Shown here: positions 1 to 64,000 of the stretch, piece after piece
How positions within the stretch are numbered: the stretch's first letter is position 1
How the letters are laid out: every line of letters begins with the position of its first letter
Origin: Schaalia sp. HMT-172
GTDB lineage: Bacteria > Actinomycetota > Actinomycetes > Actinomycetales > Actinomycetaceae
NCBI RefSeq assembly: GCF_030644365.1
Contig: NZ_CP130058.1
Coordinates: forward strand, 434,001 to 498,000
Direction of reading: 5' to 3'
Length of the DNA: 64,000 nucleotides
Translations under genes and position numbers: made by a program
Notes under the pieces: model-generated
What the model was told of the DNA's origin: nothing
Databases searched by the model: none
The model's input: only the letters and a program-made list of their open reading frames with translations

Positions 1-538
1 GGCCCAGGTGGCGGGACACGGCGAAGGCGAGGATCGAGGCGAGCGTCATGACGCCCAGGCCGCCGACGACGATGCCCGCCGCGATGACGGCCTGCCCGAA
101 AGGCGACCAGTAGGTGGCAGTATCGACGGTGGTGAGACCTGTCACGCAAACGGCGGAGACGGCCGTGAAGAGCACGTCGACGAAAGGCGCGGACGTGTCG
201 GTTGCGGACGCGATGGGCAGCATGAGCAGGAGGGTGATGACCCCGATGATGAGCGCGAAGGTACTCAGAGCCAGGCGCGCCGGCGAATAACGGGCCTGGC
301 GCGACAGCCACGCGCGCACGCGCTGGGCGCGCGAGCTGGGGACCTGGGGGTGAGGCCCGCTCGGACCACCCGGGACCTGCCGCACGATGGGGGAGGGCTG
401 AGGGGTCAGGGCCTCCGCTGAAATCGCGTGGGACGAGGCCGTGGCGCGCCCGCGGATCAAAGACCTCGTCGCGCCGGACTCAGTGCGCAGGCGAGGCTTT
501 CCTGCTCGCGGCGTGCGCCCCTTGCGTGCCCGTCCCAT
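1..538 (-). CDS. TrkH/KtrB-type potassium uptake channel subunit (N-terminal part)
   Basis: Membrane subunit of a Trk/Ktr potassium uptake system. The frame runs off the left edge, so only the first 179 codons are present. The start is ATG (complement of 536-538), preceded at good spacing by AAGGAG. A basic, Pro-rich cytoplasmic N-terminus of about 75 residues leads into a first membrane helix (FALIIGVITLLLMLPIA). Then comes the pore-loop signature AVSAVCVTGLTTVDT, with the selectivity-filter T-G-L typical of the family, and the next helix beginning GQAVIAAGIVVGGLG. The gene diverges from the small HTH gene to its right. The partner RCK subunit (TrkA/KtrA) would be expected outside the window. 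KtrB or TrkH cannot be separated on this fragment. Confidence 0.85.
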   Translation of the reverse strand, partial: MGRARKGRTPRAGKPRLRTESGATRSLIRGRATASSHAISAEALTPQPSPIVRQVPGGPSGPHPQVPSSRAQRVRAWLSRQARYSPARLALSTFALIIGVITLLLMLPIASATDTSAPFVDVLFTAVSAVCVTGLTTVDTATYWSPFGQAVIAAGIVVGGLGVMTLASILAFAVSRHLG

Positions 539-678
539 CGATGCTCCTTAACGACTCTGCAACAAAACTGGATAAAGTTGCAGTTTCCATGCGGTTGGGC
601 AGTAGTATATTTCGTGAGGCTACGTAAGCGGTGAACGAACGGGTTTAGCGCGCCTCGCGAGCATACTGGGAGTCATTA

Positions 679-897
679 ATGGAACAGCAGTCGGCGCCGC
701 GCTTTATGACTGTCACGGAAGTGGCGGACATCATGCGCGTCTCTAAGATGACTGTGTACCGGTTGATTCACAGTGGCGAAATGCCCGCGATCCGCGTCGG
801 AAAGAGCTTCCGAGTCCCCGAGGCCGCGGTCGCCCAGATGATCCAGGCCGGTATGGCGGATCACTCCGGTGGCCAGGCTCGCGTCATTGGCGGGTAG
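679..897 (+). CDS. Small excisionase/MerR-type helix-turn-helix DNA-binding protein
   Basis: A 72-residue protein that is almost entirely one winged HTH (FMTVTEVADIMRVSKMTVYR, then IRVGKSFRVPEAAV), the excisionase/BldC-like fold. It is a putative transcriptional regulator; the target is unknown. A GGGAG ribosome site lies upstream of the ATG, and CATACT at 662-667 could be its -10 box. The next gene is the tiny ribosomal protein bS22, the same pairing as Rv0500A-Rv0500B in mycobacteria (from memory), which supports this being the conserved actinobacterial gene and not a phage excisionase. Confidence 0.85.
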   Translation: MEQQSAPRFMTVTEVADIMRVSKMTVYRLIHSGEMPAIRVGKSFRVPEAAVAQMIQAGMADHSGGQARVIGG

Positions 898-981
898 TAT
901 AGGCACGATGTGCCCGCTCCGGGCACCCATCATCAACCAGCGGTAGTACCTCTGCCGCCCACACTACGAGGGAGGAACCCC

Positions 982-1080
982 ATGGGCTCCGTCATCAAGA
1001 AGCGCCGTAAGCGCATGGCGAAGAAGAAGCACCGCAAGCTCCTGCGTAAGACGCGTCACCAGCGTCGCAACAAGAAGTGA
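982..1080 (+). CDS. 30S ribosomal protein bS22 (AURKAIP1/COX24-domain protein)
   Basis: A 32-residue, extremely basic peptide beginning MGSVIKKRRKRMAKKKHRKL, which is the recognisable actinobacterial small-subunit protein bS22. It binds in the body of the 30S subunit. The start is ATG at 982, with GGAGG upstream, and the stop is TGA at 1078-1080. The length is normal for the family. It is so short that automatic gene calling often misses it. It follows the HTH gene and is closed off by a hairpin at 1088-1113. Confidence 0.93.
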   Translation: MGSVIKKRRKRMAKKKHRKLLRKTRHQRRNKK

Positions 1081-1087
1081 GCGAGTG

Positions 1088-1113
1088 GAGGCCCGGCCAT
1101 CTGGTCGGGCCTC
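1088..1113 (+). terminator. Hairpin terminator after bS22
   Basis: GAGGCCCGGCC and GGTCGGGCCTC form an 11-bp stem (with one G-T pair) around a 4-base loop, 7 bases after the bS22 stop. No long T run follows, as is common in high-GC actinobacteria. Confidence 0.7.
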
Positions 1114-1144
1114 TCGTGTGCCCAGGCCCCTATACTTGTGGCTT

Positions 1145-1813
1145 ATGGACCGCACCATCATTCACGTCATGCGCCACGGCGAAGTGGCCAACCCCGACGG
1201 CGTCTTGTACGGCAGGCTTCCCGGTTTTGGGCTGACGGAGCTCGGGCATCAGATGGCCGCGCGCGCCGCACAGTACCTGGTGGAATCGGGTGCGGATATC
1301 GCTCGCGTCATCTCCTCGCCGCTGCTGCGCGCACAGCTGACGGCGGCGCCGACCGCAGCGGCCTACGGGCTGAGCATCGCCTCGGATCCCCACCTCATCG
1401 AATCCGACAACGTGTTCGAGGGGCTCCCGGTCAACTCTCATCGCGCGATGCTGGCCAACCCCAAGTACTACAAGTACTACTGCAACCCACTGCGTCCCTC
1501 GTGGGGCGAACCCTACCGCGACGTCGCATCCCGCATGAGCGCGGCCCTGTCCTCGGCGCTGCGCGAGGCTCGGGGGCGCGAGGCGCTGGTCGTGTCCCAT
1601 CAGAACCCGATCGTGACGCTGACGCGCTTCGTGAACGGCCAGCCGCTGGCGCACTCGCCCAAGTCGCGGCACTGCTCGCTGGCCTCCATCACGTCCTTCA
1701 TCTTCTCGGGTGCCACGCTCGTGGGGACCTCCTACGCGGAGCCCGCCGCGGACCTGGTCGCCCTGGCGAAGGACATGACGCCGGGCGACTCTGCCGCCGA
1801 CCTGCGCCGTTAG
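1145..1813 (+). CDS. Histidine phosphatase superfamily protein
   Basis: A 222-residue phosphoglycerate-mutase-like phosphatase. The catalytic RHGE motif sits at the N-terminus (VMRHGEVANPDG), with the second family His in LVVSHQNPI. The substrate is unknown. In other actinobacteria a similar protein precedes cytochrome c maturation genes, but none are present here. TATACT at 1131-1136 lies only 8 bases before the ATG and no Shine-Dalgarno is visible, so the mRNA is probably leaderless. The stop codon overlaps the stop of the convergent PLDc_N gene. Confidence 0.88.
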   Translation: MDRTIIHVMRHGEVANPDGVLYGRLPGFGLTELGHQMAARAAQYLVESGADIARVISSPLLRAQLTAAPTAAAYGLSIASDPHLIESDNVFEGLPVNSHRAMLANPKYYKYYCNPLRPSWGEPYRDVASRMSAALSSALREARGREALVVSHQNPIVTLTRFVNGQPLAHSPKSRHCSLASITSFIFSGATLVGTSYAEPAADLVALAKDMTPGDSAADLRR

Positions 1814-2184
1814 CTGTCGGACCCGGTCGCGTCCCCGTCTGAGGCGTCCTCGCCCCGCTCGCGCTTGCGTCGCTCCTCCTCGCGGCGCTTGCGCTGAATG
1901 TCGCGCTCGAGGCGGAAGAGGAACTCGGGGTCGTCGTCCGGCGCCGAGGGGCGGGAGGGGGTGTGAGGGCGCGCCTGCTGCGTCTTTTCCGCGCGCGACA
2001 CCCAGCGCAGCACGAGCCATACGATCGGGCCGATCGCCGCGATCGTCGCCGTGAAGAGGATGATGAGCAGCCAGATCGGCTTGGGGAGCTTGCCGGGCAT
2101 CTCATCTTCGGGCGTGCGGTGCCAGTCCGCGGCCGCGTAGATGGTGAGCGCGAGCATTGCGACGAAGAAGAGGATCCTGGCCAT
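1810..2184 (-). CDS. PLDc_N-domain small membrane protein
   Basis: A 124-residue protein with two predicted membrane helices (ILFFVAMLALTIYAAADW and IWLLIILFTATIAAIGPIVW) in the PLDc_N arrangement. A charged cytoplasmic tail follows, rich in Arg/Glu (RDIQRKRREEERRKRERGE) and probably helical. Its role is unknown; PLDc_N proteins are often small stand-alone membrane proteins in actinobacteria. TAGACT lies 6 bases before the ATG on this strand, with no ribosome site, suggesting a leaderless transcript. It converges on the phosphatase gene with overlapping stop codons. Confidence 0.8.
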   Translation of the reverse strand: MARILFFVAMLALTIYAAADWHRTPEDEMPGKLPKPIWLLIILFTATIAAIGPIVWLVLRWVSRAEKTQQARPHTPSRPSAPDDDPEFLFRLERDIQRKRREEERRKRERGEDASDGDATGSDS

Positions 2185-2247
2185 GCCCCTAGTCTACGGG
2201 CGTGGGGTGCCTCACGCGCTCGCGTTCACTCCCGGGGCAATCCTCGA

Positions 2248-3153
2248 TCAGTTGCGCGTGATCCTGGGCAGGTTCGCGTAGGAGGCGGCCGCCCCCGGCG
2301 CGAGGACCGCCGCGGCCCCCGCCCGCATGCCGTCCGCCACGGCCTCGTCGAAGGGCTTGCCGAGCGTCAGCGCCGCAGCCAGCGCCCCCACGCACGCGTC
2401 CCCTGCCCCCGTGGTGTCCACGGCCTCACCGAGCGTGATCGCGGGGCTGTGGCGGGCCTCGGCCCCCGATGCCCACGCCGCGCCCTGCGCGCCCAGCGTC
2501 ACGACGACGTGGCGCGGACCCATGCCTCGTAGCGCCCGTGCCACGCCGATCGCCTCGGTCGGCGTCGCCGGCGCCGGCATGCCCAGCGTCAGCCCGGCCT
2601 CCGTCTCGTTGACCACCAGGATGTCGACGCGCGACAGCGTTGCCGGGTCGGTTGCGCGCGCGGGCGCCAGGTTGAGCAGGACCCGCGCGCCAAAGGAATG
2701 AGCCCACTCGATGGCCGCCGCGTTGGCCGCAGGGGGAATCTCGGCCTGGAGGACGACGATGTCGGAGGGGGCGGGGAACAACGAGGCCTTGGCGTGGGCG
2801 ATCGATGACGCGCGGTTCGCGCCCGCGTCCAGGATGATCGTGTTCTCCCCGCTGGCGGCAACCGTGATGAGCGCGGTTCCCGACGGGGAGTCGACCTCGC
2901 GCAGGTGGGTGACGCCCACGCCGTGGGCCGCGAGATGCGTGCGCAGGCTGTGGCCCGCCAGGTCGGTGCCCACCGCCCCGACGAAGAGGGTGGGGATGCC
3001 GGAGCGGGCGGCCGCGGCCGCCTGGTTGGCTCCCTTTCCGCCGAGGCCGTAGGTCAGGGATGAGCTGGAGAGGGTCTCTCCGGGGGTTGGGAAACGGTCG
3101 ACGGTGACCGTCACGTCCTGATTGATGGAACCGACAACGATGACGCGTGCCAT
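2248..3153 (-). CDS. rbsK: Ribokinase
   Basis: A PfkB-family sugar kinase of 301 residues that phosphorylates ribose to ribose-5-phosphate. The first PfkB signature is GGKGANQAAAAAR near residue 40. The second is DTTGAGDACVGALAAAL near residue 245, containing the catalytic Asp and the anion hole (GAGD). NQD near residue 10 fits sugar contact. AGGAGA stands before the ATG. No ribose transporter or rbs regulator is adjacent, so another PfkB substrate remains possible, but length and motifs fit ribokinase best. Confidence 0.85.
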   Translation of the reverse strand: MARVIVVGSINQDVTVTVDRFPTPGETLSSSSLTYGLGGKGANQAAAAARSGIPTLFVGAVGTDLAGHSLRTHLAAHGVGVTHLREVDSPSGTALITVAASGENTIILDAGANRASSIAHAKASLFPAPSDIVVLQAEIPPAANAAAIEWAHSFGARVLLNLAPARATDPATLSRVDILVVNETEAGLTLGMPAPATPTEAIGVARALRGMGPRHVVVTLGAQGAAWASGAEARHSPAITLGEAVDTTGAGDACVGALAAALTLGKPFDEAVADGMRAGAAAVLAPGAAASYANLPRITRN

Positions 3154-3243
3154 GGACTCTCCTATGTGATGGATGCTTCATTGTGCCATGTCACAGGCTT
3201 CGTTGACAACTATCGGGGTGCGACGTTCGGCGAGTTTTCAAGG

Positions 3244-3260
3244 ATTAAGTGCAACTTAAT
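3244..3260. promoter_or_regulatory. Perfect inverted repeat, candidate repressor operator upstream of MFS gene
   Basis: ATTAAG-TGCAA-CTTAAT is a perfect 6-bp inverted repeat in an AT-rich patch. It ends 19 bases before AATACT (3280-3285), which is 6 bases before the GTG proposed as the MFS start. The repeat would cover the -35 region, as MarR- or TetR-type operators of drug exporters often do. No regulator gene is adjacent. Confidence 0.5.
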
Positions 3261-3291
3261 TCGTCAGCCAGTTTCCTGCAATACTACTAAA

Positions 3292-4749
3292 GTGACGCTT
3301 TATGGTGAACTATCGGCCGTGCGCACACTCCGATTCCTCGTCTCCACACGCCCGGCAGCCCCCTCCTGCCGCGTCGACACCATCCCCTCCCAGGTCATCC
3401 AGGCGGGGGCCACGGCCTCGGCCTCCACGCGCACGGCCGCACCCAACAAGGAACGCGCGGCCAGCCCCGCGAGCGTCCTCCTGTCCCTCCTGGGCATCTA
3501 CGCGCTCGGCACCGTCTCCCTCCAGGGCTTCAACCTCGTCTACCTGCGCGTCGCCGCCGATATCGGCGCCGGCGACGCCTCCGGCCTCATCACCGCCATC
3601 CCCGGCATCGTCCTCGGCGTCGCATGCTTCCTGTACGGCACCCTCGGCGACTTCATCCCCCTGCGCCGCATCGTCGACGTCGGCGTCGCCCTCATCGTCG
3701 CGGGCTCCCTCCTCGGATTCGCCTTCTCCTCCTCCCTGACCGGCATCATCATCGCCCGGGCGCTCCAAACCCTAGGCTACCAGGCCGCCGCCTCCGCCTA
3801 CATGATCCTCGCCACCGGCATCGCCGACCCCAAGCGCCGCAGCCTCTACGTCGGCCTCATGTGCGCCGCCTTCCAAGGAGGAACCGCCATCGGTATGCTC
3901 TCCGGGGGCCTCCTCGCCGACGCCAACTGGGCGCTCCTCCTCCTCATCCCCCTCGGCGGCCTCGCCTTCGTGCCCATCATGGGACGGCGCGTTCCCGCCC
4001 GCGCCCACACCGGGCGCGTTGACGTCGTCGGCCTCGCGATCTTCTCCGCCCTGGCACTCCTGCTCACACTGGCCGCCTCCAACCCCTGCTGGTGGCTCAT
4101 CGGCGGCCTCATCCTCGGCGCCGCCGCCTTCTGGCGCTACATCGGCCGCGCCCGCGCGCCCTTCATCACCCGCTCCTTCTTCACCAACGTCCCCTGGGCG
4201 CGCTCCGTCAGCCTCATCGTCATCGTCTACTGCATGAACTTCACCGTCGCGCCCCTCATGAACGGCATCGGCGCCGCCTACTACGCGATCACCCCCGCGC
4301 AGGTCTCCGTGCGACTCCTGCCCGCCTACTGCGTCGCCCTGACCACCGCCATGAGCTCCGGCGCCGTCATGGCCCGCATCGGCCGCGGCGCCACCGTGCG
4401 CGGCTGCGTCGGACTGATCCTCGCCGGGACCGCGCTGCTCGCCCTGTGCATGAGCGCCGGGCCCTGGGTCATCACCGCCTCCATGTGCCTCATCTACGCC
4501 GGCTTCGGAGCCCTCTTCACCCCCATCTACGACACCGTCTTCGCCACCGTCGCCCCCGGGCAAAACGGCCGCGCCGTCGCCATGAACGACCTGGCCATGC
4601 AGGGCAGCGCCGCCATCGGCATCGGCGTCTTCACCCCCTGGCTCGCCACCGGTTCCTTCCACGCCGTCGCCCTCGTGTGCGTCGGCGCGGCCGCCACCGG
4701 CATCGCCGGGGACTGGGCGCACGAATACCTCTACCGCCTCGGCCGCTGA
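3292..4749 (+). CDS. Major facilitator superfamily transporter
   Basis: A polytopic membrane protein of about 485 residues resembling drug-resistance exporters. A hydrophilic N-terminus of about 65 residues precedes the first helix (VLLSLLGIYALGTVSLQGF). A degenerate motif A (GTLGDFIPLRRIVDVG) follows helix 2, and at least twelve hydrophobic segments can be counted. The start is uncertain. GTG at 3292 is chosen because AATACT sits 6 bases upstream, matching the leaderless pattern seen elsewhere here; GTG at 3319 is the alternative. No ATG is available nearby that avoids a long, unlikely extension. The inverted repeat at 3244-3260 may control it. The substrate cannot be predicted. Confidence 0.8.
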   Translation: MTLYGELSAVRTLRFLVSTRPAAPSCRVDTIPSQVIQAGATASASTRTAAPNKERAASPASVLLSLLGIYALGTVSLQGFNLVYLRVAADIGAGDASGLITAIPGIVLGVACFLYGTLGDFIPLRRIVDVGVALIVAGSLLGFAFSSSLTGIIIARALQTLGYQAAASAYMILATGIADPKRRSLYVGLMCAAFQGGTAIGMLSGGLLADANWALLLLIPLGGLAFVPIMGRRVPARAHTGRVDVVGLAIFSALALLLTLAASNPCWWLIGGLILGAAAFWRYIGRARAPFITRSFFTNVPWARSVSLIVIVYCMNFTVAPLMNGIGAAYYAITPAQVSVRLLPAYCVALTTAMSSGAVMARIGRGATVRGCVGLILAGTALLALCMSAGPWVITASMCLIYAGFGALFTPIYDTVFATVAPGQNGRAVAMNDLAMQGSAAIGIGVFTPWLATGSFHAVALVCVGAAATGIAGDWAHEYLYRLGR

Positions 4750-4937
4750 GCGGCTCCCCGGGCGCGGGGCCGTGCGCGGATAGCCGACGGCGAGGCCGTT
4801 CGCAGTCTGTGAGCGCGAGGTCGCCCGACGCAGGCTGTGAGCGCGAGGCCGCCGCGCGTCGTTCGGGCCTCACGCAGCCCGCCCCGGGCGTGCGCCGCGC
4901 CCAGCGCACCCCGCCCAGGCCTCGTCCTGCCTCGTCC

Positions 4938-5831
4938 CTACGACAGGACCAGCGCCAGCGCCGCGAGAAGCGCCCACGCCAGCGTCGAGAACCCCGTATT
5001 ACGCAGCACCGCGATCAGCGCGCGCCCCGAGGCCCCCGTCAACACCGGCAGACTCACGCCCGCCGCCCATCCGGCCGCGCCCACGCCCAGCGCGCACGTC
5101 GCCAGCGGGTGCAACCCAATGGCCACGCCCACAACCGCGATCAGCGCGACCGGAACCCACACGCACGCCGCAAACACCCAGCGCGACGCCCGATCCCCGA
5201 GACGCACCGCAGCCGTCATCTTGCCGGACGCGCGATCCGTTGGAATATCGCGAATATTATTCGCCATCAGCAGGGCCACCGACAGCAGCCCCAGCGCCGA
5301 CGCGCTCACCCACAGCCACCACGGCGCCGACTGCACCTGCGTCCACGACGTGCCCACGCACGCCAGCAAGCCGAAAAACACGAAGACCATCAGCTCGGAC
5401 AGGCCGATGCCCATGTACGCGTACGGGTGCTTCCCACCCGTGTAGAACCACGCCGCCACCACGGCCGCGGCGCCCGCAGCGATCAGCCACCACGTGCCCG
5501 AGATCGCGACCAGCGCCACGCCAGCGACGCCCGCCAACGCGAAACAACCCAGCGCGGCCCCCAGAACGGTCCTCGGCTTGGCGAGGCCACCTCCCGTCAG
5601 ACGCGCCGGCCCCTGACGGTTATCGTCCGTACCGCGAATCCCATCCGAATAGTCGTTCGCATAATTGACCCCCACCTGCAGGGCCAGCGCCACCACGAGC
5701 GCCAAGCACGCCCGCCCCGCGTCAAACCCGCCCAAGTAATGCGCGGCCGCCGACCCGACAATCACGGGTGCGGCGGCAGCGGGCAAGGTGCGCAGGCGAG
5801 CGCCTTCAATCCAATCCGTCACGGTAGCCAT
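4938..5831 (-). CDS. menA: 1,4-dihydroxy-2-naphthoate polyprenyltransferase MenA
   Basis: A UbiA-family integral membrane prenyltransferase of 297 residues. It attaches the polyprenyl tail to dihydroxynaphthoate, giving demethylmenaquinone. Both Asp-rich motifs are visible: NYANDYSDGIRGTD near residue 55 and NNIRDIPTDRASGK near residue 190. Several hydrophobic helices surround them. ATG at 5831 is chosen over an upstream in-frame ATG because TACACT lies 7 bases before it (leaderless arrangement), and the longer version adds non-membrane, low-complexity sequence overlapping menE. It lies 43 bases downstream of menE on the same strand. Confidence 0.92.
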   Translation of the reverse strand: MATVTDWIEGARLRTLPAAAAPVIVGSAAAHYLGGFDAGRACLALVVALALQVGVNYANDYSDGIRGTDDNRQGPARLTGGGLAKPRTVLGAALGCFALAGVAGVALVAISGTWWLIAAGAAAVVAAWFYTGGKHPYAYMGIGLSELMVFVFFGLLACVGTSWTQVQSAPWWLWVSASALGLLSVALLMANNIRDIPTDRASGKMTAAVRLGDRASRWVFAACVWVPVALIAVVGVAIGLHPLATCALGVGAAGWAAGVSLPVLTGASGRALIAVLRNTGFSTLAWALLAALALVLS

Positions 5832-5874
5832 GGCCACCAGTGTAGTTGCAGGAAGGCCCCCGCCGGGAAACGGG

Positions 5875-7197
5875 CTAGCGCACCCACTCCCGTTCGGTGC
5901 CCGAGGCCTCGCTCGCGGACTGTGCGGCGGCGGCGCGGTCGATCTTGTCGAAGCCCAGGTACGGCAGCTCCTCCACTGCGACGACGCGGCGCGGCGCCTG
6001 CGCGCGCCCAATGCGAGCGGCCGCGTGCTCGCGGACCGCCGAGCCGAGCTCCGCCATCTCCAGCGAATCCGACGGCATCTGCTTCGGGACGACCAACGCC
6101 GTCACGATCTGGCCCCACTTCTCATCGGGAGTGCCCAGGATCCACGCGTCCGAAATGCCCTCGTAGGAGCGCACCGCGCGGCGCAGGGGCCCCGGCGCAA
6201 TCGACAGGCCGCCCGAGGTGATGACGTCGTCCGCGCGCCCGCTCACTTCCACCTTGCCCGAGGCCCGGATGATGCCCATGTCTCCCGAAACCAGCCAGCG
6301 GTGGCCGCCCTCCTCGAAGAAGGGGCTCTCCGCTTCCAAGTAGCGCGTCATCAGGGTCGGGCCGTTGAACGCCAGGCGCGTGCGCCCGTCCCAGTCGACT
6401 GCACGGATTGTCACGCCGGGCATCGGCTCGCCGTCGTACACGCAGCCGCCCGACGTCTCCGTCATGCCGTAGGTGGTGCGCACCTTCAGGCCCTCGTCCA
6501 GGGCGCGTTGGAGCAGGTTCTGGCTGATCGCCGCGCCGCCCACGAGGATCGCCGACAGGGAACGCAGGGCGTCTATGACCTGGTCGCCCGCATCGAGGCA
6601 CTGCACGAGCTGCGTGGGCACGAGTGAGAGGTAGCCCGGCATCTGGTCTTGGGTGACGCCCGCGATCGCGGGCAGGAGCGCCGCCGGGTCGAAGCCCTGC
6701 GTCGTGTCCACGACCTGCGGGTTCGTTCCTGCGACCGCGGCGCGCAGGAGAACCATCGCGCCGGCGATGTGGTGCGTGGGCAGCGCCAGGATCCAGCGGC
6801 CCGGGCCGTCCAGTGCCAGCTCCGTGGCCTTCGCGGAGGCGATGAGGGCGTCGGTCGAGAGGCCGACCAGTCGAGGCTTGCCGACGCTGGAACCCGATGT
6901 CGCGATGACGAGGTCGACGCCGTCGAGGAAGTGCGGATCGTTGGTGATTCGATCGGCGAGGCCGGGGTAGTCCTCCTCGGGGAACGCCTGCTCGGGCGTC
7001 GCCGCGGACCCGCGCAGCGTGGCCGGGGGGACCAGGGCGGGGTCGCGCAGGAAGACGACGGTGTGCGGCGCCGGGTGATTCGGGTCGGCCTGTCGCTCCT
7101 CGTAGAGCTCAACGAGCTTGTGGATCGAGGCATTCGCCAGGGCGACGGCGTTGATCGCCGTGCCGCCGGGGACAACTAGAATTCGCGGCGCAACCAT
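5875..7197 (-). CDS. menE: o-succinylbenzoate-CoA ligase MenE
   Basis: An adenylate-forming enzyme of 440 residues that activates o-succinylbenzoate to its CoA thioester. ANL-family motifs appear in order: phosphate loop SGSSVGKPR, YGMTETSGG, SGDMG, GRADDVITSGG, and the C-terminal catalytic Lys in GFDKIDR. It is short for the ANL family, as MenE proteins of actinobacteria are. ATG at 7197 has GGGAGG upstream; an earlier in-frame ATG adds 29 poorly supported residues. It is followed by menA on the same strand. Confidence 0.9.
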   Translation of the reverse strand: MVAPRILVVPGGTAINAVALANASIHKLVELYEERQADPNHPAPHTVVFLRDPALVPPATLRGSAATPEQAFPEEDYPGLADRITNDPHFLDGVDLVIATSGSSVGKPRLVGLSTDALIASAKATELALDGPGRWILALPTHHIAGAMVLLRAAVAGTNPQVVDTTQGFDPAALLPAIAGVTQDQMPGYLSLVPTQLVQCLDAGDQVIDALRSLSAILVGGAAISQNLLQRALDEGLKVRTTYGMTETSGGCVYDGEPMPGVTIRAVDWDGRTRLAFNGPTLMTRYLEAESPFFEEGGHRWLVSGDMGIIRASGKVEVSGRADDVITSGGLSIAPGPLRRAVRSYEGISDAWILGTPDEKWGQIVTALVVPKQMPSDSLEMAELGSAVREHAAARIGRAQAPRRVVAVEELPYLGFDKIDRAAAAQSASEASGTEREWVR

Positions 7198-7394
7198 GGT
7201 GAGCCTCCCAAGTTCGACAGCAAACGCGGATATAACAAGCATAAGGGCTTGCGTTCGTGCTGGTGGTGAGCCGCTTCGCGGCAATGATCACGTTTGGCGC
7301 GTGAATCCTTGATCGTGTGGTCATTTTTTATGTGGCATACTGCTCAGCTGAAATTTCAATCGTCTACTTTCGTGAGTCTGCTCGAGGTTATAGG

Positions 7395-8846
7395 ATGGCG
7401 ACGATGCTCAAGAAACTTTCCACTAAAACCAGGTGGGCGATCGGCGCGGCGTGCGCCCTCGTCCTCGTTGTTGTCTGCGCCGTCATCGTCTACGCGGCGA
7501 ACTACTCCGGCCGCGTGCTGCCCGGCACCACCGTCGCCGGGACCGCCGTCAACGGCATGACCCGCGACCAGGTCATCGCCGCCGTCACCTCGCGCGCCGA
7601 CGCCACGAACGTGACCCTCACCGTCGAAGGCAAGGCCACCACGGCCTCGCTCAACGAAGCCGGTATCACGGTCGACGCCGAGGCCACCGCCGACGAGGCC
7701 ATGAAGGGATCCACCTCCCTGCCCGCCTTCGTCGGTGCCCTCTTCTCCGAGCGCACCGTGGAGCCCGTGACCACCGTCTCCGACGACTCCATCAAGAAAC
7801 TCGCGGCGACCGTCAACTCCACCCTGACCTCGGAGATGAAGGACGCGCAGGTCATCGTTGCGCCCGACGGTGAGTCCTTCACCGTCACGCGCGCGCAGAA
7901 CGGCAACGGCATCGCGCCCGACGAGGTCGCCGCCGCCGTCAAACAGGCCGGTGCCACCCTGACCTCCGTCAGCCAGGACGTCTCCGTCTCCCAGATGGAG
8001 CCCTCTATCACCACCGAGGACGCACAGGCCGCCGCCGACAAGGCCAACGCCCTGCTCGATACCGAGATCGAAATCTCCGACGGCATCGACACCTTCTACG
8101 CCGAGCGCTCCGACAAAGTCCAGTGGTTCGAATTCCTCACCAAGGACGACGGGAGCCTCGACGAGCCCAGCATCAGCACCGTCAAGGTCGCCGACTGGGT
8201 CAACGCCCTGGCGGCCACCACCGACGTCAAGCCCGAAAACCGCGTCGAAAACGTGGACTCCTCCGGCAACGTGCTGACCACCGCCCGCGAAGGCAAGAAG
8301 GGCCTGAAGACCAACAACACCGAAGAGATCACGAAGGGCGTCGTCGCCGCGATGAGCGACGGCACCCCCTATGAGGGCCTCTTCCACTACGACGACGTCG
8401 AGCCCGGCTCCGAGACCAAGCAGGTTGCCGAAGGCACCGAAAACCTGGTCTATCAGGCCGCCGAGGGCGAGAAGTGGGTCGACATCAACCTTTCTGACGC
8501 CTCCGTCACCGCCTATGTTGGCGGCAAGGTTGCGGGCGGTCCGTTCTACATGGTGCCCGGCGCCCCCGACACGCCCACCGTCACTGGCACGTTCCACGTC
8601 TATCTCAAGTACGACGTGCAGACCATGCGCGGCGAGAACGCCGACGGTAGCAAGTACGAGACCGAAGGTGTCCCGTGGGTCACCTACTTCACCGGCTCCT
8701 ACGCGATGCACGGCGCCCCCTGGCGTTCCTCCTTCGGGTGGAGCGGCTATGGCGGCTCCCACGGCTGCGTGAATATGCCCGTTGATGCCGCGAAGTTCAT
8801 CTATGACTGGACCGACATGGGCGACACGGTGGTCGTTCACTACTGA
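7395..8846 (+). CDS. Membrane-anchored L,D-transpeptidase (YkuD) with peptidoglycan-binding repeats
   Basis: A 483-residue cell-wall cross-linking enzyme. Residues about 14-36 form a membrane anchor. The long middle part has repeated PG_binding_4-like segments (GTTVAGTAVNGMT, TLTVEGKATTASL). The C-terminal YkuD domain has the HGAPWRSSFGW stretch and the catalytic SHGCVNM with Cys near residue 458. It forms 3-3 peptidoglycan cross-links outside the membrane. ATG at 7395 has GAGG seven bases upstream. The gene diverges from menE and ends before a strong hairpin. Confidence 0.92.
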   Translation: MATMLKKLSTKTRWAIGAACALVLVVVCAVIVYAANYSGRVLPGTTVAGTAVNGMTRDQVIAAVTSRADATNVTLTVEGKATTASLNEAGITVDAEATADEAMKGSTSLPAFVGALFSERTVEPVTTVSDDSIKKLAATVNSTLTSEMKDAQVIVAPDGESFTVTRAQNGNGIAPDEVAAAVKQAGATLTSVSQDVSVSQMEPSITTEDAQAAADKANALLDTEIEISDGIDTFYAERSDKVQWFEFLTKDDGSLDEPSISTVKVADWVNALAATTDVKPENRVENVDSSGNVLTTAREGKKGLKTNNTEEITKGVVAAMSDGTPYEGLFHYDDVEPGSETKQVAEGTENLVYQAAEGEKWVDINLSDASVTAYVGGKVAGGPFYMVPGAPDTPTVTGTFHVYLKYDVQTMRGENADGSKYETEGVPWVTYFTGSYAMHGAPWRSSFGWSGYGGSHGCVNMPVDAAKFIYDWTDMGDTVVVHY

Positions 8847-8867
8847 TAGCCCATGCTCGAGCATCGG

Positions 8868-8901
8868 GGGCGGGCCGGAACCGAGAGGTTCCGGCCCGCC
8901 C
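8868..8901 (+). terminator. Strong hairpin terminator after L,D-transpeptidase
   Basis: A perfect 15-bp GC-rich stem (GGGCGGGCCGGAACC and its complement) with loop GAGA begins 21 bases after the stop. It is followed by a short run containing TTT. Confidence 0.85.
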
Positions 8902-8999
8902 GCTGTTTGGTGGTGGTTGCGTCTAGGTTCTCGTGGTGGGTGCGACGGATCGTGGTGAAGGAGTTCGTTGTGGTGGCCTGGTGTGGTTTCCCAACAATG

Positions 9000-9104
9000 T
9001 CGCACGTAATTTCCATGTAAACCTTTTGAATCTTGAAATCGCATCGTTGGAATTGCAACGTTTGTGGGGTGTGTTAAAAACTGACCGCCGGGAATTACGT
9101 GCGA
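9000..9104 (+). repeat. Dispersed inverted-repeat element, copy A
   Basis: A 105-bp element bounded by TCGCACGTAATTTCC and GGGAATTACGTGCGA. The interior carries TCTTGAAATC and CGTTGGAATTGCAACG. It is one of six family copies in this window. Compared with the others, both arms of this copy differ at two positions in a complementary way (ACGTAATT against AATTACGT instead of ATGCAATT against AATTGCAT). The flank TTTCCCAACAATG is shared with copy C. It lies between the transpeptidase terminator and the GH13 gene. Confidence 0.85.
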
Positions 9105-9183
9105 GATTTATGGGGACACCATAGGGCGCTAGTGTCGGCGTGTCGTTGCAATTGCCCGGCTGGCGGCTGCGCGGCCTGCGAAC

Positions 9184-9257
9184 TTGGTGCGGGCCCTGAG
9201 ACGCGGTAGTCTGCGGATGGCTGACAGTAAGCCGCTAGTGACATGCGGCTAGCGGCT
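9184..9257 (+). promoter_or_regulatory. Promoter and inverted-repeat operator for the GH13 gene
   Basis: TTGGTG (9184-9189) and TAGTCT (9207-9212) are separated by 17 bases, a good housekeeping promoter. Just downstream of the expected start, AGCCGCTAG (9230-9238) and CTAGCGGCT (9249-9257) form a perfect 9-bp inverted repeat with a 10-base spacer. Its place fits a sugar-responsive repressor site blocking elongation. No regulator is encoded nearby. Confidence 0.5.
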
Positions 9258-9293
9258 GCATACGTAGGTTCCCCGACTCTCGGCAGGTGCTCC

Positions 9294-11027
9294 ATGTTCT
9301 TCTCTCGCGATGCTCTGAACCCCGCAGGCAACGGCCTGGGCCCCGACGAGTGGTGGAAGGGCGCCGTCGTCTACCAGATCTACCCGCGCTCCTTCAAGGA
9401 TTCCAACGGGGACGGCTTCGGTGACCTCGAAGGCATCCGACAGAAACTGGACTACCTGAAGAACCTGGGCGTGGACGTCCTGTGGCTCTCGCCGATCTAC
9501 ACCTCCCCGCAGGCGGACAACGGCTACGACATCGCCGACTACTACGACATCGATCCCATGTTCGGGACGCTCGCGGACTTCGATGCCCTGCTGGACGGCG
9601 TCCACGAGAGGGGCATGCGCCTCGTCATGGACCTGGTCGTCAACCACTCTTCCGACGAGAACCCGTGGTTCGTCGAGTCGCGCTCCTCCCGGGATAACCC
9701 GAAGCGCGACTGGTACATCTGGCGTGACCCTCGCCCCGGGTGCGTGGGAGGCGAGGCCGGGGCACAGCCCAACAACTGGGGGTCCTTCTTCTCCGGCTCG
9801 GCCTGGGCGTGGGACGAGGCCACGGGACAGTACTACCTGCATCTTTTCGACAAGAAGCAGCCCGACCTGAACTGGGATAACCCCGAGGTCCGCGCCGCCA
9901 TCTACGAGATGATGAACTGGTGGCTCGACCGCGGCGTTGACGGATTCCGTATGGACGTCATCAACCTGATCTCGAAGGATCCGGGCCTGCCTGACGGCGT
10001 CGTCTATCCGGGGCGCGCGTGGGGCGAGGGTTACCCGCACTTTTCCGAAGGCCCGCACCTGCACGAATACCTGGCCGAGATGCGCCGCGAGGTGTTCGAC
10101 GGCCGCGCCGGCACTATGACGGTCGGCGAAACTCCGGGCGTGCGCCGCGACAACGTCCTGCTGTTCACGGACCCGGCCCGGCGCGAGCTCGACATGGTGT
10201 TCCAATTCGACCACGTCGACCTCGGCCTCGAAGCGGGGAAGTTCCACCCGCGCCCGCTGCGCCCCGGCGAGCTCGCCGACTGCCTGAGCGCCTGGCAGGA
10301 AGCGCAGGGCGAGGTCGGGTGGAATAGCCTCTACCTGGATAATCATGACCAGCCGCGCGCCGTCAGCCGTTTCGGCGACGAATCGCACCGCTACGCCTCG
10401 GCGACCGCCTTGGCCACCGCGCTGCACATGCTGCGTGGCACCCCCTACGTGTACCAGGGCGAGGAGCTCGGCATGACCAACGGGGCGTTCCATGGCCTCG
10501 ACGATTTCCGTGATGTTGAAGCGCTGCGCTACTACCGCGAGGCCGTGGCGGCGGGGGAGCGCCCCGAGGCCGTCCTGGCAGGTATGCGCGCGATCGGGCG
10601 CGACAACGCGCGCACGCCCGTCCAGTGGGACGCGAGCGAGCACGCCGGCTTCACGGAGGGGGACCCGTGGATTGGCGTCACCCCGAACTACCGGGAGATC
10701 AACGCCGCCTCCCAGGTCGGTGATCCCTCTTCCGTGTACGCCTACTATCGCGCGCTTGCGGACGTCCGCCACGGCCTGCCCGTCATCGCGGTTGGCGCAT
10801 ACGAGCGCATCGCGACCCCCTCGACCGCTATTTTCGCCTACCGGCGCACCCTCGGCGAGGCCGTGGCAACGGTCCTCGTCAACCTTTCCTCACAGCCCGC
10901 GTCCCTCGGCGAGGCGGCGCGTGGGGTGGCAGGCGAGCTGCTTCTTTCTAACCGCGACCTGCCCGAGGCCGAGCGGGGAGTCCCGGCAGTCCTCGAGCCG
11001 TGGGAGGCGCGCGTTTACCTCGCGTGA
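9294..11027 (+). CDS. GH13 alpha-glucosidase / oligo-1,6-glucosidase
   Basis: A cytoplasmic glycoside hydrolase family 13 enzyme of 577 residues that splits alpha-glucosides such as isomaltose, maltose or sucrose-type substrates. The barrel starts with WWKGAVVYQIYPRSFKDSNG. Conserved regions include DLVVNHSSDENPWF, GFRMDVIN (nucleophile Asp near 221), VGETPG (acid/base Glu near 279) and LDNHDQPR (Asp near 352). No signal peptide is seen. ATG at 9294 has GGCAGGTG before it; an upstream in-frame ATG at 9243 lies inside the inverted repeat leader and is less likely. It stands alone, without transporter genes. Exact substrate is not decidable from sequence. Confidence 0.9.
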   Translation: MFFSRDALNPAGNGLGPDEWWKGAVVYQIYPRSFKDSNGDGFGDLEGIRQKLDYLKNLGVDVLWLSPIYTSPQADNGYDIADYYDIDPMFGTLADFDALLDGVHERGMRLVMDLVVNHSSDENPWFVESRSSRDNPKRDWYIWRDPRPGCVGGEAGAQPNNWGSFFSGSAWAWDEATGQYYLHLFDKKQPDLNWDNPEVRAAIYEMMNWWLDRGVDGFRMDVINLISKDPGLPDGVVYPGRAWGEGYPHFSEGPHLHEYLAEMRREVFDGRAGTMTVGETPGVRRDNVLLFTDPARRELDMVFQFDHVDLGLEAGKFHPRPLRPGELADCLSAWQEAQGEVGWNSLYLDNHDQPRAVSRFGDESHRYASATALATALHMLRGTPYVYQGEELGMTNGAFHGLDDFRDVEALRYYREAVAAGERPEAVLAGMRAIGRDNARTPVQWDASEHAGFTEGDPWIGVTPNYREINAASQVGDPSSVYAYYRALADVRHGLPVIAVGAYERIATPSTAIFAYRRTLGEAVATVLVNLSSQPASLGEAARGVAGELLLSNRDLPEAERGVPAVLEPWEARVYLA

Positions 11028-11077
11028 GGGGCGCGTGGCCCCTGGGTGCTGGCGTATGTTCGTGTACACGTCATGAA

Positions 11078-12121
11078 TCATTTATCCAGAGTGCACTCCA
11101 GCGTGGGCGTTGCACCGTCGTAAGCGAAGTCGATGCGGCATTCGAAGGAGGTCCCTTGGGGGAATTTCTTGCCGGCGTTGGGGTCGGTGGGGCCTGTACC
11201 TACTGTGAGGGTGAAGCGCGTATTCTCCAGTGGGCCGATGAAGGGAGGGTCGTTGACCAGGTCCAGTGGTTCAGTGGAGAATGCGAGGGCTCCGCAGGTG
11301 CGTTGTCGCGCGGGGTCTGGCGTGCCGGTGCGGCAAGATGCCGCGAAGGCTTCGCTTTCGGTTTGGATCCATTGGGTGAGCTTCTCGCTCGGCTCAATTG
11401 TGAAGGGGCTGGTCCACATGTTGGTGCGGATTTCCCCTGCCCCATCGGCCAGGGGGTGCTCGTAGTTGAGCGTCCAGTAGTCGGGGTTCTTGGGGGTGGC
11501 TTCCACGCGGTAGCTGCCGGGAAGGAGGAGGTAGGAACCCCGCGGGTTGCTGACCAGGATGTCGCCGACGCGAATGCTGCGCAGGCCGTCCGTGTCGATC
11601 ACCGTGGTCATCGATCCATACGAAAAGGTGTCGATCTTCCACATGCCGAGCTGACCGTTCCTCCTCGTGGTCTCTTTGAAATAGGAACTGAAGGAGTAGG
11701 AGTCGCTTGCGCGGTCGTTGAATCGAACCGTACCCTCGATCTCCGTCCATATGCCCTCGTTCTCCGTCGAGTTGTTGGGAACTGCGCGCCCCTCAAAAGT
11801 GACTTTCGAGGGGGCGTGCGCGTGTGCGGCATCCGTGAGGAAGTCATGCGAGTTTTTGTCGTCGAAAAGGGTCACGAGTTCGGGGAAGTATCTCACGGCG
11901 TCGTTGTACTTTCCGTCTTTGACGAGGTCCATGTAGCGGTTCCATGCATCCAAGGCGGTCAGGTCGGACAGGTACACGTAGTTCGACCAGTATCCCCCTC
12001 CTGCGATGGCGGCCACGAGGCCCACGCACGAGGCGGCGGCAACCCAGCGCTTGCGCTGTGGTGTGTTGTTCATTGGTGGCTCCGTCGACGAGTCGTTCGT
12101 TCTTGTTTCAGTGCGTGTCAT
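11078..12121 (-). CDS. Single-pass membrane protein, lineage-specific family (paralogue 1)
   Basis: A 347-residue protein I do not recognise. A polar N-terminus (MTRTETRTNDSSTE) and a basic RKRW lead to one membrane helix (VAAASCVGLVAAIAGGGYW, about 30-50). A 290-residue domain that should lie outside the membrane follows. Two Cys pairs in the C-terminal half may form disulfides. ATG at 12121 has GGGAGAA upstream. A paralogue at 13601-14647 has a near-identical first 55 residues, but its outer domain is strongly diverged; both share GMWK/Q and the RVGDI/V-x-(V/I)S(N/D)P segment. The Asp-Ala-x(n) segment after the helix resembles lumazine-like or nutrient-binding accessory domains only loosely, so no function is assigned. 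Confidence 0.75.
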   Translation of the reverse strand: MTRTETRTNDSSTEPPMNNTPQRKRWVAAASCVGLVAAIAGGGYWSNYVYLSDLTALDAWNRYMDLVKDGKYNDAVRYFPELVTLFDDKNSHDFLTDAAHAHAPSKVTFEGRAVPNNSTENEGIWTEIEGTVRFNDRASDSYSFSSYFKETTRRNGQLGMWKIDTFSYGSMTTVIDTDGLRSIRVGDILVSNPRGSYLLLPGSYRVEATPKNPDYWTLNYEHPLADGAGEIRTNMWTSPFTIEPSEKLTQWIQTESEAFAASCRTGTPDPARQRTCGALAFSTEPLDLVNDPPFIGPLENTRFTLTVGTGPTDPNAGKKFPQGTSFECRIDFAYDGATPTLECTLDK

Positions 12122-12202
12122 GGATTCTCCCAGGGCGTGCAACATCGAAAGGTAGCAAGCGGACGATCGGTGGCGCAAGCACCTGACAGCCGCTCAGGCT
12201 TT

Positions 12203-12288
12203 CAGTAGTAGTAGGGGCAGTCCTCCCAGCGGGGTGCGCGGTACTCGAGGAAGGCGTCGCGCCCCTCCTGGGCCTTGGTGGTGTGGTG
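12203..12288 (-). pseudogene. menB 3' end fragment (duplication scar)
   Basis: On the minus strand this reads AQEGRDAFLEYRAPRWEDC, then PYYY and a stop. It matches the last 27 residues of the intact MenB (14726-15706) with two substitutions. The sequence between this fragment and the paralogue 1 start, including GCAACATCGAAAGGTAGCAAG, is also shared with the menB-paralogue 2 spacing at 14648-14725. The fragment therefore marks the edge of a copy of the menB tail plus its downstream gene. It has no start codon. Confidence 0.85.
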
Positions 12289-12361
12289 GGTTACTGAGGG
12301 TGCTGTCGTTCGATAGTATATGGAGCGGTCAGGTTTTTTGCTCCTACGTGAGAGAGGCGTT

Positions 12362-13525
12362 ATGACGGCGAAGAAGCTTTATCACCGCCTGTACGCGCGT
12401 GTGGTGCGCGCGCGGCTGCGTTGGTCTGCGTCGCCGCCGGTATTTTTTGCGCGTAAGCGGTACTGGCTCTCAACGATGGTGGCTGTTGCTGTTGTGATCG
12501 GCGCGGTCGCCTCGGTGCTCGCGTGGCGCTCGCACGTTGAGCGGGCGAACCGGGAACTGGACGCGCAGGCTCTGGCCGGTGCGACCAGCGTGGTGAACGC
12601 CTACTGCGATGCGATCCTAAAGGGAAACGTTGACGAGGCAGCCGCGATGGATGGCCTCGCCAATTCCACCGACCCGGAGTGGATGCTCACCGATGCGGGT
12701 GAGGATTTCAGGGTTTCGGCGGGTACTCATATGTCTCTGGCAGTGTCTGAGGGGACGCTCTCGCCGGACAGACTCACTGCGACCTTCGAGGTCACGGGTA
12801 CTGATAACTTCGGGAGGGGCACGCCTGAGCATATCGAGATGGTGGCGCGCCGTGAGAGCCTGGATGCGCCGTGGATGATCGCTACGAGCATGGCACAGAC
12901 TGTGACGGTCGAGTTGCCCGCCGCCACGACCGAGGTTCTTTTCAACGGCGTTACCATCGCTTCCTTTGACCCCGTGGCGGAGTGGCCGGTCAAAGGACGG
13001 GCCCTCACGTTGACCCTCTACCCGGGGGAGTATGAGATCGGCGCGCGCTCATTCAGTAGCGAGGCGCGCCTGAGCTCGTTGCCTGGCAAGCTTCAGCAGC
13101 TCTATCGAGATGACGAGTACGGCGCAGTCCGGTCTCGGTTCGACGTTGAGCTGTCGAGTACCGGCGCCACGACGGTGAGGCCCTTCACTTTCGATGGCAC
13201 TGTCTTGCGAGCGGAAACAGAGATCGAGCTCGTGGAGCTCATCACGCAGTGTATCGACACGCAGGGAAGCTCATCGCACCTGTGCCCCGACGCGACCACA
13301 AACGCTCCACCGAGAGTCAAGCAGGTTGACCTTCGTCACGAAGTCGGGTACTACGACATTCGCGTGACCATTGATTCTCCGACGACCTTCACGATTGAGA
13401 GGCTGCGTGTCCCGAACCCAGCGCCCGGCACAGCCGAGTCATACACGGGCAGCGGCACCATGTCCTACGACGAGAACGGCAACGAAGCGATCACCGGGAT
13501 CACCCTCGTCCCGAGCGAGGCCTGA
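12362..13525 (+). CDS. Single-pass membrane protein with PEGA-like segment, unknown function
   Basis: A 387-residue protein. A basic N-terminus ends in ARKRYW, then a membrane helix (MVAVAVVIGAVASVLAW, about 38-57) and a long outer domain. That domain holds NAYCDAILKGNVDEAAAM, resembling nutrient-transport-factor-like folds. It also has VLFNGVTIASFD followed by LTLTLYPGEYEIGARS, which resembles a PEGA repeat. ATG at 12362 has AGAGAGG upstream. TTACTG (12291-12296) and TAGTAT (12314-12319), 17 bases apart, give a promoter. It lies between two minus-strand paralogues of similar topology, suggesting a shared cell-surface role. No specific function can be given. Confidence 0.75.
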   Translation: MTAKKLYHRLYARVVRARLRWSASPPVFFARKRYWLSTMVAVAVVIGAVASVLAWRSHVERANRELDAQALAGATSVVNAYCDAILKGNVDEAAAMDGLANSTDPEWMLTDAGEDFRVSAGTHMSLAVSEGTLSPDRLTATFEVTGTDNFGRGTPEHIEMVARRESLDAPWMIATSMAQTVTVELPAATTEVLFNGVTIASFDPVAEWPVKGRALTLTLYPGEYEIGARSFSSEARLSSLPGKLQQLYRDDEYGAVRSRFDVELSSTGATTVRPFTFDGTVLRAETEIELVELITQCIDTQGSSSHLCPDATTNAPPRVKQVDLRHEVGYYDIRVTIDSPTTFTIERLRVPNPAPGTAESYTGSGTMSYDENGNEAITGITLVPSEA

Positions 13526-13600
13526 CTCTCCCGCAGATGCCGACTAGCCCACGGTCGGGGCGGCTGGACCCAGGTCGGCGCGGCGCCGGGGCCGTCAGAA

Positions 13601-14647
13601 CTATCGGCGTCGTTTGCCCACCGTGCATGAGGCGTCGGGTGAGTCTGAGGTATCAGGGAAGCTGATGTCACAGGTAACGTAAACAGTCGAGATATGGTAG
13701 CCCTCTTTGAGGATGGTCTCGCCCATGTCGACGTAGAACCCGAACCAAGTCGGATGCACTTCGAAGCTGATGAGGTCAACAGGTGGGAGGGCGGGGGCAT
13801 CAGAGCGCAGTGCCAGGACACCGCATTTCTGCACATCAGCAGGATTGAGGGAAGGCATGGAAGAGCTGAAACTGGTCCGGCAGTCCATCATGAAAGCCTG
13901 GGCTGCCCCGTTGGCCCAATCCTTCAGCTCGTCGCTGGCGACCACCTCGAACGAGGGCGGACCGGCCGTGCGTAGTTCCCCCACGTTGTCGCCGAGCGGG
14001 TAGGTAAAGTCGACTTTCCAGTAGGGTTCGTGATCCGCGTGCGCCTCCATGCGATACCGTCCCGCAAAGAGGAGATGCCGCGCGTCGGGGTCAGAGATGG
14101 CCACGTCACCCACGCGCACGTCGCGCATGCCGGAGAAAGAAACGCTTTGAATCGCCGTGTCAAAACTTGCTTGCCACATGCCAAGCGAGCCGTTTCTTCT
14201 CTCGGTACTTCTCAATGAGAAGGAAAGAGTATCGGGCTCCGAGGAATCGTCGTAGACGAAGGTGGTGTCAAACCATTCAGACGTTGAGCGTGAGGTATGC
14301 GTGCTGACCTCGCTGACCTCGCTAACCCCGCTGACCTGCGGTGCGCCGACGTGGGAACGATCTATCAGCAGTTCGGTGGAAAAACCCTCCGTGAGGAACG
14401 GGTTGCTCCCGTCCGTGAGTGAAAAAGCCTCCTCGTACTGGCCGTCCGCGATAAGCGAGGCGAAGTGAGCGGCCGCGTCCTGCGCGCTCACGTCGGACAG
14501 GTACACGTAGTTCGACCAGTAGCCCGCCCCGGACGCGGCGGCCACGAGGCCCACGCACGAGGCGGCGGCAACCCAGCGCTTGCGCCGTGACGGGCGCGAT
14601 GGAGACTCCGTCGACGAGTCATTCCTTGCTGTTTCAGTGCGTGTCAT
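13601..14647 (-). CDS. Single-pass membrane protein, lineage-specific family (paralogue 2)
   Basis: A 348-residue paralogue of the protein at 11078-12121. The first 55 residues are almost the same (MTRTET, NDSSTE, RKRWVAAASCVGLVAA, GYWSNYVYLSD). The outer domain keeps only scattered identity, such as RRNGSLGMWQ and RVGDVAISDP. A short tract GVSEVSEVSTHTSRSTS near residue 120 comes from a small DNA repeat (GACCTCGCT). ATG at 14647 has GGGAGGATCC upstream. It lies 78 bases downstream of menB on the same strand and may be cotranscribed with it. Function unknown. Confidence 0.75.
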   Translation of the reverse strand: MTRTETARNDSSTESPSRPSRRKRWVAAASCVGLVAAASGAGYWSNYVYLSDVSAQDAAAHFASLIADGQYEEAFSLTDGSNPFLTEGFSTELLIDRSHVGAPQVSGVSEVSEVSTHTSRSTSEWFDTTFVYDDSSEPDTLSFSLRSTERRNGSLGMWQASFDTAIQSVSFSGMRDVRVGDVAISDPDARHLLFAGRYRMEAHADHEPYWKVDFTYPLGDNVGELRTAGPPSFEVVASDELKDWANGAAQAFMMDCRTSFSSSMPSLNPADVQKCGVLALRSDAPALPPVDLISFEVHPTWFGFYVDMGETILKEGYHISTVYVTCDISFPDTSDSPDASCTVGKRRR

Positions 14648-14725
14648 GGATCCTCCCCGAGTGTGCAACATCGAAAGGTAGCAAGTGGACGATCGGTGAC
14701 GCAAGTAGCCGACAGCCTCAGGTCC

Positions 14726-15706
14726 TCAGTAGTAGTAGGGGTAGTCCTCCCAGCGGGGTGCGCGGTGCTCGAGGAAGGCGTCGCGCCCCTCCTGGGCCTC
14801 GGCCGTCATGTACGCCAAGCGCGTGGCCTCGCCCGCGAAGACCTGCTGGCCGGCCAGACCGTCATCCGCCAGGTTGAAGGCGAACTTCAGCATGCGGATG
14901 GCCTGCGGGGACTTCGTCGCGATGGTCGCCGCCCACTCCAGCGCGGTCTCCTCCAACTGCGCGTGCGGCACCGCGCGGTTGATGACGCCCCAACGCTCGG
15001 CAGTCTCAGCGTCGTAGCGCTCGGCCAGGAAAAAGATCTCACGCGCCCGCTTATCCCCGGCCTGACGGGCCAAAAGCGCGGAGCCGTAGCCGGCATCGAA
15101 AGACCCCACGTTCGCGTCCGTCTGCATGAAGGCCGCGTGCTCGATCGAGGCCACCGACAGGTCCGCCACCACGTTCAGCGAATGCCCGCCGCCCGCCGCC
15201 CAGCCGGGAACCGCCGCGATGACGACCTTCGGCATCGTGCGGATCAGGCGCTGGACCTCCAGGATGTGCAGGCGCCCGGCGCGCGCCGGGTCGATCTGCT
15301 CGCGGCGCTGGGCGGTTGCGGCCTCGGGGTCCGCGCCCTCGACCTCGTAGCGGTACCCGTCCCGGCCTCGGACCCTCTGGTCGCCGCCCGAGCAGAACGA
15401 ATAGCCGCCGTCGCGCGCCGACGGCCCGTTGCCCGTCAGAATGACGGCCGCGACCGAGGAAGTCTGGCGCGCGTGGTCGAGCGCGCGGAACAGCTCGTCG
15501 ACCGTGCCCGGGCGGAAGGCGTTGCGAATGTCGGGGCGATCGAAGGCGATGCGCACCACCGGCATGTCCGCGCCCTCGGGGCGTCCATCCGCCTCGGGTC
15601 CGCGCGAAATACCGCGGTGATACGTGATGTCGGAAAAGTCGAAGCCCTCGACCTCGCGCCAGCGGGTCGGGTCGAAGGTGTCGGAGACGAAGGGCAGAGC
15701 ACTCAT
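14726..15706 (-). CDS. menB: 1,4-dihydroxy-2-naphthoyl-CoA synthase MenB
   Basis: A crotonase-fold enzyme of 326 residues that closes the second ring of the naphthoquinone, acting on o-succinylbenzoyl-CoA. Recognisable MenB segments are GYSFCSGGDQRVRGRDGY, the oxyanion-hole loop PGWAAGGGHSL, QTDANVGSFDAGYGS, and the C-terminal tail AFLEHRAPRWEDYPYYY, which is characteristic of MenB. ATG at 15706 is preceded by TAGAAT seven bases away, the leaderless pattern; an upstream ATG adds 40 low-quality residues. It diverges from menC across a 347-base gap. Part of its 3' end is duplicated at 12203-12288. Confidence 0.93.
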   Translation of the reverse strand: MSALPFVSDTFDPTRWREVEGFDFSDITYHRGISRGPEADGRPEGADMPVVRIAFDRPDIRNAFRPGTVDELFRALDHARQTSSVAAVILTGNGPSARDGGYSFCSGGDQRVRGRDGYRYEVEGADPEAATAQRREQIDPARAGRLHILEVQRLIRTMPKVVIAAVPGWAAGGGHSLNVVADLSVASIEHAAFMQTDANVGSFDAGYGSALLARQAGDKRAREIFFLAERYDAETAERWGVINRAVPHAQLEETALEWAATIATKSPQAIRMLKFAFNLADDGLAGQQVFAGEATRLAYMTAEAQEGRDAFLEHRAPRWEDYPYYY

Positions 15707-15873
15707 GCCTCGGATTCTAATCGACGAGGCCGGGGCGGGGAAGGCGCGAGGAAGCCCGGGTCCGCGCGTCGAGCGGGCGTCGTATCCGCCGTGACCTCGC
15801 GGCGTATCGGGCGGAGGAACCCGCAAGCTAACCGCACGGAATGAGGCGTGTCGGAAAGGGGAAAGGGCTTACG

Positions 15874-15904
15874 TTGACTAGTCACATTTGATGTGATGTA
15901 TCAT
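15874..15904 (+). promoter_or_regulatory. Promoter region of menC-menD with inverted repeat
   Basis: TTGACT (15874-15879) and TATCAT (15899-15904) are 19 bases apart. Between them CACAT-TTG-ATGTG (15883-15895) is a perfect inverted repeat. The surrounding 15840-16053 is AT-rich compared with neighbouring genes. It is the only visible control region between divergent menB and menC and could be a repressor site. Confidence 0.45.
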
Positions 15905-16053
15905 ATAGCGCTATTTGCCAGGCGTTTGGTAAGGGGGAAGAGTCTGTCACTTCTTGATGGTTAGCGCAAAAGGGCCGTACAAGTGTCAGTGAGAACGAGT
16001 TGAGGATAAGCGCAGGTTGCGCGACAATGTTACCGACATGTAAGGAGGGGCCA

Positions 16054-17112
16054 ATGAACGCATCGCAGCAGGCGGCGCTCATGCGCATCCCCATGCGCAC
16101 GCTGAGCCGTCAAACGCGGTACGCCCTCGAAGGCGTCGACGACATCTTGGTGTACAAGGTAGCGATGACCACACGCTTCCGTGGCGTGACTCGCCGCGAG
16201 GGACTCCTTCTGCACGGCCACGCCGGATGGGGCGAAGCGGCCCCCTTCTGGAACTACGACGACGCCGAGTCCTCGCGCTGGCTGGCCGCCGCCCTCGAGT
16301 CGGCGCGCCGCTTCCCGCCGGTGCCCCGGCGTAAGTACGTGCCCGTCAACGTCACGATTCCCGTGATCGCCCCCGAGGATGCCTACGAGCGTGTCAAAGC
16401 CTCGGGCGGGTGCGCGACCGCGAAAATCAAGGTCGCCGAACCCGGCGTGAGCATCTCGCGCGACTGTGCGCGCATCGCCGCCGTCGCCGACGCGCTGCGT
16501 CAAACCGTCGGCGGGCAAGCCACGATCCGCCTGGACGCCAACGGCGCCTGGGAAGTGGACGAGGCACGCGCCGTGATCCCCGCCCTCGTCGAGGCGGCCG
16601 GAGTGGTTCCCATCGAATACGTCGAACAACCCTGCCTGACGGTGGACGAACTGGCCCAGGTGCGCCGCAGCGTCGACGTGCCCATCGCCGCCGACGAGTC
16701 CATCCGCCGCGCCGAAGACCCCTTGGAGGTGGCCCGCAAGGAGGCCGCCGACGTCGTCATCATCAAGGTCGCGCCCCTGGGCGGCGTCCGCTCCGCCCTG
16801 CGGGTCGCCCGCAAGAGCGGCCTCGGCGTCGTCGTCTCCTCCGCGCTCGAAACCTCCGTGGGCCTGTCCGTGGGCGTCGCCGCCGCCGCGGCGGTCCCCG
16901 GCATTCCGCGCGCCGCGGGGCTGGCCACGGCCTCGTTGCTCGTCGCAGACGTTACCACCCCGCTCGTGCCCGAACGCGGCCGGCTGCCCGTGGGGCGCCT
17001 CGAGCCTGACCTGGAGCTCATTGACCGGAGCCCCGGCGACTCTGACCTCGCGTCCCGGTGGGGGATGCGCCTCGAAGGCATGGCTGAGCACCTGGGGGCG
17101 GGCGCCCGGTAG
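16054..17112 (+). CDS. menC: o-succinylbenzoate synthase MenC
   Basis: An enolase-superfamily dehydratase of 352 residues that makes o-succinylbenzoate from SHCHC. The KxK pair is in TAKIKVAE (Lys near 124 and 126). Metal ligands follow in RLDANG (Asp near 161), YVEQP and AADES. The second catalytic Lys is in VIIKVAPLGG. ATG at 16054 has AAGGAGG at ideal spacing. MenD begins 10 bases after its stop, so the two are a unit. Confidence 0.92.
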   Translation: MNASQQAALMRIPMRTLSRQTRYALEGVDDILVYKVAMTTRFRGVTRREGLLLHGHAGWGEAAPFWNYDDAESSRWLAAALESARRFPPVPRRKYVPVNVTIPVIAPEDAYERVKASGGCATAKIKVAEPGVSISRDCARIAAVADALRQTVGGQATIRLDANGAWEVDEARAVIPALVEAAGVVPIEYVEQPCLTVDELAQVRRSVDVPIAADESIRRAEDPLEVARKEAADVVIIKVAPLGGVRSALRVARKSGLGVVVSSALETSVGLSVGVAAAAAVPGIPRAAGLATASLLVADVTTPLVPERGRLPVGRLEPDLELIDRSPGDSDLASRWGMRLEGMAEHLGAGAR

Positions 17113-17121
17113 GCTGGGCGC

Positions 17122-18840
17122 ATGCCCTCCGTCGATACCGCACGCGCGATCCTGTCCACCCTGGACGCCCTGGGCGTCACCCACGTCCTGTACTGCCCCG
17201 GCTCGCGCAGCGCACCCTTCGCCTACGCCCTCGAATCGGGGGCCTTCGGAGGGCAGGCGCGAGCCGTCCTCGACGAGCGTGGCGCCGGCTTCGCCGCCGT
17301 CGGCCTGGCCCGCACCGGCGCGCTGCCCGTCGTCATCGTCACCTCTGGAACCGCCGTCGCCGAACTGGCACCCGCCGTCCTGGAGGCCTCCCACGCCCGC
17401 CTGCCCCTCCTCGTCGTGAGCGCCGACCGGCCCGGCGAGCTCCGAGGCGTCGGCGCCTCGCAGGCGACCGACCAGGCCCGCCTCTTCAACACCCACGCCC
17501 GAGCCTGCGTCGACCTGGAGCCGCAGGAACCCTCGCCTCGCCTGGTCGGCCAACTCTCGCGCGCGCTCGCCGCCGCCACCGGCGCCCCCACGGGCACGCC
17601 CGGCCCGGTCCAACTCAACGTCGCCTTCCGCGACCCCCTCACGCCCCAGGCGCCCGCCCCCAGTGAAGGCGGCCTCACCGGCGACGAGGCCCCGGCCTCG
17701 TTCGTCCCACGCCCGACCCGGGTGCTCCCCGCCCGCCCCGCCCCCTCGCGATGGGAGGACATCGTCGGCCAGGCTCGCGCCGGCCTCATCGTCGCGGGCG
17801 AGGGCGCCTCGCCGCGGGCCGCACACTGGTCGCGGGCCTCGGGCTTCCCTCTCCTGGCCGAACCAGCCTCCGGGGCGTGGGCCCTCGGCGGCGTCACCCC
17901 CTTCGAGCAGGCCATCGTCTCCTCCGACCTCGCGCGCCAGGTCGACACCGTCGTCGTCACCGGGCGCCCGACCCTGTCGCGCCCCATCCACGCGCTCCTC
18001 GCACGCCCCGACGTGCGCGTCGTCGTCGCGGACCCCTGCGCGCCCTGGGTGGACATCTCGGGCAACGCGACCACGGTCGTCGCCGACCTTCAAGCCCCCG
18101 AGGGCCCGGTGCCGGGCCGCCTGGCCGACTGGTCGATGAGCGTCCAGGCCCTCTCCACAGGCGCCGGGGCGCGCATCGACCAGATCCTCGCCCGCGAGTC
18201 CGGGCGCACGATGATCGATCTGGCGCGCGCCGTCGCCTCCGCCACGTCCGGCCCGCTCGTGCTCGGCGCTTCCAACCCCGTGCGCGCCTTCGACCTGGGC
18301 GTCGCCTCCCTGTCCGGGCGCCTCGTGTACTCCAATCGAGGCCAGGCCGGCATCGACGGGACCGTCGCCACCGCGGTCGGCGTGGCCCTTGGGCTCGGCG
18401 CCGTCGCCCACCCTGACGAGGCCTCGGCCCCCGGATCCCCTCGGGGCGGGAAAGCAGCGGAGCCGGCCCATGCCCCGCGCGTCACCGTCGTCATGGGTGA
18501 CCTGACGCTGTGCCACGACGCATCCTCCCTCGCGCTCGCCGCGGCCACGGGAGCCCAGCTCGACATCGTCCTCGCCGACGACTCCGGCGGCGGCATCTTC
18601 GCCACCCTCGAACACGGGCGCGCCACCACCCCCGAGGCCTACGACCGCTGGTTCGGCGTCGCCCAAAACGTCAACTACGAGGCGCTCGCCGCCGCCTACG
18701 GCGTCGGTTTCGCGCGCGCCACCCACCCGCGCGAACTCGCCGCAATCCTCGCAGCCCCCGCGGCGGGACCCCGCCTCATCCACGCGCCCGTCGAACGGGC
18801 CGCGCACCTGTACACGGCCCTGCGCGGCGCGGCATGTTGA
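17122..18840 (+). CDS. menD: SEPHCHC synthase MenD
   Basis: A thiamine-diphosphate enzyme of 572 residues that joins isochorismate with 2-oxoglutarate, the first committed step of menaquinone synthesis. Visible family segments are YCPGSRSAPFAYAL at the N-terminus, VTSGTAVAELAPAV, SADRPGELRGVGASQATDQ, and the cofactor-binding region MGDLTLCHDASSL with VLADDSGGGIFATLEH. TAGGCT at 17110-17115, coinciding with the menC stop, lies 6 bases before the ATG, so an internal leaderless promoter is possible. The last seven bases of the gene are the start of a 17-bp tandem array. Confidence 0.93.
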   Translation: MPSVDTARAILSTLDALGVTHVLYCPGSRSAPFAYALESGAFGGQARAVLDERGAGFAAVGLARTGALPVVIVTSGTAVAELAPAVLEASHARLPLLVVSADRPGELRGVGASQATDQARLFNTHARACVDLEPQEPSPRLVGQLSRALAAATGAPTGTPGPVQLNVAFRDPLTPQAPAPSEGGLTGDEAPASFVPRPTRVLPARPAPSRWEDIVGQARAGLIVAGEGASPRAAHWSRASGFPLLAEPASGAWALGGVTPFEQAIVSSDLARQVDTVVVTGRPTLSRPIHALLARPDVRVVVADPCAPWVDISGNATTVVADLQAPEGPVPGRLADWSMSVQALSTGAGARIDQILARESGRTMIDLARAVASATSGPLVLGASNPVRAFDLGVASLSGRLVYSNRGQAGIDGTVATAVGVALGLGAVAHPDEASAPGSPRGGKAAEPAHAPRVTVVMGDLTLCHDASSLALAAATGAQLDIVLADDSGGGIFATLEHGRATTPEAYDRWFGVAQNVNYEALAAAYGVGFARATHPRELAAILAAPAAGPRLIHAPVERAAHLYTALRGAAC

Positions 18841-19020
18841 CGGGCGCGGCGAACTGACGGGTGCGGCTTGCCGGTGGGCGCGGCATGTTGACGGGTGCGG
18901 CGAACTGACGGGTGCGGCGTGCCGGTGGGTGCGGCGTGTTGACGGGCGTGGCGAACTGACGGGTGCGGCGTGCCGGTGGGCGCGGCGTGTTGACGGGTGC
19001 GGCGTGCCGGTGGGTGCGGT
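18834..19020. repeat. Array of eleven 17-bp units directly after menD
   Basis: The 187 bases divide exactly into eleven 17-bp units with the end consensus CGGGTGCGGC. Three unit types alternate: (A/G)TGTTGACGGG.., GAACTGACGGG.. and (T/G)TGCCGGTGGG... The order is 1-2-3, 1-2-3, 1-2-3, 1-3, giving a 51-bp higher-order period. It starts within the menD stop region and ends about 100 bases before htrA. Confidence 0.9.
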
Positions 19021-19116
19021 CACGGTTTTCAGGGAACTCACAGGGAGCTTCCAGTGCGCCTTGGAGGAAACGACGCATACTGGTGAACAACTTATGAACT
19101 GACACCAGAGGACACC

Positions 19117-20433
19117 ATGAACGAGTCTCAGATTCCCGCCTCCGGCGCCGCGGCGGCGCCCGACATTCCGCCCGCAACCCCGGCGACGGAGAACCCCGCC
19201 CCCTCCGCACAGGACACCCCAGCGGCCGACGGCACCTACTCCGCTCCCACGGGCGAACCCTACGGCGGATACGCGGCCCCGGCCTCGTCCGAGGCGGTCG
19301 CTCCCACGGTCATCGTGACCAAGAAGGGCCCGGGCTGGGGAGCGCTCCTGGGCGCGATGCTCCTGACGGTCGGCCTGACCCTGGGTGCGCTCTTCTACGT
19401 GCGCCCCGCGATGCTGCGAGCCTCCACGCCGACGAACCTCAACGGCGGCACCGTCGCAACCGTCCCCGCCTCCTCCGACGCCACCGACTGGACCGCCGTC
19501 GCCTCCGCCGTCTCCCCGGCCGTCGTCACCATCCAGGCGCAAGGCGCCTCGTCCGGCAGTACTGGCTCCGGCGTCATCTACGACGCCCAGGGCGACATCG
19601 TCACCAACTACCACGTCATCTCCTCCGTGCTCACCGGCGGGCAAATCCAAGTCACCCTGGCGGACGGGCGACTCTACGCCGCGCGCATCGTCGGCCACGA
19701 CAAGACGACGGACCTGGCGGTCATCCGCCTCGACAACCCGCCCGAGGACCTGACCGTCGCCCGCTTCGCGACCTCCTCAACCCTCCAGGTCGGCGCACCC
19801 GTCATGGCGATCGGCGCGCCACTGGGCCTGTCCAACACGGTCACGACCGGCATCGTCTCCGCCTTGAACCGCCCCGTCGAGGTGTCCATGGACGAGGACT
19901 CCACCTCCCAGGACCAGACGCAGGCGTCCTCCGACCTGGTCATCACCAACGCCATCCAGATCGACGCCTCGATCAACCCCGGCAATTCCGGCGGCCCGCT
20001 CTTCGACGCGACCGGCGCCGTCGTCGGCATCAACTCCTCGATCAAGTCCCTGGCGACCTCCTCCGACGGGCAGGCCGGCTCCATCGGCCTGGGCTTCGCG
20101 ATCCCCTCCGACCTGGTCGTCTCTGTTGCCGACCAGCTGATCGCCTCCGGCTCAGCCTCCCACGGTATGCTCGGCGTCACCGTCAAAGCCGCCACCGCCA
20201 CCGTCGGCTCCGACACCTACGTCGGCGCCGAAATCCAGGAGGTCACCTCCGGGTCGGGGGCCGCCATCGCCGGACTGCGAGTCGGGGACGTGATCCTCAC
20301 CGTCGAAGGGCAGGAAGTCACCAGCCCGAAACAGCTCGTCGGCTACGTGCGCCGCTACCGCGCCGGCGACACCGTCACCATGACGATCGAGCGTGATGGC
20401 GCCACACAGGACGTGTCGGTCACGATCCAGTAA
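19117..20433 (+). CDS. HtrA/DegP-like membrane-anchored serine protease with PDZ domain
   Basis: A 438-residue envelope protease or chaperone. A Pro/Ala-rich cytoplasmic N-terminus of about 70 residues precedes one membrane helix (LLGAMLLTVGLTLGALFYV, about 75-95). The trypsin-like domain has His near 166 (TNYHVI), Asp near 199 (TTDLAVI) and Ser near 291 (GNSGGPL). A C-terminal PDZ domain has GMLGVTV, GLRVGDVILTVEGQ and the end DVSVTIQ. All catalytic residues are present. The start ATG has AGAGGA upstream and a CATACT box further up. It lies between two short-unit arrays. Confidence 0.93.
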   Translation: MNESQIPASGAAAAPDIPPATPATENPAPSAQDTPAADGTYSAPTGEPYGGYAAPASSEAVAPTVIVTKKGPGWGALLGAMLLTVGLTLGALFYVRPAMLRASTPTNLNGGTVATVPASSDATDWTAVASAVSPAVVTIQAQGASSGSTGSGVIYDAQGDIVTNYHVISSVLTGGQIQVTLADGRLYAARIVGHDKTTDLAVIRLDNPPEDLTVARFATSSTLQVGAPVMAIGAPLGLSNTVTTGIVSALNRPVEVSMDEDSTSQDQTQASSDLVITNAIQIDASINPGNSGGPLFDATGAVVGINSSIKSLATSSDGQAGSIGLGFAIPSDLVVSVADQLIASGSASHGMLGVTVKAATATVGSDTYVGAEIQEVTSGSGAAIAGLRVGDVILTVEGQEVTSPKQLVGYVRRYRAGDTVTMTIERDGATQDVSVTIQ

Positions 20434-20436
20434 AGG

Positions 20437-20592
20437 GGGTGTGGCCTGTGGCGGCGAGTGCGTCCGTTGAGGCGTGACGTGAGTGCCCGTGGCGGCGAGT
20501 GTGCCCGTGGCGGCGAGAGCGTCCGTTGAGGCGTGACGTGAGTGCCCGTGGCGGCGTGTGTGCCCGTGGCGGCGTGACGTGAGTGCCGCGCG
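20437..20592. repeat. Short-unit tandem array after the htrA-like gene
   Basis: Two copies of a 59-bp period (starting near 20461 and 20520), built from smaller units such as GTGCCCGTGGCGGCG and GTCCGTTGAGGCGTGACGTGA. The leading GTGTGGCCTGTGGCG also occurs three times as the spacer of the array at 21188-21697, so the two arrays share a building block. Confidence 0.85.
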
Positions 20593-20598
20593 CTGACC

Positions 20599-20631
20599 AG
20601 GCCCGCCGCCCCTGCGAGGGGCGGCGGGCCT
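20599..20631 (+). terminator. Long perfect hairpin terminator
   Basis: AGGCCCGCCGCCCC and its exact complement form a 14-bp stem around loop TGCGA, downstream of the htrA-like gene and its array. There is no T tract. Confidence 0.75.
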
Positions 20632-20870
20632 GTGCGCGTGAAGAACGAGGGCAATGCTGAGGAGTGGTTGGATGGGGAGGCCGCGAAGATTCCAGCGGTG
20701 TACATCTCTAAGGCCAAACAGGCCGGGCCTCTGCATCCGCGATGAGGGGAGGAATGGTGGCGCTTCATAGTCGGCTGTGGGTGGAGGCGTGTTGTGCCGC
20801 CTGATCCGTGAGTTCTCGACCCGGGGACCATCGATCACCTCCGCCGCAACGCGGCCATGGCCTTGTGCGA

Positions 20871-20954
20871 TCACCCAGCATCCACACCAGCCTCGGCGGC
20901 AAATCCCCCACCGAATGCGAACTACACCAAGCGGCCTGGACGGCAGTCGAATAA
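20871..20954 (+). pseudogene. IS3-family transposase (OrfB) C-terminal remnant
   Basis: The + frame reads SPSIHTSLGGKSPTECELHQ and then AAWTAVE and a stop. This resembles the terminal His-Ser-Leu-Gly-x-x-(S/T)-P-x-E block of IS3-type integrase cores. No upstream DDE residues are found in frame, so only the last 27 codons remain. The 240 bases before it (20632-20870) hold one short open stretch reading GNAEEWLDGEAAKIPAVYIS that I cannot identify. Confidence 0.55.
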
Positions 20955-21187
20955 ACAAACCGTCAACGACTTGCGCACAGGCCCGGGCCTCCAAATCGAC
21001 GAGCAGATCACACCGGTCGCAACGCTGCCTCGAAGCAGAGCAGCAGCGGGTCGTGCAGAGACACCGCCCTAGCTGCTGGAAGGCCGATAGGGTGCAAGTT
21101 CGCTTATCAGCAAGGGCCTCGATCTCTACCCGCAACCCCTGACCAGCACCCGGTCCCCCAGACTCAACTTGGAAGAGCCTTATTAAG

Positions 21188-21697
21188 CTATCCGGATGTT
21201 GGTTACCTATCCGGATGTTGGGGCGGGGTGTGGCCTGTGGCGTTGCATGTGGATAGGAACCGCGTATCTGGATAGGAACCGCGTATCTGGATAGGAACGA
21301 CTGATCTGGATAGGTTATTTCGCTATCCGGATGTTGGTTACCTATCCGGATGTTGGTAACCTATCCGGATGTTGCTTACCTATCCGGATGTTGGGGCGGG
21401 GTGTGGCCTGTGGCGTTGCATGTGGATAGGAACCGCGTATCTGGATAGGAACGACTTATCTGGATAGGAACGACGTATCTGGATAGGTTATTAAGCTATC
21501 CGGATGTTGGTTACCTATCCGGATGTTGGTAACCTATCCGGATGTTGCTTACCTATCCGGATGTTGGGGCGGGGTGTGGCCTGTGGCGTTGCATGTGGAT
21601 AGGAACCGCGTATCTGGATAGGAACCGCGTATCTGGATAGGAACGACGTATCTGGATAGGTTATTTAGCTATCCGGATGTTGGTTACCTATCCGCGT
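21188..21697. repeat. 19-bp CTATCC/GGATAG array with inverted arms and 173-bp higher-order period
   Basis: Twelve units CTATCCGGATGTTGGTTAC and twelve facing units TGGATAGGAACCGCGTATC, each stepping by 19 bases. They occur in blocks 2-4-4-4-4-4-2 alternating in direction. Blocks are joined on one side by GGGCGGGGTGTGGCCTGTGG-type spacers and on the other by TAGGTTATTAAGCTATCC-type centres. The whole pattern repeats every 173 bases (21218, 21391, 21564). The centre GGATAGGTTATTAAGCTATCC is the exact complement of one in the array at 60003. It lies between two convergent genes. Confidence 0.92.
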
Positions 21698-21806
21698 GAT
21701 GGCCGAATCTGCTGCGTCTGGGAGCCTGTCAATCTCTCTGGGCTCAGGCTTGTGTTGTAGGCACTTCGTTGAGGGGGTGCGCGTGCCTGCGGAACGTGGG
21801 GCGCCC

Positions 21807-21908
21807 GTGACGAGAGCTCGTCGTCGTTTGACACCTAAGTATCGTCGTGATGGTGTGAGGCCGGTGCCGGACATGGGCTCGACGATCGCATTTATGGCTG
21901 GGGATTGA
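21807..21908 (+). pseudogene. IS3-family OrfA N-terminal remnant
   Basis: The frame reads VTRARRRLTPKYRRDGVRPV and then PDMGSTIAFMAGD and a stop. This resembles the opening of IS3-family OrfA proteins (RRR-x-(S/T)-P-E-(Y/F)-(K/R)-x-x-A-V-x-L-V ... G-x-(S/T)-(I/V)-A). The recognition helix is cut off by the stop. The OrfB remnant at 20871 lies before it instead of after, so they come from separate copies or a rearranged one. Confidence 0.5.
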
Positions 21909-21991
21909 GGGCTGGGCGAATCGGCGGTGAGCGGGTAGATCGCACTCGAACGCGACAGACCCCCAGACGACGACCGAGCGTCCCGCCGGCC

Positions 21992-23386
21992 TCAGACCCC
22001 GAGGGCGTCCAGGAGCGGACGCATCTTCGCTTCCGTCTCGGTCAACTCCAAGTCGGGGTCTGAATCCGGCATGATGCCGGCCCCGGCAAACAGGCGCAGG
22101 CGCGTCCCCGACGCCAGCCCGCAGCGCAGGGCGATCGCGAACTCGCCGTCGCCCGCCGTGTCCACCCAGCCCACCGGCCCCGAGTAGCGGCCGCGCTCGG
22201 TGTCCTCCAGCTCCTCAATGAGGCGCATCGCGGCGTCGCGCGGAGTGCCGCACACTGCCGCCGTCGGATGCAGCGCGGCCACCAGGTCCAGCAGGTGCGC
22301 CGCCCCCAAACGTGCGTGAATGTCAGTCGCCAGGTGCACGACGTTGGGAAGCGACAGCAGGAACGGGCCCTGCGCGCGCACGTCCAGGCACAGGCGCTCC
22401 AGGATGGAGGACACCGACTCCGACGCCAACTCGTGCTCGCGCAGGTCCTTCGCACTCGACGCCAAGGCCTGCCCCTCGCCGGGCTTACACGTGCCAGCCA
22501 GGACGCGCGACGACGCGGTCCCGCAGGCGGCAGCGATCAGCATCTCCGGAGACGCCCCCACGAGCGAATCCACGCAAAACCGCCACGTCGACGGATACAG
22601 GTCGGTCAGGCGCTCCAGCAGGAAACGCTCATCGAAGCCCCGCGAGCACCGGATCGTCATGTCGCGCGCCATCACGGCCTTGTCGGCGGCGCCCTCGCGC
22701 AGGCGAGCCGCCATCGAGCGCACCGAATCGCGCCACTGGGTTCGCGACATCGACCCCTGCCCGAACGTCAGAGACTCCGGCACGCGGGGAGCGGGCCTCG
22801 CCTCGACCAGGGCAGCATCAACCGCCGCCAACGGATCCGGGGCCTGCCCGATGCCCGCCGTGATCGCCCAACGCGCCCCGGCCTCGTCGATCAGAGTCAG
22901 CGCCGGCACGAAGGCCACCGAGCGGGCGGGGGACCGGAACGCGAAGGACGCGAACAGGACGGGGGAGGGGGCGCCGCCGGTGGGGGACGAGGCCGTGGTG
23001 GCCTCCCCGGGGCGATGCGCGCCAGCGTATGGGGTGGGGGACGAGGCCGTGGTGGCCTCGCCGGTGCGTGCTGCGCCAGCGTACAGGACGGGGGAAGGAG
23101 CGTCGCCGGTGGCGGCTTGTCCGGGGCGATGCGCGCCAGCGGTCGGGGCGGAAGATGAGACGGGGGCAGCCTCCCACGCGCGGCGCACCTGCGCGATCAC
23201 GTCCGGGGTTGCGGATTCGAGCGTCAGCGCCCGCCCGAGGCCCACCATCTGGCGGCGCTCACCCAACCACGCCGCGCCACCCGACGGCGGAAGCAGGGAC
23301 GTCAGTGAGCAAGTAGACCCCGGGTGCTCGGGGGGTAGAACCAACGCCCGAAAAACAAGGCGTGAGCAACCAAAGTCGTCATGCAT
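21992..23386 (-). CDS. menF: Isochorismate synthase MenF
   Basis: A chorismate-utilising enzyme of 464 residues that converts chorismate to isochorismate, the entry to menaquinone. The C-terminal catalytic half is well conserved: VGASPEMLIAA, LAGTCKPGEG, SSAKDLREHELASE, HPTAAVCGTPRDAAM, GRYSGPVGWVD and FAGAGIMPDSDPD. The N-terminal half contains a low-complexity insert, about residues 80-140, made of 18-residue repeats (GEATTASSP...YAGAHRP) encoded by 54-bp units at 22987-23148. TACCAT lies 7 bases before the ATG, suggesting a leaderless transcript. It diverges from menG. Confidence 0.9.
   Translation of the reverse strand: MHDDFGCSRLVFRALVLPPEHPGSTCSLTSLLPPSGGAAWLGERRQMVGLGRALTLESATPDVIAQVRRAWEAAPVSSSAPTAGAHRPGQAATGDAPSPVLYAGAARTGEATTASSPTPYAGAHRPGEATTASSPTGGAPSPVLFASFAFRSPARSVAFVPALTLIDEAGARWAITAGIGQAPDPLAAVDAALVEARPAPRVPESLTFGQGSMSRTQWRDSVRSMAARLREGAADKAVMARDMTIRCSRGFDERFLLERLTDLYPSTWRFCVDSLVGASPEMLIAAACGTASSRVLAGTCKPGEGQALASSAKDLREHELASESVSSILERLCLDVRAQGPFLLSLPNVVHLATDIHARLGAAHLLDLVAALHPTAAVCGTPRDAAMRLIEELEDTERGRYSGPVGWVDTAGDGEFAIALRCGLASGTRLRLFAGAGIMPDSDPDLELTETEAKMRPLLDALGV
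22987..23148. repeat. 54-bp in-frame tandem repeat inside menF
   Basis: Three degenerate units with a 54-base period (starts near 22987, 23041 and 23095), sharing GACGAGGCCGTGGTGGCCTC and GCGATGCGCGCCAGCG blocks. The period is a multiple of three, so copy changes add or remove 18 residues without breaking the frame. Confidence 0.8.
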
Positions 23387-23444
23387 GGGTCCAATGGTAG
23401 GAGCAGGGGCGGCGGCGCGCGAAAAGACGTGGGAGGATTAACGC

Positions 23445-24152
23445 ATGACAGAAGCCCCACGCGCCGACCTCACCAAGGTCCCCGAAGAGATTGCAACGAT
23501 GTTCGACTCCGTCGCCACGCGTTACGACATGATGGACACGCTGATGACGGGCGGTTTGAACCATGTCTGGATGACCGCGCTGCGCAAGGCAGTCGCCCCC
23601 CACCCCGGCGAACGCATCCTCGACCTGGCCGCCGGCACCGGCGCGTCGGCCGCCTCCCTGGCCAAGGGTGGCGCCGAAGTCGTCGCCTGCGACCTGTCGG
23701 AGGGCATGATCGAGGTCGGACGCGAACGCCACCCCGAGCTCGAATTCGTCCACGGTAACGCCATGGACCTCGACTTCGAAGACGGCTCCTTCGACGCGGT
23801 CACCATCTCCTGGGGCCTGCGCAACATTCCCGATCCCGCGCTCGCGCTGCGCGAAATGGCCCGCGTCGTGCGTCCCCGTGGGCGCCTCGTGATCCTGGAG
23901 TTCTCCACCCCGCCCTCGCGCGCGTTCCGCAGCCTGTACAACGTCTACCAGAAGACGGTCATGCCGACGATGGCGCGCCTGGCCTCCACGAACGACGGGG
24001 CCTACGACTACCTCGTCGAGTCGATCCGCCAGTGGCCCGCGCAGGAGGAGATCGCGCGCATGGTGGCCGCCAATGGCTGGAGCGAGGTCGAATACCGCAA
24101 CCTGACCGGCGGCATCGCCTGCATGCACCGCGCCGTCAAGCCGCTCCCGTAG
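23445..24152 (+). CDS. menG: Demethylmenaquinone methyltransferase MenG (UbiE family)
   Basis: An S-adenosylmethionine-dependent methyltransferase of 235 residues carrying out the final ring methylation of menaquinone. Features are FDSVATRYDMMDTLMTGGLN, SAM motif I LDLAAGTGASAASLA, NAMDLDFEDGSFDAV, ISWGLRNIPDP and the C-terminal GGIACMHRAVKP typical of UbiE/MenG. The ATG has GGGAGGA upstream. It diverges from menF across 58 bases and ends at a hairpin. Confidence 0.92.
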   Translation: MTEAPRADLTKVPEEIATMFDSVATRYDMMDTLMTGGLNHVWMTALRKAVAPHPGERILDLAAGTGASAASLAKGGAEVVACDLSEGMIEVGRERHPELEFVHGNAMDLDFEDGSFDAVTISWGLRNIPDPALALREMARVVRPRGRLVILEFSTPPSRAFRSLYNVYQKTVMPTMARLASTNDGAYDYLVESIRQWPAQEEIARMVAANGWSEVEYRNLTGGIACMHRAVKPLP

Positions 24153-24165
24153 TGTGACCAACGAC

Positions 24166-24199
24166 GAGGCCGGGGCCCCTCCCGTGGGGTCCCGGCCTC
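24166..24199 (+). terminator. Hairpin terminator after menG
   Basis: GAGGCCGGGGCCCC and GGGGTCCCGGCCTC pair around a short loop with one bulged T, 13 bases after the stop. The outer stem uses the GAGGCCGGGG sequence common throughout this window. Confidence 0.75.
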
Positions 24200-24427
24200 T
24201 CGCGTTGGGTGCCGAAAGCGCGGCGCGCCCTCGGGGCTGGGTGGGCTCAGTGCCCGCGCGCTGGGTTATATTGCTGTGCAGTGCTGGTTGTTGGTGCGCG
24301 CGCCGCGGGTTTTCTGGGCGCCGAGCCTTGCGGTTCCTCTGGCGTCCTGCGCGCCGGTGGGGCCTTCGCGGCTGGTGTTGTTCGGTGCGTTGCTCTGATG
24401 CCCAGGTATGGCTCTCAACCAGTAATT

Positions 24428-24542
24428 TCGCATGCAATTTCCCCGCAACTCTTTCAAATCTTGAAATCAGATCGTTGGAATTGCAACGTTTTCAGACTTT
24501 ATTGAAACTTCATCCAATCGAATTGCATGCGACTTTTCTAAG
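24428..24542 (+). repeat. Dispersed inverted-repeat element, copy B
   Basis: A 115-bp element from TCGCATGCAATTTCCCC to CGAATTGCATGCGA. The interior contains CTCTTTCAAATCTTGAAATC and CGTTGGAATTGCAACG. The middle matches the reverse complement of copies D-F (CTCTTTCAAACATTGAAACC), showing they are one family in two orientations. It is intergenic, before menJ. Confidence 0.85.
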
Positions 24543-24871
24543 GCCATGCCTCGCTGCCGCCCGCGGGTGCCGTGGCTAGGCCCGTGTCTCGAAGCGCGCC
24601 CGTGCTCTCCAGTTCGAGTAACCGCTTGCGTGACAAGTGTTGCGAGTACGAGTAGGTGGGCGGGAATGAGGTCGGAAGGGCTTCGGCGCGAGCCCGTCCC
24701 GAGCGGGTGCGTCGGCCTCGTTTCGCGGCGGCCAGCCCTCGTCAGCGCTCGTGGAGGCGAGGTTGCCGCCAACATTTACGACAGGGAAACGTTGCGCAAA
24801 TGGGGGTGGAGGGCGTGGCCCGCCCCGGCCTCGTTGCCCCAAAAGACGCCAAAAAGTGCGCTCGGTCGCCG
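24543..24871. other. Intergenic stretch with no recognisable gene
   Basis: About 330 bases between the repeat element and the menJ control region. I see no supported reading frame, RNA gene or hairpin terminator here. It contains two copies of the common GGCCTCGTT motif (near 24716 and 24830). Confidence 0.5.
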
Positions 24872-24895
24872 AGGTGAGGGTGACCTAGCTAGGCT
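24872..24895 (+). promoter_or_regulatory. Candidate DtxR/IdeR-like box and -10 of the menJ-nuo operon
   Basis: AGGTGAGGGTGACCT (24872-24886) agrees with the core of the iron-repressor consensus AGGTTAGCCTAACCT at 11 of 15 positions, with intact AGGT and ACCT ends. It directly precedes TAGGCT (24890-24895), a plausible -10. Binding here would tie the iron-sulfur-rich complex I to iron supply. This is a visual match only. Confidence 0.35.
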
Positions 24896-24901
24896 GGCAC
24901 G

Positions 24902-24931
24902 CGGAATGAGGTGATGTGCACACCTCATCCG
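24902..24931 (+). promoter_or_regulatory. Inverted repeat in the leader of menJ-nuo
   Basis: TGAGGTG and CACCTCA (24907-24913 and 24921-24927) form a perfect stem that is extended by CGGA/TCCG with one bulge. Within it, TGTGCACA is itself a palindrome. It could be an operator or a leader hairpin just after the expected transcript start; it lacks a T run and sits too far from the start codon to be a terminator. Confidence 0.4.
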
Positions 24932-24983
24932 CCTTGCACACTCGCGCGGATGCACCCGCGCGCCCACACAACGGAGGAATGCC

Positions 24984-26264
24984 GTGGCATCCACCATGCC
25001 TAGCGACATGAGCGCTGACGTCGTCGTCGTCGGCGCAGGCCCGGGCGGGTCCTCCACCGCCTACCACCTGGCCAGAGCTGGCCTCGACGTCATCCTCCTC
25101 GAAAAAAGCCCCTTCCCGCGCGACAAAATCTGCGGCGACGGGCTCACCCCGGCCGCCGTCCACGAACTCATCGCGATGGGCGTGGACACCACCGGCTGGA
25201 TGCGAAACCGCGGCCTGACCGTCATCGGTGGCGGCCACACCGTCCACATGGACTGGCCCGACCAGAAATCCCTGCCCGGCTACGGCATGACACGAGCCCG
25301 CGTGGACCTCGACCACGTGCTCGCGCGCCGCGCCGTCGAAGCCGGTGCCCGCCTCTACGAGGGCGTCACCGTCACGGGCGCGATCCAGGACGGCTCCGGC
25401 CGCGTCGTCGGCGTGACCGCCAAAACTGGCCGGGGCAAGGACGCCACCACCATCGAAGTGCGCGCCTCCATCACGGTTGACGCTGGGGGAGTGGCCGCCC
25501 GACTGGCCACCGGCCTCGGCCTCGAAAAGAAGATGAACCGCCCCATGGGTGTCGCAGCGCGTGCCTACTTCGCGAGCCCCCGCGGCGACGAAGAATGGAT
25601 GGAATCCCACCTCGAACTATGGAGCGGGACCCCCGGCGCCTCCGACCTGCTGCCCGGCTACGGCTGGATCTTCCCCATGGGCGAGGGCATCGTCAACGTC
25701 GGCCTCGGCTCCGTCGCCTCGCGCGCCGGCGCCACCAACCTGCCCTACCGCGAGGTCTTCAAGGCCTGGACCGCGAACCTGCCCGAGGAATGGGGCTTCA
25801 CCCCCGACAACCAAATCGGCCAGCTTCGCTCCGCCGCCCTGCCCATGAGCTTCAACCGCAAGCCCCACTACACCCAGGGCCTCGTCCTCGTCGGCGACGC
25901 CGGCGGCATGGTCTCCCCCTACAACGGCGAAGGCATCGCCCCCGCCATGAAGGCCGGACGCTACGCCGCCTCCTGCATCGCCCAGGCCCTGGCCCGCTCC
26001 CACCGCGCCGGCATCGACCGCGCCATGAGCGAATACCCCCACATGCTTCGCGACGAATACGGCGGCTACTACCAGCTCGGCCGCATCTTCGTCGCGCTCA
26101 TCGAAAACCCGACGATCATGCGCACCTGCACGAACGTCGGGCTGCCCATCCCGCGCCTCATGACGCTCGTCCACAAACTCCTGTCGGACGGGTACGAGAG
26201 GACCGGAGGGGACTTCGACGACCAACTCATCACCATGCTGACCAAGGTGGTGCGCCCCGCATGA
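24984..26264 (+). CDS. menJ: Menaquinone side-chain reductase MenJ-like (geranylgeranyl reductase family)
   Basis: An FAD-dependent reductase of 426 residues that probably saturates one isoprene unit of the menaquinone tail. It has the dinucleotide fold VVVGAGPGGSSTAYHLARAG at the N-terminus, the family signature KICGDGLTPAAV, and VLVGDAGGMVSPYNGEGI for FAD. The start is GTG at 24984 with GGAGGAA seven bases upstream. It lies 28 bases ahead of nuoA on the same strand, so it likely heads the complex I operon. The mycobacterial Rv0561c (MenJ) beside Rv0562 (polyprenyl synthase) is a precedent; here that synthase is at the other end of the nuo genes. Confidence 0.85.
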   Translation: MASTMPSDMSADVVVVGAGPGGSSTAYHLARAGLDVILLEKSPFPRDKICGDGLTPAAVHELIAMGVDTTGWMRNRGLTVIGGGHTVHMDWPDQKSLPGYGMTRARVDLDHVLARRAVEAGARLYEGVTVTGAIQDGSGRVVGVTAKTGRGKDATTIEVRASITVDAGGVAARLATGLGLEKKMNRPMGVAARAYFASPRGDEEWMESHLELWSGTPGASDLLPGYGWIFPMGEGIVNVGLGSVASRAGATNLPYREVFKAWTANLPEEWGFTPDNQIGQLRSAALPMSFNRKPHYTQGLVLVGDAGGMVSPYNGEGIAPAMKAGRYAASCIAQALARSHRAGIDRAMSEYPHMLRDEYGGYYQLGRIFVALIENPTIMRTCTNVGLPIPRLMTLVHKLLSDGYERTGGDFDDQLITMLTKVVRPA

Positions 26265-26292
26265 CCACCATCACCCATAACCGGGAGGAACG

Positions 26293-26652
26293 ATGACGAA
26301 TCCCTACGTGCCGCTGCTCATCATGTCGGCAGCCGCCCTCGTACTGGCTTTCGGAGGCCTGGTCGCCTCCGCGATCCTGGGCCCCACCAAGAAGTCCACA
26401 ACCAAGGCCGACAACTACGAGTGCGGCATCCAGCCGACCAGCGCTCACCTCACCGAGGGCCGCTTCCCGGTGCGCTACTACCTGGTCGCCATGACCTTCA
26501 TCATCTTCGACATTGAAGTTGTGTTCATGTACCCGTGGGCCGTCAGCTTCAACCAGCTCGGCCTCTTCGGCCTGATCGTGATGATGAGCTTCCTGGTCAC
26601 CCTCTGCGTCCCCTACGCCTACGAATGGCGACGCGGCGGCCTGGACTACTAA
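26293..26652 (+). CDS. nuoA: NADH-quinone oxidoreductase subunit A
   Basis: A 119-residue membrane subunit of complex I with three predicted helices. Conserved segments are the loop NYECGIQPTS, the charged turn RFPVRYYLVAMTFIIFDIEV on helix 2, and a third helix GLIVMMSFLVTLCVPYAYEW. The length is typical. ATG has GGGAGGAACG upstream. First of the fourteen nuo genes. Confidence 0.95.
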   Translation: MTNPYVPLLIMSAAALVLAFGGLVASAILGPTKKSTTKADNYECGIQPTSAHLTEGRFPVRYYLVAMTFIIFDIEVVFMYPWAVSFNQLGLFGLIVMMSFLVTLCVPYAYEWRRGGLDY

Positions 26653-26673
26653 TAGAGAAGTAAGGAAAGACAA

Positions 26674-27228
26674 GTGGGACTTGAAGAATCCCTGCCCGCG
26701 GGCATCGCGCTGACCAGCGTCGAAAAGGTCCTCGGGCTCGCACGCAAGTACAGCCAGTGGCCCGTCACCATGGGCCTGGCGTGCTGCGCCATCGAAATGA
26801 TGGCCGCCGGTACCCCCCGTTTCGACATGGCGCGCTTCGGCCTCGAGGTCTTCCGCGCCTCGCCGCGTCACTCCGACATGATGATCGTGTCGGGGCGCGT
26901 GTCGCACAAGATGGCCCCCATCATCCGCCGCGTCTACGACTCGATGCCCGAACCCAAGTGGGTCATCTCCATGGGTGCCTGCGCGTCCTCCGGCGGCGTC
27001 TTCAACAACTACGCCGTCGTCCAAGGCTGCGACCACATCGTCCCCGTCGACGTGTACCTGCCCGGATGCCCTCCCCGCCCCGAGGCCCTCATCCACGCGG
27101 TCCTCGTCCTGCGTGAGCAGATCGGCAAGGAACCCCTCGGCGTCCACCGCCGCGAAATCGCGCGCCGCGCCGAGCAGGCCGCCCTCGAGGCGACCCCCAC
27201 CCACCAGATGAAGGGACTCCTCGCATGA
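26674..27228 (+). CDS. nuoB: NADH-quinone oxidoreductase subunit B
   Basis: A 184-residue peripheral subunit that binds the terminal N2 [4Fe-4S] cluster, which hands electrons to quinone. The cluster ligands are visible in LACCAIEMM (the adjacent Cys pair), [11 protein letters not shown] and PGCPPRPEA. The start is GTG at 26674 with AAGGAAAG upstream. The stop overlaps the nuoC start (ATGA). Confidence 0.95.
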
Positions 27229-27962
27229 GCGACCTTTCCACCCCCGAGGAAAACGCGCCCGCCGAGGTCGCCCCGGCCTCGTCCCAGCGCGGTTTCGCCC
27301 TCCCCGAGCCCATCGCACACCGCGAGGGCCTCTTCGGCGCGGGCACCGACTCCTCCACCTCCGGCTTCGCCGGCCTCGTGACCGACTCCTTCCTGCCCGG
27401 CGAGGCCTCCCGCCCCTACGGCGGCTGGTTCGACCAGGTCGTTGACGTCCTCGAAGAGCTCATCGCCGCCGATGGCCTGACAGTTTCCGACGTCATCGAA
27501 AAGGTCACGATCGACCGCGGGCAGCTCGGAATCTTCATCGCCCGCGAGCACATCAAGCGCGTCGCCCAGTACCTGCGCGACGACGCGGACCTGCGCTTCG
27601 AGCTGTGCCTGGGCACCAACGGCGCGCACTACCCCCTCGATAAGGGACGCGAGCTGCACGCCATCTACCCCCTGTACTCGATCACGCACAACCGCATGAT
27701 CCGCCTCGAGGTCACGTGCCCCGACGAGGACCCCCGTATCCCCTCCATCGTCTCCGTCTACCCCGGAAACGACTGGCAGGAGCGCGAAACCTGGGACCTC
27801 ATCGGCATTGTCTTCACCGGGCACCCCTCGCTCACGCGCACCGCGATGCCCGACGACTGGGTCGGACACCCCCAGCGCAAGGACTACCCGCTGGGCGGCA
27901 TCCCCGTCGAGTTCAAGGGCGCCGTCAACGCACCCGCCGACGTTCGTAGGAGTGTGAACTGA
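27225..27962 (+). CDS. nuoC: NADH-quinone oxidoreductase subunit C
   Basis: A 245-residue hydrophilic subunit of the quinone-reducing module. A variable, Glu/Ser-rich N-terminus of about 60 residues precedes the conserved domain. It ends with the signature [40 protein letters not shown] overlaps the nuoB stop, and its own stop shares a base with the nuoD start, so translation is coupled. Confidence 0.94.
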
Positions 27963-29308
27963 TGACCACCGCTTTCCACGCGCCCGCTGGCCAGACCGAC
28001 CTGCCCATCGAGGACATCCCCGAGGTGCTCACCCAGGGCGGCGACTGGGACGACGTCCTGCACGAGATCGAGACCATCACCTCCGAGCGCATCGTCGTCA
28101 ACCTCGGCCCCGTCCACCCCGCGACCCACGGCGTTCTGCGCCTCATCCTCGAGCTCGACGGCGAGAAGGTCCGCGAGACCCGCGTCGACACCGGCTACCT
28201 GCACACCGGCATCGAGAAGAACATGGAGTACCGCACGTGGGCCCAGGGCGTCGCATACTGCACGCGCATGGACTACGTCGCTCCCTTCTTCCAGGAGGCC
28301 GCCTACTGCCTCGGCGTCGAGAAGCTCCTCGGCATCGAAGAGGACATCCCCGAGCGCGCCTCCCTCATCCGCATCCTCATGATGGAGCTGTGCCGCATCG
28401 CCTCGCACCTGGTCGCCATCGGCTCGACCGGTAACGAAATGGGTGCCACGACGATCATGACGATCGGCTTCCGCGGCCGCGAGGAAATCCTGCGCATCTT
28501 CGAGCGCATCACCGGCCTGCGCATGAACCACGAGTACATTCGCCCCGGCGGCGTCGTGCAGGACATCGGCGAGGGCACCACGGACTACATCCGCGACCGC
28601 CTGCGCCGGGCCCGCAAGGATATCGGAGAGCTCCAGGACATCCTCGTGGAGAACCCGATCTTCAAGAAGCGCCTGTGCGACGTGGCAGTCATGCCGCTGA
28701 GCGGCCTCATGGCCCTGGGCTCGACCGGCCCCGGCGTGCGCGCCGCCGGCCTGCCCCTGGACCTGCGCAAGAGCCAGCCCTACTGCGGCTACGAGAACTT
28801 CGAGTTCGATGTTCCCACCCGCGACAAGTCCGACGTCTACAACCGCACGATGGTCCGCTTCGACGAGTGCTACGAGTCCATGCGCATCATCTGGCAGGTC
28901 CTCGACAAGCTCGACCAGTGCGAGGGCGCGCCCACCATGGTCGCCGACCCCGAAATCGCCTGGCCCGCGCGCCTGGCCGTGGGCACCGACGGCCAGGGCA
29001 ACTCCGCCGAGCACGTCCGCGAGATCATGGGGGAGTCCATGGAGTCCCTCATCCACCACTTCAAGCTCGTCACGGAGGGCTTCCACGTGCCCGCCGGCCA
29101 GGTCTACCAGACCGTCGAGCACGCGAAGGGCATCCTGGGCGTCCACCTCGTCTCCGACGGCGGCACGCGCCCGTTCCGCGCGCACTTCCGTGACCCCTCC
29201 TTCGCCAACCTGCAAGCACTGGCCATGATGACCGAGGGCGGCCAGCTGGCCGACGTGGTCGTCGCCCTGGCCGCTATCGACCCCGTTCTCGGAGGCGTTG
29301 ACCGATGA
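27962..29308 (+). CDS. nuoD: NADH-quinone oxidoreductase subunit D
   Basis: The 49-kDa-type subunit, 448 residues, which together with NuoB lines the quinone pocket. Conserved parts are [20 protein letters not shown] (with the quinone-site His), [25 protein letters not shown], and the end DPVLGGVDR that closes the protein near the active site. The start ATG lies in TGATG with the nuoC stop. Confidence 0.95.
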
Positions 29309-30069
29309 GCTACACACCCGACACCCTGGCACGCCTGCAGGCGGACGCCGCGCAGATCATCGCCCGCTACCCGGACGGTCACTCGCGCTCCGCGCTGCTG
29401 CCGATGCTGCACCTGATCCAGTCCGTCGACGGCTACGTCAGCCCGGACGGCATCGACTTCATCGCCGCCACGCTGGACCTGCCCCGCGCAGAGATCAGCG
29501 CCGTCGCGACCTTCTACACGCAGTACAAGCGCCACCCCACCGGCGACTACCTGGTGGGCGTGTGCACGAACGCGCTGTGCGCCGTCATGGGCGGCGACGA
29601 GATCTGGGAAAAGGTCTCCGAGAAGGTCGGCGTCGGCAGCGACGAGACCAGCGAAGACGGAAAGATCACGCTCGAACGCATCGAGTGCAACGCGGCGTGC
29701 GACTACGCGCCCGTCGTCATGGTCAACTGGGAATTCTTCGACAACCAGAGCCCCTCCTCGGCCCTGGCAATGATCGATGACATCCAGGCTGGCCGCGACA
29801 TCCACCCGACGCGCGGACCCATCGTGGCCCCCACCTTCAAGGAGAACGAGCGCGTCCTGGCCGGCTTCCTGGACGGCCACGAGGACGAGGGCCCCTCCGC
29901 TGGCCCCTCGACCCTGCTGGGCCGCGAGATCGCAGCGGCGAACGGCTGGACCGAGCCGGTGGCTGACAAGGCCGCCGACCAGGCCCCCACGAAGGCCCCG
30001 AAGGCATCCACGAAGGCCACGAAGGCATCCACGAAGGCCACGAATAAGAAGGGAGTGAAGGCGAAGTGA
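29305..30069 (+). CDS. nuoE: NADH-quinone oxidoreductase subunit E
   Basis: A 254-residue subunit of the NADH-oxidising module with the N1a [2Fe-2S] cluster. Ligands are [11 protein letters not shown] and [12 protein letters not shown] thioredoxin-like fold follows the N-terminal helical part. The last 35 or so residues ([20 protein letters not shown]) are a Lys/Thr/Ala-rich tail from a short DNA repeat and are not part of the family core. Start and stop overlap nuoD and nuoF. Confidence 0.94.
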
Positions 30070-31370
30070 GCACCGCATACGTTGCGCCCGGGCCGCTGAC
30101 CCCGATCCTCACCAACGGGTGGGGAGAGGAGCGTTCCTGGACGCTGGACTCCTACCGTGGCCGCGGCGGCTACCAGGGCCTCGAAAAGGCCCGGACCATG
30201 GAGCCCGCCGACATCGTGCAGGCCGTCAAGGACTCGGGCCTGCGAGGCCGCGGTGGCGCAGGCTTCCCGTCGGGCCTCAAGTGGTCCTTCCTGCCCCCGG
30301 CCGACGGCGGTCCCCGCTACCTCGTGGTGAACGCCGACGAGTCCGAGCCGGGCACCTGCAAGGACATCCCGCTCATCATGGGCAACCCGCACGTCCTCAT
30401 TGAGGGCATCGCGATCACGTCGCGCGCGATCGGCTGCGACCACGCGTTCGTCTACCTGCGCGGCGAGGTCACCCACGTGTACCGTCGCCTGCTGCAGGCC
30501 GTGCGCGAGGCGACCGAGGCCGGCGTGCTCGGCGACCTGCGCATTACCGCCCATGCTGGCGCCGGCGCCTACATCTGCGGCGAGGAGACGGCCCTGCTGG
30601 ACTCCCTCGAGGGGCGCCGAGGCCACCCGCGCCTCAAGCCCCCCTTCCCCGCGGTCGCCGGCCTGTACGCCCGTCCCACGGTCGTCAACAACGTCGAGAC
30701 CATCGCTCAGGTGGCGGGCATCTTCCGCAACTCCCCCGAGTGGTTTGCCTCGATGGGTACCGAGAAGTCCAAGGGCCACGGCATCTTCTCTGTGTCGGGC
30801 CACGTGGCGCACCCCGGCCAGTTCGAGGCCCCCTTCGGCATCACGATGCGTGAGCTTATCGAGATGGCGGGCGGCATCCGCGACGGCCACAAGCTGAAGT
30901 TCTGGACCCCCGGCGGCTCCTCCACCCCGATCTTCACCGAAGACGAGCTGGACACGCCCCTCGACTACGAGTCCGTGGGCGCGGCCGGTTCGATGCTGGG
31001 CACGCGTGCCCTGCAGGTGTTCGACGAGACCGTCTCGGTGGTCCGCGTCATCACCCGCTGGTCCGAGTTCTACCAGCACGAGTCCTGCGGTAAGTGCACG
31101 CCCTGCCGCGAAGGCACCTACTGGATGAAGCAAATCATGCTGCGCCTCGAGCGAGGCGAGGGTCGCCCCGGCGATGTCGACCTGCTCGACGAGATCGCAC
31201 ACAATATCGCGGGCCGTAGCTTCTGCCCGCTCGGCGACGCCGCAGCAACCCCGATCATGGCGGGCATCAAGCGCTTCCGCGACGAGTTCGAGGCCGGCCT
31301 GACCACGCCCGCCCGCGAGCTTTTCCCCTACGAGGCGTCCGCTAACTACGCGCGAGGAGGTGGCCGATGA
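30066..31370 (+). CDS. nuoF: NADH-quinone oxidoreductase subunit F
   Basis: The NADH-binding flavoprotein subunit, 434 residues. GLRGRGGAGFPSGLKW and NADESEPGTCKD bind NADH and FMN; AYICGEETALLDSLEG is also conserved. The N3 [4Fe-4S] ligands are SCGKCTPCREGT plus a Cys in FCPLGDAA. The start is GTG at 30066, overlapping the nuoE stop. Electrons go on to NuoG clusters. Confidence 0.95.
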   Translation: MSTAYVAPGPLTPILTNGWGEERSWTLDSYRGRGGYQGLEKARTMEPADIVQAVKDSGLRGRGGAGFPSGLKWSFLPPADGGPRYLVVNADESEPGTCKDIPLIMGNPHVLIEGIAITSRAIGCDHAFVYLRGEVTHVYRRLLQAVREATEAGVLGDLRITAHAGAGAYICGEETALLDSLEGRRGHPRLKPPFPAVAGLYARPTVVNNVETIAQVAGIFRNSPEWFASMGTEKSKGHGIFSVSGHVAHPGQFEAPFGITMRELIEMAGGIRDGHKLKFWTPGGSSTPIFTEDELDTPLDYESVGAAGSMLGTRALQVFDETVSVVRVITRWSEFYQHESCGKCTPCREGTYWMKQIMLRLERGEGRPGDVDLLDEIAHNIAGRSFCPLGDAAATPIMAGIKRFRDEFEAGLTTPARELFPYEASANYARGGGR

Positions 31371-33928
31371 GCGACGCGCCCAACATGATCGACGTCACCA
31401 TCGACGACGTTCAGGTTTCTGTCCCCCAGGGCACGCTCGTGATCCGCGCGGCCGAGCAGGCCGGCATCCGGATCCCGCGTTTCTGCGACCACCCGCTGCT
31501 GGCCCCCGTGGCCGCGTGCCGCCAGTGCCTGGTCGAGGTCGGCATGCCCGACCGCAACACGGGCGAGCTGCGCTTCATGCCCAAGCCCCAGCCCTCGTGT
31601 GCGCAGGCCGTCACCCCGGGCATGGTCGTCAAGACGCAGCACACCTCCGAGGTGGTCGACCGCGCCCAGCGCGGCGTCATGGAGTTCCTGCTCATCAACC
31701 ACCCGCTGGACTGCCCGGTCTGCGACAAGGGCGGCGAGTGCCCCCTGCAGAATCAGGCGCTCACGGAGGGCCGCGGCAAGTCCCGCTTCACGGACGCCAA
31801 GCGCACGTTCAAGAAGCCGCTGCGCCTGACCTCCCAGATCCTGCTCGATCGCGAGCGCTGCATCCTGTGCCAGCGCTGCGTGCGCTTCGGTAAGGAAATC
31901 TCGGGCGACGTGTTCATGGACCTGCAGGGCCGAGGCGGTGGCACGGCTCCCACGGAGCACCACTACTTCATGGGCGAGCAGGTCGGCGGATTCGACACGA
32001 CCACCCTGGACTTCTTCGACACGAAGGCCAAGGAGGCCTCGACCTCGTCCCTGTCGTCCCCGTTCGGCACCGACGCGATCGTCGGATCGATCAACGAGGG
32101 TGAGCTCTCCGTCGCCGAGCGCGACGTGTCGGGCCGCGCCTTCGCGTCCTACTTCTCGGGCAACATCATCCAGATCTGCCCGGTCGGCGCCCTGACCGCA
32201 GCGTCCTACCGCTTCCGCGCGCGTCCCTTCGACCTCGTGTCGACGGCGTCCGTGACCGAGCACGACGCGTCGGGCAGTGCGATCCGCCAGGATGTGCGCC
32301 GCGGCGAGGTCGTGCGTCGCATGAGCGGCAACGACCCCGAGGTCAACGAAGAGTGGATCACCGACAAGGACCGCTTCGCCTTCGAATGGGACAAGGTTGA
32401 CCGCCTGACCTACCCGCTCGTGCGTGAGGACGGCAAGCTGGTCCCCACCTCCTGGTCCGACGCGCTCGACCGCGTCCGCGAGGGCCTGGAGCAGGCGGGC
32501 TCGTCCGTGGGCTTCCTGCCCGGCGGCCACCTCACCTTCGAGGACGCCTGGGCGTGGTCGAAGTTCGCGCGCACGGTCGTCGGCTCCGACTCGATCGACT
32601 TCCGTTCCCGTCCCTCCTCCGAGGAGGAGCGCTCCTTCCTGGCTTCCCACGTGGCCGGCTCCGGCCTCGATGTCACGTACTCCGATCTGGAGAGCGCCGG
32701 GCAGGTGCTGCTGGTCGCCCTCGAGCCCGAGGACGAATGCGGCGCCATGTTCCTGCGACTGCGTAAGGCCACGCGCAAGTCGGGCCTGACGGTCGCCACG
32801 GTCGCGCCCTTCACCTCCAACGGTTCGCGCAAGATGAACGCGCGGGTCCTGCACGCGGCCCCCGGCGCCGAGCCCGGCGTCGTCGACGCGATCGCGGCGG
32901 GTGGCGAATACGCCGACCTGGCCGAGGCGCTGTCCGGCGGCATCATCCTCGTGGGCGAGCGCGCCGCGCAGACCCCCGGCCTGCTCTCCGCCGTCGTCGC
33001 TCTGGCCGAGCGCACGGGCGCCCGCCTCGCGTGGGTCCCGCGCCGCGCCGGCGACCGCGCCGCCATCGAAGCCGGCCTCCTCCCGGGTCTGCTTCCCTTC
33101 GGCCGCGGCCTCGACGAGGCCGGGGTGCAGTCCCTGGGGTGGGGCGAGCTTCCCGAGCGCGGCCTCGACGCCGAGCAGATGATCGATGCCGCCCTCTCCC
33201 GAGAGCTCTCCGCCCTGGTCGTCGGCGGCGTTGACCTGCGCGACTTCGACAATCCGGCCCGCGTGCGCGCGGCGCTCGACGCGGTTCCCTTCCTGGTCTC
33301 CCTCGAGGTTCGTGCCTCCGAGGTGACCAAGAGGGCCGACGTCGTCCTGCCGGTGGCTCCCGCGGTCGAAAAGAACGGCACCTTCATCAACTGGGAAGGC
33401 CGCCTGCGTCCCTTCGGCCAGGCCCGCTCGGCAACGTCCCTGACGGACCGCGACGTGCTCGTGCGCCTGACCGAAGAGTTCGATCTCGACCTGGGCATCA
33501 CCGCCCTGGCCGACCTCTACGAGGAAGTCAACCCCCTCATGGAGTTTGGCGGCGCCCCGCAGGCCTTCGCCCCGGCGAAAGCACAGGCCCCCGCGGCCGC
33601 CGGAAAGGGCCAGGTCCTCCTCGCCTCCCACAAGCCGATGATCGACGCCGGTCGCCTCCAGGACGGTGCCCCGTGGCTGGCCGGATCGGCCCGCCGCCCC
33701 GTCCTCCTGGCCTCGGCCGCGACGCTGGCCGCCGCGGGCATCGCCCCCGGCGCCGACGCGACGCTTGAGACCGAACTCGGCGCGATCACCCTCCCGGCCG
33801 CCATCGCGGACCTGCCCGACTCCGTCGCGTGGGTGCCCGAATGCTCGACCGGCTCCGTAATTCACGACAATCTCGGCGGTGTCGGCACCGTCGCGACCCT
33901 GCGCGCCACGCAGGAGGTGGCACGATGA
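31367..33928 (+). CDS. nuoG: NADH-quinone oxidoreductase subunit G
   Basis: The largest peripheral subunit, 853 residues, carrying several iron-sulfur clusters. The N-terminal [2Fe-2S] domain has RFCDHPLLAPVAACRQCLVE. Next come HPLDCPVCDKGGECPLQ and RCILCQRCVRFGKEISG, then a conserved Cys at IQICPVGALT. The remaining 600 residues are the molybdopterin-oxidoreductase-like domain, which carries no cofactor in complex I. Overlaps nuoF and nuoH by ATGA junctions. Confidence 0.94.
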   Translation: MSDAPNMIDVTIDDVQVSVPQGTLVIRAAEQAGIRIPRFCDHPLLAPVAACRQCLVEVGMPDRNTGELRFMPKPQPSCAQAVTPGMVVKTQHTSEVVDRAQRGVMEFLLINHPLDCPVCDKGGECPLQNQALTEGRGKSRFTDAKRTFKKPLRLTSQILLDRERCILCQRCVRFGKEISGDVFMDLQGRGGGTAPTEHHYFMGEQVGGFDTTTLDFFDTKAKEASTSSLSSPFGTDAIVGSINEGELSVAERDVSGRAFASYFSGNIIQICPVGALTAASYRFRARPFDLVSTASVTEHDASGSAIRQDVRRGEVVRRMSGNDPEVNEEWITDKDRFAFEWDKVDRLTYPLVREDGKLVPTSWSDALDRVREGLEQAGSSVGFLPGGHLTFEDAWAWSKFARTVVGSDSIDFRSRPSSEEERSFLASHVAGSGLDVTYSDLESAGQVLLVALEPEDECGAMFLRLRKATRKSGLTVATVAPFTSNGSRKMNARVLHAAPGAEPGVVDAIAAGGEYADLAEALSGGIILVGERAAQTPGLLSAVVALAERTGARLAWVPRRAGDRAAIEAGLLPGLLPFGRGLDEAGVQSLGWGELPERGLDAEQMIDAALSRELSALVVGGVDLRDFDNPARVRAALDAVPFLVSLEVRASEVTKRADVVLPVAPAVEKNGTFINWEGRLRPFGQARSATSLTDRDVLVRLTEEFDLDLGITALADLYEEVNPLMEFGGAPQAFAPAKAQAPAAAGKGQVLLASHKPMIDAGRLQDGAPWLAGSARRPVLLASAATLAAAGIAPGADATLETELGAITLPAAIADLPDSVAWVPECSTGSVIHDNLGGVGTVATLRATQEVAR

Positions 33929-35253
33929 CACTCGCACCCTTCGCAGTCCCGGAGTACACCGCCGCGGACTTCAGCCAGGAAACCTGGTGGCTCAGCCTCA
34001 TCAAGGCCGTGTTCATCATCGTCTTCCTGATCGCCAACGTGCTCCTGGCCCTGTGGGTCGAGCGCCGAGGCCTGGGCCGCATGCAGACGCGTCCCGGCCC
34101 GAACGTTGCGGGCCCCCTCGGCCTGTTCCAGGCGTTCGCGGACGCCGGCAAGCTCCTCTTCAAGGAGGACATGTGGACCCGCCGGGCCGAGAGGTTCCTG
34201 TACTTCCTGGCTCCCGCGATCGCGGCCTTCGCGGCCTTCAGCGTCTACGCGGTCATCCCCATGGGTCCGAACGTGAAGATTGGCACCATCTCCACGCCGC
34301 TGCAGCTGGCCGACATGCCCGTCGCCTCCCTGTACATCCTGGCGATCGCCTCGCTGGGCCTGTACGGCATCGTCCTGGGTGGCTGGTCGACCCGCTCGAC
34401 CCTGCCCCTGTACGGAGCCGTGCGTTCCTCCGCGCAGGTCATCTCCTACGAACTGGCCATGGGCCTGTCCCTCGTGAGCGTCTTCCTCATGTCGGGCTCC
34501 ATGTCCACCTCGCAGATCGTCGCGGCTCAGGGACAGTTCTGGTGGGCATTCACCCTGTTCCCCGCGTTCGTCATCTACTGCATCAGCGCCGTCGGTGAAG
34601 TCAACCGTCTTCCCTTCGACCTCCCCGAAGCCGAAGGCGAGATCGTCGCCGGCCACATGACCGAGTACTCGTCGATGAAGTTCGGCTGGTACTACCTGTC
34701 CGAGTACGTCAACATGCTCAACGTCTCGGCCGTGGCCACCACGATGTTCTTCGGCGGCTGGCACGCCCCGTGGCCGCTGTCCCACGTCGACTTCCTCAAC
34801 TCCGGCTGGTGGGGCCTGCTGTGGTTCTTCCTGAAGATCTGGTTCTTCATGTTCCTGATGATCTGGACGCGCGCCACGCTGCTGCGCTTCCGCTACGACC
34901 AGTTCATGAACCTCGGCTGGAAGCGCCTCATGCCCATCGCGCTGGGCTGGCTCGTGCTCGTCGCCCTCGTGCGTGGCATCACCCAGTTCGTCCAGCTCTC
35001 TACGCCCGTGCTCTTCGGCGGCGTCGGCGGCCTCTTCCTGATCGCCCTGGCGATCATCTGGCTCACTGACAAGCCCGAGCCTGAGCCGATCCCGGCGTCC
35101 GAGCGCGAATACACCGGCTTCGAGGACGGCTTCCCCGTCCCGCCGCTGCCCGGACAGACCCCCGTTGCCTCGCCGCGCGGCCTCGCCACCATTGAAGGCG
35201 AACTGGCCACGGCCTCGGCAATCGATAGCCCGAAGGAGTCCACCGATGAGTGA
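33925..35253 (+). CDS. nuoH: NADH-quinone oxidoreductase subunit H
   Basis: A 442-residue membrane subunit that joins the quinone site to the proton path. It has eight or so helices, the loop [39 protein letters not shown] and [20 protein letters not shown] hydrophilic C-terminal extension of about 50 residues ([19 protein letters not shown]) is longer than in E. coli. ATG at 33925 overlaps the nuoG stop; an in-frame upstream ATG is rejected because it would translate nuoG antiphase sequence. Confidence 0.94.
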
Positions 35254-35896
35254 GAAGACCACCGACGAGGAGATGCTCTTCGAGCATGACCCCAAGGGTG
35301 CCCTCGCCCAGTTCGTCGCGCCCATGGCCGGCTACGGAGTCACCATGGCTTCCTTCTTCCGGCCCACCGTCACCGAGCAGTACCCGCGCGAACCCGCGCG
35401 CGTCATGCCCCGCTTCCACGGACGTCACCAGCTCAACCGCTACGACGACGGCCTGGAAAAGTGCGTCGGCTGCGAGCTGTGCGCCTGGGCGTGCCCCGCC
35501 GACGCGATCTTCGTCGAGGCCGCCTCGAACACGCCCGAGGAGCAGTACTCTGCGGGCGAGCGTTACGGCCGCGTCTACCAGATCAACTACCTGCGCTGCA
35601 TCTTCTGCGGTATGTGCATCGAGGCGTGCCCCACGCGCGCCCTGACGATGACGAACGACTTCGAAATCGCCAAGTACACCCGCGAGGACGACATCTACGA
35701 GAAGGAAGACCTGCTGGTCCCCCTCTCCGACGGGATGCTCGCAGCGCCCCACCCCATGGTCGAGGGTAAGAACGACATCGACTACTACCGCGGGGAAGTC
35801 ACCGGCCCCACCGCCGCCCAGGTCGACTGGGTGGCGAGCCGCCGCCCTGACGACCCCTCCCTCAAGACGGTGCGAGTCGCCGAGGAGGCACACTGA
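35246..35896 (+). CDS. nuoI: NADH-quinone oxidoreductase subunit I
   Basis: A 216-residue ferredoxin-like subunit holding the N6a and N6b [4Fe-4S] clusters: [16 protein letters not shown] and [16 protein letters not shown]. It lies between NuoG and NuoB in the electron path. ATG at 35246 overlaps the nuoH end by eight bases. The stop overlaps the nuoJ start. Confidence 0.95.
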
Positions 35897-36873
35897 TGAA
35901 CCTGTCCAACGGTTGGCCCATGATGGGGTCAACGGGGGAGATCATCCTCTTCGCATGCACGGCCATTGTCATGGTCGCCTGCGCTCTGGGTGTCCTCTTC
36001 TGTAAGAAGGCCGCGCACTCGGTCATCTGCATGGTCGGCGTCATGCTCGGCCTGGCAGTCCTGTACATCGCCAATAGCGCCCCCTTCCTGGGCGTCGCGC
36101 AGATCGTCGTGTACACCGGCGCGATCATGATGCTGTTCCTCTTTGTCATCATGCTGATCGGCATCGGCACCTCCGACGACTACGCCCGCCAGTCCCGCGG
36201 CGCGATCGTCGCGGCGGTGCTCGGTGGCCTCGGCCTGATCGTGATCGTGACGACCGCGATCCTGAAGTCCGTGCCCGACACCTACGCGGCGAACGAGGTC
36301 AACCCCTACTCCAACCAGCCGATCACCGACCTGGCGATCACCCTGTTCCAGGAGCACTGGCTGAGCATGGAAATCGCCGGCGGCCTGCTCATCACCGCCG
36401 CCGTCGGCGCAATGCTACTCACCCACTCGGATCGCCTCGGCCCGAAGGTCACCCAGCTGCAGACCGCTCGCAACAAGATGCGCGCGTTCGAGGAGAAGGG
36501 TGCTCGCATCGGCCAGCTGCCCGCCCCCGGCGTCTACGCCCAGTCGAACGCGGCCGACGTGCCCGCCATCTCGGGTGAGACCCTCGGCCCCGTCGAGGAG
36601 TCCGTGCCCCGCGTGCTGCGCGTGCGCGGCCTGACCCGCACGATCGGCGAGGTCACCCCCGAGGTCTCCGAGCAGCTCGCCCTCGCCCGAAACGAGGCCG
36701 ACGGCTCCGAGGCGCTCGAGGAATCGCCCTACACCATCGGGCGCACGCCCGACGTCCCGCGCTCCGGCTCCTTCGGGATGCCCGGCGCCGCCGCGCCCAC
36801 CGGACTGGCCCAGCCTCGGGCTCGCAAGGCGCGCACCACCACCCCCACTGAGAAGAAGGAGGAGAGCAAGTGA
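35896..36873 (+). CDS. nuoJ: NADH-quinone oxidoreductase subunit J
   Basis: A membrane subunit with five helices in the first 185 residues ([40 protein letters not shown]). The total length of 325 is long for NuoJ because of a hydrophilic C-terminal part of about 140 residues ending in KKEESK. That tail has no recognised domain. It overlaps nuoI and nuoK. Confidence 0.94.
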
Positions 36874-37169
36874 GCCTCGCCTGGTACCTCATCCTTGCGG
36901 GTGTGCTGTTCGCCATCGGAGCGACCACGGTCCTCGTGCGCCGCAGCGCGGTCATCGCGCTCATGGGCGTCGAAATGATGCTCAACGCCGCGAACCTCGT
37001 CCTCGTGACGTTCTCGCGCATTAACTCCAACGTTGACGGCGAGATCATGGCGTTCTTCGTCATGGTCGTCGCGGCGGCTGAGGTCGTCGTCGGCCTGTCG
37101 ATCATCGTGTCCATCTATCGTTCGCGCTCGACCACGAGCATGGACGACCTCAACCTGCTGAAGAACTGA
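36870..37169 (+). CDS. nuoK: NADH-quinone oxidoreductase subunit K
   Basis: A 99-residue, three-helix proton-channel subunit. The membrane Glu residues are in [19 protein letters not shown] and [19 protein letters not shown]. The start is GTG at 36870, overlapping the nuoJ stop, with GGAGAG upstream. Length and pattern are standard. Confidence 0.95.
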
Positions 37170-37184
37170 GGGAGGACGTAACTC

Positions 37185-39161
<1,977 letters not shown>

Positions 39162-39175
39162 AGGGGTACACGACA

Positions 39176-40730
39176 ATGGAAAGTGCAATGGTTGCTGCTA
39201 ACTTCCCGTGGCTGACCGTCCTCGTGGCCCTTCCGGCCGCGGGCGCGGCCCTCCTCGGCTTCGTCCCGCCCCTCAGGCGCTCCGCTGGGCGCCTCGTCGC
39301 CCTGGCCATCGCCCTCGTCGAGCTCGCCCTCGGCGTGTACGCTGCCGCCACCGCGTTCAACTGGTCCGCCCCGGCCTCGTACCAGCTCTACGAGTCCCGC
39401 ACGTGGATCCCGCAGATGGGCGTCACCTGGTCCCTCGGCGTGACCTCCCTCGGCCTCGTCATGATCCTCCTGGCCCTCGCGCTCGTGCCGATCGTGCTCG
39501 TCGCCGGCTGGGACGAGAACGAGGACCGGGGCGCCTACCCGGCGCTGGTGCTCGCCCTCCAGGCGTTCATGGTCCTCATCTTCGCGGCTTACGACCTGGT
39601 GGTCTTCTACGTCGCCTTCGAGGCCATGCTGGTCCCGCTGTACCTCATGATCGGACGCTACGGCGTCGGCGACGAGGCAGCCCGCCACAAGGCCGCGATG
39701 AAGTTCCTGCTGTACTCGCCTCTTCGGCGGCCTGGTCATGCTCGGTGGCATCATCTACCTGTGGGCGATGGGCTCGCAGGCAGCGCAGGACGTGACGACC
39801 TTCTTCCGCATCGATACGCTCGCCCAGATCCTGCCGAACGCCCCGCTGGTCATCCAGATGATCATCTTCGTGACCTTCATGGTTGCGTTCGCGATCAAGG
39901 CCCCGATGGTCCCCGTCCACACCTGGCTGCCCGACACGGCAGCCGTCGCCCGCCCCGGAACCTCGGTTCTGCTGGTCGGCGTCCTGGACAAGATCGGCAC
40001 CTTCGGCATGATCACGATGTGCCTGCAGCTCACCCCCGGCGCCTCCGCGGCGGCCAAGTGGGTCATGTGCGTGCTCGCTGTCATCTCGATCCTGTGGGGC
40101 GGCCTGTCCGCCAACGGGCAGAACGACATCATGCGCCTCGTGTCCTACACCTCCGTGTCGCACTTCGGCTTCATGGTGCTCGGCATCTTCATCGGCTCGC
40201 AGATCGCGCTCGTCGGCGCCATGTTCTACATGGTCGCCCACGGTGTGTCGATCGCCGCGATGTTCCTGCTCTCCGGCTGGCTCTCGCGCCGCGGGGGCAC
40301 GCAGGACATGCGCGAATACGTCGGCATGCAGAAGGTCACCCCGGTCCTCGCCGGCCTGTGGCTGATGAGCGGCCTCGCGTCGATCGCGCTGCCCGGCCTG
40401 TCCGGCTTCGTCCCTGAGTACCTGGTGCTCATGGGCACCTGGACGGTGAGCGGCCCGCTGGCCCTCTTCGCCGTCCTCGGCGTGGTCATCGCCGCGATGT
40501 ACATCCTCATGCCCTACCAGCGCGTCTTCACGGGCGCTCCGGGCAAGGGCAAGGAGGAGCTGGCAGACCTCGGGGCGCGCGAACGCTGCGTCATGACCCC
40601 GCTCGTCATCGCGATGCTCGTCCTTGGTATCTGGTCGGCGCCCCTCGTGAGCGCCCTGACCCCGGTTGCTTCAGACCTCGACCTGGCCACCTCGCAGGTC
40701 CCGGCCGCCGTTGAAGGGAGCGCACAGTGA
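39176..40730 (+). pseudogene. nuoM: NADH-quinone oxidoreductase subunit M with apparent 1-base frameshift
   Basis: A proton-pumping antiporter-like subunit. The first part (39176 to about 39718) reads MESAMVAANFPW through KAAMKFLLYS. The rest reads LFGGLVMLGGIIYLWAMG onward in the next frame to the stop at 40730. One extra C in TACTCGCCTCTTC (39719-39720) accounts for it; without it the protein would be 517 residues with intact motifs FVAFAIKAPMVPVHTWLPD-like and LVSYTSVSHFGFM. As read, the first frame runs into antisense-like Arg-rich sequence. Every neighbour is intact, so a sequencing error is at least as likely as a real mutation. Confidence 0.85.
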
Positions 40731-42295
40731 ACGTCCTACCCATGGCTAACTTCCAGGCCCCCGAGGTTCACTGGCTGAGCCTCGCGCCCATTCTCATCGT
40801 CCTGGGTGGCGCGGTCCTCGGCATCCTCGTCGAGGCCTTCGCCCCCGTCAAGGCGCGCCGCCCCATCGTGGTCGGCCTGTCGATCCTGGCGACCGCTGGC
40901 GCGTGCGTCATGCTCGCGTTGCGCTGGGCTCCCGTCGTGGCGGCCCCCGCCTCGCTGGGCGAGTACATTGAGGATCCGCTGACGATCGCCGCGCAGTCGA
41001 TCCTCATGATCATCGGCTTCATGGCCATTCTGGTGATGGCTGACCGCACCAGCGTCGGCGACGGCGCGTTCGCGGGCCAGCCCTCGGACCGACCGGATTC
41101 TGCCGCCGAGGAGCTCACCGAGCGCAAGGGCTACCAGCGTTCGGAGATGTTCCCGCTGACCCTGTTCTCGCTGGGCGGCATGATGATCTTCCCGGCCGCG
41201 GACAACTTCGTGACACTCTTCGTGTCCCTCGAAGTCATGTCACTGCCCCTGTACATCATGGCCGCGACCGCGCGTCGGCGCCGTCAGCTGTCCTTCGAGG
41301 CGGCTCTGAAGTACTTCGTGCTCGGTGCCTTCTCCTCCGGGTTCATGCTCATGGGCTCGGCGTTCCTCTTCGGTTTCGCCAACTCGCTGCGTATCTCGGC
41401 CCTGGGACCGGCCATCGCGAACAACGTCAACATGGACTGGATGGTCCTCATCGGCGTGTTCTGCGTGATGGTGGGCCTGCTCTTCAAGGTGGGCGCCGCG
41501 CCCTTCCACGCGTGGACCCCCGATGTCTACACGGGCGCCCCAACCCCGGTGACGGGCTTCATGGCGGCAGCCGTGAAGATCGCGGCCTTCGCCGCGATGG
41601 CCCGCTTCTATCAGGCCGTCGCCGCCTACCTGCAGTGGGACTTCGTGTACGTCTTCGCGGCCGTCGCGGTCCTGACGATCCTCGTCGGTACCTTCGCGGG
41701 CCTCGTGCAAGACGACGTCAAGCGCATGCTGGCGTACTCGTCGATCGCTCACGCGGGCTTCATCCTGATGGGTATCCTCGCGATCCAGAAGGGCGGCACG
41801 GGCCATGTGTTGTTCTACACGCTGGGCTACGGCCTGGCCACGGTCGGCGCCTTCGGCGTGATCGCGCTGGTGCGCGGCCGCGACGCGGAGGGCAACGTCC
41901 TGGGCGAGGCGACGAGCCTGTCGAAGTGGGCGGGCATCGGGCGCACGCACCCGTGGATCGCCGGCTCGATGCTGGTGTTCCTGCTGTCCTTCGCGGGCAT
42001 CCCGCTGACTGGTGGTTTCGTTGGAAAGTTCGTGATTTTCTCGGACGCGATCAAGGGCGGCATCGGCTGGCTTGCGATCGTGGGCCTCGTCGCCTCGGCG
42101 ATCACGGCGTTCTACTACTTCCGCCTCGTGCGCGTCATGTTCTTCACTGAGCCCAGTGAGGAATCCGTAGTGGTTCACTCGGAGGGCCTGTCCGCTCTGG
42201 CCATCCTGGTGTGCGCGCTCGGAACGATCGCCCTGGGCGTGTTCCCCGGTCCCGTGTTGAGTCTGCTTGAAAAGATCGTCATACTGATCCCGTGA
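40727..42295 (+). CDS. nuoN: NADH-quinone oxidoreductase subunit N
   Basis: An antiporter-like proton-pumping subunit, 522 residues, about 14 helices. Conserved stretches are AAPFHAWTPDVYTGAPTPVT, FAGLVQDDVKRMLAYSSIAH and LLSFAGIPLTGGFVGKF. The GTG start at 40727 overlaps the nuoM stop; ATG at 40742 is an alternative. The stop overlaps the GTG of the polyprenyl synthase. Confidence 0.94.
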   Translation: MNVLPMANFQAPEVHWLSLAPILIVLGGAVLGILVEAFAPVKARRPIVVGLSILATAGACVMLALRWAPVVAAPASLGEYIEDPLTIAAQSILMIIGFMAILVMADRTSVGDGAFAGQPSDRPDSAAEELTERKGYQRSEMFPLTLFSLGGMMIFPAADNFVTLFVSLEVMSLPLYIMAATARRRRQLSFEAALKYFVLGAFSSGFMLMGSAFLFGFANSLRISALGPAIANNVNMDWMVLIGVFCVMVGLLFKVGAAPFHAWTPDVYTGAPTPVTGFMAAAVKIAAFAAMARFYQAVAAYLQWDFVYVFAAVAVLTILVGTFAGLVQDDVKRMLAYSSIAHAGFILMGILAIQKGGTGHVLFYTLGYGLATVGAFGVIALVRGRDAEGNVLGEATSLSKWAGIGRTHPWIAGSMLVFLLSFAGIPLTGGFVGKFVIFSDAIKGGIGWLAIVGLVASAITAFYYFRLVRVMFFTEPSEESVVVHSEGLSALAILVCALGTIALGVFPGPVLSLLEKIVILIP

Positions 42296-43305
42296 GTGCT
42301 CAAACACCCGATCTTCATGTTCCCGACCTCGAGTCCCGCATTACCCCGGGGCTCGAGGTCGTCGAGCGTCGTCTTCTTGACGCCGTTTCCTCGTCGCGTG
42401 ACCTGACGGACGAGCTGACACGTCATCTGGCGGTCGCGGGCGGTAAGCGGATGCGTCCGCTCCTGACCCTCGTCTGCGCGCAGCTGGGCGACCCCGAGCG
42501 CGCGCTCGACGACAGGGTCATCACGGCTGCAACGGCTGTCGAGCTGACGCACCTGGCCTCCCTGTACCACGACGACGTCATGGATTCCGCGCCGACCCGT
42601 CGCGGGGTCCCCTCGGCCCAGCACCTGTGGGGTAACAATCGAGCGATTCTGGCCGGCGATATTCTCTTCGCGCGCGCCTCGCTGCTGGTGGCGTCGCTGG
42701 GCCCGGAGATTGTGGCTCACCACGCGCGCACCTTCGAGCGCCTGTGTGAGGGCCAGCTCAACGAGACCTTCGGCCCGGTTGACGGTGCGGATCGTGTGGA
42801 CTTCTACCTGCAGGTCCTGGCGGATAAGACCGGCTCGCTGGTGTCGACGGCCGCCTCTTTTGGCGCCTTGCTGTCGGGTGCCGGCCAGCTGATGGCCGAC
42901 GTGGTCGCCGACTTCGGTGAGAAGGTGGGCGTCGCCTTCCAGATCGCCGACGACGTGCTGGATTTGGCGTCCTCGGGCGAGCAGTCCGGCAAGACCCCGG
43001 GCACCGACCTGCGTGAGGGCGTGGACACGCTGCCCGTCCTCCTGCTGCGCCGCCGCGAGGCCGCCGGCACCATCGACGAGGCGGGGGCGCGCATCCTGCG
43101 CGAGCTCGCGGGTGACCTATCCTCCGACGAGGCCCTGGCCTCGGTCGTCGAGCAGCTGCGCGGCCATGACGTGCTGGAGGAGACGCGCGAGCTGGCGCGC
43201 ACCTGGGCCGGCGACGCGATCGCTGCCCTGGCTCCGCTGCCGAAGGGCGAGGCGAAGACCGCGCTCGAGGCCTTCGCGAACCTCATGGTGGATCGACTGG
43301 TCTGA
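42292..43305 (+). CDS. Polyprenyl diphosphate synthase (menaquinone side chain)
   Basis: A trans-isoprenyl diphosphate synthase of 337 residues. The first Asp-rich motif is SLYHDDVMDSAPTRRG and the second is FQIADDVLDLAS. GGKRMRPLL binds diphosphate. It elongates the isoprenoid used by MenA. The GTG start overlaps the nuoN stop, so it is the last gene of the nuo operon. In mycobacteria the comparable grcC1 adjoins menJ. The small residue positions before the first motif (HLASLY) suggest a long-chain product, but exact length is not predictable by eye. Confidence 0.9.
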   Translation: MSAQTPDLHVPDLESRITPGLEVVERRLLDAVSSSRDLTDELTRHLAVAGGKRMRPLLTLVCAQLGDPERALDDRVITAATAVELTHLASLYHDDVMDSAPTRRGVPSAQHLWGNNRAILAGDILFARASLLVASLGPEIVAHHARTFERLCEGQLNETFGPVDGADRVDFYLQVLADKTGSLVSTAASFGALLSGAGQLMADVVADFGEKVGVAFQIADDVLDLASSGEQSGKTPGTDLREGVDTLPVLLLRRREAAGTIDEAGARILRELAGDLSSDEALASVVEQLRGHDVLEETRELARTWAGDAIAALAPLPKGEAKTALEAFANLMVDRLV

Positions 43306-43313
43306 CTTACTGT

Positions 43314-43361
43314 CGAGGCCGGGGTCCTCTGCGCTGTTTGGCGCGGCGGGTCCCGGCCTCG
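43314..43361 (+). terminator. Hairpin terminator of the nuo operon
   Basis: CGAGGCCGGG and CCCGGCCTCG form a perfect 10-bp stem enclosing a 28-base GC-rich loop that can fold further. It starts 8 bases after the stop of the polyprenyl synthase gene. Confidence 0.7.
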
Positions 43362-43502
43362 TCGTATGCGCGCCCCGCGCCCGGGCTTTATGCCGCGCGA
43401 GCGACGTGAGCCGCGCGCTCGGTGGCCCGCTCGTTGTCTGCGCCGCGAGCCGCCCGCTCGGCTCGTCGTCTCGAAGGCCGGTCAGGCCCTGCCGCCGCCG
43501 GG

Positions 43503-43574
43503 CCCAGCCAGCTGTTTGGACTGCGCCGCCAGGCCCAGCCAGCTGTTTGGACTGCGCCGCCAGGCCCAGCCAAG
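43503..43574. repeat. 31-bp tandem repeat
   Basis: Two full units and a partial third (CCCAGCCAGCTGTTTGGACT and GCGCCGCCAGG), starting at 43503, 43534 and 43565, identical over the full copies. No gene is supported between 43306 and 44350, a 1.0-kb stretch that is otherwise filled by this repeat, the array at 43640, element copy C and the 29-bp repeat. Confidence 0.85.
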
Positions 43575-43639
43575 CCTGTCGGGTCCGTGGACGTCCTTTC
43601 GGGCAGGTCCGCATGTGAGCTTGTGACGGATGGGGTCGT

Positions 43640-43768
43640 GCACCCGATCTGTAGGCATTGCACCCGATCTGTAGGCATTGCACCCCTTCTGTTCGGGTGC
43701 AGCGCCGCGTAACGGGTGCAGCGCCGCGTAACGGGTGCAATGCCCCTTAGTGGGTGTGTCAAGTCCCG
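43640..43768. repeat. 20/19-bp array with inverted arms
   Basis: Left arm: GCACCCGATCTGTAGGCATT twice, then GCACCCCTTCTGTTC. Right arm: GGGTGCAGCGCCGCGTAAC twice, then GGGTGCAATGCCCCTTAGT and GGGTGTGTC. GCACCC and GGGTGC are complementary, so the array has the same facing-arm design as the CTATCC arrays with a wholly different unit sequence. Confidence 0.85.
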
Positions 43769-43976
43769 GGTTTTGTGGAGGCTTGTTGAGCCCGCTTCCT
43801 TTCGTGTTGTTGTGTGTTGATTTTCTGCTTGTTGTGGTGTGATGCCGCCCAGGGAGAGGGGGCGGCGGGTCTTGTACCAGTGGACCCAGGCGGCGGTTTC
43901 GCGTTCGCGTGTTTCTCGACCTGTCCCGGTCGTGACCGAATCGTGTATGGGGCATCGTCATGGTTCCCCAACAATG

Positions 43977-44081
43977 TCGCATGCAATTTCCCTGTCAACC
44001 TTTTATGTATTGAAATAGTGTCGTTGCAATTCCAACGTTTCTGGGTGATGAGAAAAGTTCGGTCAACCGAATTGCATGCGA
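43977..44081 (+). repeat. Dispersed inverted-repeat element, copy C
   Basis: A 105-bp element from TCGCATGCAATTTCCC to CGAATTGCATGCGA. Its core palindrome reads CGTTG-CAATTC-CAACG, where copies A and B have CGTTG-GAATTG-CAACG: the central hexamer is the reverse complement. The left flank TTCCCCAACAATG matches copy A. It lies upstream of fprA. Confidence 0.85.
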
Positions 44082-44128
44082 CTTTTGGGAGGGAGGCGCA
44101 GAGGTTGCCTCTGAACCGAACATGCCAA

Positions 44129-44240
44129 GGCCTCGTCCCGACTGAGCAGGGCGCCCGGGCCTCGTCCCGACTGAGCAGGGCGCCCGGGCTTCGTCCGTGG
44201 GGGAGCTGCCGCGCCCGGGCCTCGTCCCGCGCAAGCGAGG
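44129..44240. repeat. 29-bp tandem repeat upstream of fprA
   Basis: Units beginning GGCCTCGTCCCGACTGAGCA at 44129 and 44158 are identical over 29 bases; degenerate units start at 44187 and 44218. Each opens with the GGCCTCGT motif found all over the window. Confidence 0.8.
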
Positions 44241-44350
44241 AACCGAGGCTGTGTTTGCCGTCTCAGCTTAGGTTGCCCTTGGCCTTGGGGCGCTAGACTT
44301 GGTGCCCAGGTGCGCGCACTCGCGCGCGGTCACGAAGAAGGAGAACTCGC

Positions 44351-45862
44351 TTGGCACCGCTCAACGTTGCCGTCATCGGCGCCGGTCCCGCTGGCATCTA
44401 CGCGTCGGACATCCTGTCGAAGTCGGGGCTCGAGGTGAATATCGACCTTTTCGAGCGGCTTCCCGCCCCCTACGGGCTTGTGCGCTACGGTGTGGCGCCC
44501 GACCACCCGCGCATTAAGCAGATCATCGTCGCCCTGTACAAGATCCTCCAGCGCGGAGACATTCGCCTGCTCGGCAACGTCGAGGTGGGCCGCGACGTGA
44601 CGATCGACGACCTGCGCGACCACTACGACGCGATCATCATCGCGACCGGTGCGGACCGCGACCATCCGCTCGACATTCCCGGCGTGGACCTGCCCGAGTC
44701 CTACGGCGCCGCCGACTTCGTGTCCTGGTACGACGGCAACCCGGACTACCCGCGCACGTGGCCGCTGAAGGCCCGCGAGGTCGCGGTCCTTGGTGTGGGG
44801 AACGTGGCCTTGGACGTCTCGCGCGTTCTCGCCAAGCACGCCGAGGATATGCTCAAGACTGAGGTGCCGGCCAACGTCGCCGAGGCCCTGGCTGACAACC
44901 CGATCACGGACGTGCACGTGTTCGGCCGCCGCGGTCCGGCGCAGGTGAAGTTCACGCCGCTGGAGCTGCGTGAGCTGGGTAAGGTGCCGGACGTGGACGT
45001 CATCGTCTCGGAGGAGGATTTCGACTTCGACGAGGGGTCTGAGGAGGCGCTGCGCGCGTCGAACCAGCAGCGCCAGGTCGTCAAGACCCTGACGAACTAC
45101 GCGATGGCCGATCCTGAGGAGCACACGGCGTCGCGTCGTATCCACATCCACCTGTTCCAGGCCCCGGTCGAGATCGTCGCTGACGAGCGCGGCCACGTGA
45201 AGGCGCTGCGCACCGAGCGCACCGCCCTGAACGGCGACGGCACTGTGTCGGGCACGGGCGTCATCACGACGTGGCCCGTGCAGGCCGTGTACCGCGCGGT
45301 GGGCTACTTCTCGTCGCCGATCCCGGGCCTGCCCTTCGACGAGCGCGCCGGCGTGGTCCCCAACGTTGAGGGGCGCGTCATCGAGGGCGACACCACGAAG
45401 GACGAGTCCGCGCCCGTCATCCCCGGCGTGTACGCGACCGGGTGGATCAAGCGCGGCCCCGTCGGCCTCATCGGTTCGACGAAGTCCGACGCGCAGCAGA
45501 CGATCACGCACCTCGTGGAGGACGCCTCGCAGGGGCGCCTGCACGCGAACACCGCCGAGGTTGGGCACGAGGCCATGGTGGCGCTCCTGGAGTCGCGCGG
45601 CGTCGAGTTCACGACCTGGGAGGGTTGGGAGCTGCTGGACGCCTACGAACAGGCCCTCGGTGAGGACTACGGTGAGCTTCCGGGCGGCCGTGGCACGCGC
45701 GAGCGCGTGAAGGTCGTGTCGCGTCGCGCGATGACCGACATTTCGCGCGGCGCGCAGGTGGACCCCGCCTCCGCCGACCTGATCGGCGATATGGGCGAGA
45801 TGGGCGTGCCCACCGCCCCCGAGCGCTTCGACGACTACACGGGGCCGGGGCGCCGCAACTGA
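44351..45862 (+). CDS. Ferredoxin/flavodoxin-NADP+ reductase, FprA-like
   Basis: A 503-residue adrenodoxin-reductase-type flavoprotein that passes electrons between NADPH and ferredoxin. It starts with the FAD fold VAVIGAGPAGIYASDILS, followed by PAPYGLVRYGVAPDHPRIK. The NADPH fold is VAVLGVGNVALDVSRVL with VFGRRGPAQVKFTPLEL. ATGWIKRGPVGLIGSTKSDA is near the C-terminus. The start is TTG at 44351 with AAGGAG eight bases upstream; TAGACT at 44294-44299 is a likely -10. The family matches mycobacterial FprA. The ferredoxin partner is not in the window. Confidence 0.9.
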   Translation: MAPLNVAVIGAGPAGIYASDILSKSGLEVNIDLFERLPAPYGLVRYGVAPDHPRIKQIIVALYKILQRGDIRLLGNVEVGRDVTIDDLRDHYDAIIIATGADRDHPLDIPGVDLPESYGAADFVSWYDGNPDYPRTWPLKAREVAVLGVGNVALDVSRVLAKHAEDMLKTEVPANVAEALADNPITDVHVFGRRGPAQVKFTPLELRELGKVPDVDVIVSEEDFDFDEGSEEALRASNQQRQVVKTLTNYAMADPEEHTASRRIHIHLFQAPVEIVADERGHVKALRTERTALNGDGTVSGTGVITTWPVQAVYRAVGYFSSPIPGLPFDERAGVVPNVEGRVIEGDTTKDESAPVIPGVYATGWIKRGPVGLIGSTKSDAQQTITHLVEDASQGRLHANTAEVGHEAMVALLESRGVEFTTWEGWELLDAYEQALGEDYGELPGGRGTRERVKVVSRRAMTDISRGAQVDPASADLIGDMGEMGVPTAPERFDDYTGPGRRN

Positions 45863-45878
45863 GTCTCGTCTCTCCTTC

Positions 45879-45915
45879 ACGAGGCCGTGGCCGGGTTCTC
45901 CGGTCGCGGCCTCGT
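45879..45915 (+). terminator. Hairpin terminator after fprA-like gene
   Basis: ACGAGGCCG and CGGCCTCGT form the outer stem; GGCCGG and CCGGTC inside give further pairing. It begins 16 bases after the stop. Confidence 0.65.
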
Positions 45916-46033
45916 TCGTGTGTGAGGGCCTGGCGCGGCCCCGGCCTCGTTGGTGGCCCCGGCTGCGTTCCCGGCCCGGCCTCGTTGGTGAACTGCGAGG
46001 AATCCGGGATATTCTCACCCGCGTTTCGGCTGG

Positions 46034-46067
46034 TTCCCAGGTGCTTCCCAGGTAATCTCTCTAACCT
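46034..46067 (+). promoter_or_regulatory. Direct-repeat site and -10 box of htpX
   Basis: TTCCCAGGT occurs at 46034-46042 and again at 46045-46053, an 11-base step that puts both on the same DNA face. TAACCT (46062-46067) is 7 bases before the ATG. The direct repeats cover the -35 position, so a regulator binding there in tandem would either replace or block the polymerase contact. Confidence 0.5.
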
Positions 46068-46074
46068 CGCGCGT

Positions 46075-46953
46075 ATGGTGCACCGCAACTATCACAATGG
46101 CCTGAAGACGACGCTGCTGCTGGGCGGCATGTGGGCGTTGCTCGTGTGCATTGGGGCGCTCGTGGCGCAGGGCACCGGGCGGGCCATCTGGATCGTCGTG
46201 TTTGCGGGCATTGGGCTGGCGCAGACCGCCTACTCGTACTGGAATTCGGCATCGATCGCGCTGCGCTCCATGAACGCCTACCCGGTCAGCGAACTCGAAC
46301 GGCCCGAGCTCTACGCCATCGTTCGCGAGCTTTCCGAGCGCGCGTGCCAGCCCATGCCTCGTATTTGGGTGGCGCCGACGATGACGCCGAACGCCTTTGC
46401 GACGGGCCGTAATCCGAACAATGCCGCCGTGTGCTGCACGGAGGGGATCCTCGAGATCCTCAATGAGCGCGAGCTGCGCGGCGTCCTCGGGCACGAGCTG
46501 ATGCACGTGTACAACCGGGACATCCTGACCTCGTCGGTGGCCGCCGCGATGGGTGGCGTCATCACGTCGGTCGCGCAGTTCCTGATGTTTTTCGGCGCGG
46601 GAAACAGGCGGGACGAGCAGGGGGGAGTGGGCGTCCTCGGTCTCATCGCGATGAGCCTGCTCGCGCCGATCGCTTCGATGCTCATCCAGTTCTCGCTGTC
46701 GCGTACCCGGGAGTTCGATGCCGACGAGGATGGGGCCAGGCTCACCGAGGATCCGCTCGCCCTGGCGTCGGCGCTGCGCAAGCTGGAGATGACGACCGAC
46801 CGGCGCCCGATGGTCGATACGCCCCGGACGCGCAACGTCGCCGCCATGATGATCGCGAATCCGTTCCGCGGCCGATCGCTGGGACGCCTGTTTGCGACCC
46901 ACCCGCCGATGGAGCAGCGGATCGCCCGCCTGGAGCAGATCGCGGGCTACTAG
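46075..46953 (+). CDS. htpX: Zinc metalloprotease HtpX
   Basis: A membrane M48 protease of 292 residues involved in quality control of membrane proteins. Two N-terminal helices (LLLGGMWALLVCIGALVAQ, AIWIVVFAGIGLAQTAYSYW) precede the catalytic motif GHELMHVYNRD (His near 140 and 144, Glu near 141). Two more helices follow, then SLSRTREFDADEDGA with the third zinc ligand Glu. ATG at 46075 is favoured over an upstream start, because the upstream extension is non-homologous and TAACCT sits 7 bases before the ATG. A long hairpin follows the gene. Confidence 0.92.
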   Translation: MVHRNYHNGLKTTLLLGGMWALLVCIGALVAQGTGRAIWIVVFAGIGLAQTAYSYWNSASIALRSMNAYPVSELERPELYAIVRELSERACQPMPRIWVAPTMTPNAFATGRNPNNAAVCCTEGILEILNERELRGVLGHELMHVYNRDILTSSVAAAMGGVITSVAQFLMFFGAGNRRDEQGGVGVLGLIAMSLLAPIASMLIQFSLSRTREFDADEDGARLTEDPLALASALRKLEMTTDRRPMVDTPRTRNVAAMMIANPFRGRSLGRLFATHPPMEQRIARLEQIAGY

Positions 46954-46966
46954 CGTGAGCAGACGG

Positions 46967-47000
46967 GGGCGGGCGGCCGGAGTTAACCGGCCGCCCGCCC
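46967..47000. terminator. Bidirectional hairpin between htpX and yajQ
   Basis: GGGCGGGCGGCCGG and its exact complement form a 14-bp stem with loop AGTTAA, sitting between the two convergent genes, so it can serve both. Confidence 0.8.
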
Positions 47001-47026
47001 GCGATCGTCGGCAGAAGCCAGAAGAC

Positions 47027-47530
47027 TCAGCGGTAGTTCACGAACTGGAGCGCGACGTCCAGTTCCTCACCCTTGGGGCCCTTGAGGAGGGCGATGACGG
47101 TCTGTAGGTCGTCTCGGGACTTGGAGGAAACGCGAAGTTCGTCACCCTGAATCTGGGCTTTGACGCCCTTGGGGCCTTCCTCACGGATCAGTTTCGAGAT
47201 CTTCTTCGCGGTGTCCTGGGGGATGCCCTCCTTGAGGGGGCAGGTCAGTTTAAAGAGCTTGCCGGAGGCCTTGGGCTCGCGGTCCTTGTAGTCGAGGACC
47301 TTTAGGGACAGGCCGCGGCGGATGAGTTTGGACTGCAGGACGTCGAGGATTGCCATGACGCGGGACGCGGAGTTCGCCTCCATGGCGATCGTGTCCCCGC
47401 TCAGGGTGATGGCCGCGTCGACGCCGCGGAAGTCGTAGCGGTTGGCGATCTCCTTGGCGGTCTGGTTGACGGCGTTATCGACCTCCTGGCGGTCGAGCTT
47501 GGAGACAACGTCGAAGGAGGAGTCTGCCAT
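47027..47530 (-). CDS. YajQ-family nucleotide-binding protein
   Basis: A 167-residue cytoplasmic protein. The start [20 protein letters not shown] and ANRYDFRG, and the end [21 protein letters not shown], are characteristic of YajQ/DUF520. Some members bind cyclic di-GMP, others nucleic acid; role here is undetermined. ATG at 47530 (GCAGAC follows) has AAAGGTG upstream; an ATG three codons earlier is less well spaced. Convergent with htpX. Confidence 0.9.
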
Positions 47531-47629
47531 GAGGGGCACCTTTCGTTGGTATTTCGCCGATCAGCGTTTCGATTGGCGTTCGGGTCTATTTTAATGCTAT
47601 TCTTTCACGGCACCGCGAGAGCGGCGCAT

Positions 47630-47714
47630 GGCAGGTTACCAAAGCGGCCAAATGGATCTGACTGTAAATCAGACGCTTCGTGCTTCGGGGGTTCGAATCC
47701 CTCACCTGCCACCA
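47630..47714 (+). tRNA. tRNA-Tyr (GTA)
   Basis: Acceptor arms GGCAGGT and ACCTGCC, anticodon GTA at 47664-47666 in a TCTGA/TCAGA stem, T-arm GGGGTTCGAATCCC, and the long variable arm of a class II tRNA. The CCA end is encoded at 47712-47714. Confidence 0.97.
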
Positions 47715-47805
47715 CTCGCTGGTTCCAGCGAGAAACGCCTGTGAGGTCCTTCTCAGGTTCTGGGATTGCTTCGGCAGCCAGAGTTGGGATAAGCTTTCCG
47801 GCGTT

Positions 47806-47878
47806 GCCCCGATAGCTCAGTAGGCAGAGCGTCTCCATGGTAAGGAGAAGGTCAAGGGTTCGATTCCCTTTCGGGGCT
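47806..47878 (+). tRNA. tRNA-Thr (GGT)
   Basis: Acceptor arms GCCCCGA and TCGGGGC, D-arm AGCTCAGTAGGCAGAGC, anticodon GGT at 47839-47841 in a TCTCC/GGAGA stem, T-arm AAGGGTTCGATTCCCTT. CCA is not encoded. Confidence 0.97.
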
Positions 47879-47905
47879 CCGGTTGCGGATTTATCCGCTT
47901 CCGGC

Positions 47906-47982
47906 GGCGGGGTAGCTCAGCTGGTCAGAGCGCACGACTCATAATCGTGAGGTCGCGGGTTCGAGCCCCGCCCCCGCTACCA
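47906..47982 (+). tRNA. tRNA-Met (CAT), elongator type
   Basis: Acceptor arms GGCGGGG and CCCCGCT (first pair G-U), anticodon CAT at 47940-47942 in an ACGA/TCGT stem, T-arm CGGGTTCGAGCCCCG. CCA is encoded at 47980-47982. The first pair and anticodon stem lack the features of an initiator tRNA. Confidence 0.95.
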
Positions 47983-48035
47983 ATTCTTGATCCGACAGGT
48001 CGCACGAGCGACGAAACTAAGCGAGGGAAACAACC

Positions 48036-48206
48036 GTGGCAAGCAAGTCTCAGGACGTTCGCCCCAAGATCACTCTGGCCTGCTCGGAGTGCAAGGAGCG
48101 CAACTACATCACCAAGAAGAACCGTCGTAACACGCCGGATCGTCTCGAACTGGCGAAGTATTGCCCGCGCTGCCACAAGTCGACGGCGCACCGCGAGACC
48201 CGCTGA
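48036..48206 (+). CDS. rpmG: 50S ribosomal protein bL33, zinc-binding form
   Basis: A 56-residue ribosomal protein ([19 protein letters not shown]...). It has two Cys-x-x-Cys pairs (CSEC and CPRC), so it is the zinc-containing version. The start is GTG at 48036 with GAGGGAA upstream. It follows tRNA-Thr and tRNA-Met, an order conserved in many actinobacteria. A hairpin with T run closes it. Confidence 0.95.
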
Positions 48207-48220
48207 CGGTCTTCGCTGCG

Positions 48221-48254
48221 AGCCCCGAGGAACGATAGTTCCCCGGGGCTTTTG
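48221..48254 (+). terminator. Intrinsic terminator after rpmG
   Basis: AGCCCCGAGGAAC and GTTCCCCGGGGCT pair with one mismatch around loop GATA and are followed by TTTT, a classic intrinsic terminator. Confidence 0.9.
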
Positions 48255-48295
48255 CTATACATGTGTATTGAATCACTGCACGCTATGCTGTCCGC

Positions 48296-49339
48296 ATGAC
48301 TGAGATCTATGGCATGCCCGTCCAGGTGGGGGCTCGCCCAATCGTCGCGCCGATCGGCGCGGGCGAGGCGCGCATCCCGGCCCTGGTGAGGCTCCCCGGC
48401 GAGCGCCTCCTCCTCTTCTACGACGAGCGCCCCGCCCCGGCCTCGGGCACGGGAGCCGACTTCAATGGGCTGACCATGGCCTCGGACCTGCCCAACCCGA
48501 ACAGGATCCGCTGGATGCAGCGCGTCGAGGCCGGCGAGTGGTCGGCCGCGCGTCCTCTGCCGGAGGGGGCGCCCGTGGTGTCCTCGGACGCCTGCGTCGG
48601 CGTCGACGAGCAAGGCGTCATGCACCTGGCCTTCGCTTCCTCCGATGGGCGCGTTGGCTACATGGATTCGCGCGCGGACGGCGAGAGGCTGCGCGCCTGG
48701 TGGGCGTGGGGGAGCGGCCCCGAGGATCTGACCTACGCCGACATGACCGACGCGCTGTACGAGGCCACCGGCGCGGACGCCCTGTTCGCGACGTCGGGCG
48801 CGACCGCGAGCGTCGACGGCGACGTCGCCATGCCCTACGTCGTGCGCGTGGGGGAGCGAACCCACGTGCGGGTTGTCTACGCGCGGGGCGGGCGCATCAC
48901 CTGCCTGGCCGACCCTCTCGTGGGGCCGGACGGCATCCTCCTGGATGAGACGTCGGTGACGGTGTGGGACGGCCGCGTCGTCGCGAATTGTCGCTTGCAG
49001 GGCTTCGAGGGGCGGGGTTCGGGCGCGCGCTACCTGGCGTGGGGCGACGGGCGGCGCTGGGTGGGCGCTCGCGTGTGGCAGGTGGACGATCCCGGCTGCA
49101 ACGCCTGCGCCTGGGGGGATGTGTTCGTTCATCCGCACGAACATGACGCGCGCGCCGGCGGCATGGTCGTCCGGATCTCGGCCCCCTGGGAGGGGCCGAT
49201 CCGCGCGCGCAGCCTCGTGAGCGTGGGGCCCGGGCCCTTCGGATATAGCGACATCAGCGGCTGTGGAGACGAGGTCGTGGTTGTCTTCGAGCGGGACCGT
49301 GGCCTCTGGGAGGCGTCGTTCCTGCCGGGACGATGGTAA
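48296..49339 (+). CDS. Sialidase-like (GH33/BNR-fold) protein without signal peptide
   Basis: A 347-residue protein with the sialidase opening EARIPALVRLPGERLLLFYD (the RIP arginine of GH33 enzymes). DLPNPNRIRW and degenerate Asp-box-like segments (SSDGRVGYMD, SGDEVVVVFERDRGLWEASF at the end) follow. It would release sialic acid from glycans or cut sialyl-oligosaccharides. No signal peptide or anchor is visible, so it should act in the cytoplasm. TATGCT at 48284-48289 lies 6 bases before the ATG (leaderless). ATACA-TG-TGTAT at 48257-48268 is a possible operator. It neighbours the sialic acid genes, supporting the call; a non-catalytic or altered-specificity relative is possible. Confidence 0.75.
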   Translation: MTEIYGMPVQVGARPIVAPIGAGEARIPALVRLPGERLLLFYDERPAPASGTGADFNGLTMASDLPNPNRIRWMQRVEAGEWSAARPLPEGAPVVSSDACVGVDEQGVMHLAFASSDGRVGYMDSRADGERLRAWWAWGSGPEDLTYADMTDALYEATGADALFATSGATASVDGDVAMPYVVRVGERTHVRVVYARGGRITCLADPLVGPDGILLDETSVTVWDGRVVANCRLQGFEGRGSGARYLAWGDGRRWVGARVWQVDDPGCNACAWGDVFVHPHEHDARAGGMVVRISAPWEGPIRARSLVSVGPGPFGYSDISGCGDEVVVVFERDRGLWEASFLPGRW

Positions 49340-49385
49340 AAGGAGGGCACCAGCGCGTCGTCGCCCAGCGCGCCGGCGCCAGTTG

Positions 49386-50150
49386 TCAGCGGCCTTCGAT
49401 GATCGCCATGAGGGGTTCGTAGTGCGCGTCGACAGCGGCGGCGTAGGCGTTCGCGTCCCCGGCCTCGCAGGCGCGCAGGATGGCGGCGTGCGCTGCGGCG
49501 GTATCCTCCATCTCCTGGCGCGACGCTGCGGCCAGCTGCGGGGTCACGCTCTGGTGGACGAGCCACATGGCGGCGACGAGCTGGTGCATGAGCGGGTTCT
49601 TCAGGTAGGCGAGCATGCCGGAGTGGAACGCGATGTCCTGGTCCAGGTAGGTGGCGCCGGAGTGGGCGTGGTCCATCATGGTGTTGACCAGTTCCCACAG
49701 CTGTGGGTTCGAGGTGCCCTTCATGGCGCGCGTGAGCGGCAGGGCGATCCCCAGGTCGAGGGCGTGGCGGGTTTCGACGATCGAGTGCAGGGATTGCACG
49801 CCGTTGATGTCGTCGAGGGCGGCGCGCAGCACGAGGGTTTCGACGAGGGGCTGCATGGACATGTCGCCGACGTAGGATCCCGATCCCTGGCGTACCGTGA
49901 CGATGTCGAGGGCTTGGAGCTTGCGCAGGGCCTCGCGCACGGAGGAGCGCGAGACGCCGAGGTCGGCGCACAGCGCGGATTCGGTGGGCAGGCGGTCCCC
50001 GGGGCGCAGCCCGTGGCGCAGGATGTAGGACTTGACCGCGTCCATCGTGACGGAGGATCGCGTATCAATGTGCGCTGGTGCCGCGCGGTTTGCGTCGGTG
50101 GATCCGGGTACTTGTGCTGTAATCTCTTGCACAGATTTGTCTGACAACAT
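49386..50150 (-). CDS. GntR/FadR-family transcriptional regulator, likely controlling the sialic acid cluster
   Basis: A 254-residue regulator. The N-terminal winged HTH reads LRPGDRLPTESALCADLGVS, RSSVREALRKLQALDIV. An all-helical FCD-type effector domain follows, with metal/ligand His residues in DIAFHSGML and AAHAAIL. It is transcribed away from the transporter genes. ATG at 50150 is chosen because TATACT (complement of 50157-50162) is 6 bases before it. TTGTCTGACAA (50137-50147) overlaps its first codons and matches the FadR-type consensus TNGTNNNACNA, so it may repress both itself and the transporter operon. NanR is a reasonable name by context. Confidence 0.85.
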   Translation of the reverse strand: MLSDKSVQEITAQVPGSTDANRAAPAHIDTRSSVTMDAVKSYILRHGLRPGDRLPTESALCADLGVSRSSVREALRKLQALDIVTVRQGSGSYVGDMSMQPLVETLVLRAALDDINGVQSLHSIVETRHALDLGIALPLTRAMKGTSNPQLWELVNTMMDHAHSGATYLDQDIAFHSGMLAYLKNPLMHQLVAAMWLVHQSVTPQLAAASRQEMEDTAAAHAAILRACEAGDANAYAAAVDAHYEPLMAIIEGR

Positions 50151-50164
50151 AAGATAAGTATAGC
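50137..50164. promoter_or_regulatory. Divergent promoters and GntR operator
   Basis: TTGTCTGACAA is a perfect inverted repeat (TTGTC-T-GACAA) fitting TNGTNNNACNA. For the + strand it overlaps TTGTCT as -35, with TATAGC (50159-50164) as -10 at 16 bases. For the - strand TATACT (50157-50162) is the -10 of the regulator. The two -10 boxes overlap, so the promoters exclude each other. Confidence 0.6.
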
Positions 50165-50217
50165 GAGCGGAACAAAAGATCCGCACGTTCCATTTCTCGA
50201 AGATGAGGAGCGAGAGC

Positions 50218-51765
50218 ATGCGAATGCGCAAACACTTCGCAACCGGCGCTGCGTTGGCCGCAGCAGCCGCAATGGCCCTGACCGCGTGTGGCGGTGGCGG
50301 CGGCGGAACGACCGCCTCGGGCACCGGCACCGAGCTCAACGTCGCCGCTGCCTACACGAGCGACGACTTCGGGCCCCTGACCACCGGTGCCCTTCCCATG
50401 GGCACCAACTGGCAGGTCCTCGAGGGCCTGTACCGCCTGGACCGCACCGACTACAGCGTCAGCCCCGCCCTGGCCGCCGGTGACCCCGTCAAGGTATCCG
50501 ACACCGAATACGAGATCGCCCTGCGTGACGGCGCCAAGTTCTCCGACGGCACCGATGTGACGGCCGAGGACGTTGTGGCTGCCTTCGGTAAGGCGACGGC
50601 CGAGGGCTCGATCTTCGCCCAGTTCTTCACCTTCATCGACTCGATGGAGGCCAAGGACACCACGACCGTCACCGTCCACCTCAAGCACCCCTTCGCCTCC
50701 CTGAAGGAGCGCCTCGCGATCCTCATGGTGACCCCCGCCTCTGCCGACGCGGCCGCCATGAAGTCCAACCCGATCGGCTCGGGCCCCTACAAGTACACCG
50801 AGGTCGGCGAGCAGAAGGTCGTCGCGGTCCCCAACGAGCACTACAACGGCAACGCGCCCGCGACCGTTGACACGATCAACTGGCTGCCCCTGAAGGATGA
50901 CACCCCGCGTCTGTCCGCCGCCTACGACGGCACGGTCGACATCGTCGAGTCCGTCCCCGCCTCTGCGAAGGAAGACCTCACCTCCAAGGGGTGGAAGGTC
51001 GACGCCAAGCCCGGCTACGGCAACGCCTTCATGATGTTCAACACCCAGAAGGCCCCCTTCGACAAGCCCGAGGTTCGCCGCGCGTTCCTCAGGGCCATCA
51101 ACCGGCAGTCCCTGATCGACACCGCCCTCGACGGCCAGGCCGTCCCGGCGACGTCCTTCCTGCCCGAGGCCAACCCCTTCTACAAGAAGCCCTCGACCGA
51201 CCTGTCCTACGACAAGGACGCGGCCACCAAGCTCCTGTCTGATGCGGGCGTCTCCGGCCTGACGATCAACCTGACCACCACCGATCACCCGTGGATCGTG
51301 GCCATGGTTCCCCAGATCAAGGCTGACCTCGAGGCCATCGGCGTCACGGTGACTCACGAGGCCTCCGCTTCCAACGCCATGTACTCCAACATCACGGATG
51401 TTGACAACCCCACCTACGACGTCGTCATCGCCCCCGGCGACCCCTCGGTCTTCGGCAACGATCCCGGCATCATCATCTCCTGGTGGAACGGCGACAACGT
51501 CTGGTCCAAGAAGCGTGACGGCTGGCAGGTCTCGGATCCCGACTCCTTCAACCAGCTCCAGGGCATCATCGACGAGGCCGGCCAGCTCGAAGGCGATGCC
51601 GCCAAGGCCAAGTGGGGCGAGGCGCAGGATCTTCTCGCCGAGAAGACCGTCCTCTTCCCGCTGGTCTTCCGCAACGTGCTCACCGGCTCCAACCCCGAGA
51701 AGGTGGACGGCTTTGAGCCGATCGCCTGCACCGGCCTGCAGCTCATCGGTGTGAGCGTCAAGTAA
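50218..51765 (+). CDS. Solute-binding lipoprotein of an Opp/Dpp-type ABC importer (family 5), probably sialic acid
   Basis: A 515-residue extracellular binding protein. The signal sequence MRMRKHFATGAALAAAAAMA ends in the lipobox LTAC, with Cys as the first mature residue, followed by a Gly-rich linker. Family 5 features include VLEGLYRLDRTDYSVSPALA, LRDGAKFSDGTDVTAEDVV, SNPIGSGPYK and EVRRAFLRAINRQSLID. ATG at 50218 has GAGGAG upstream. Ligand is inferred from the nanA-nanK-nanE neighbours; sialic acid importers of this class are known (the SatABCD system). A hairpin follows before the permease gene. Confidence 0.88.
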   Translation: MRMRKHFATGAALAAAAAMALTACGGGGGGTTASGTGTELNVAAAYTSDDFGPLTTGALPMGTNWQVLEGLYRLDRTDYSVSPALAAGDPVKVSDTEYEIALRDGAKFSDGTDVTAEDVVAAFGKATAEGSIFAQFFTFIDSMEAKDTTTVTVHLKHPFASLKERLAILMVTPASADAAAMKSNPIGSGPYKYTEVGEQKVVAVPNEHYNGNAPATVDTINWLPLKDDTPRLSAAYDGTVDIVESVPASAKEDLTSKGWKVDAKPGYGNAFMMFNTQKAPFDKPEVRRAFLRAINRQSLIDTALDGQAVPATSFLPEANPFYKKPSTDLSYDKDAATKLLSDAGVSGLTINLTTTDHPWIVAMVPQIKADLEAIGVTVTHEASASNAMYSNITDVDNPTYDVVIAPGDPSVFGNDPGIIISWWNGDNVWSKKRDGWQVSDPDSFNQLQGIIDEAGQLEGDAAKAKWGEAQDLLAEKTVLFPLVFRNVLTGSNPEKVDGFEPIACTGLQLIGVSVK

Positions 51766-51785
51766 GCCCCCTAGGGGCCGCGTAG

Positions 51786-51848
51786 AAAGGAGGGGTGGAG
51801 CGCCCACCCTGAGGCAGACGCCACAGCCGGGCGCCACCCCTCCTTTTT
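51786..51848 (+). terminator. Intergenic terminator between binding protein and permease
   Basis: AAAGGAGGGGTGG-A-GCGCCC pairs with GGGCGCCACCCCTCCTTTTT with one bulged A, a stem of about 18 bp ending in five Ts. It would end most transcripts after the binding-protein gene and let part continue, giving more binding protein than permease. Confidence 0.8.
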
Positions 51849-51882
51849 CGTATCCAAAATCCGTTGAAATGGAGGTCTAGCA

Positions 51883-52836
51883 GTGAATAACCTTCTGCGA
51901 CTCATCGGACGACGACTGGTGGCCTTGCCGATCATGGTGGTCGGCGTGTCCTTCCTCGTCTTCTCAATCATGTGGCTGTCTCCCGTGGATCCCGCCTACT
52001 CGGCGCTCGGTGAGTCGGCAACCCCCCAAGCCCTCGAGGCCTACCGAGCACAGCACGGTCTCAACGACCCGTTCTTCATTCAGTACGGCCGCTACCTGTG
52101 GAACATGATCCACGGTGACCTCGGCACCTACGGCGCGGGCTCGTCCAGCGTGACGGACCTGGTGGCCAAGGCCCTGCCGCTGACGCTGCAACTGACCTTC
52201 CTCGGTCTGTTCATCGCCGTTCTCATCTCCTTCCCGCTCGGCGTTCTCGCCGCGCTCTACCGCGACCGTTGGCCCGACCAGGTCATCCGCGTCTTCTCGG
52301 TTATCGGCATCGGCACCCCGTCCTTCTGGCTCGCGGCCCTGCTGGTTCTTGCGTTCTTGCACTCGCCCCTGAAGGTCTCCGGAGAAGTGCCAGCATTGAC
52401 CGTCAACCCGACCGGCTGGTTCCTGCGCATGCTTCTGCCCGCCATCGCCCTGGCGGTTCCGGTCATCGGTCAGATGACCCGCGTCGTGCGCACCTCGATG
52501 GTCGAGGAGCTGGACCGCGACTACGTCCGCACCGCCGTCGGCGCGGGCATCCCCAAGAGCATCGTCGTGGCTCGCAACGTCCTGCGTAACGCGCTCATCA
52601 CCCCCGTCACCGTCCTCGGCCTGCGCGTCGGGTACCTGATGGGTGGCGCGGTCGTCATCGAAATCATTTTCTCCATCAACGGCATGGGCAAGGCGGTGCT
52701 GCTCAAGGGCATTCAGGAGAACTGGGTGACCCTGGTACAGGGAGGCGCTCTCGTCGTCGCGATCGCCTTCATCATCGTCAACATCATCGTCGATGTGCTC
52801 TACCTGCTCATCAACCCGCGTATTAGGTCGGTGTGA
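51883..52836 (+). CDS. ABC importer permease (DppB type)
   Basis: A 317-residue membrane protein with six helices. It has LIGRRLVALPIMVVGVSFLV at the N-terminus, the DppB-type HGLNDPFFIQYGRYLWNMIH and GDLGTYG, and the ATPase-contacting EAA loop near ELDRDYVRTAVGAGIPKSIV. The start is GTG at 51883 with GGAGG seven bases upstream. The next gene starts 3 bases after its stop. Confidence 0.9.
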   Translation: MNNLLRLIGRRLVALPIMVVGVSFLVFSIMWLSPVDPAYSALGESATPQALEAYRAQHGLNDPFFIQYGRYLWNMIHGDLGTYGAGSSSVTDLVAKALPLTLQLTFLGLFIAVLISFPLGVLAALYRDRWPDQVIRVFSVIGIGTPSFWLAALLVLAFLHSPLKVSGEVPALTVNPTGWFLRMLLPAIALAVPVIGQMTRVVRTSMVEELDRDYVRTAVGAGIPKSIVVARNVLRNALITPVTVLGLRVGYLMGGAVVIEIIFSINGMGKAVLLKGIQENWVTLVQGGALVVAIAFIIVNIIVDVLYLLINPRIRSV

Positions 52837-52839
52837 GTT

Positions 52840-54897
52840 ATGAATCAGAAAGAAAAGCTCGCAAAGGTCACCAAGAAGGGCGCCCGCTTCTCGCGCATCG
52901 GCGCAATGTCCGTGGGAGCCAAGATCGCGATCGTCGTCCTGGCGCTCGTCGTTGTCATATCCTTCCTGGCACCCTACATCTCCCCCTTCAGCCCCGAGGA
53001 CATCGCCAAGAAGTGGCAGGCTCCCTCCGGTGAGCACCTCTTCGGGACGGACCACGTGGGCCGCGACGTCCTGGCGCGCGTGCTGTACGGCGGCCGCTAC
53101 TCGCTGATGATCGGCCTCCTGTCGACCCTGGTCGCCCTGTTCTTCGGCTCGATCATCGGCTCCGTCGCCGCGGTTGTGCGCAAGAGCCTGTCCGAGACGA
53201 TCATGCGCATCCTCGACGTCATCATGGCGGTGCCCGGCATCGCCATGGCGGCCGTCACGGTCCTCGTCTTCGGCAGCGCACTGTCGAAGGAAGGCAACAC
53301 GTTCGGGCTCGTCCTCGTCATCGTGTGCTCGATCGCCTTCGTTTACATTCCGCAGCTGGCGCGCATCGTCCGCGCGAACGTTATGGCCGCCTACGGCGAG
53401 GACTACGTGCGTGCGGTCATCGTGTCGGGCGCCCGCGCCCCGTGGATCCTCGTCAAGCACGTCATGCGCAACACCGCGGCCCCGGTGCTGGTCTTCGCCA
53501 CGGTCCTCGTCGCCGACGCCATCATCCTCGAGGCCTCCCTGACCTTCATCGGGTCGGGTCTCCAGGCGACCGAGGTCCCCACGTGGGGCAACGTCCTGTC
53601 CGAGGCCTCGTCGAACCTGTCGGTCCTGCAGGGTAAGTGGTGGACGGCCTTCTTCCCCGGCCTGTTCATCATGATCACCGTCCTGTGCCTGAACCTCCTG
53701 TCCGAGGGCATCACGGACGCGATGGTCGCCGCGCCCTCCTCGGCCGCTGTCGCCCAAGTCGACAAGGACAGCGACCGCGAGGCCGACCGCCTCCTGCTCG
53801 ACCCCCGCCTGGCCTACGCCGAGCAGGCCGAGTCCCTGCAGGCGCGCCTCGACGACCTCAAGGCCGTCGAAGGGCAGCGCCACGACCGTTTCGTCGCCTC
53901 CTTCGAGGCCACCCCGCTGCTCGAGGTCAATGACCTGTGCATCAAGTTCGAGCGTCACGGCGACGTCAACGTCGTCGACCACGTGTCCTTCAAGGTGCGC
54001 CCCGGCGAGACCATGGGCCTCGTGGGCGAGTCCGGCTGCGGCAAGTCGATCACCGCCCTGACCATCATGGGCCTCATCGACCCCAAGGCGCAGATCACGG
54101 GCGAAATCCTCTACCAGGGCGAGAACCTGCTGGACAAGTCCATCGAGGAACGCCGCGCCCTCCTCGGCCACGAGATGGCCATGATCTACCAGGACGCGCT
54201 CTCCTCGCTCAACCCCGCCATGCTGATCAAGGCTCAGATGAAGCAGCTGACCAGCCGCGGTGGCACGCGCAGCGCCGAGGAACTCCTCACGCTGGTGGGC
54301 CTGGATCCCAAGCGCACCCTCGAGTCCTACCCGCACGAGCTCTCCGGCGGCCAGCGCCAGCGTGTCCTCATCGCCATGGCCCTGACCCGCGACCCGAAGC
54401 TCATCATCGCGGACGAGCCGACCACCGCCCTGGACGTCACCGTCCAGAAGCAGGTCATCGCGCTGCTCAACGAGCTGCGTGAGAAGCTCGGATTCGCCAT
54501 GATCTTCGTGTCCCACGACCTGGCGCTCGTCGCCGAGGTGGCTCACCACATCACCGTCATGTACGCCGGTCAGGTCATCGAGCAGGCCCCCACCACGGAG
54601 CTGCTCACGCACCCCACCCACGAGTACACGCGCGGCCTGCTGGGCGCCGTCCTCTCGATCGAGTCCGGCTCCGGGCGCCTGCACCAGGTCCCCGGAACGG
54701 TGCCCTCGCCTCGCGACTTCCCGGTCGGCGACCGCTTCGCCCCCCGGTCCTCGCACCCCGAGTACGGCCTGGACATCCGTCCGGTCCTCACCGAGGTCGG
54801 TCCCGAGCACGTCTACGCGGCCCTGCCACCCCAAGACGAGGCACAGGGCACCTACGGAGTGCCCGAGGAAATGAACGCAAAGGAGGAGACGCGATGA
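52840..54897 (+). CDS. ABC importer permease-ATPase fusion (DppC-DppD)
   Basis: A 685-residue two-domain protein. Residues about 1-300 are a DppC-type permease (FGTDHVGRDVLARVLYGGRYS, EDYVRAVIVSGARAPW as the EAA loop). A helical, Glu/Arg-rich linker of about 60 residues follows. Residues about 360-685 are an ATPase with Walker A GESGCGKS near 395, signature LSGGQRQR near 500 and Walker B LIIADEP, plus the oligopeptide-transporter C-terminal extension. Permease and ATPase are normally separate genes. The frame is continuous with no sign of sequencing artefact. It overlaps the next ATPase gene by four bases. Fusions of this kind occur in some sialic acid importers (from memory). Confidence 0.9.
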   Translation: MNQKEKLAKVTKKGARFSRIGAMSVGAKIAIVVLALVVVISFLAPYISPFSPEDIAKKWQAPSGEHLFGTDHVGRDVLARVLYGGRYSLMIGLLSTLVALFFGSIIGSVAAVVRKSLSETIMRILDVIMAVPGIAMAAVTVLVFGSALSKEGNTFGLVLVIVCSIAFVYIPQLARIVRANVMAAYGEDYVRAVIVSGARAPWILVKHVMRNTAAPVLVFATVLVADAIILEASLTFIGSGLQATEVPTWGNVLSEASSNLSVLQGKWWTAFFPGLFIMITVLCLNLLSEGITDAMVAAPSSAAVAQVDKDSDREADRLLLDPRLAYAEQAESLQARLDDLKAVEGQRHDRFVASFEATPLLEVNDLCIKFERHGDVNVVDHVSFKVRPGETMGLVGESGCGKSITALTIMGLIDPKAQITGEILYQGENLLDKSIEERRALLGHEMAMIYQDALSSLNPAMLIKAQMKQLTSRGGTRSAEELLTLVGLDPKRTLESYPHELSGGQRQRVLIAMALTRDPKLIIADEPTTALDVTVQKQVIALLNELREKLGFAMIFVSHDLALVAEVAHHITVMYAGQVIEQAPTTELLTHPTHEYTRGLLGAVLSIESGSGRLHQVPGTVPSPRDFPVGDRFAPRSSHPEYGLDIRPVLTEVGPEHVYAALPPQDEAQGTYGVPEEMNAKEETR

Positions 54898-55718
54898 GCG
54901 ACAACACCCCGATCATCGAGCTCAGGCGCGTTGAGGTCACCTTCAACTCCCGCACCGGCTCCCTGCTCCGGCCCAACAGGGTGCACGCGGTGCGCGGCGT
55001 CGACATGTGCATCGAGCGCGGCCAGACGCTCGGCATCGTCGGCGAATCCGGCTGTGGCAAGTCCACGACCGCGAACGTCATGTGCGGCCTCCAGATGCCG
55101 ACGAAGGGCAAGGTGTTCTTCAACGGCAAGGAAGTCACGAAGCGCAGCGCGGCAGCCCGCCGCGAGATCGGACGCGTCGTCTCCGTGGTCTTCCAGGACC
55201 CGGCGACAGCCCTCAACCCCCGCATGCACGTCGCGGACCAGCTCGCTGACCCGCTGCGCGTGCACCGCATCGGCACCGAGGCCTCGCGAGCCAAGCGCGT
55301 GCGCGAGCTGATCTCGCTCGTCGGCCTGCCCTCGAGCGCCCTCGACGCGCTGCCCGGCCAGCTCTCGGGCGGCCAGCGTCAGCGCGTGGCCATCGCCCGC
55401 GCCCTGTCCATCGGCCCGGATGCGATCATCGCGGACGAGCCCACCTCCGCACTCGACGTGTCGGTGCGCGCACAGATCCTGAACCTGCTCACGGACCTCA
55501 AGAAGGAACTGGGCCTGGCGATGGTCTTCATCTCGCACGACATCCAGACCGTCCGCTACGTGTCGGACCGGATCGCGGTCATGAACCGCGGCGTTGTCGT
55601 GGAGGAAGGCCCGGCGGCGCAACTGCTGGCCGATCCTTACGAGCCCTACACCCGCGAGCTCCTGGGCGCCGCGCCCTCGCTCCTGCACCCCAACCTTGAC
55701 CTCGAAGGAGAGTACTAA
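54894..55718 (+). CDS. ABC importer ATPase (DppF type)
   Basis: A 274-residue ATPase that partners the fused ATPase domain. Walker A GESGCGKST is near residue 47, the Q-loop VFQDPATALNPRM, signature LSGGQRQR near 158, Walker B AIIADEPTSALD and switch His in FISHD. The short oligopeptide-family C-terminal part is PYEPYTRELLGA. The start ATG overlaps the upstream stop. nanA follows after two bases. Confidence 0.92.
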   Translation: MSDNTPIIELRRVEVTFNSRTGSLLRPNRVHAVRGVDMCIERGQTLGIVGESGCGKSTTANVMCGLQMPTKGKVFFNGKEVTKRSAAARREIGRVVSVVFQDPATALNPRMHVADQLADPLRVHRIGTEASRAKRVRELISLVGLPSSALDALPGQLSGGQRQRVAIARALSIGPDAIIADEPTSALDVSVRAQILNLLTDLKKELGLAMVFISHDIQTVRYVSDRIAVMNRGVVVEEGPAAQLLADPYEPYTRELLGAAPSLLHPNLDLEGEY

Positions 55719-55720
55719 TT

Positions 55721-56638
55721 ATGTCTTCGACGATCCGTGGCGTTGTCCCGCCCCTGGCTATCCCGCTGAAGGACGGCGAGCTCGACGTCCCCTCGCTCGA
55801 GCGTCACATCAACCGCATGATCGACGCCGGCCTCGACGGCCTGTTCGTCTCCGGCTCCACCGGTGAGGTCGCGTTCTCGACCGCCGAGCGCCGCGCCCAG
55901 ATCCAGCGCGAGGCCGTGCGCATCGTCGACGGCCGCGTCCCGCTCCTGGTCGGCGTCATCGACACCGAGACCGAGCGAGTCATCGAGAACATCATGGCCG
56001 TCGAAGAGATTGGCGGCGCCACCGGCGTCGTCGCGACCGCCCCGTTCTACGCCCTCGGCGGCGAGACCGAGGTCGAGCGCCACTTCCGCCTCCTCAAGGA
56101 GAACACCAGCCTGGAGCTGTGGGCCTACGACATCCCCGTGTGCGTGCACACGAAGCTCTCGCCCGACCTGCTCATGCGCCTGGGCCGCGACGGCGTCATC
56201 GACGGCGTCAAGGACTCCTCCGGCGACGACGTCGCGTTCCGCTGGCTGTGCCGCGCCAACGAGGCAGCCGGCCACCCGCTCCAGCTCCTCACCGGCCACG
56301 AGGTCGTCGTCGACGGCGCCTACATGTCCGGGGCGGACGGGTCCGTGCCCGGCCTGGCCAACGTGGACCCCGAGGGCTACGTGCGCCAGTGGCAGGCCTA
56401 CGAGAGGCGCGACTGGGAGGCCGTGCGCAGCGAGCAGGACCGCCTCGCGGACCTCATGCGCATCGTCCAGGTGAAGGGCGTGCAGGGCTTCGGTGCGGGC
56501 GTCGGTGCCTTCAAGGCCGCCCTGCACCTGCTCGGCGTCTTCGATTCGCCCGAGATGCCGCGCCCGGTTGCCGCCCTCGAGGGTGACAATGTCGAGCACG
56601 TCGCCTCCGTGCTGCGCTCGGTCGGCCTGCTCTCCTGA
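55721..56638 (+). CDS. nanA: N-acetylneuraminate lyase family protein
   Basis: A class I aldolase of the DHDPS/NAL family, 305 residues, splitting N-acetylneuraminate into ManNAc and pyruvate. SGSTGEVAFST carries the carboxylate-binding G-S-T-G-E, WAYDIPV the catalytic Tyr, and DGVKDSSGDD the Schiff-base Lys near residue 164. By sequence alone it could be another DHDPS-family lyase; adjacent nanK and nanE and the importer make NanA the best call. GGAGAG precedes the ATG, two bases after the ATPase stop. Confidence 0.85.
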   Translation: MSSTIRGVVPPLAIPLKDGELDVPSLERHINRMIDAGLDGLFVSGSTGEVAFSTAERRAQIQREAVRIVDGRVPLLVGVIDTETERVIENIMAVEEIGGATGVVATAPFYALGGETEVERHFRLLKENTSLELWAYDIPVCVHTKLSPDLLMRLGRDGVIDGVKDSSGDDVAFRWLCRANEAAGHPLQLLTGHEVVVDGAYMSGADGSVPGLANVDPEGYVRQWQAYERRDWEAVRSEQDRLADLMRIVQVKGVQGFGAGVGAFKAALHLLGVFDSPEMPRPVAALEGDNVEHVASVLRSVGLLS

Positions 56639-56642
56639 TACG

Positions 56643-56717
56643 TCGACGAGGCCGGGGCATTCCCTTCCGTGCATGCGCCGCCGCGTCGCGCACCCCCGCC
56701 CCGGCCTCGTCGATTTT
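56643..56717 (+). terminator. Terminator-like long hairpin between nanA and nanK
   Basis: TCGACGAGGCCGGGGC and its perfect 16-bp complement enclose 39 bases and are followed by ATTTTT. It uses the ACGAGGCCGGGG motif. It should reduce nanK-nanE expression relative to nanA. Confidence 0.7.
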
Positions 56718-56749
56718 TCTGATACCCCGCACTTTTCGTAAGGATCCTC

Positions 56750-57670
56750 ATGACTACGCTCCTTGCCCTCGATATCGGTGGCACCAAAGTCGGGTGGGGC
56801 ATCGCCTGGGCCGGTGACACCTACGAGGTCACCGAGCGCGGATCGATCCCCACCGACGCGATGCGCGGCGGGGCCGACGTGGCGGCTCGCATCTGCGCTC
56901 TCGCGGCCTCCCTGGCCGCCTCGCACCCTGCCGTGTCGGGTGTTGCCGTCGCCAGCGCTGGCGTCGTCGACCCGGCCACCGGCGACATCGTCTCCGCCAC
57001 GGGCACGATGCCCGGCTGGGGAGGCACTCACCTCGGTGCTCAGCTTCAGGCAGCGACGGGCCTGCCCGTGCGCGTCCTCAACGACGTGCACGCCCACGGC
57101 CTGGGCGAGGCGACGCTTGGCGCCGGACGCCCCTACCGCGCTGTCCTGTCCATCGCCGTGGGAACCGGAATCGGCGGCGCCCTGGTCGAAGACGGCCGCG
57201 TGGCCTTCGGGTCGCGCGGCATCGCCGGGCACGTGGGCCACATTCACCACCACTTCGCTCCCGACCTGACGTGCTCGTGCGGCCGCAAGGGTCACATCGA
57301 GGCCTTCTGTTCCGGCTCGGGTATCACGGCCTGGTACGACTCTCTGCGCAGCGAGTCCGACCCCGAGGTCGACGGCGGGCGCGCCCTGCAGGAGCTCGCC
57401 GAATCCGGCAACGCCCTGGCCGCCGCCTGCTTCTCCCGCTCCGCGTTCGCGCTCGGCGAGGCCACGGCCTCGTTGGTCAACTGCGTGGACCCGGGAGTCG
57501 TCATCCTCTCCGGGTCCATGACCCGCTCCGGGGACATCTGGTGGGACGCCCTGCGCGAAGGCTTCGCGGCCTCCGCGATGACACCCGTCGCCGACACACC
57601 CATCCTCGTTGGTTCCCTCGGCGGCGACGCGCCGCTGCTCGGAGCCGTTTCCTTCTTCCTGCACGCATAG
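56750..57670 (+). CDS. nanK: ROK-family kinase, probable N-acetylmannosamine kinase
   Basis: A 306-residue sugar kinase that would phosphorylate ManNAc at carbon 6. It has the phosphate-1 motif LALDIGGTKVGWG, LNDVHAHGLGEA with catalytic Asp, AVGTGIGGALV, and the ROK region IAGHVGHI. In the zinc motif the expected C-x-C-G-x-x-G-C reads CSCGRKGH, with His replacing the third Cys. ATG has AAGGAT upstream. nanE starts 9 bases after the stop, confirming the pathway context. Confidence 0.85.
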   Translation: MTTLLALDIGGTKVGWGIAWAGDTYEVTERGSIPTDAMRGGADVAARICALAASLAASHPAVSGVAVASAGVVDPATGDIVSATGTMPGWGGTHLGAQLQAATGLPVRVLNDVHAHGLGEATLGAGRPYRAVLSIAVGTGIGGALVEDGRVAFGSRGIAGHVGHIHHHFAPDLTCSCGRKGHIEAFCSGSGITAWYDSLRSESDPEVDGGRALQELAESGNALAAACFSRSAFALGEATASLVNCVDPGVVILSGSMTRSGDIWWDALREGFAASAMTPVADTPILVGSLGGDAPLLGAVSFFLHA

Positions 57671-57679
57671 GAGTTCACC

Positions 57680-58354
57680 ATGCACCCGCTCATTGCTTCC
57701 CTGAAGGGCAAGCTCATCGTCTCCGTCCAGGCCTACCCGGGCGAGCCCATGCGCCACCCCGAGACGATGGCGCAGATCGCCCGTGCCGCCGAGATCGGCG
57801 GTGCCGCGGCGATTCGCTGCCAGGGCCTGTCCGACATTTCCGCAACCAAGGGCCGCGTCGACGTGCCCGTCATCGGCCTGTGGAAGGAAGGCCACGAGGG
57901 CGTCTACATTACGCCCTCGCTGCGCCACGCCCGCGCCTGCGTCATGGCCGGCTCCGACATCGTCGCCCTCGATGCGACGGACCGCCCGCGCCTCGACGGC
58001 CTGAGCTTCGCGCAGACCGTTGCGGCCCTGCGCGAGGACGGCACCCTCGTCATGGCCGACTGCGGCTCCTTCGAGGACGCCCAGCGTGCCGTCGATGCCG
58101 GAGTGGACATCGTGTCCACGACCCTGGCCGGCTACACGGGCGACCGCGTCAAGACCGACGGGCCCGACCTGGAGCTGCTGCGCGAAGTCGTCGCCGCGTT
58201 CCCGGACGTCCCCGTGATCTGCGAGGGTCGCGTCCATACGCCCGAGCAGGCCGCCGCGGCCATCGAGGCCGGCGCCTTCGCCGTCATCGTCGGCACCGCC
58301 ATCACGCATCCGACGTCGATCACGACGTGGTTCAAGGCGGCCGTGGAGGGCTGA
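57680..58354 (+). CDS. nanE: N-acetylmannosamine-6-phosphate 2-epimerase
   Basis: A 224-residue beta/alpha-barrel enzyme converting ManNAc-6-phosphate to GlcNAc-6-phosphate. Family segments are LIVSVQAYPGEPM, GAAAIRCQGLSDI, VIGLWKEGHEGVYITP, DIVALDATDRPR, DCGSFEDA, VSTTLAGYT and ICEGRVHTPEQAAAAIEAGA. GGAG stands before the ATG. It is the last gene of the sialic acid cluster; a strong hairpin follows. No nagA/nagB are nearby, so the product must join GlcNAc breakdown encoded elsewhere. Confidence 0.92.
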   Translation: MHPLIASLKGKLIVSVQAYPGEPMRHPETMAQIARAAEIGGAAAIRCQGLSDISATKGRVDVPVIGLWKEGHEGVYITPSLRHARACVMAGSDIVALDATDRPRLDGLSFAQTVAALREDGTLVMADCGSFEDAQRAVDAGVDIVSTTLAGYTGDRVKTDGPDLELLREVVAAFPDVPVICEGRVHTPEQAAAAIEAGAFAVIVGTAITHPTSITTWFKAAVEG

Positions 58355-58375
58355 TCCTGTCGCTGCTGGGACAGT

Positions 58376-58407
58376 GCGCGGGCGGGAGCTTTGGCTCCCG
58401 CCCGCGC
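58376..58407 (+). terminator. Hairpin terminator after nanE
   Basis: GCGCGGGCGGGAGC and its perfect complement form a 14-bp stem with loop TTTG, 21 bases after the stop. Confidence 0.85.
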
Positions 58408-58572
58408 TTCGTTGCTGGGGGGTGCGCCAGTGGCGCGTTGGGGCACAAATGCATTGGGACTGTGCTGCATTGGGCGTCCAGTTTCGATGTGGGGAGATTC
58501 GTTGTGGCGATGGGGACGTTCGCGCGCCCTACGCCCTTGCATTGCACGAAGCGGAACTGGTCTGGGAGGTCG

Positions 58573-58710
58573 GCCACGGCCTTGTGCCTGTCGTCTGGGG
58601 CGGCTTCGTTTCCCGGACAGGCAAACCCGCCACGGCCTCGTGCCTGTCGTATGGGACGGCTTCGTTTTCCGGACAGCCAAACCCGCCACGGCCTCGTGCC
58701 TGTCGTCTGG
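58573..58710. repeat. 56-bp tandem repeat upstream of murB
   Basis: Units start at 58573, 58629 and 58685 with GCCACGGCCTCGTGCCTGTC, followed by GGGACGGCTTCGTTTTCCGG and ACAGCCAAACCC; the third is partial. The 420 bases between nanE and murB otherwise contain only a short direct repeat TGCATTGGG near 58450-58480 and no supported gene. Confidence 0.85.
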
Positions 58711-58776
58711 AGCCTTGCGCTCGCGGGGCGAGGCGGGGTTAGGCCGATCGAGCGCCGGGCGACTAGGCTTAGAGGC

Positions 58777-59865
58777 ATGACGACCCTTGCTGATCTGACG
58801 ACCCTGCGCGTGGGCGGCCCCATCGCCCGCCTCGTGCCCGCCACGTCCGCCGACGCCCTGGTGGAGGCCGTTCGCGCGGCCGATGCCGCCGGTGGCCCGC
58901 TCCTCGTTGTCGGCGGCGGGTCGAACCTGCTGGCCTCCGACGCCCCTTTCGAGGGCACGGTCGTGGACGTGCAGCCTTTCGGCGAGATCACCTCCATCAT
59001 CCACGAGGACCCGGCCGGATCTGTCGTCGTGCGCGCCGGCGCGGGCACGGTCTGGGACGCTTTCGTCTCCTGGACTCTGTCCGAGGGACTCTCCGGCATC
59101 GAGGCGCTCTCCGGCATCCCCGGGACCGTCGGTGCCTCCCCGGTGCAGAACGTGGGCGCCTACGGCCACGAGGTGGCCGAGACCATCGAGAGCGTCGAGG
59201 CCTACGACCGCCTGACGGGCATCGTCGTGCGCCTGGCGCCCTCCGACCTCGTCTTTGCGTACCGCTCCTCGGCGATCAAGCGCAGCGTCGGCGAGCCCGG
59301 CCTGGGCGACCGTCCCTGGGGGCCCACCGGCCGCTGGGTGGTCCTCTCCGTGGACTTCCGCCTCGAGCGCTCGCCCCTGAGCGCCCCCGTCATGTACGCC
59401 GAGCTGGCGCGCCGCCTCGGCGTCGAGGCCGGGGAACGCGCCGACGCGTCCCTGGTCCGCTCCACCGTCCTGGAGCTGCGTCGCGGCAAGGGCATGGTCC
59501 TGGACCCCGCCGACCACGACACGTGGAGCGCCGGTTCCTTCTTCACCAACCCGATCCTGCCCGAGGCCGCTGCCGCCTCCCTGCCCGAGGGCGCGCCTCG
59601 CTTCCGCGCGGGGGAGGGCCTCGTCAAGACGAGCGCCGCCTGGCTCATCGATCACGCGGGCTGCTCCAAGGGCTTCCATCTGCCCGAGGCCGGGGACCCG
59701 CCGCGCGCGTCCCTGTCCACCAAGCACGTCCTCGCCCTCACGAACCGCGGCGGCGCGAGCGGCGCCGACATCGAGGCCCTGGCCCGCGCCGTGCGCGAGC
59801 GGGTGCGTGAGGCGTTCGGCGTGACCCTGGTGCCCGAGCCGGTCACGGTCGGCATCGCCTGGTAG
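58777..59865 (+). CDS. murB: UDP-N-acetylenolpyruvoylglucosamine reductase MurB
   Basis: A flavoenzyme of 362 residues completing UDP-N-acetylmuramate in cell-wall synthesis. It has TTLRVGGPIARLVP, VVGGGSNLLASD for FAD, GIPGTVGASPVQNVGAYG, YRSSAIK, and SAGSFFTNPIL with the catalytic Ser. The frame is open far upstream, but the family starts at the ATG at 58777, which has TAGGCT seven bases before it (leaderless). The upstream open stretch is antiphase nanK/nanE sequence and repeats. The conserved actinobacterial order rpmG-murB-add is interrupted on both sides here. Confidence 0.92.
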   Translation: MTTLADLTTLRVGGPIARLVPATSADALVEAVRAADAAGGPLLVVGGGSNLLASDAPFEGTVVDVQPFGEITSIIHEDPAGSVVVRAGAGTVWDAFVSWTLSEGLSGIEALSGIPGTVGASPVQNVGAYGHEVAETIESVEAYDRLTGIVVRLAPSDLVFAYRSSAIKRSVGEPGLGDRPWGPTGRWVVLSVDFRLERSPLSAPVMYAELARRLGVEAGERADASLVRSTVLELRRGKGMVLDPADHDTWSAGSFFTNPILPEAAAASLPEGAPRFRAGEGLVKTSAAWLIDHAGCSKGFHLPEAGDPPRASLSTKHVLALTNRGGASGADIEALARAVRERVREAFGVTLVPEPVTVGIAW

Positions 59866-60002
59866 GGGGCCACCTGGCCGGGTGACGGTGGGCATCACGT
59901 GGTAGTGGATTGCGTGATCGTCGCTTCGCCCGTCGTGGGCTGGGTAGCGACGTTGATGTGTGTACCGTCAGGCGCCGGATGTGTCCGCTTTCTGAGTAGC
60001 CA

Positions 60003-60113
60003 CGATCCGGATAGGTTGTCACGATCCGGATAGGTTATGCGCATCCGGATAGCTTAATAACCTATCCGGATCTTCATAACCTATCCGCGTGTTCATAACC
60101 TATCCGGATGCGA
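60003..60113. repeat. 19-bp CTATCC/GGATAG array, three plus three units
   Basis: Three units of ATCCGGATAGGTTGTCACG type, a centre GGATAGCTTAATAACCTATCC, then three facing units of AACCTATCCGGATCTTCAT type, all on a 19-base step. The centre is the exact reverse complement of the 21-kb array centre. It lies after murB. Confidence 0.9.
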
Positions 60114-60267
60114 ACCGTCGGTCGCCGAGGTGGTCTGCGTTTTGGGCACCGCTGTGGCTGTGGGCCACGGGTGACCGGGCAACGACTGTGTTTGCATCCT
60201 CCTGTAAATGCCGTCGATACCGTCGATGCCGTCGATGCCGCAGGTTCCGCTGAGGCCTCCCCAAATT

Positions 60268-60373
60268 TCGCATGCAATTCCCCGCAGGGTGTCCCGGGAC
60301 GTGGCCTGAAAACCGCGGAATATCAACGTTCTGGTTTCAATGTTTGAAAGAGGTGTGGGGGAATTGCATGCGA
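60268..60373 (-). repeat. Dispersed inverted-repeat element, copy D
   Basis: A 106-bp element from TCGCATGCAATTCCCC to GGGGAATTGCATGCGA with perfect terminal arms. Inside: CCTGAAAACCGCGGAATATC and GGTTTCAATGTTTGAAAGAGG-type sequence containing the small hairpin TTTCAA-TGT-TTGAAA. On the minus strand the core aligns with copies A-C. It is nearly identical to E and F. Confidence 0.9.
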
Positions 60374-60436
60374 GATTGCGGTGGCGTGGAATCTTGGGAG
60401 TGTTGAAGAGAAGCTTGCCTGCGCTCGCGGATCCGT

Positions 60437-60543
60437 TACTCGGATAGGTTGTCACGATCCGGATAGGTTATGCGCATCCGGATAGCTTAATAACCTATCC
60501 ATATCTTCATAACCTATCCGCGTGTTCGTAACCTATCCGCGTG
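60437..60543. repeat. 19-bp CTATCC/GGATAG array overlapping the end of hepT
   Basis: Three facing units on each side of a GGATAGCTTAATAACCTATCC centre, as at 60003. Its last unit TATCCGCGTGACG contains the stop codon and last codons of the hepT gene. It is preceded by CTGCGCTCGCGGATCCGT, also found before the array at 61751. Confidence 0.9.
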
Positions 60544-60928
60544 ACGCTGCGGCGCGCAGGCGCGCGATCATGTCGGGCACGTTGCGGGTGACGGCCGTCC
60601 ACAGGAGCTGGTCATCCATGTTCTGGTACCCCGAGTGTGCCGCGATGTTGCGGGTCGTGCGCAGGGCGCGCTTCTCCGAGGAAGTCAGGGCATCCATGTA
60701 GGGTGCGTACTCTTCGCGTTCCAGGAACGCGGCCAGCCGAATGATCACCATGCAAGCCGAGTCATACTCCGGGCAATCGGCGCTGAAAGCCTCTGCGGGG
60801 ACAGCGGCAACCCGCTCGATGCGGTGGGCGATGACGTCGAGTTCGTGCAGGAAGTTCTCAGCATCGAAACTGGGCGCGTGTCTGCGCGCCACTCGCGGTC
60901 GAGGCGTGAAGGAAACAGACTCGCTCAT
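60533..60928 (-). CDS. HepT-like HEPN ribonuclease toxin (DUF86)
   Basis: A 131-residue all-helical HEPN protein, the predicted RNase toxin of a HepT/MntA pair. The active-site motif is RTTRNIAAHSGYQNMDDQLL: Arg-x4-His is intact. The Tyr that MntA proteins modify is two residues after His in most HepT proteins (H-x-Y), but here it reads H-S-G-Y, one residue later. ATG at 60928 overlaps the MntA stop (ATGA). The last codons lie within the repeat array. In this class MntA neutralises HepT by adding AMP to that Tyr. Confidence 0.8.
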   Translation of the reverse strand: MSESVSFTPRPRVARRHAPSFDAENFLHELDVIAHRIERVAAVPAEAFSADCPEYDSACMVIIRLAAFLEREEYAPYMDALTSSEKRALRTTRNIAAHSGYQNMDDQLLWTAVTRNVPDMIARLRAAASRG

Positions 60929-61395
60929 AGTGCTACGGCCTCATCAACGGCAGTTCGCAGTGCCTCGGGTACGTGAGTGTCCGCGTGAACCTCCGTCGGG
61001 AAGCCGGTGAGCTCGCACGCGAACGATGCGATGTCCGCCAACTCGAACAGCGATAGCTCGCGGGTGGGCGTGCCGATCAGGTCAATGTCTGACTCGAATC
61101 CGTCCGTTCCCCGGGCAACTGAGCCGAAGACGCGGAGGGAACCGAGGCCTCGTTCCTGTGCGTAGCTGCTGATGGAAGGCGCGTAGCGGGCGAGCGGCAC
61201 AGAGGGTCGGTAGTCGGCGACGCGGAGGATGCGTTCGAGCAGTTCGGCGGAGACTGCGCGCCTGCCGGACTCGATCTGCGCGAGCGTCGACTGGCTCATC
61301 CCGGTCATCGCCGCCAGCTCGGCCTGCGTGAGGGACGCGTCCCGACGTGCAGCGCGCACGAGGGACGGCGCATCGTCACGACGAAACCGGCTCAT
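60925..61395 (-). CDS. MntA-like antitoxin: XRE helix-turn-helix fused to minimal nucleotidyltransferase
   Basis: A 156-residue fusion. Residues about 10-62 form an XRE HTH (LTQAELAAMTGMSQSTLAQI ESGRRAVSAE). Residues about 85-156 form an MNT domain with VFGSVARGTDGFESDIDLIG, where G-S-x10-D-x-D is exact. The HTH presumably represses the operon and the MNT part AMPylates the HepT toxin. ATG at 61395 is preferred over upstream in-frame ATG at 61545, as the extra part would run through repeat DNA. A perfect 20-bp palindrome lies 9 bases upstream and overlaps CACTAT, a likely -10 box. Confidence 0.85.
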   Translation of the reverse strand: MSRFRRDDAPSLVRAARRDASLTQAELAAMTGMSQSTLAQIESGRRAVSAELLERILRVADYRPSVPLARYAPSISSYAQERGLGSLRVFGSVARGTDGFESDIDLIGTPTRELSLFELADIASFACELTGFPTEVHADTHVPEALRTAVDEAVAL

Positions 61396-61404
61396 GCCTC
61401 CATG

Positions 61405-61424
61405 ATAGTGCACGCGTGCACTAT
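61405..61424. promoter_or_regulatory. Perfect 20-bp palindromic operator of the toxin-antitoxin operon
   Basis: ATAGTGCACGCGTGCACTAT is fully self-complementary. On the minus strand its end CACTAT can serve as -10, so a bound XRE-MNT dimer would block its own promoter. Confidence 0.75.
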
Positions 61425-61539
61425 TGGTGAAACGGTCGTCGGTAGGTACGAGGCCGGGGTCTGTGGTCGTCCCGAGGTGGCCGACTCGGGTGATCGGACG
61501 GGAAAGAAGCAACCGGACTGAGAGAGGGATCCCCACATT

Positions 61540-61645
61540 TCGCATGCAATTCCCCGGAGTGTGTTTTGAATCATGTCCTGAAAACCGCGGAATATCAAGG
61601 TTCTGGTTTCAACGTTTGAAAGAGGTGCGGGGGAATTGCATGCGA
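61540..61645 (-). repeat. Dispersed inverted-repeat element, copy E
   Basis: 106 bp, TCGCATGCAATTCCCC to GGGGAATTGCATGCGA, same interior as copies D and F (GAAAACCGCGGAATATCAAG, TTTCAACGTTTGAAAGAGG). It lies upstream of the mntA promoter. Confidence 0.9.
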
Positions 61646-61750
61646 GATTGTGGGAGAACTGTGCTGATCCTGCGCACGCTGATAGTTCGAGGATGGGCGG
61701 GGAGGTGGCGTCGTCAATGAAGTACGCGCCTGTGCTCGCGGATCCGTGAC

Positions 61751-61853
61751 GTGGATAGGTTGTCACGATCCGGATAGGTTATTCGCATCCGGATAGGTTA
61801 ATAACCTATCCATATCTTCGTAACCTATCCGCGTGTTCATAACCTATCCGCGT
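61751..61853. repeat. 19-bp CTATCC/GGATAG array between copies E and F
   Basis: Three plus three units with the same 19-base step; the centre reads GGATAGGTTAATAACCTATCC, here perfectly symmetrical. The flank CTGTGCTCGCGGATCCGTGA before it and GTCGTCGGTCGCCGCGGTGG after it match the flanks of the arrays at 60437 and 60003 respectively. Confidence 0.9.
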
Positions 61854-61978
61854 GCGAGTCGTCGGTCGCCGCGGTGGTCAGCGATTTGGGCGCCGCTGTG
61901 GGCGTGGGCTGCTGCGGGCGACCGAGCAGTGACCGCGTTGGCGTCCCGTTAGATTCCATAGAGACACCTCCACAAATT

Positions 61979-62084
61979 TCGCATGCAATTCCCCGGAGGG
62001 CATCCGGGGGTACGTCCTGAAAACCGCGGAATATCAACGTTCCGATTTCAAAGTTTGAAAGAGGCGCGGGGGAATTGCATGCGA
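61979..62084 (-). repeat. Dispersed inverted-repeat element, copy F
   Basis: 106 bp with perfect 16-base terminal arms, interior as in D and E (GAAAACCGCGGAATATCAAC, TTTCAAAGTTTGAAAGAGG). It lies 91 bases beyond the stop of the adenosine deaminase gene. The 90 bases between hold GCACTACGCC-type short repeats. Confidence 0.9.
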
Positions 62085-62175
62085 GATTGTCGAGGAACTG
62101 TGCGTGGGAGTCCCGTGGCAGCACTACGCCGCGTGCACCCCGTGACAGCGCTACGCCGCGCGCCCCACGCAAGCA

Positions 62176-63255
62176 CTACGCCACAGGCGCCGCGAGCCAG
62201 GCGTCGATGTCGGCCTTCCAAGCCGCCTTGTGCGAGGGCGAGGCCAGCGACGCGTCGATCGACGAACGTGCCAGAGACGCCAAGGCTTCGTCGGACAGTC
62301 CGAACACGTCGCGCGCGACCTCGTACTGGGCGACCAGGCGCGAGCGGAACAGCAGCGGGTCGTCGGCAGCCAGCGCAACGGTAGCCCCGGCAGACAACAG
62401 AATCGGCAGCGGCACCTGCGAAAAGTCCGTGTACACGCCCAGGTGCACGTTCGACGTGGGGCACACCTCCAGGGCGATGCCCGCATCCACGACAGCGCGT
62501 AGCAACGCAGGGTCCTCGCTGGTGCGCACCCCGTGCCCGAGGCGGGCGGGCGCCAAAGCTGAGACGACCTCGCGCACGGAGGAAGGCCCCAGGAGCTCGC
62601 CGCCGTGCGGAACACCCACGAGCCCGGCGCGGCGCGCGATGCGAAACGCGGGGGCAAATGACGCCGTGGAGCCCACGCGTTCGTCGTTCGACAAGCCAAA
62701 ACCCACGACGTCACCGGGGCCATCCCCAGCAAACGAGGCGGCCAGGCGCGCGAGGGTGCGCGCGTCCAACGGGTGTTTCATGCGTGAGGCCGCAACGATC
62801 ACGCCGATGTCGACGCCGGTATCGCGCGAGGCGGCCCGCGCCTCGTCGATGATGATTTCCAGGGCCGGGGTGATGCCGCCGACGTAGGGCGCGTAGGACG
62901 TGGGGTCGACCTGGATCTCCATGCGCACCGAGCCCTCGGCGGCGTCGTCCTCGGCTGCCTCGCGGATGAGGCGGCGCATCGCGGCCTCGGAACGCACGAG
63001 GTGGCGCGCGGAGTCGTAGGCGCGCTGGAAACGGAACCACCCGCGCCCGTCGGCCGGCATGGACGCCGCGTCGATGTGCAGCAGGTGAGGGGGTAGGCGC
63101 ACGCCCTGGGTGCGCGCCATCTCGACCATCGTGGAGGGGCGCATGGCCCCTGTGAAATGCAGGTGGAGGTGGGCCTTGGGGAGGGTCGCGAGGTCACGCC
63201 TGCCCGGTGGGGTGGGGCGCGGGGCCGTCAGGTGAGGGACAGCGGGCGCTTCCAC
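62176..63255 (-). CDS. add: Adenosine deaminase family protein
   Basis: A metal-dependent amidohydrolase of 359 residues converting adenosine to inosine. The zinc motif is LPKAHLHLHFTGAM (most members have ELH-x-H-L-x-G). VPHGGELLGP corresponds to H-A-G-E with the catalytic Glu. LGHGVRTSEDP, CPTSNVHLGV and LAADDPLLF supply the remaining ligands, including the Asp. The start is GTG at 63255, three bases after the upstream stop, so translation is likely coupled. The F-T-G-A replacement for L-D-G-A near the first motif is a small deviation; adenine deaminase or a related deaminase cannot be excluded. Confidence 0.88.
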   Translation of the reverse strand: MEAPAVPHLTAPRPTPPGRRDLATLPKAHLHLHFTGAMRPSTMVEMARTQGVRLPPHLLHIDAASMPADGRGWFRFQRAYDSARHLVRSEAAMRRLIREAAEDDAAEGSVRMEIQVDPTSYAPYVGGITPALEIIIDEARAASRDTGVDIGVIVAASRMKHPLDARTLARLAASFAGDGPGDVVGFGLSNDERVGSTASFAPAFRIARRAGLVGVPHGGELLGPSSVREVVSALAPARLGHGVRTSEDPALLRAVVDAGIALEVCPTSNVHLGVYTDFSQVPLPILLSAGATVALAADDPLLFRSRLVAQYEVARDVFGLSDEALASLARSSIDASLASPSHKAAWKADIDAWLAAPVA

Positions 63256-63258
63256 GAC

Positions 63259-64000
63259 CTAGTGCTCCCCGAGCCAGATGATGATGTCGCGGATCAGGCC
63301 GGGACCCTCAGGCTCGTTGAGGAGCTCGTGGTAGGCGCCGTCGACGATGCGCAGGTGGATGTCGGCGTCCGGGTGCGCCGCGCGTGCCCCGCGCACGAGC
63401 TCGCGCGAGCCCCGCAGGTCCGCCATGAGGTCGCCGGAGCCGTGCATGACCAGCGTCGGCGTGTGCAGGCGCGCGGCCCTCTGGATGACCTCGTCGCCCT
63501 GAATGATCGAGGTCGCGCCCGTCAGGATCGGCACGCCGCCCTTGTAGGTGAGCGGGTCGGCGTCGAAGTCGCGCTGAACCTCGGGGTCTCGCGACAGGGG
63601 GGAGACCTCCATGTCGGATGCGCCCTTCGCCACGACGAGGCCGGGGCTGATTCGCGCGACTGGCAGCAGTTTGCGGGCGCGGGACGGGGAGACGTGGGGG
63701 AGGGGTCGCAGCGCGGGCGCGGACAGGACGGTGCCGCGCAGCCGCGTCGGGTCGAGGAGCGTGGAGGCGGCCGCGATGATGCCGCCCATCGAGTGTCCGA
63801 AGAGGAACAGCTCCGGCGTGCGCGCGTGGGCGAGGGCCGCCCGGCGCGCGTCACCGAAGTCCCGGATGAGCGCGCCGACGTCCACGCGGGCGCGGGGGCC
63901 CTCGGAGGTCCCGTGGCCCGCGTGGTCGTAGAAGGCGACGTCGTAGCCGGCGCGGGTGAGCGCGGAGCGCAGGTGGGTGTAGCGTCCGGAGTGCTCCGCG
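63259..64000 (-). CDS. Alpha/beta hydrolase, monoacylglycerol-lipase type (N-terminus outside window)
   Basis: The frame enters from the right edge; 247 codons are visible. It starts AEHSGRYTHLRSALTRAGYD and then VAFYDHAGHGTSEGPRARVD, typical of monoacylglycerol lipases. The nucleophile elbow is LFGHSMGGII. The acid and base are near LVMHGSGDLM and VDGAYHELLNEPE. A methionine at 63885 in the frame is internal, since conserved sequence continues upstream. It is unlikely to be MenH, whose motifs differ. The add gene follows after three bases. Confidence 0.88.
   Translation of the reverse strand, partial: AEHSGRYTHLRSALTRAGYDVAFYDHAGHGTSEGPRARVDVGALIRDFGDARRAALAHARTPELFLFGHSMGGIIAAASTLLDPTRLRGTVLSAPALRPLPHVSPSRARKLLPVARISPGLVVAKGASDMEVSPLSRDPEVQRDFDADPLTYKGGVPILTGATSIIQGDEVIQRAARLHTPTLVMHGSGDLMADLRGSRELVRGARAAHPDADIHLRIVDGAYHELLNEPEGPGLIRDIIIWLGEH

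Follow-up and report, generated by a model that had tools for sequence, protein, structure and literature searches.

The window, a 64,000-nucleotide stretch of the Schaalia sp. HMT-172 genome, contains six copies of a short element distributed over both strands. Copies A (9000..9104), B (24428..24532) and C (43977..44081) lie on the forward strand and measure 105 bp each, while copies D (60268..60373), E (61540..61645) and F (61979..62084) lie on the reverse strand and measure 106 bp each. The initial annotation had these places and strands right, except that it extended copy B to 24542, overshooting the right arm by 10 bases. In every copy the left 12-base arm is the exact reverse complement of the right one; this includes copy A, in which GCACGT replaces the GCATGC of the other five (B and C among them); the joint alteration of both arms of copy A was thus described correctly. 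In copy A the core is preceded by a left outer arm (8984..8999, + strand; TGGTTTCCCAACAATG, with a commonest family form of about TGGTTCCCCAACAATG) and followed by a right outer arm able to pair with it (9105..9116, + strand; in the family about [AC][AT]TTT, then G-rich). Copy B has the top family-model score in the genome (116.4 bits) and illustrates the two inner hairpins, P2 (24453..24465, + strand; TTCAA-atc-TTGAA) and P3 (24473..24488, + strand; CGTTG-gaattg-CAACG), and copy D has a CCGCGG-type middle. Folded as single-stranded DNA, the six copies reach z-scores of -2.7 to -5.3 relative to dinucleotide shuffles. As had been proposed, all six are intergenic, and genome-wide 94 of the 96 examined copies are free of overlap with genes called by our own, crude gene caller.

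The nearly invariant TCGCAYGYAATT occurs 89 times in forward and 84 times in reverse orientation in the 2.53-Mb genome, far beyond chance, and the pattern read backward does not occur at all. We found at least 97 distinct copies of 104–107 bp, a lower bound given that 150 of 462 candidates were scored. Its small size, lack of coding sequence, terminal inverted repeats and many copies are as expected of a MITE. It is also AT-rich relative to its host, with a mean GC content of 45% over 96 own-genome copies vs 67% in the window. In the full unit of about 130 bp, two inverted ends of about 27 bases each enclose a pair of small hairpins and a right half that varies. Each inverted end combines an outer arm (about CCCCAACAAT or ATTTTGGGG) with TCGCAYGYAATT. 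Among 131 copies, AAT is found at positions -4 to -2 in 96–98% and C at -10 to -8 in 68–79%, and the base preference of the outer arm fades at about -16. The outer arms and both inner hairpins are conserved across the family; over 106 copies, 90.2% of cells are paired in P2 and 94.3% in P3, with double-sided changes in 3/5 and 2/5 pairs, respectively. Shorter units of 83 bp (n = 5) and 63 bp (n = 1) were also found, so that unit lengths run in steps of about 21 bases. The five 83-bp variants align to the family model only at the terminal 13–27 positions, and the 63-bp unit, which fits 58 model positions, belongs to the 105-bp family in shortened form. Partial copies made up 3 of 304 hits and were set aside before counting.

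The two arm alleles, GCATGC and GCACGT, are matched within copies, the same triplet being present in both arms of 232/264 distinct full copies. The compensated arms first noticed in copy A are thus real and general, but they do not argue for RNA alone, because an element with terminal inverted repeats shows the same pattern. The covariation score (0.151 vs 0.115 in shuffled and 0.038–0.059 in slid alignments) derives mostly from two linked P1 columns, which are also the alleles of the terminal repeats. Pairs changed on both sides numbered 10 vs 6.8 after shuffling (reached by 10/500 shuffles) and further pair types 33 vs 30.4 (reached by 56/500). Among fetched copies, the TGC:CGT ratio varies by genome: 47:28 in G000, 1:19 in G019, 4:25 in G011 and 23:8 in G023. 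Between genomes, the alleles of both arms differ together in 13/57 comparable syntenic pairs. Restriction avoidance was rejected as the origin of the alleles, since GCATGC outside the elements is not clearly under-represented in 9 genomes (225 observed and 226.9 expected in G000).

Matches were present in 11 and absent from 24 of 35 genomes of the genus. Order-wide, 5/396 genomes carry the element, all from one of 109 sampled genera; no other genus among the searched genomes has it. Copy B with its flanks gave no blastn match to plasmids or phages and the exact paired-end pattern had 0 matches in viral contigs, which led us to reject phage or plasmid carriage. Gene content around copy B differs between the compared genomes. 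We could not match the element to a described family, and no title or abstract start found by full-text search of the non-subscription literature on Schaalia or Actinomyces repeats describes it.

The copies are unevenly placed with respect to genes. In the fetched own-genome loci, mostly picked around copies, spacers of at least 150 bp held copies in 33/49 convergent, 43/136 tandem and 4/59 divergent cases (convergent vs divergent, p = 2e-11). Copies lie at gene 3' ends, and some form tandem clusters. Orientation had been thought to follow the nearest downstream gene; this is true of five of the six window copies (the downstream gene of copy D is convergent), but genome-wide, among copies with both neighbors called, the downstream gene is co-directional in only 46/95 and the upstream gene in 78/95. 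A convergent spacer makes the upstream gene co-directional whichever way the copy points, and 37 of those 78 sit in such spacers; tandem spacers are therefore the informative set. There, 41 of 53 copies are co-oriented with the genes and 12 opposed, and fetched loci from other genomes gave 29 with and 5 against. The presumed direction of replication is shared by 70/97 copies. When gene and replication direction agree, tandem spacers contain 31 copies following and 3 opposing them; when they disagree, 10 follow the genes and 9 oppose them. Replication direction is thus about as good a predictor of orientation as the direction of the genes. A terminator-like hairpin (z above 2.5 against mononucleotide shuffles, at most 90 bases past the stop) precedes 41/75 tested copies (55%), compared with 42% of control genes (n = 95) and 9% of random 90-mers (n = 150). 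The idea that the element itself terminates the upstream gene is weakened, not refuted, by this finding, about half of the tested copies being already preceded by such a hairpin.

Evidence of insertion came from two settings. In a CRISPR-like array, two repeats are each broken by a copy, with 60 other repeats present (up to 6 substitutions). The two copies share a right-hand junction and differ in left junctions, arm alleles and interiors, and therefore probably represent separate events. Moreover, one orthologous convergent spacer, read by eye, is filled in four genomes (G000, G019, G023 and G011) and empty in seven (G034, G028, G022, G025, G031, G021 and G006); in G010 it is probably filled as well, judging from a match that runs through the element. 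Target-site overlaps of 11 and 5 bases were seen at the CRISPR-like insertions and none was clear at the filled/empty spacer, giving no consistent target-site duplication across the three.

We also looked for a parent or mobilizer. All 89 exact forward TCGCAYGYAATT sites fall in family units (88 in family copies, as their ends, and one in an 83-bp variant), and no insertion sequence (IS) with exact forward ends, the parent envisaged in the initial annotation, was found in this whole-genome check, so that derivation of a MITE from a known IS is unproven. When 316 loci from several genomes (2.77 Mb) were scanned with a profile of the ends, there was no inverted end pair 200–3,500 bases apart outside model matches. 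With all copies masked, the 35 remaining hits were mostly ends of 83-bp variants and formed no inverted pair, which speaks against a parent with degenerate ends in these loci. The same loci, which had been chosen around full copies, yielded two strong solitary ends (L047:1923 and L054:3577). The latter lies about 50 bases past a transposase-like frame, ISL3-like by eye; because the first 4.2 kb of the locus contain no second end with a score above -6, we interpret this as insertion of an IS next to a broken copy. An IS4-type mobilizer, prompted by the 11-base overlap, was rejected for lack of a DDE_Tnp_1 match in the own genome.

Structured RNA, MITE and DNA hairpin site had originally been offered without ranking. 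The interrupted CRISPR-like repeats, the filled and empty sites, the 83-bp variants that share only the ends and the narrow range best support a non-autonomous, MITE-like small interspersed repeat, which is what the element probably is. Its spread would have depended on a recombinase or transposase that acts in trans and recognizes the ends, perhaps in folded form. The mobilizing activity may be lineage-specific, and the mobilizer may have been lost or have escaped recognition; copies would have persisted in the least harmful places, beyond gene 3' ends. Against this reading stand the lack of a consistent target-site duplication and of a parent. Truncated copies look rare, at least in loci chosen around full copies, which is unusual for decaying transposons, and the long-kept stems suggest more than passive debris. 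The stems also speak for a structural site working at the DNA level, either as a cruciform or through inverted arms bound by a protein; it might serve nucleoid organization or topology beyond the ends of genes, and its mobility would belong to the past. In 15 orthologous pairs (flanks at least 75% identical; copies other than 105 bp, at locus edges or with unlike flanks excluded), differences amount to 0.3% in P1 outside the two allelic columns, 0.8% in the four outer P2 pairs and about 5% in P3. Divergence is higher in the P2 loop (31%), the linkers (24%), the right half (16%) and the outer flanks (15%). The joint change of arm alleles, their genome-specific make-up, the position of about half of the tested copies beyond a terminator-like hairpin and the 21-base spacing of unit lengths point the same way. 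However, the pairs are few and non-independent, and exchange among copies that share stems and not loops could produce the pattern, as loops diverge more than flanks and the copies at L071:8866 and L136:1395 show no difference in the core but are dissimilar beyond it. The length series is thin, its 63-bp member being a shortened 105-bp form, and most genomes of the genus have no match. On balance, we consider an in-place DNA site unlikely.

Three further readings were considered. A structured RNA, either a 3'-UTR element of the upstream gene (RNase III target, stabilizer or terminator) or a small RNA, would account for the orientation with genes in tandem spacers, for a T-rich stretch after the stem and for an excess of G-U over A-C on the oriented strand (89 vs 51 in 171 alpha-type copies; p = 0.0017 assuming independent cells, which they are not). 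Yet in P1 the corresponding counts are 24 vs 18 over 131 copies, and replication direction explains orientation about equally. RNA is less likely because roughly half of the tested copies come after a terminator-like hairpin, so that many may not be co-transcribed, although the other half have no such hairpin. Nor was a known RNA family detected, as a search of the window with Rfam 15 gathering thresholds returned only 3 tRNAs and one of positions 24380–24580 at E values up to 1 no match. We regard an RNA as improbable. The bias toward presumed replication, the G-U excess, the species-specific allele make-up and the joint differences of both arms would also suit a hairpin element moving as a single strand on the lagging-strand template, without a RAYT-type transposase, its factor's end preference having shifted between GCATGC and GCACGT from species to species and the ends of the copies having followed; this scenario is distinctly unlikely in our estimation. 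A REP/REPIN element mobilized by a RAYT protein would likewise be extragenic, palindromic, about 100 bp long and mostly oriented with replication. However, the arms exceed REP length, inspection by eye showed no GTAG or CGTC tag at an end, and Y1_Tnp was found in 0/35 genomes of the genus by a search that was positive in 5/14 known control genomes. This largely refutes a RAYT origin, which we consider very improbable.

Well-known small interspersed repeats of this type come from enterobacteria, Neisseria and pneumococci. The MITE-like element described here is an abundant example from high-GC actinobacteria, in a genus that lives in the human mouth, where it occupies about 100 spacers per genome and interrupts a CRISPR-like array. 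Its two matched end alleles, in species-specific proportions, offer a natural test of joint change of elements and a putative mobilizer. S. odontolytica XH001, of the same group, is the host of the epibiont TM7x, and a saturated transposon library exists for it (PMC12369343). Should the element prove ordinary, it would still be a useful annotation and typing marker.

Several known systems resemble it in part. Like REP, BIME and REPIN sequences, it comprises extragenic palindromes at gene 3' ends, with tandem clusters and an orientation partly tied to replication, but its unit is long and multi-hairpin and its genus lacks Y1_Tnp in the genomes searched. E. coli BIMEs have been proposed to be DNA-level structural sites acting in place. 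RIME1 of rhizobia is of similar size and places palindromes in spacers, a likeness drawn from its general description only. Correia elements (CREE) duplicate a TA target, which was not seen here. ERIC and CREE are also extragenic, palindromic and bounded by terminal inverted repeats, but the Schaalia element has an actinobacterial host and is likened to them by description, not by sequence. Pneumococcal RUP is linked to IS630-Spn1. The Schaalia element differs from RUP and BOX in its ends and in having no consistent target-site duplication. BOX has been linked to ISSpn2 (PMC3049150), whereas no exact-ended IS was found in the Schaalia genome. ERIC and CREE are reported to influence transcripts by way of RNase E or RNase III sites (PMC10969869). 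For Streptococcus pneumoniae ATCC 700669, PMC3049150 gives 110 RUP and 125 BOX copies and describes RUP, BOX and SPRITE as over-represented between convergent genes. RUP and BOX share with the Schaalia element about 100 copies per genome, a folded form with paired terminal inverted repeats, near-restriction to one species group, an excess in convergent spacers and a history of past spread with slow new insertion (PMC3049150).

All six copies of the intergenic element claimed for the window by the initial annotation are real, with copies A–C measuring 105 bp each and copies D–F 106 bp each; only the right end assigned to copy B proved wrong, since this copy ends at 24532. Pairwise identity among the six ranges from 0.58 to 0.88, and D–F form the closest group. 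The proposed terminal inverted arms were borne out as 12-base arms (P1) that are exact reverse complements in 6/6 copies. The corresponding 12-mer class, TCGCAYGYAATT, has 89 forward and 84 reverse occurrences in the 2,533,704-base genome, and the same pattern read backwards has 0. A covariance model, R2, was built on 106 copies (alignment A1) and returned at least 143 matches in this genome, with 150 of 462 candidates scored. Because the element is nearly palindromic, matches were merged over both strands, giving at least 97 places of 104–107 bp, each spanning R2 from the first to the last model position. The true copy number may be a little higher.

Conservation extends beyond the 12-base arms. 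Among 131 copies, the left flank carries AAT at -4 to -2 in 96–98% and C at -10 to -8 in 68–79%, while the right flank reads [AC][AT]TTT and is G-rich thereafter; conservation fades around -16 and +12, respectively. From these flanks we infer paired ends of about 27 bases and a full unit of about 130 bp. The interior comprises two hairpins, P2 (TTCAA/TTGAA) and P3 (CGTTG/CAACG), together with a right half that varies. In 106 copies, paired cells account for 98.4% of P1, 90.2% of P2, 94.3% of P3 and 63% of a proposed fourth helix. Some double-sided changes occur in P2 and P3, but the bulk of covariation lies in columns 6 and 8 of P1, which together make up two linked alleles, GCATGC and GCACGT. 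The allele triplet is equal in both arms of 232/264 distinct full copies; wobble and half-changed forms also occur. Among the fetched loci, five 83-bp units (L205:5913-5995, L140:1362, L118:2477, L165:7789 and L192:1300) have only the terminal 13–27 model positions in common with the 105-bp family, and a 63-bp unit (L093:2181) is a shortened member of it. Strong solitary ends lacking the remainder of the element were noted at L047:1923-1954 and L054:3577-3608.

A blastn search of 58 genomes, among them the own genome, found the element in 11, every carrier lying within the genus. The R2 model likewise detected 11 carriers among 35 genus genomes, with matches per carrier ranging from 1 to at least nearly 113 (113 candidates scored). 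Model searches were confined to the order, where a sample of 396 genomes, searched under stricter filters with 10 candidates scored in each, gave 5 positives from 1 of 109 genera. Scanning public genome contigs for the exact paired ends gave at least 120 stretches. The 80 listed matches come from Schaalia odontolytica, Schaalia sp. ORNL0103, Actinomyces bouchesdurhonensis, Actinomyces sp. HPA0247 and records labelled Sanguibacter keddieii 250_SKED and Xylanimonas cellulosilytica 352_XCEL. The element is present in the public records bearing these last two labels (JVOJ01 and JVKM01), which are probably mislabelled and probably represent genus members G011 and G022. No match was found in plasmids, phages or viral contigs, and literature searches on Schaalia/Actinomyces repeats yielded no account of the family.

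Neighboring genes were classified with a simple gene caller, with signs relative to element orientation. The 96 own copies were ++ (41), convergent +- (37), -- (12), divergent -+ (5) or undefined (1), and the 77 copies in loci of other genomes were +- (35), ++ (29), -+ (7), -- (5) or undefined (1). In own loci, mostly selected around copies, spacers of at least 150 bp held a copy in 33/49 convergent, 43/136 tandem and 4/59 divergent cases; ten own loci not selected for a copy had 0 copies in 38 such spacers. By chromosome decile, own copies number 30, 14, 5, 10, 0, 2, 4, 9, 8 and 15, a strong concentration around coordinate 0: 76/97 fall in the half surrounding it, and 70/97 are oriented away from this point. 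We take the replication origin to lie near coordinate 0, because the coding fraction on the plus strand differs between the chromosome halves (0.64 vs 0.34) and a thioredoxin reductase gene, often close to the origin in actinobacteria, is located at 2.2–3.4 kb; GC skew of this genome was of no help. Both gene and replication direction matter for element orientation in tandem spacers: the ratio is 31 to 3 where they agree and 10 to 9 where they disagree.

A second spacer repeat family, with GGATAGGTTAT / ATAACCTATCC blocks in inverted order, is found in the window at 60000-60118, 60440-60540 and 61755-61855, and close to other element copies at L025:600-720 and L205:6195-6300. Between copies D and E (60536-61395), a HepT-like gene, slightly below the Pfam cut-off, adjoins an HTH and nucleotidyltransferase gene in a HEPN/MNT-like toxin-antitoxin layout. 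As judged by eye from the spacer past the L,D-transpeptidase gene in L277–L283, spacers in these genomes are crowded with other repeats, including inverted pairs of GCGAAAAAGTTCGCCCTGC and CAAAGGTGTTGGCGGTTTCAAT units in tandem.

Evidence of insertion came from a CRISPR-like array, recognised by its repeats, at L215:3081-11220 (G000:C1 ~828080-836219, own genome). In its two blocks a 37-base repeat, GTCTTAATGCACCTTTTGGCGCTCGGTGCTTTCTGAC, is present 60 times with no more than 6 substitutions, and two further repeats are interrupted by the element. Both insertions have an identical right junction inside the repeat and unlike left junctions; the overlaps are 11 and 5 bases long, and the left arm is preceded by 31 and 26 additional bases. 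They are probably separate events, as interiors and arm alleles differ. One convergent orthologous spacer is filled in G000, G019, G023 and G011 and empty in G034, G028, G022, G025, G031, G021 and G006; that of G010 is probably filled too, since its match continues through the element. In a second comparison, a G019 copy occupies the position of a short hairpin in G028. No IS with the exact element ends was found at forward sites in the own genome, and searches for Y1_Tnp (35 genus genomes) and DDE_Tnp_1 (own genome) as mobilizers gave no match. By eye, an IS30-like frame adjoins a copy in G019, and an ISL3-like transposase frame lies about 50 bases before the solitary end in L054, taken for a broken copy, with no second end nearby.

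Syntenic copies across genomes have a mean identity of 0.79 (303 pairs) vs 0.69 for random pairs (507 pairs). In 15 pairs with matching outer flanks, change amounts to 0.3% in P1 outside the allelic columns, 0.8% in the four P2 pairs, about 5% in P3, 24–31% in the P2 loop and linkers, 16% in the right half and 15% in the flanks. Among 90 syntenic pairs with matching interiors, a clean allele is present on both sides in 57, and both arms differ in 13 of these; arm-allele agreement in random pairs is half, and GCATGC/GCACGT proportions vary between genomes. These comparisons show that matching arms are maintained. This does not prove selection on individual copies, since exchange between copies with common stems and unlike loops would look similar; mosaic copies were observed.

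A function as RNA would be in keeping with the tie between element orientation and genes and with a slight preponderance of G-U over A-C along the oriented strand (89 to 51), which keep this reading in play. It is weakened by the terminator-like hairpin that, after the stop codon, already precedes 55% of 75 copies, compared with 42% of 95 control genes and 9% of 150 random 90-mers. The element fits a non-autonomous, mobile-like interspersed repeat. Its nearest parallels in behavior are RUP and BOX of pneumococcus, described as largely restricted to a species group, folded and enriched in convergent spacers (PMC3049150); the Schaalia element resembles them in being taxonomically narrow, folded and enriched between convergent genes.
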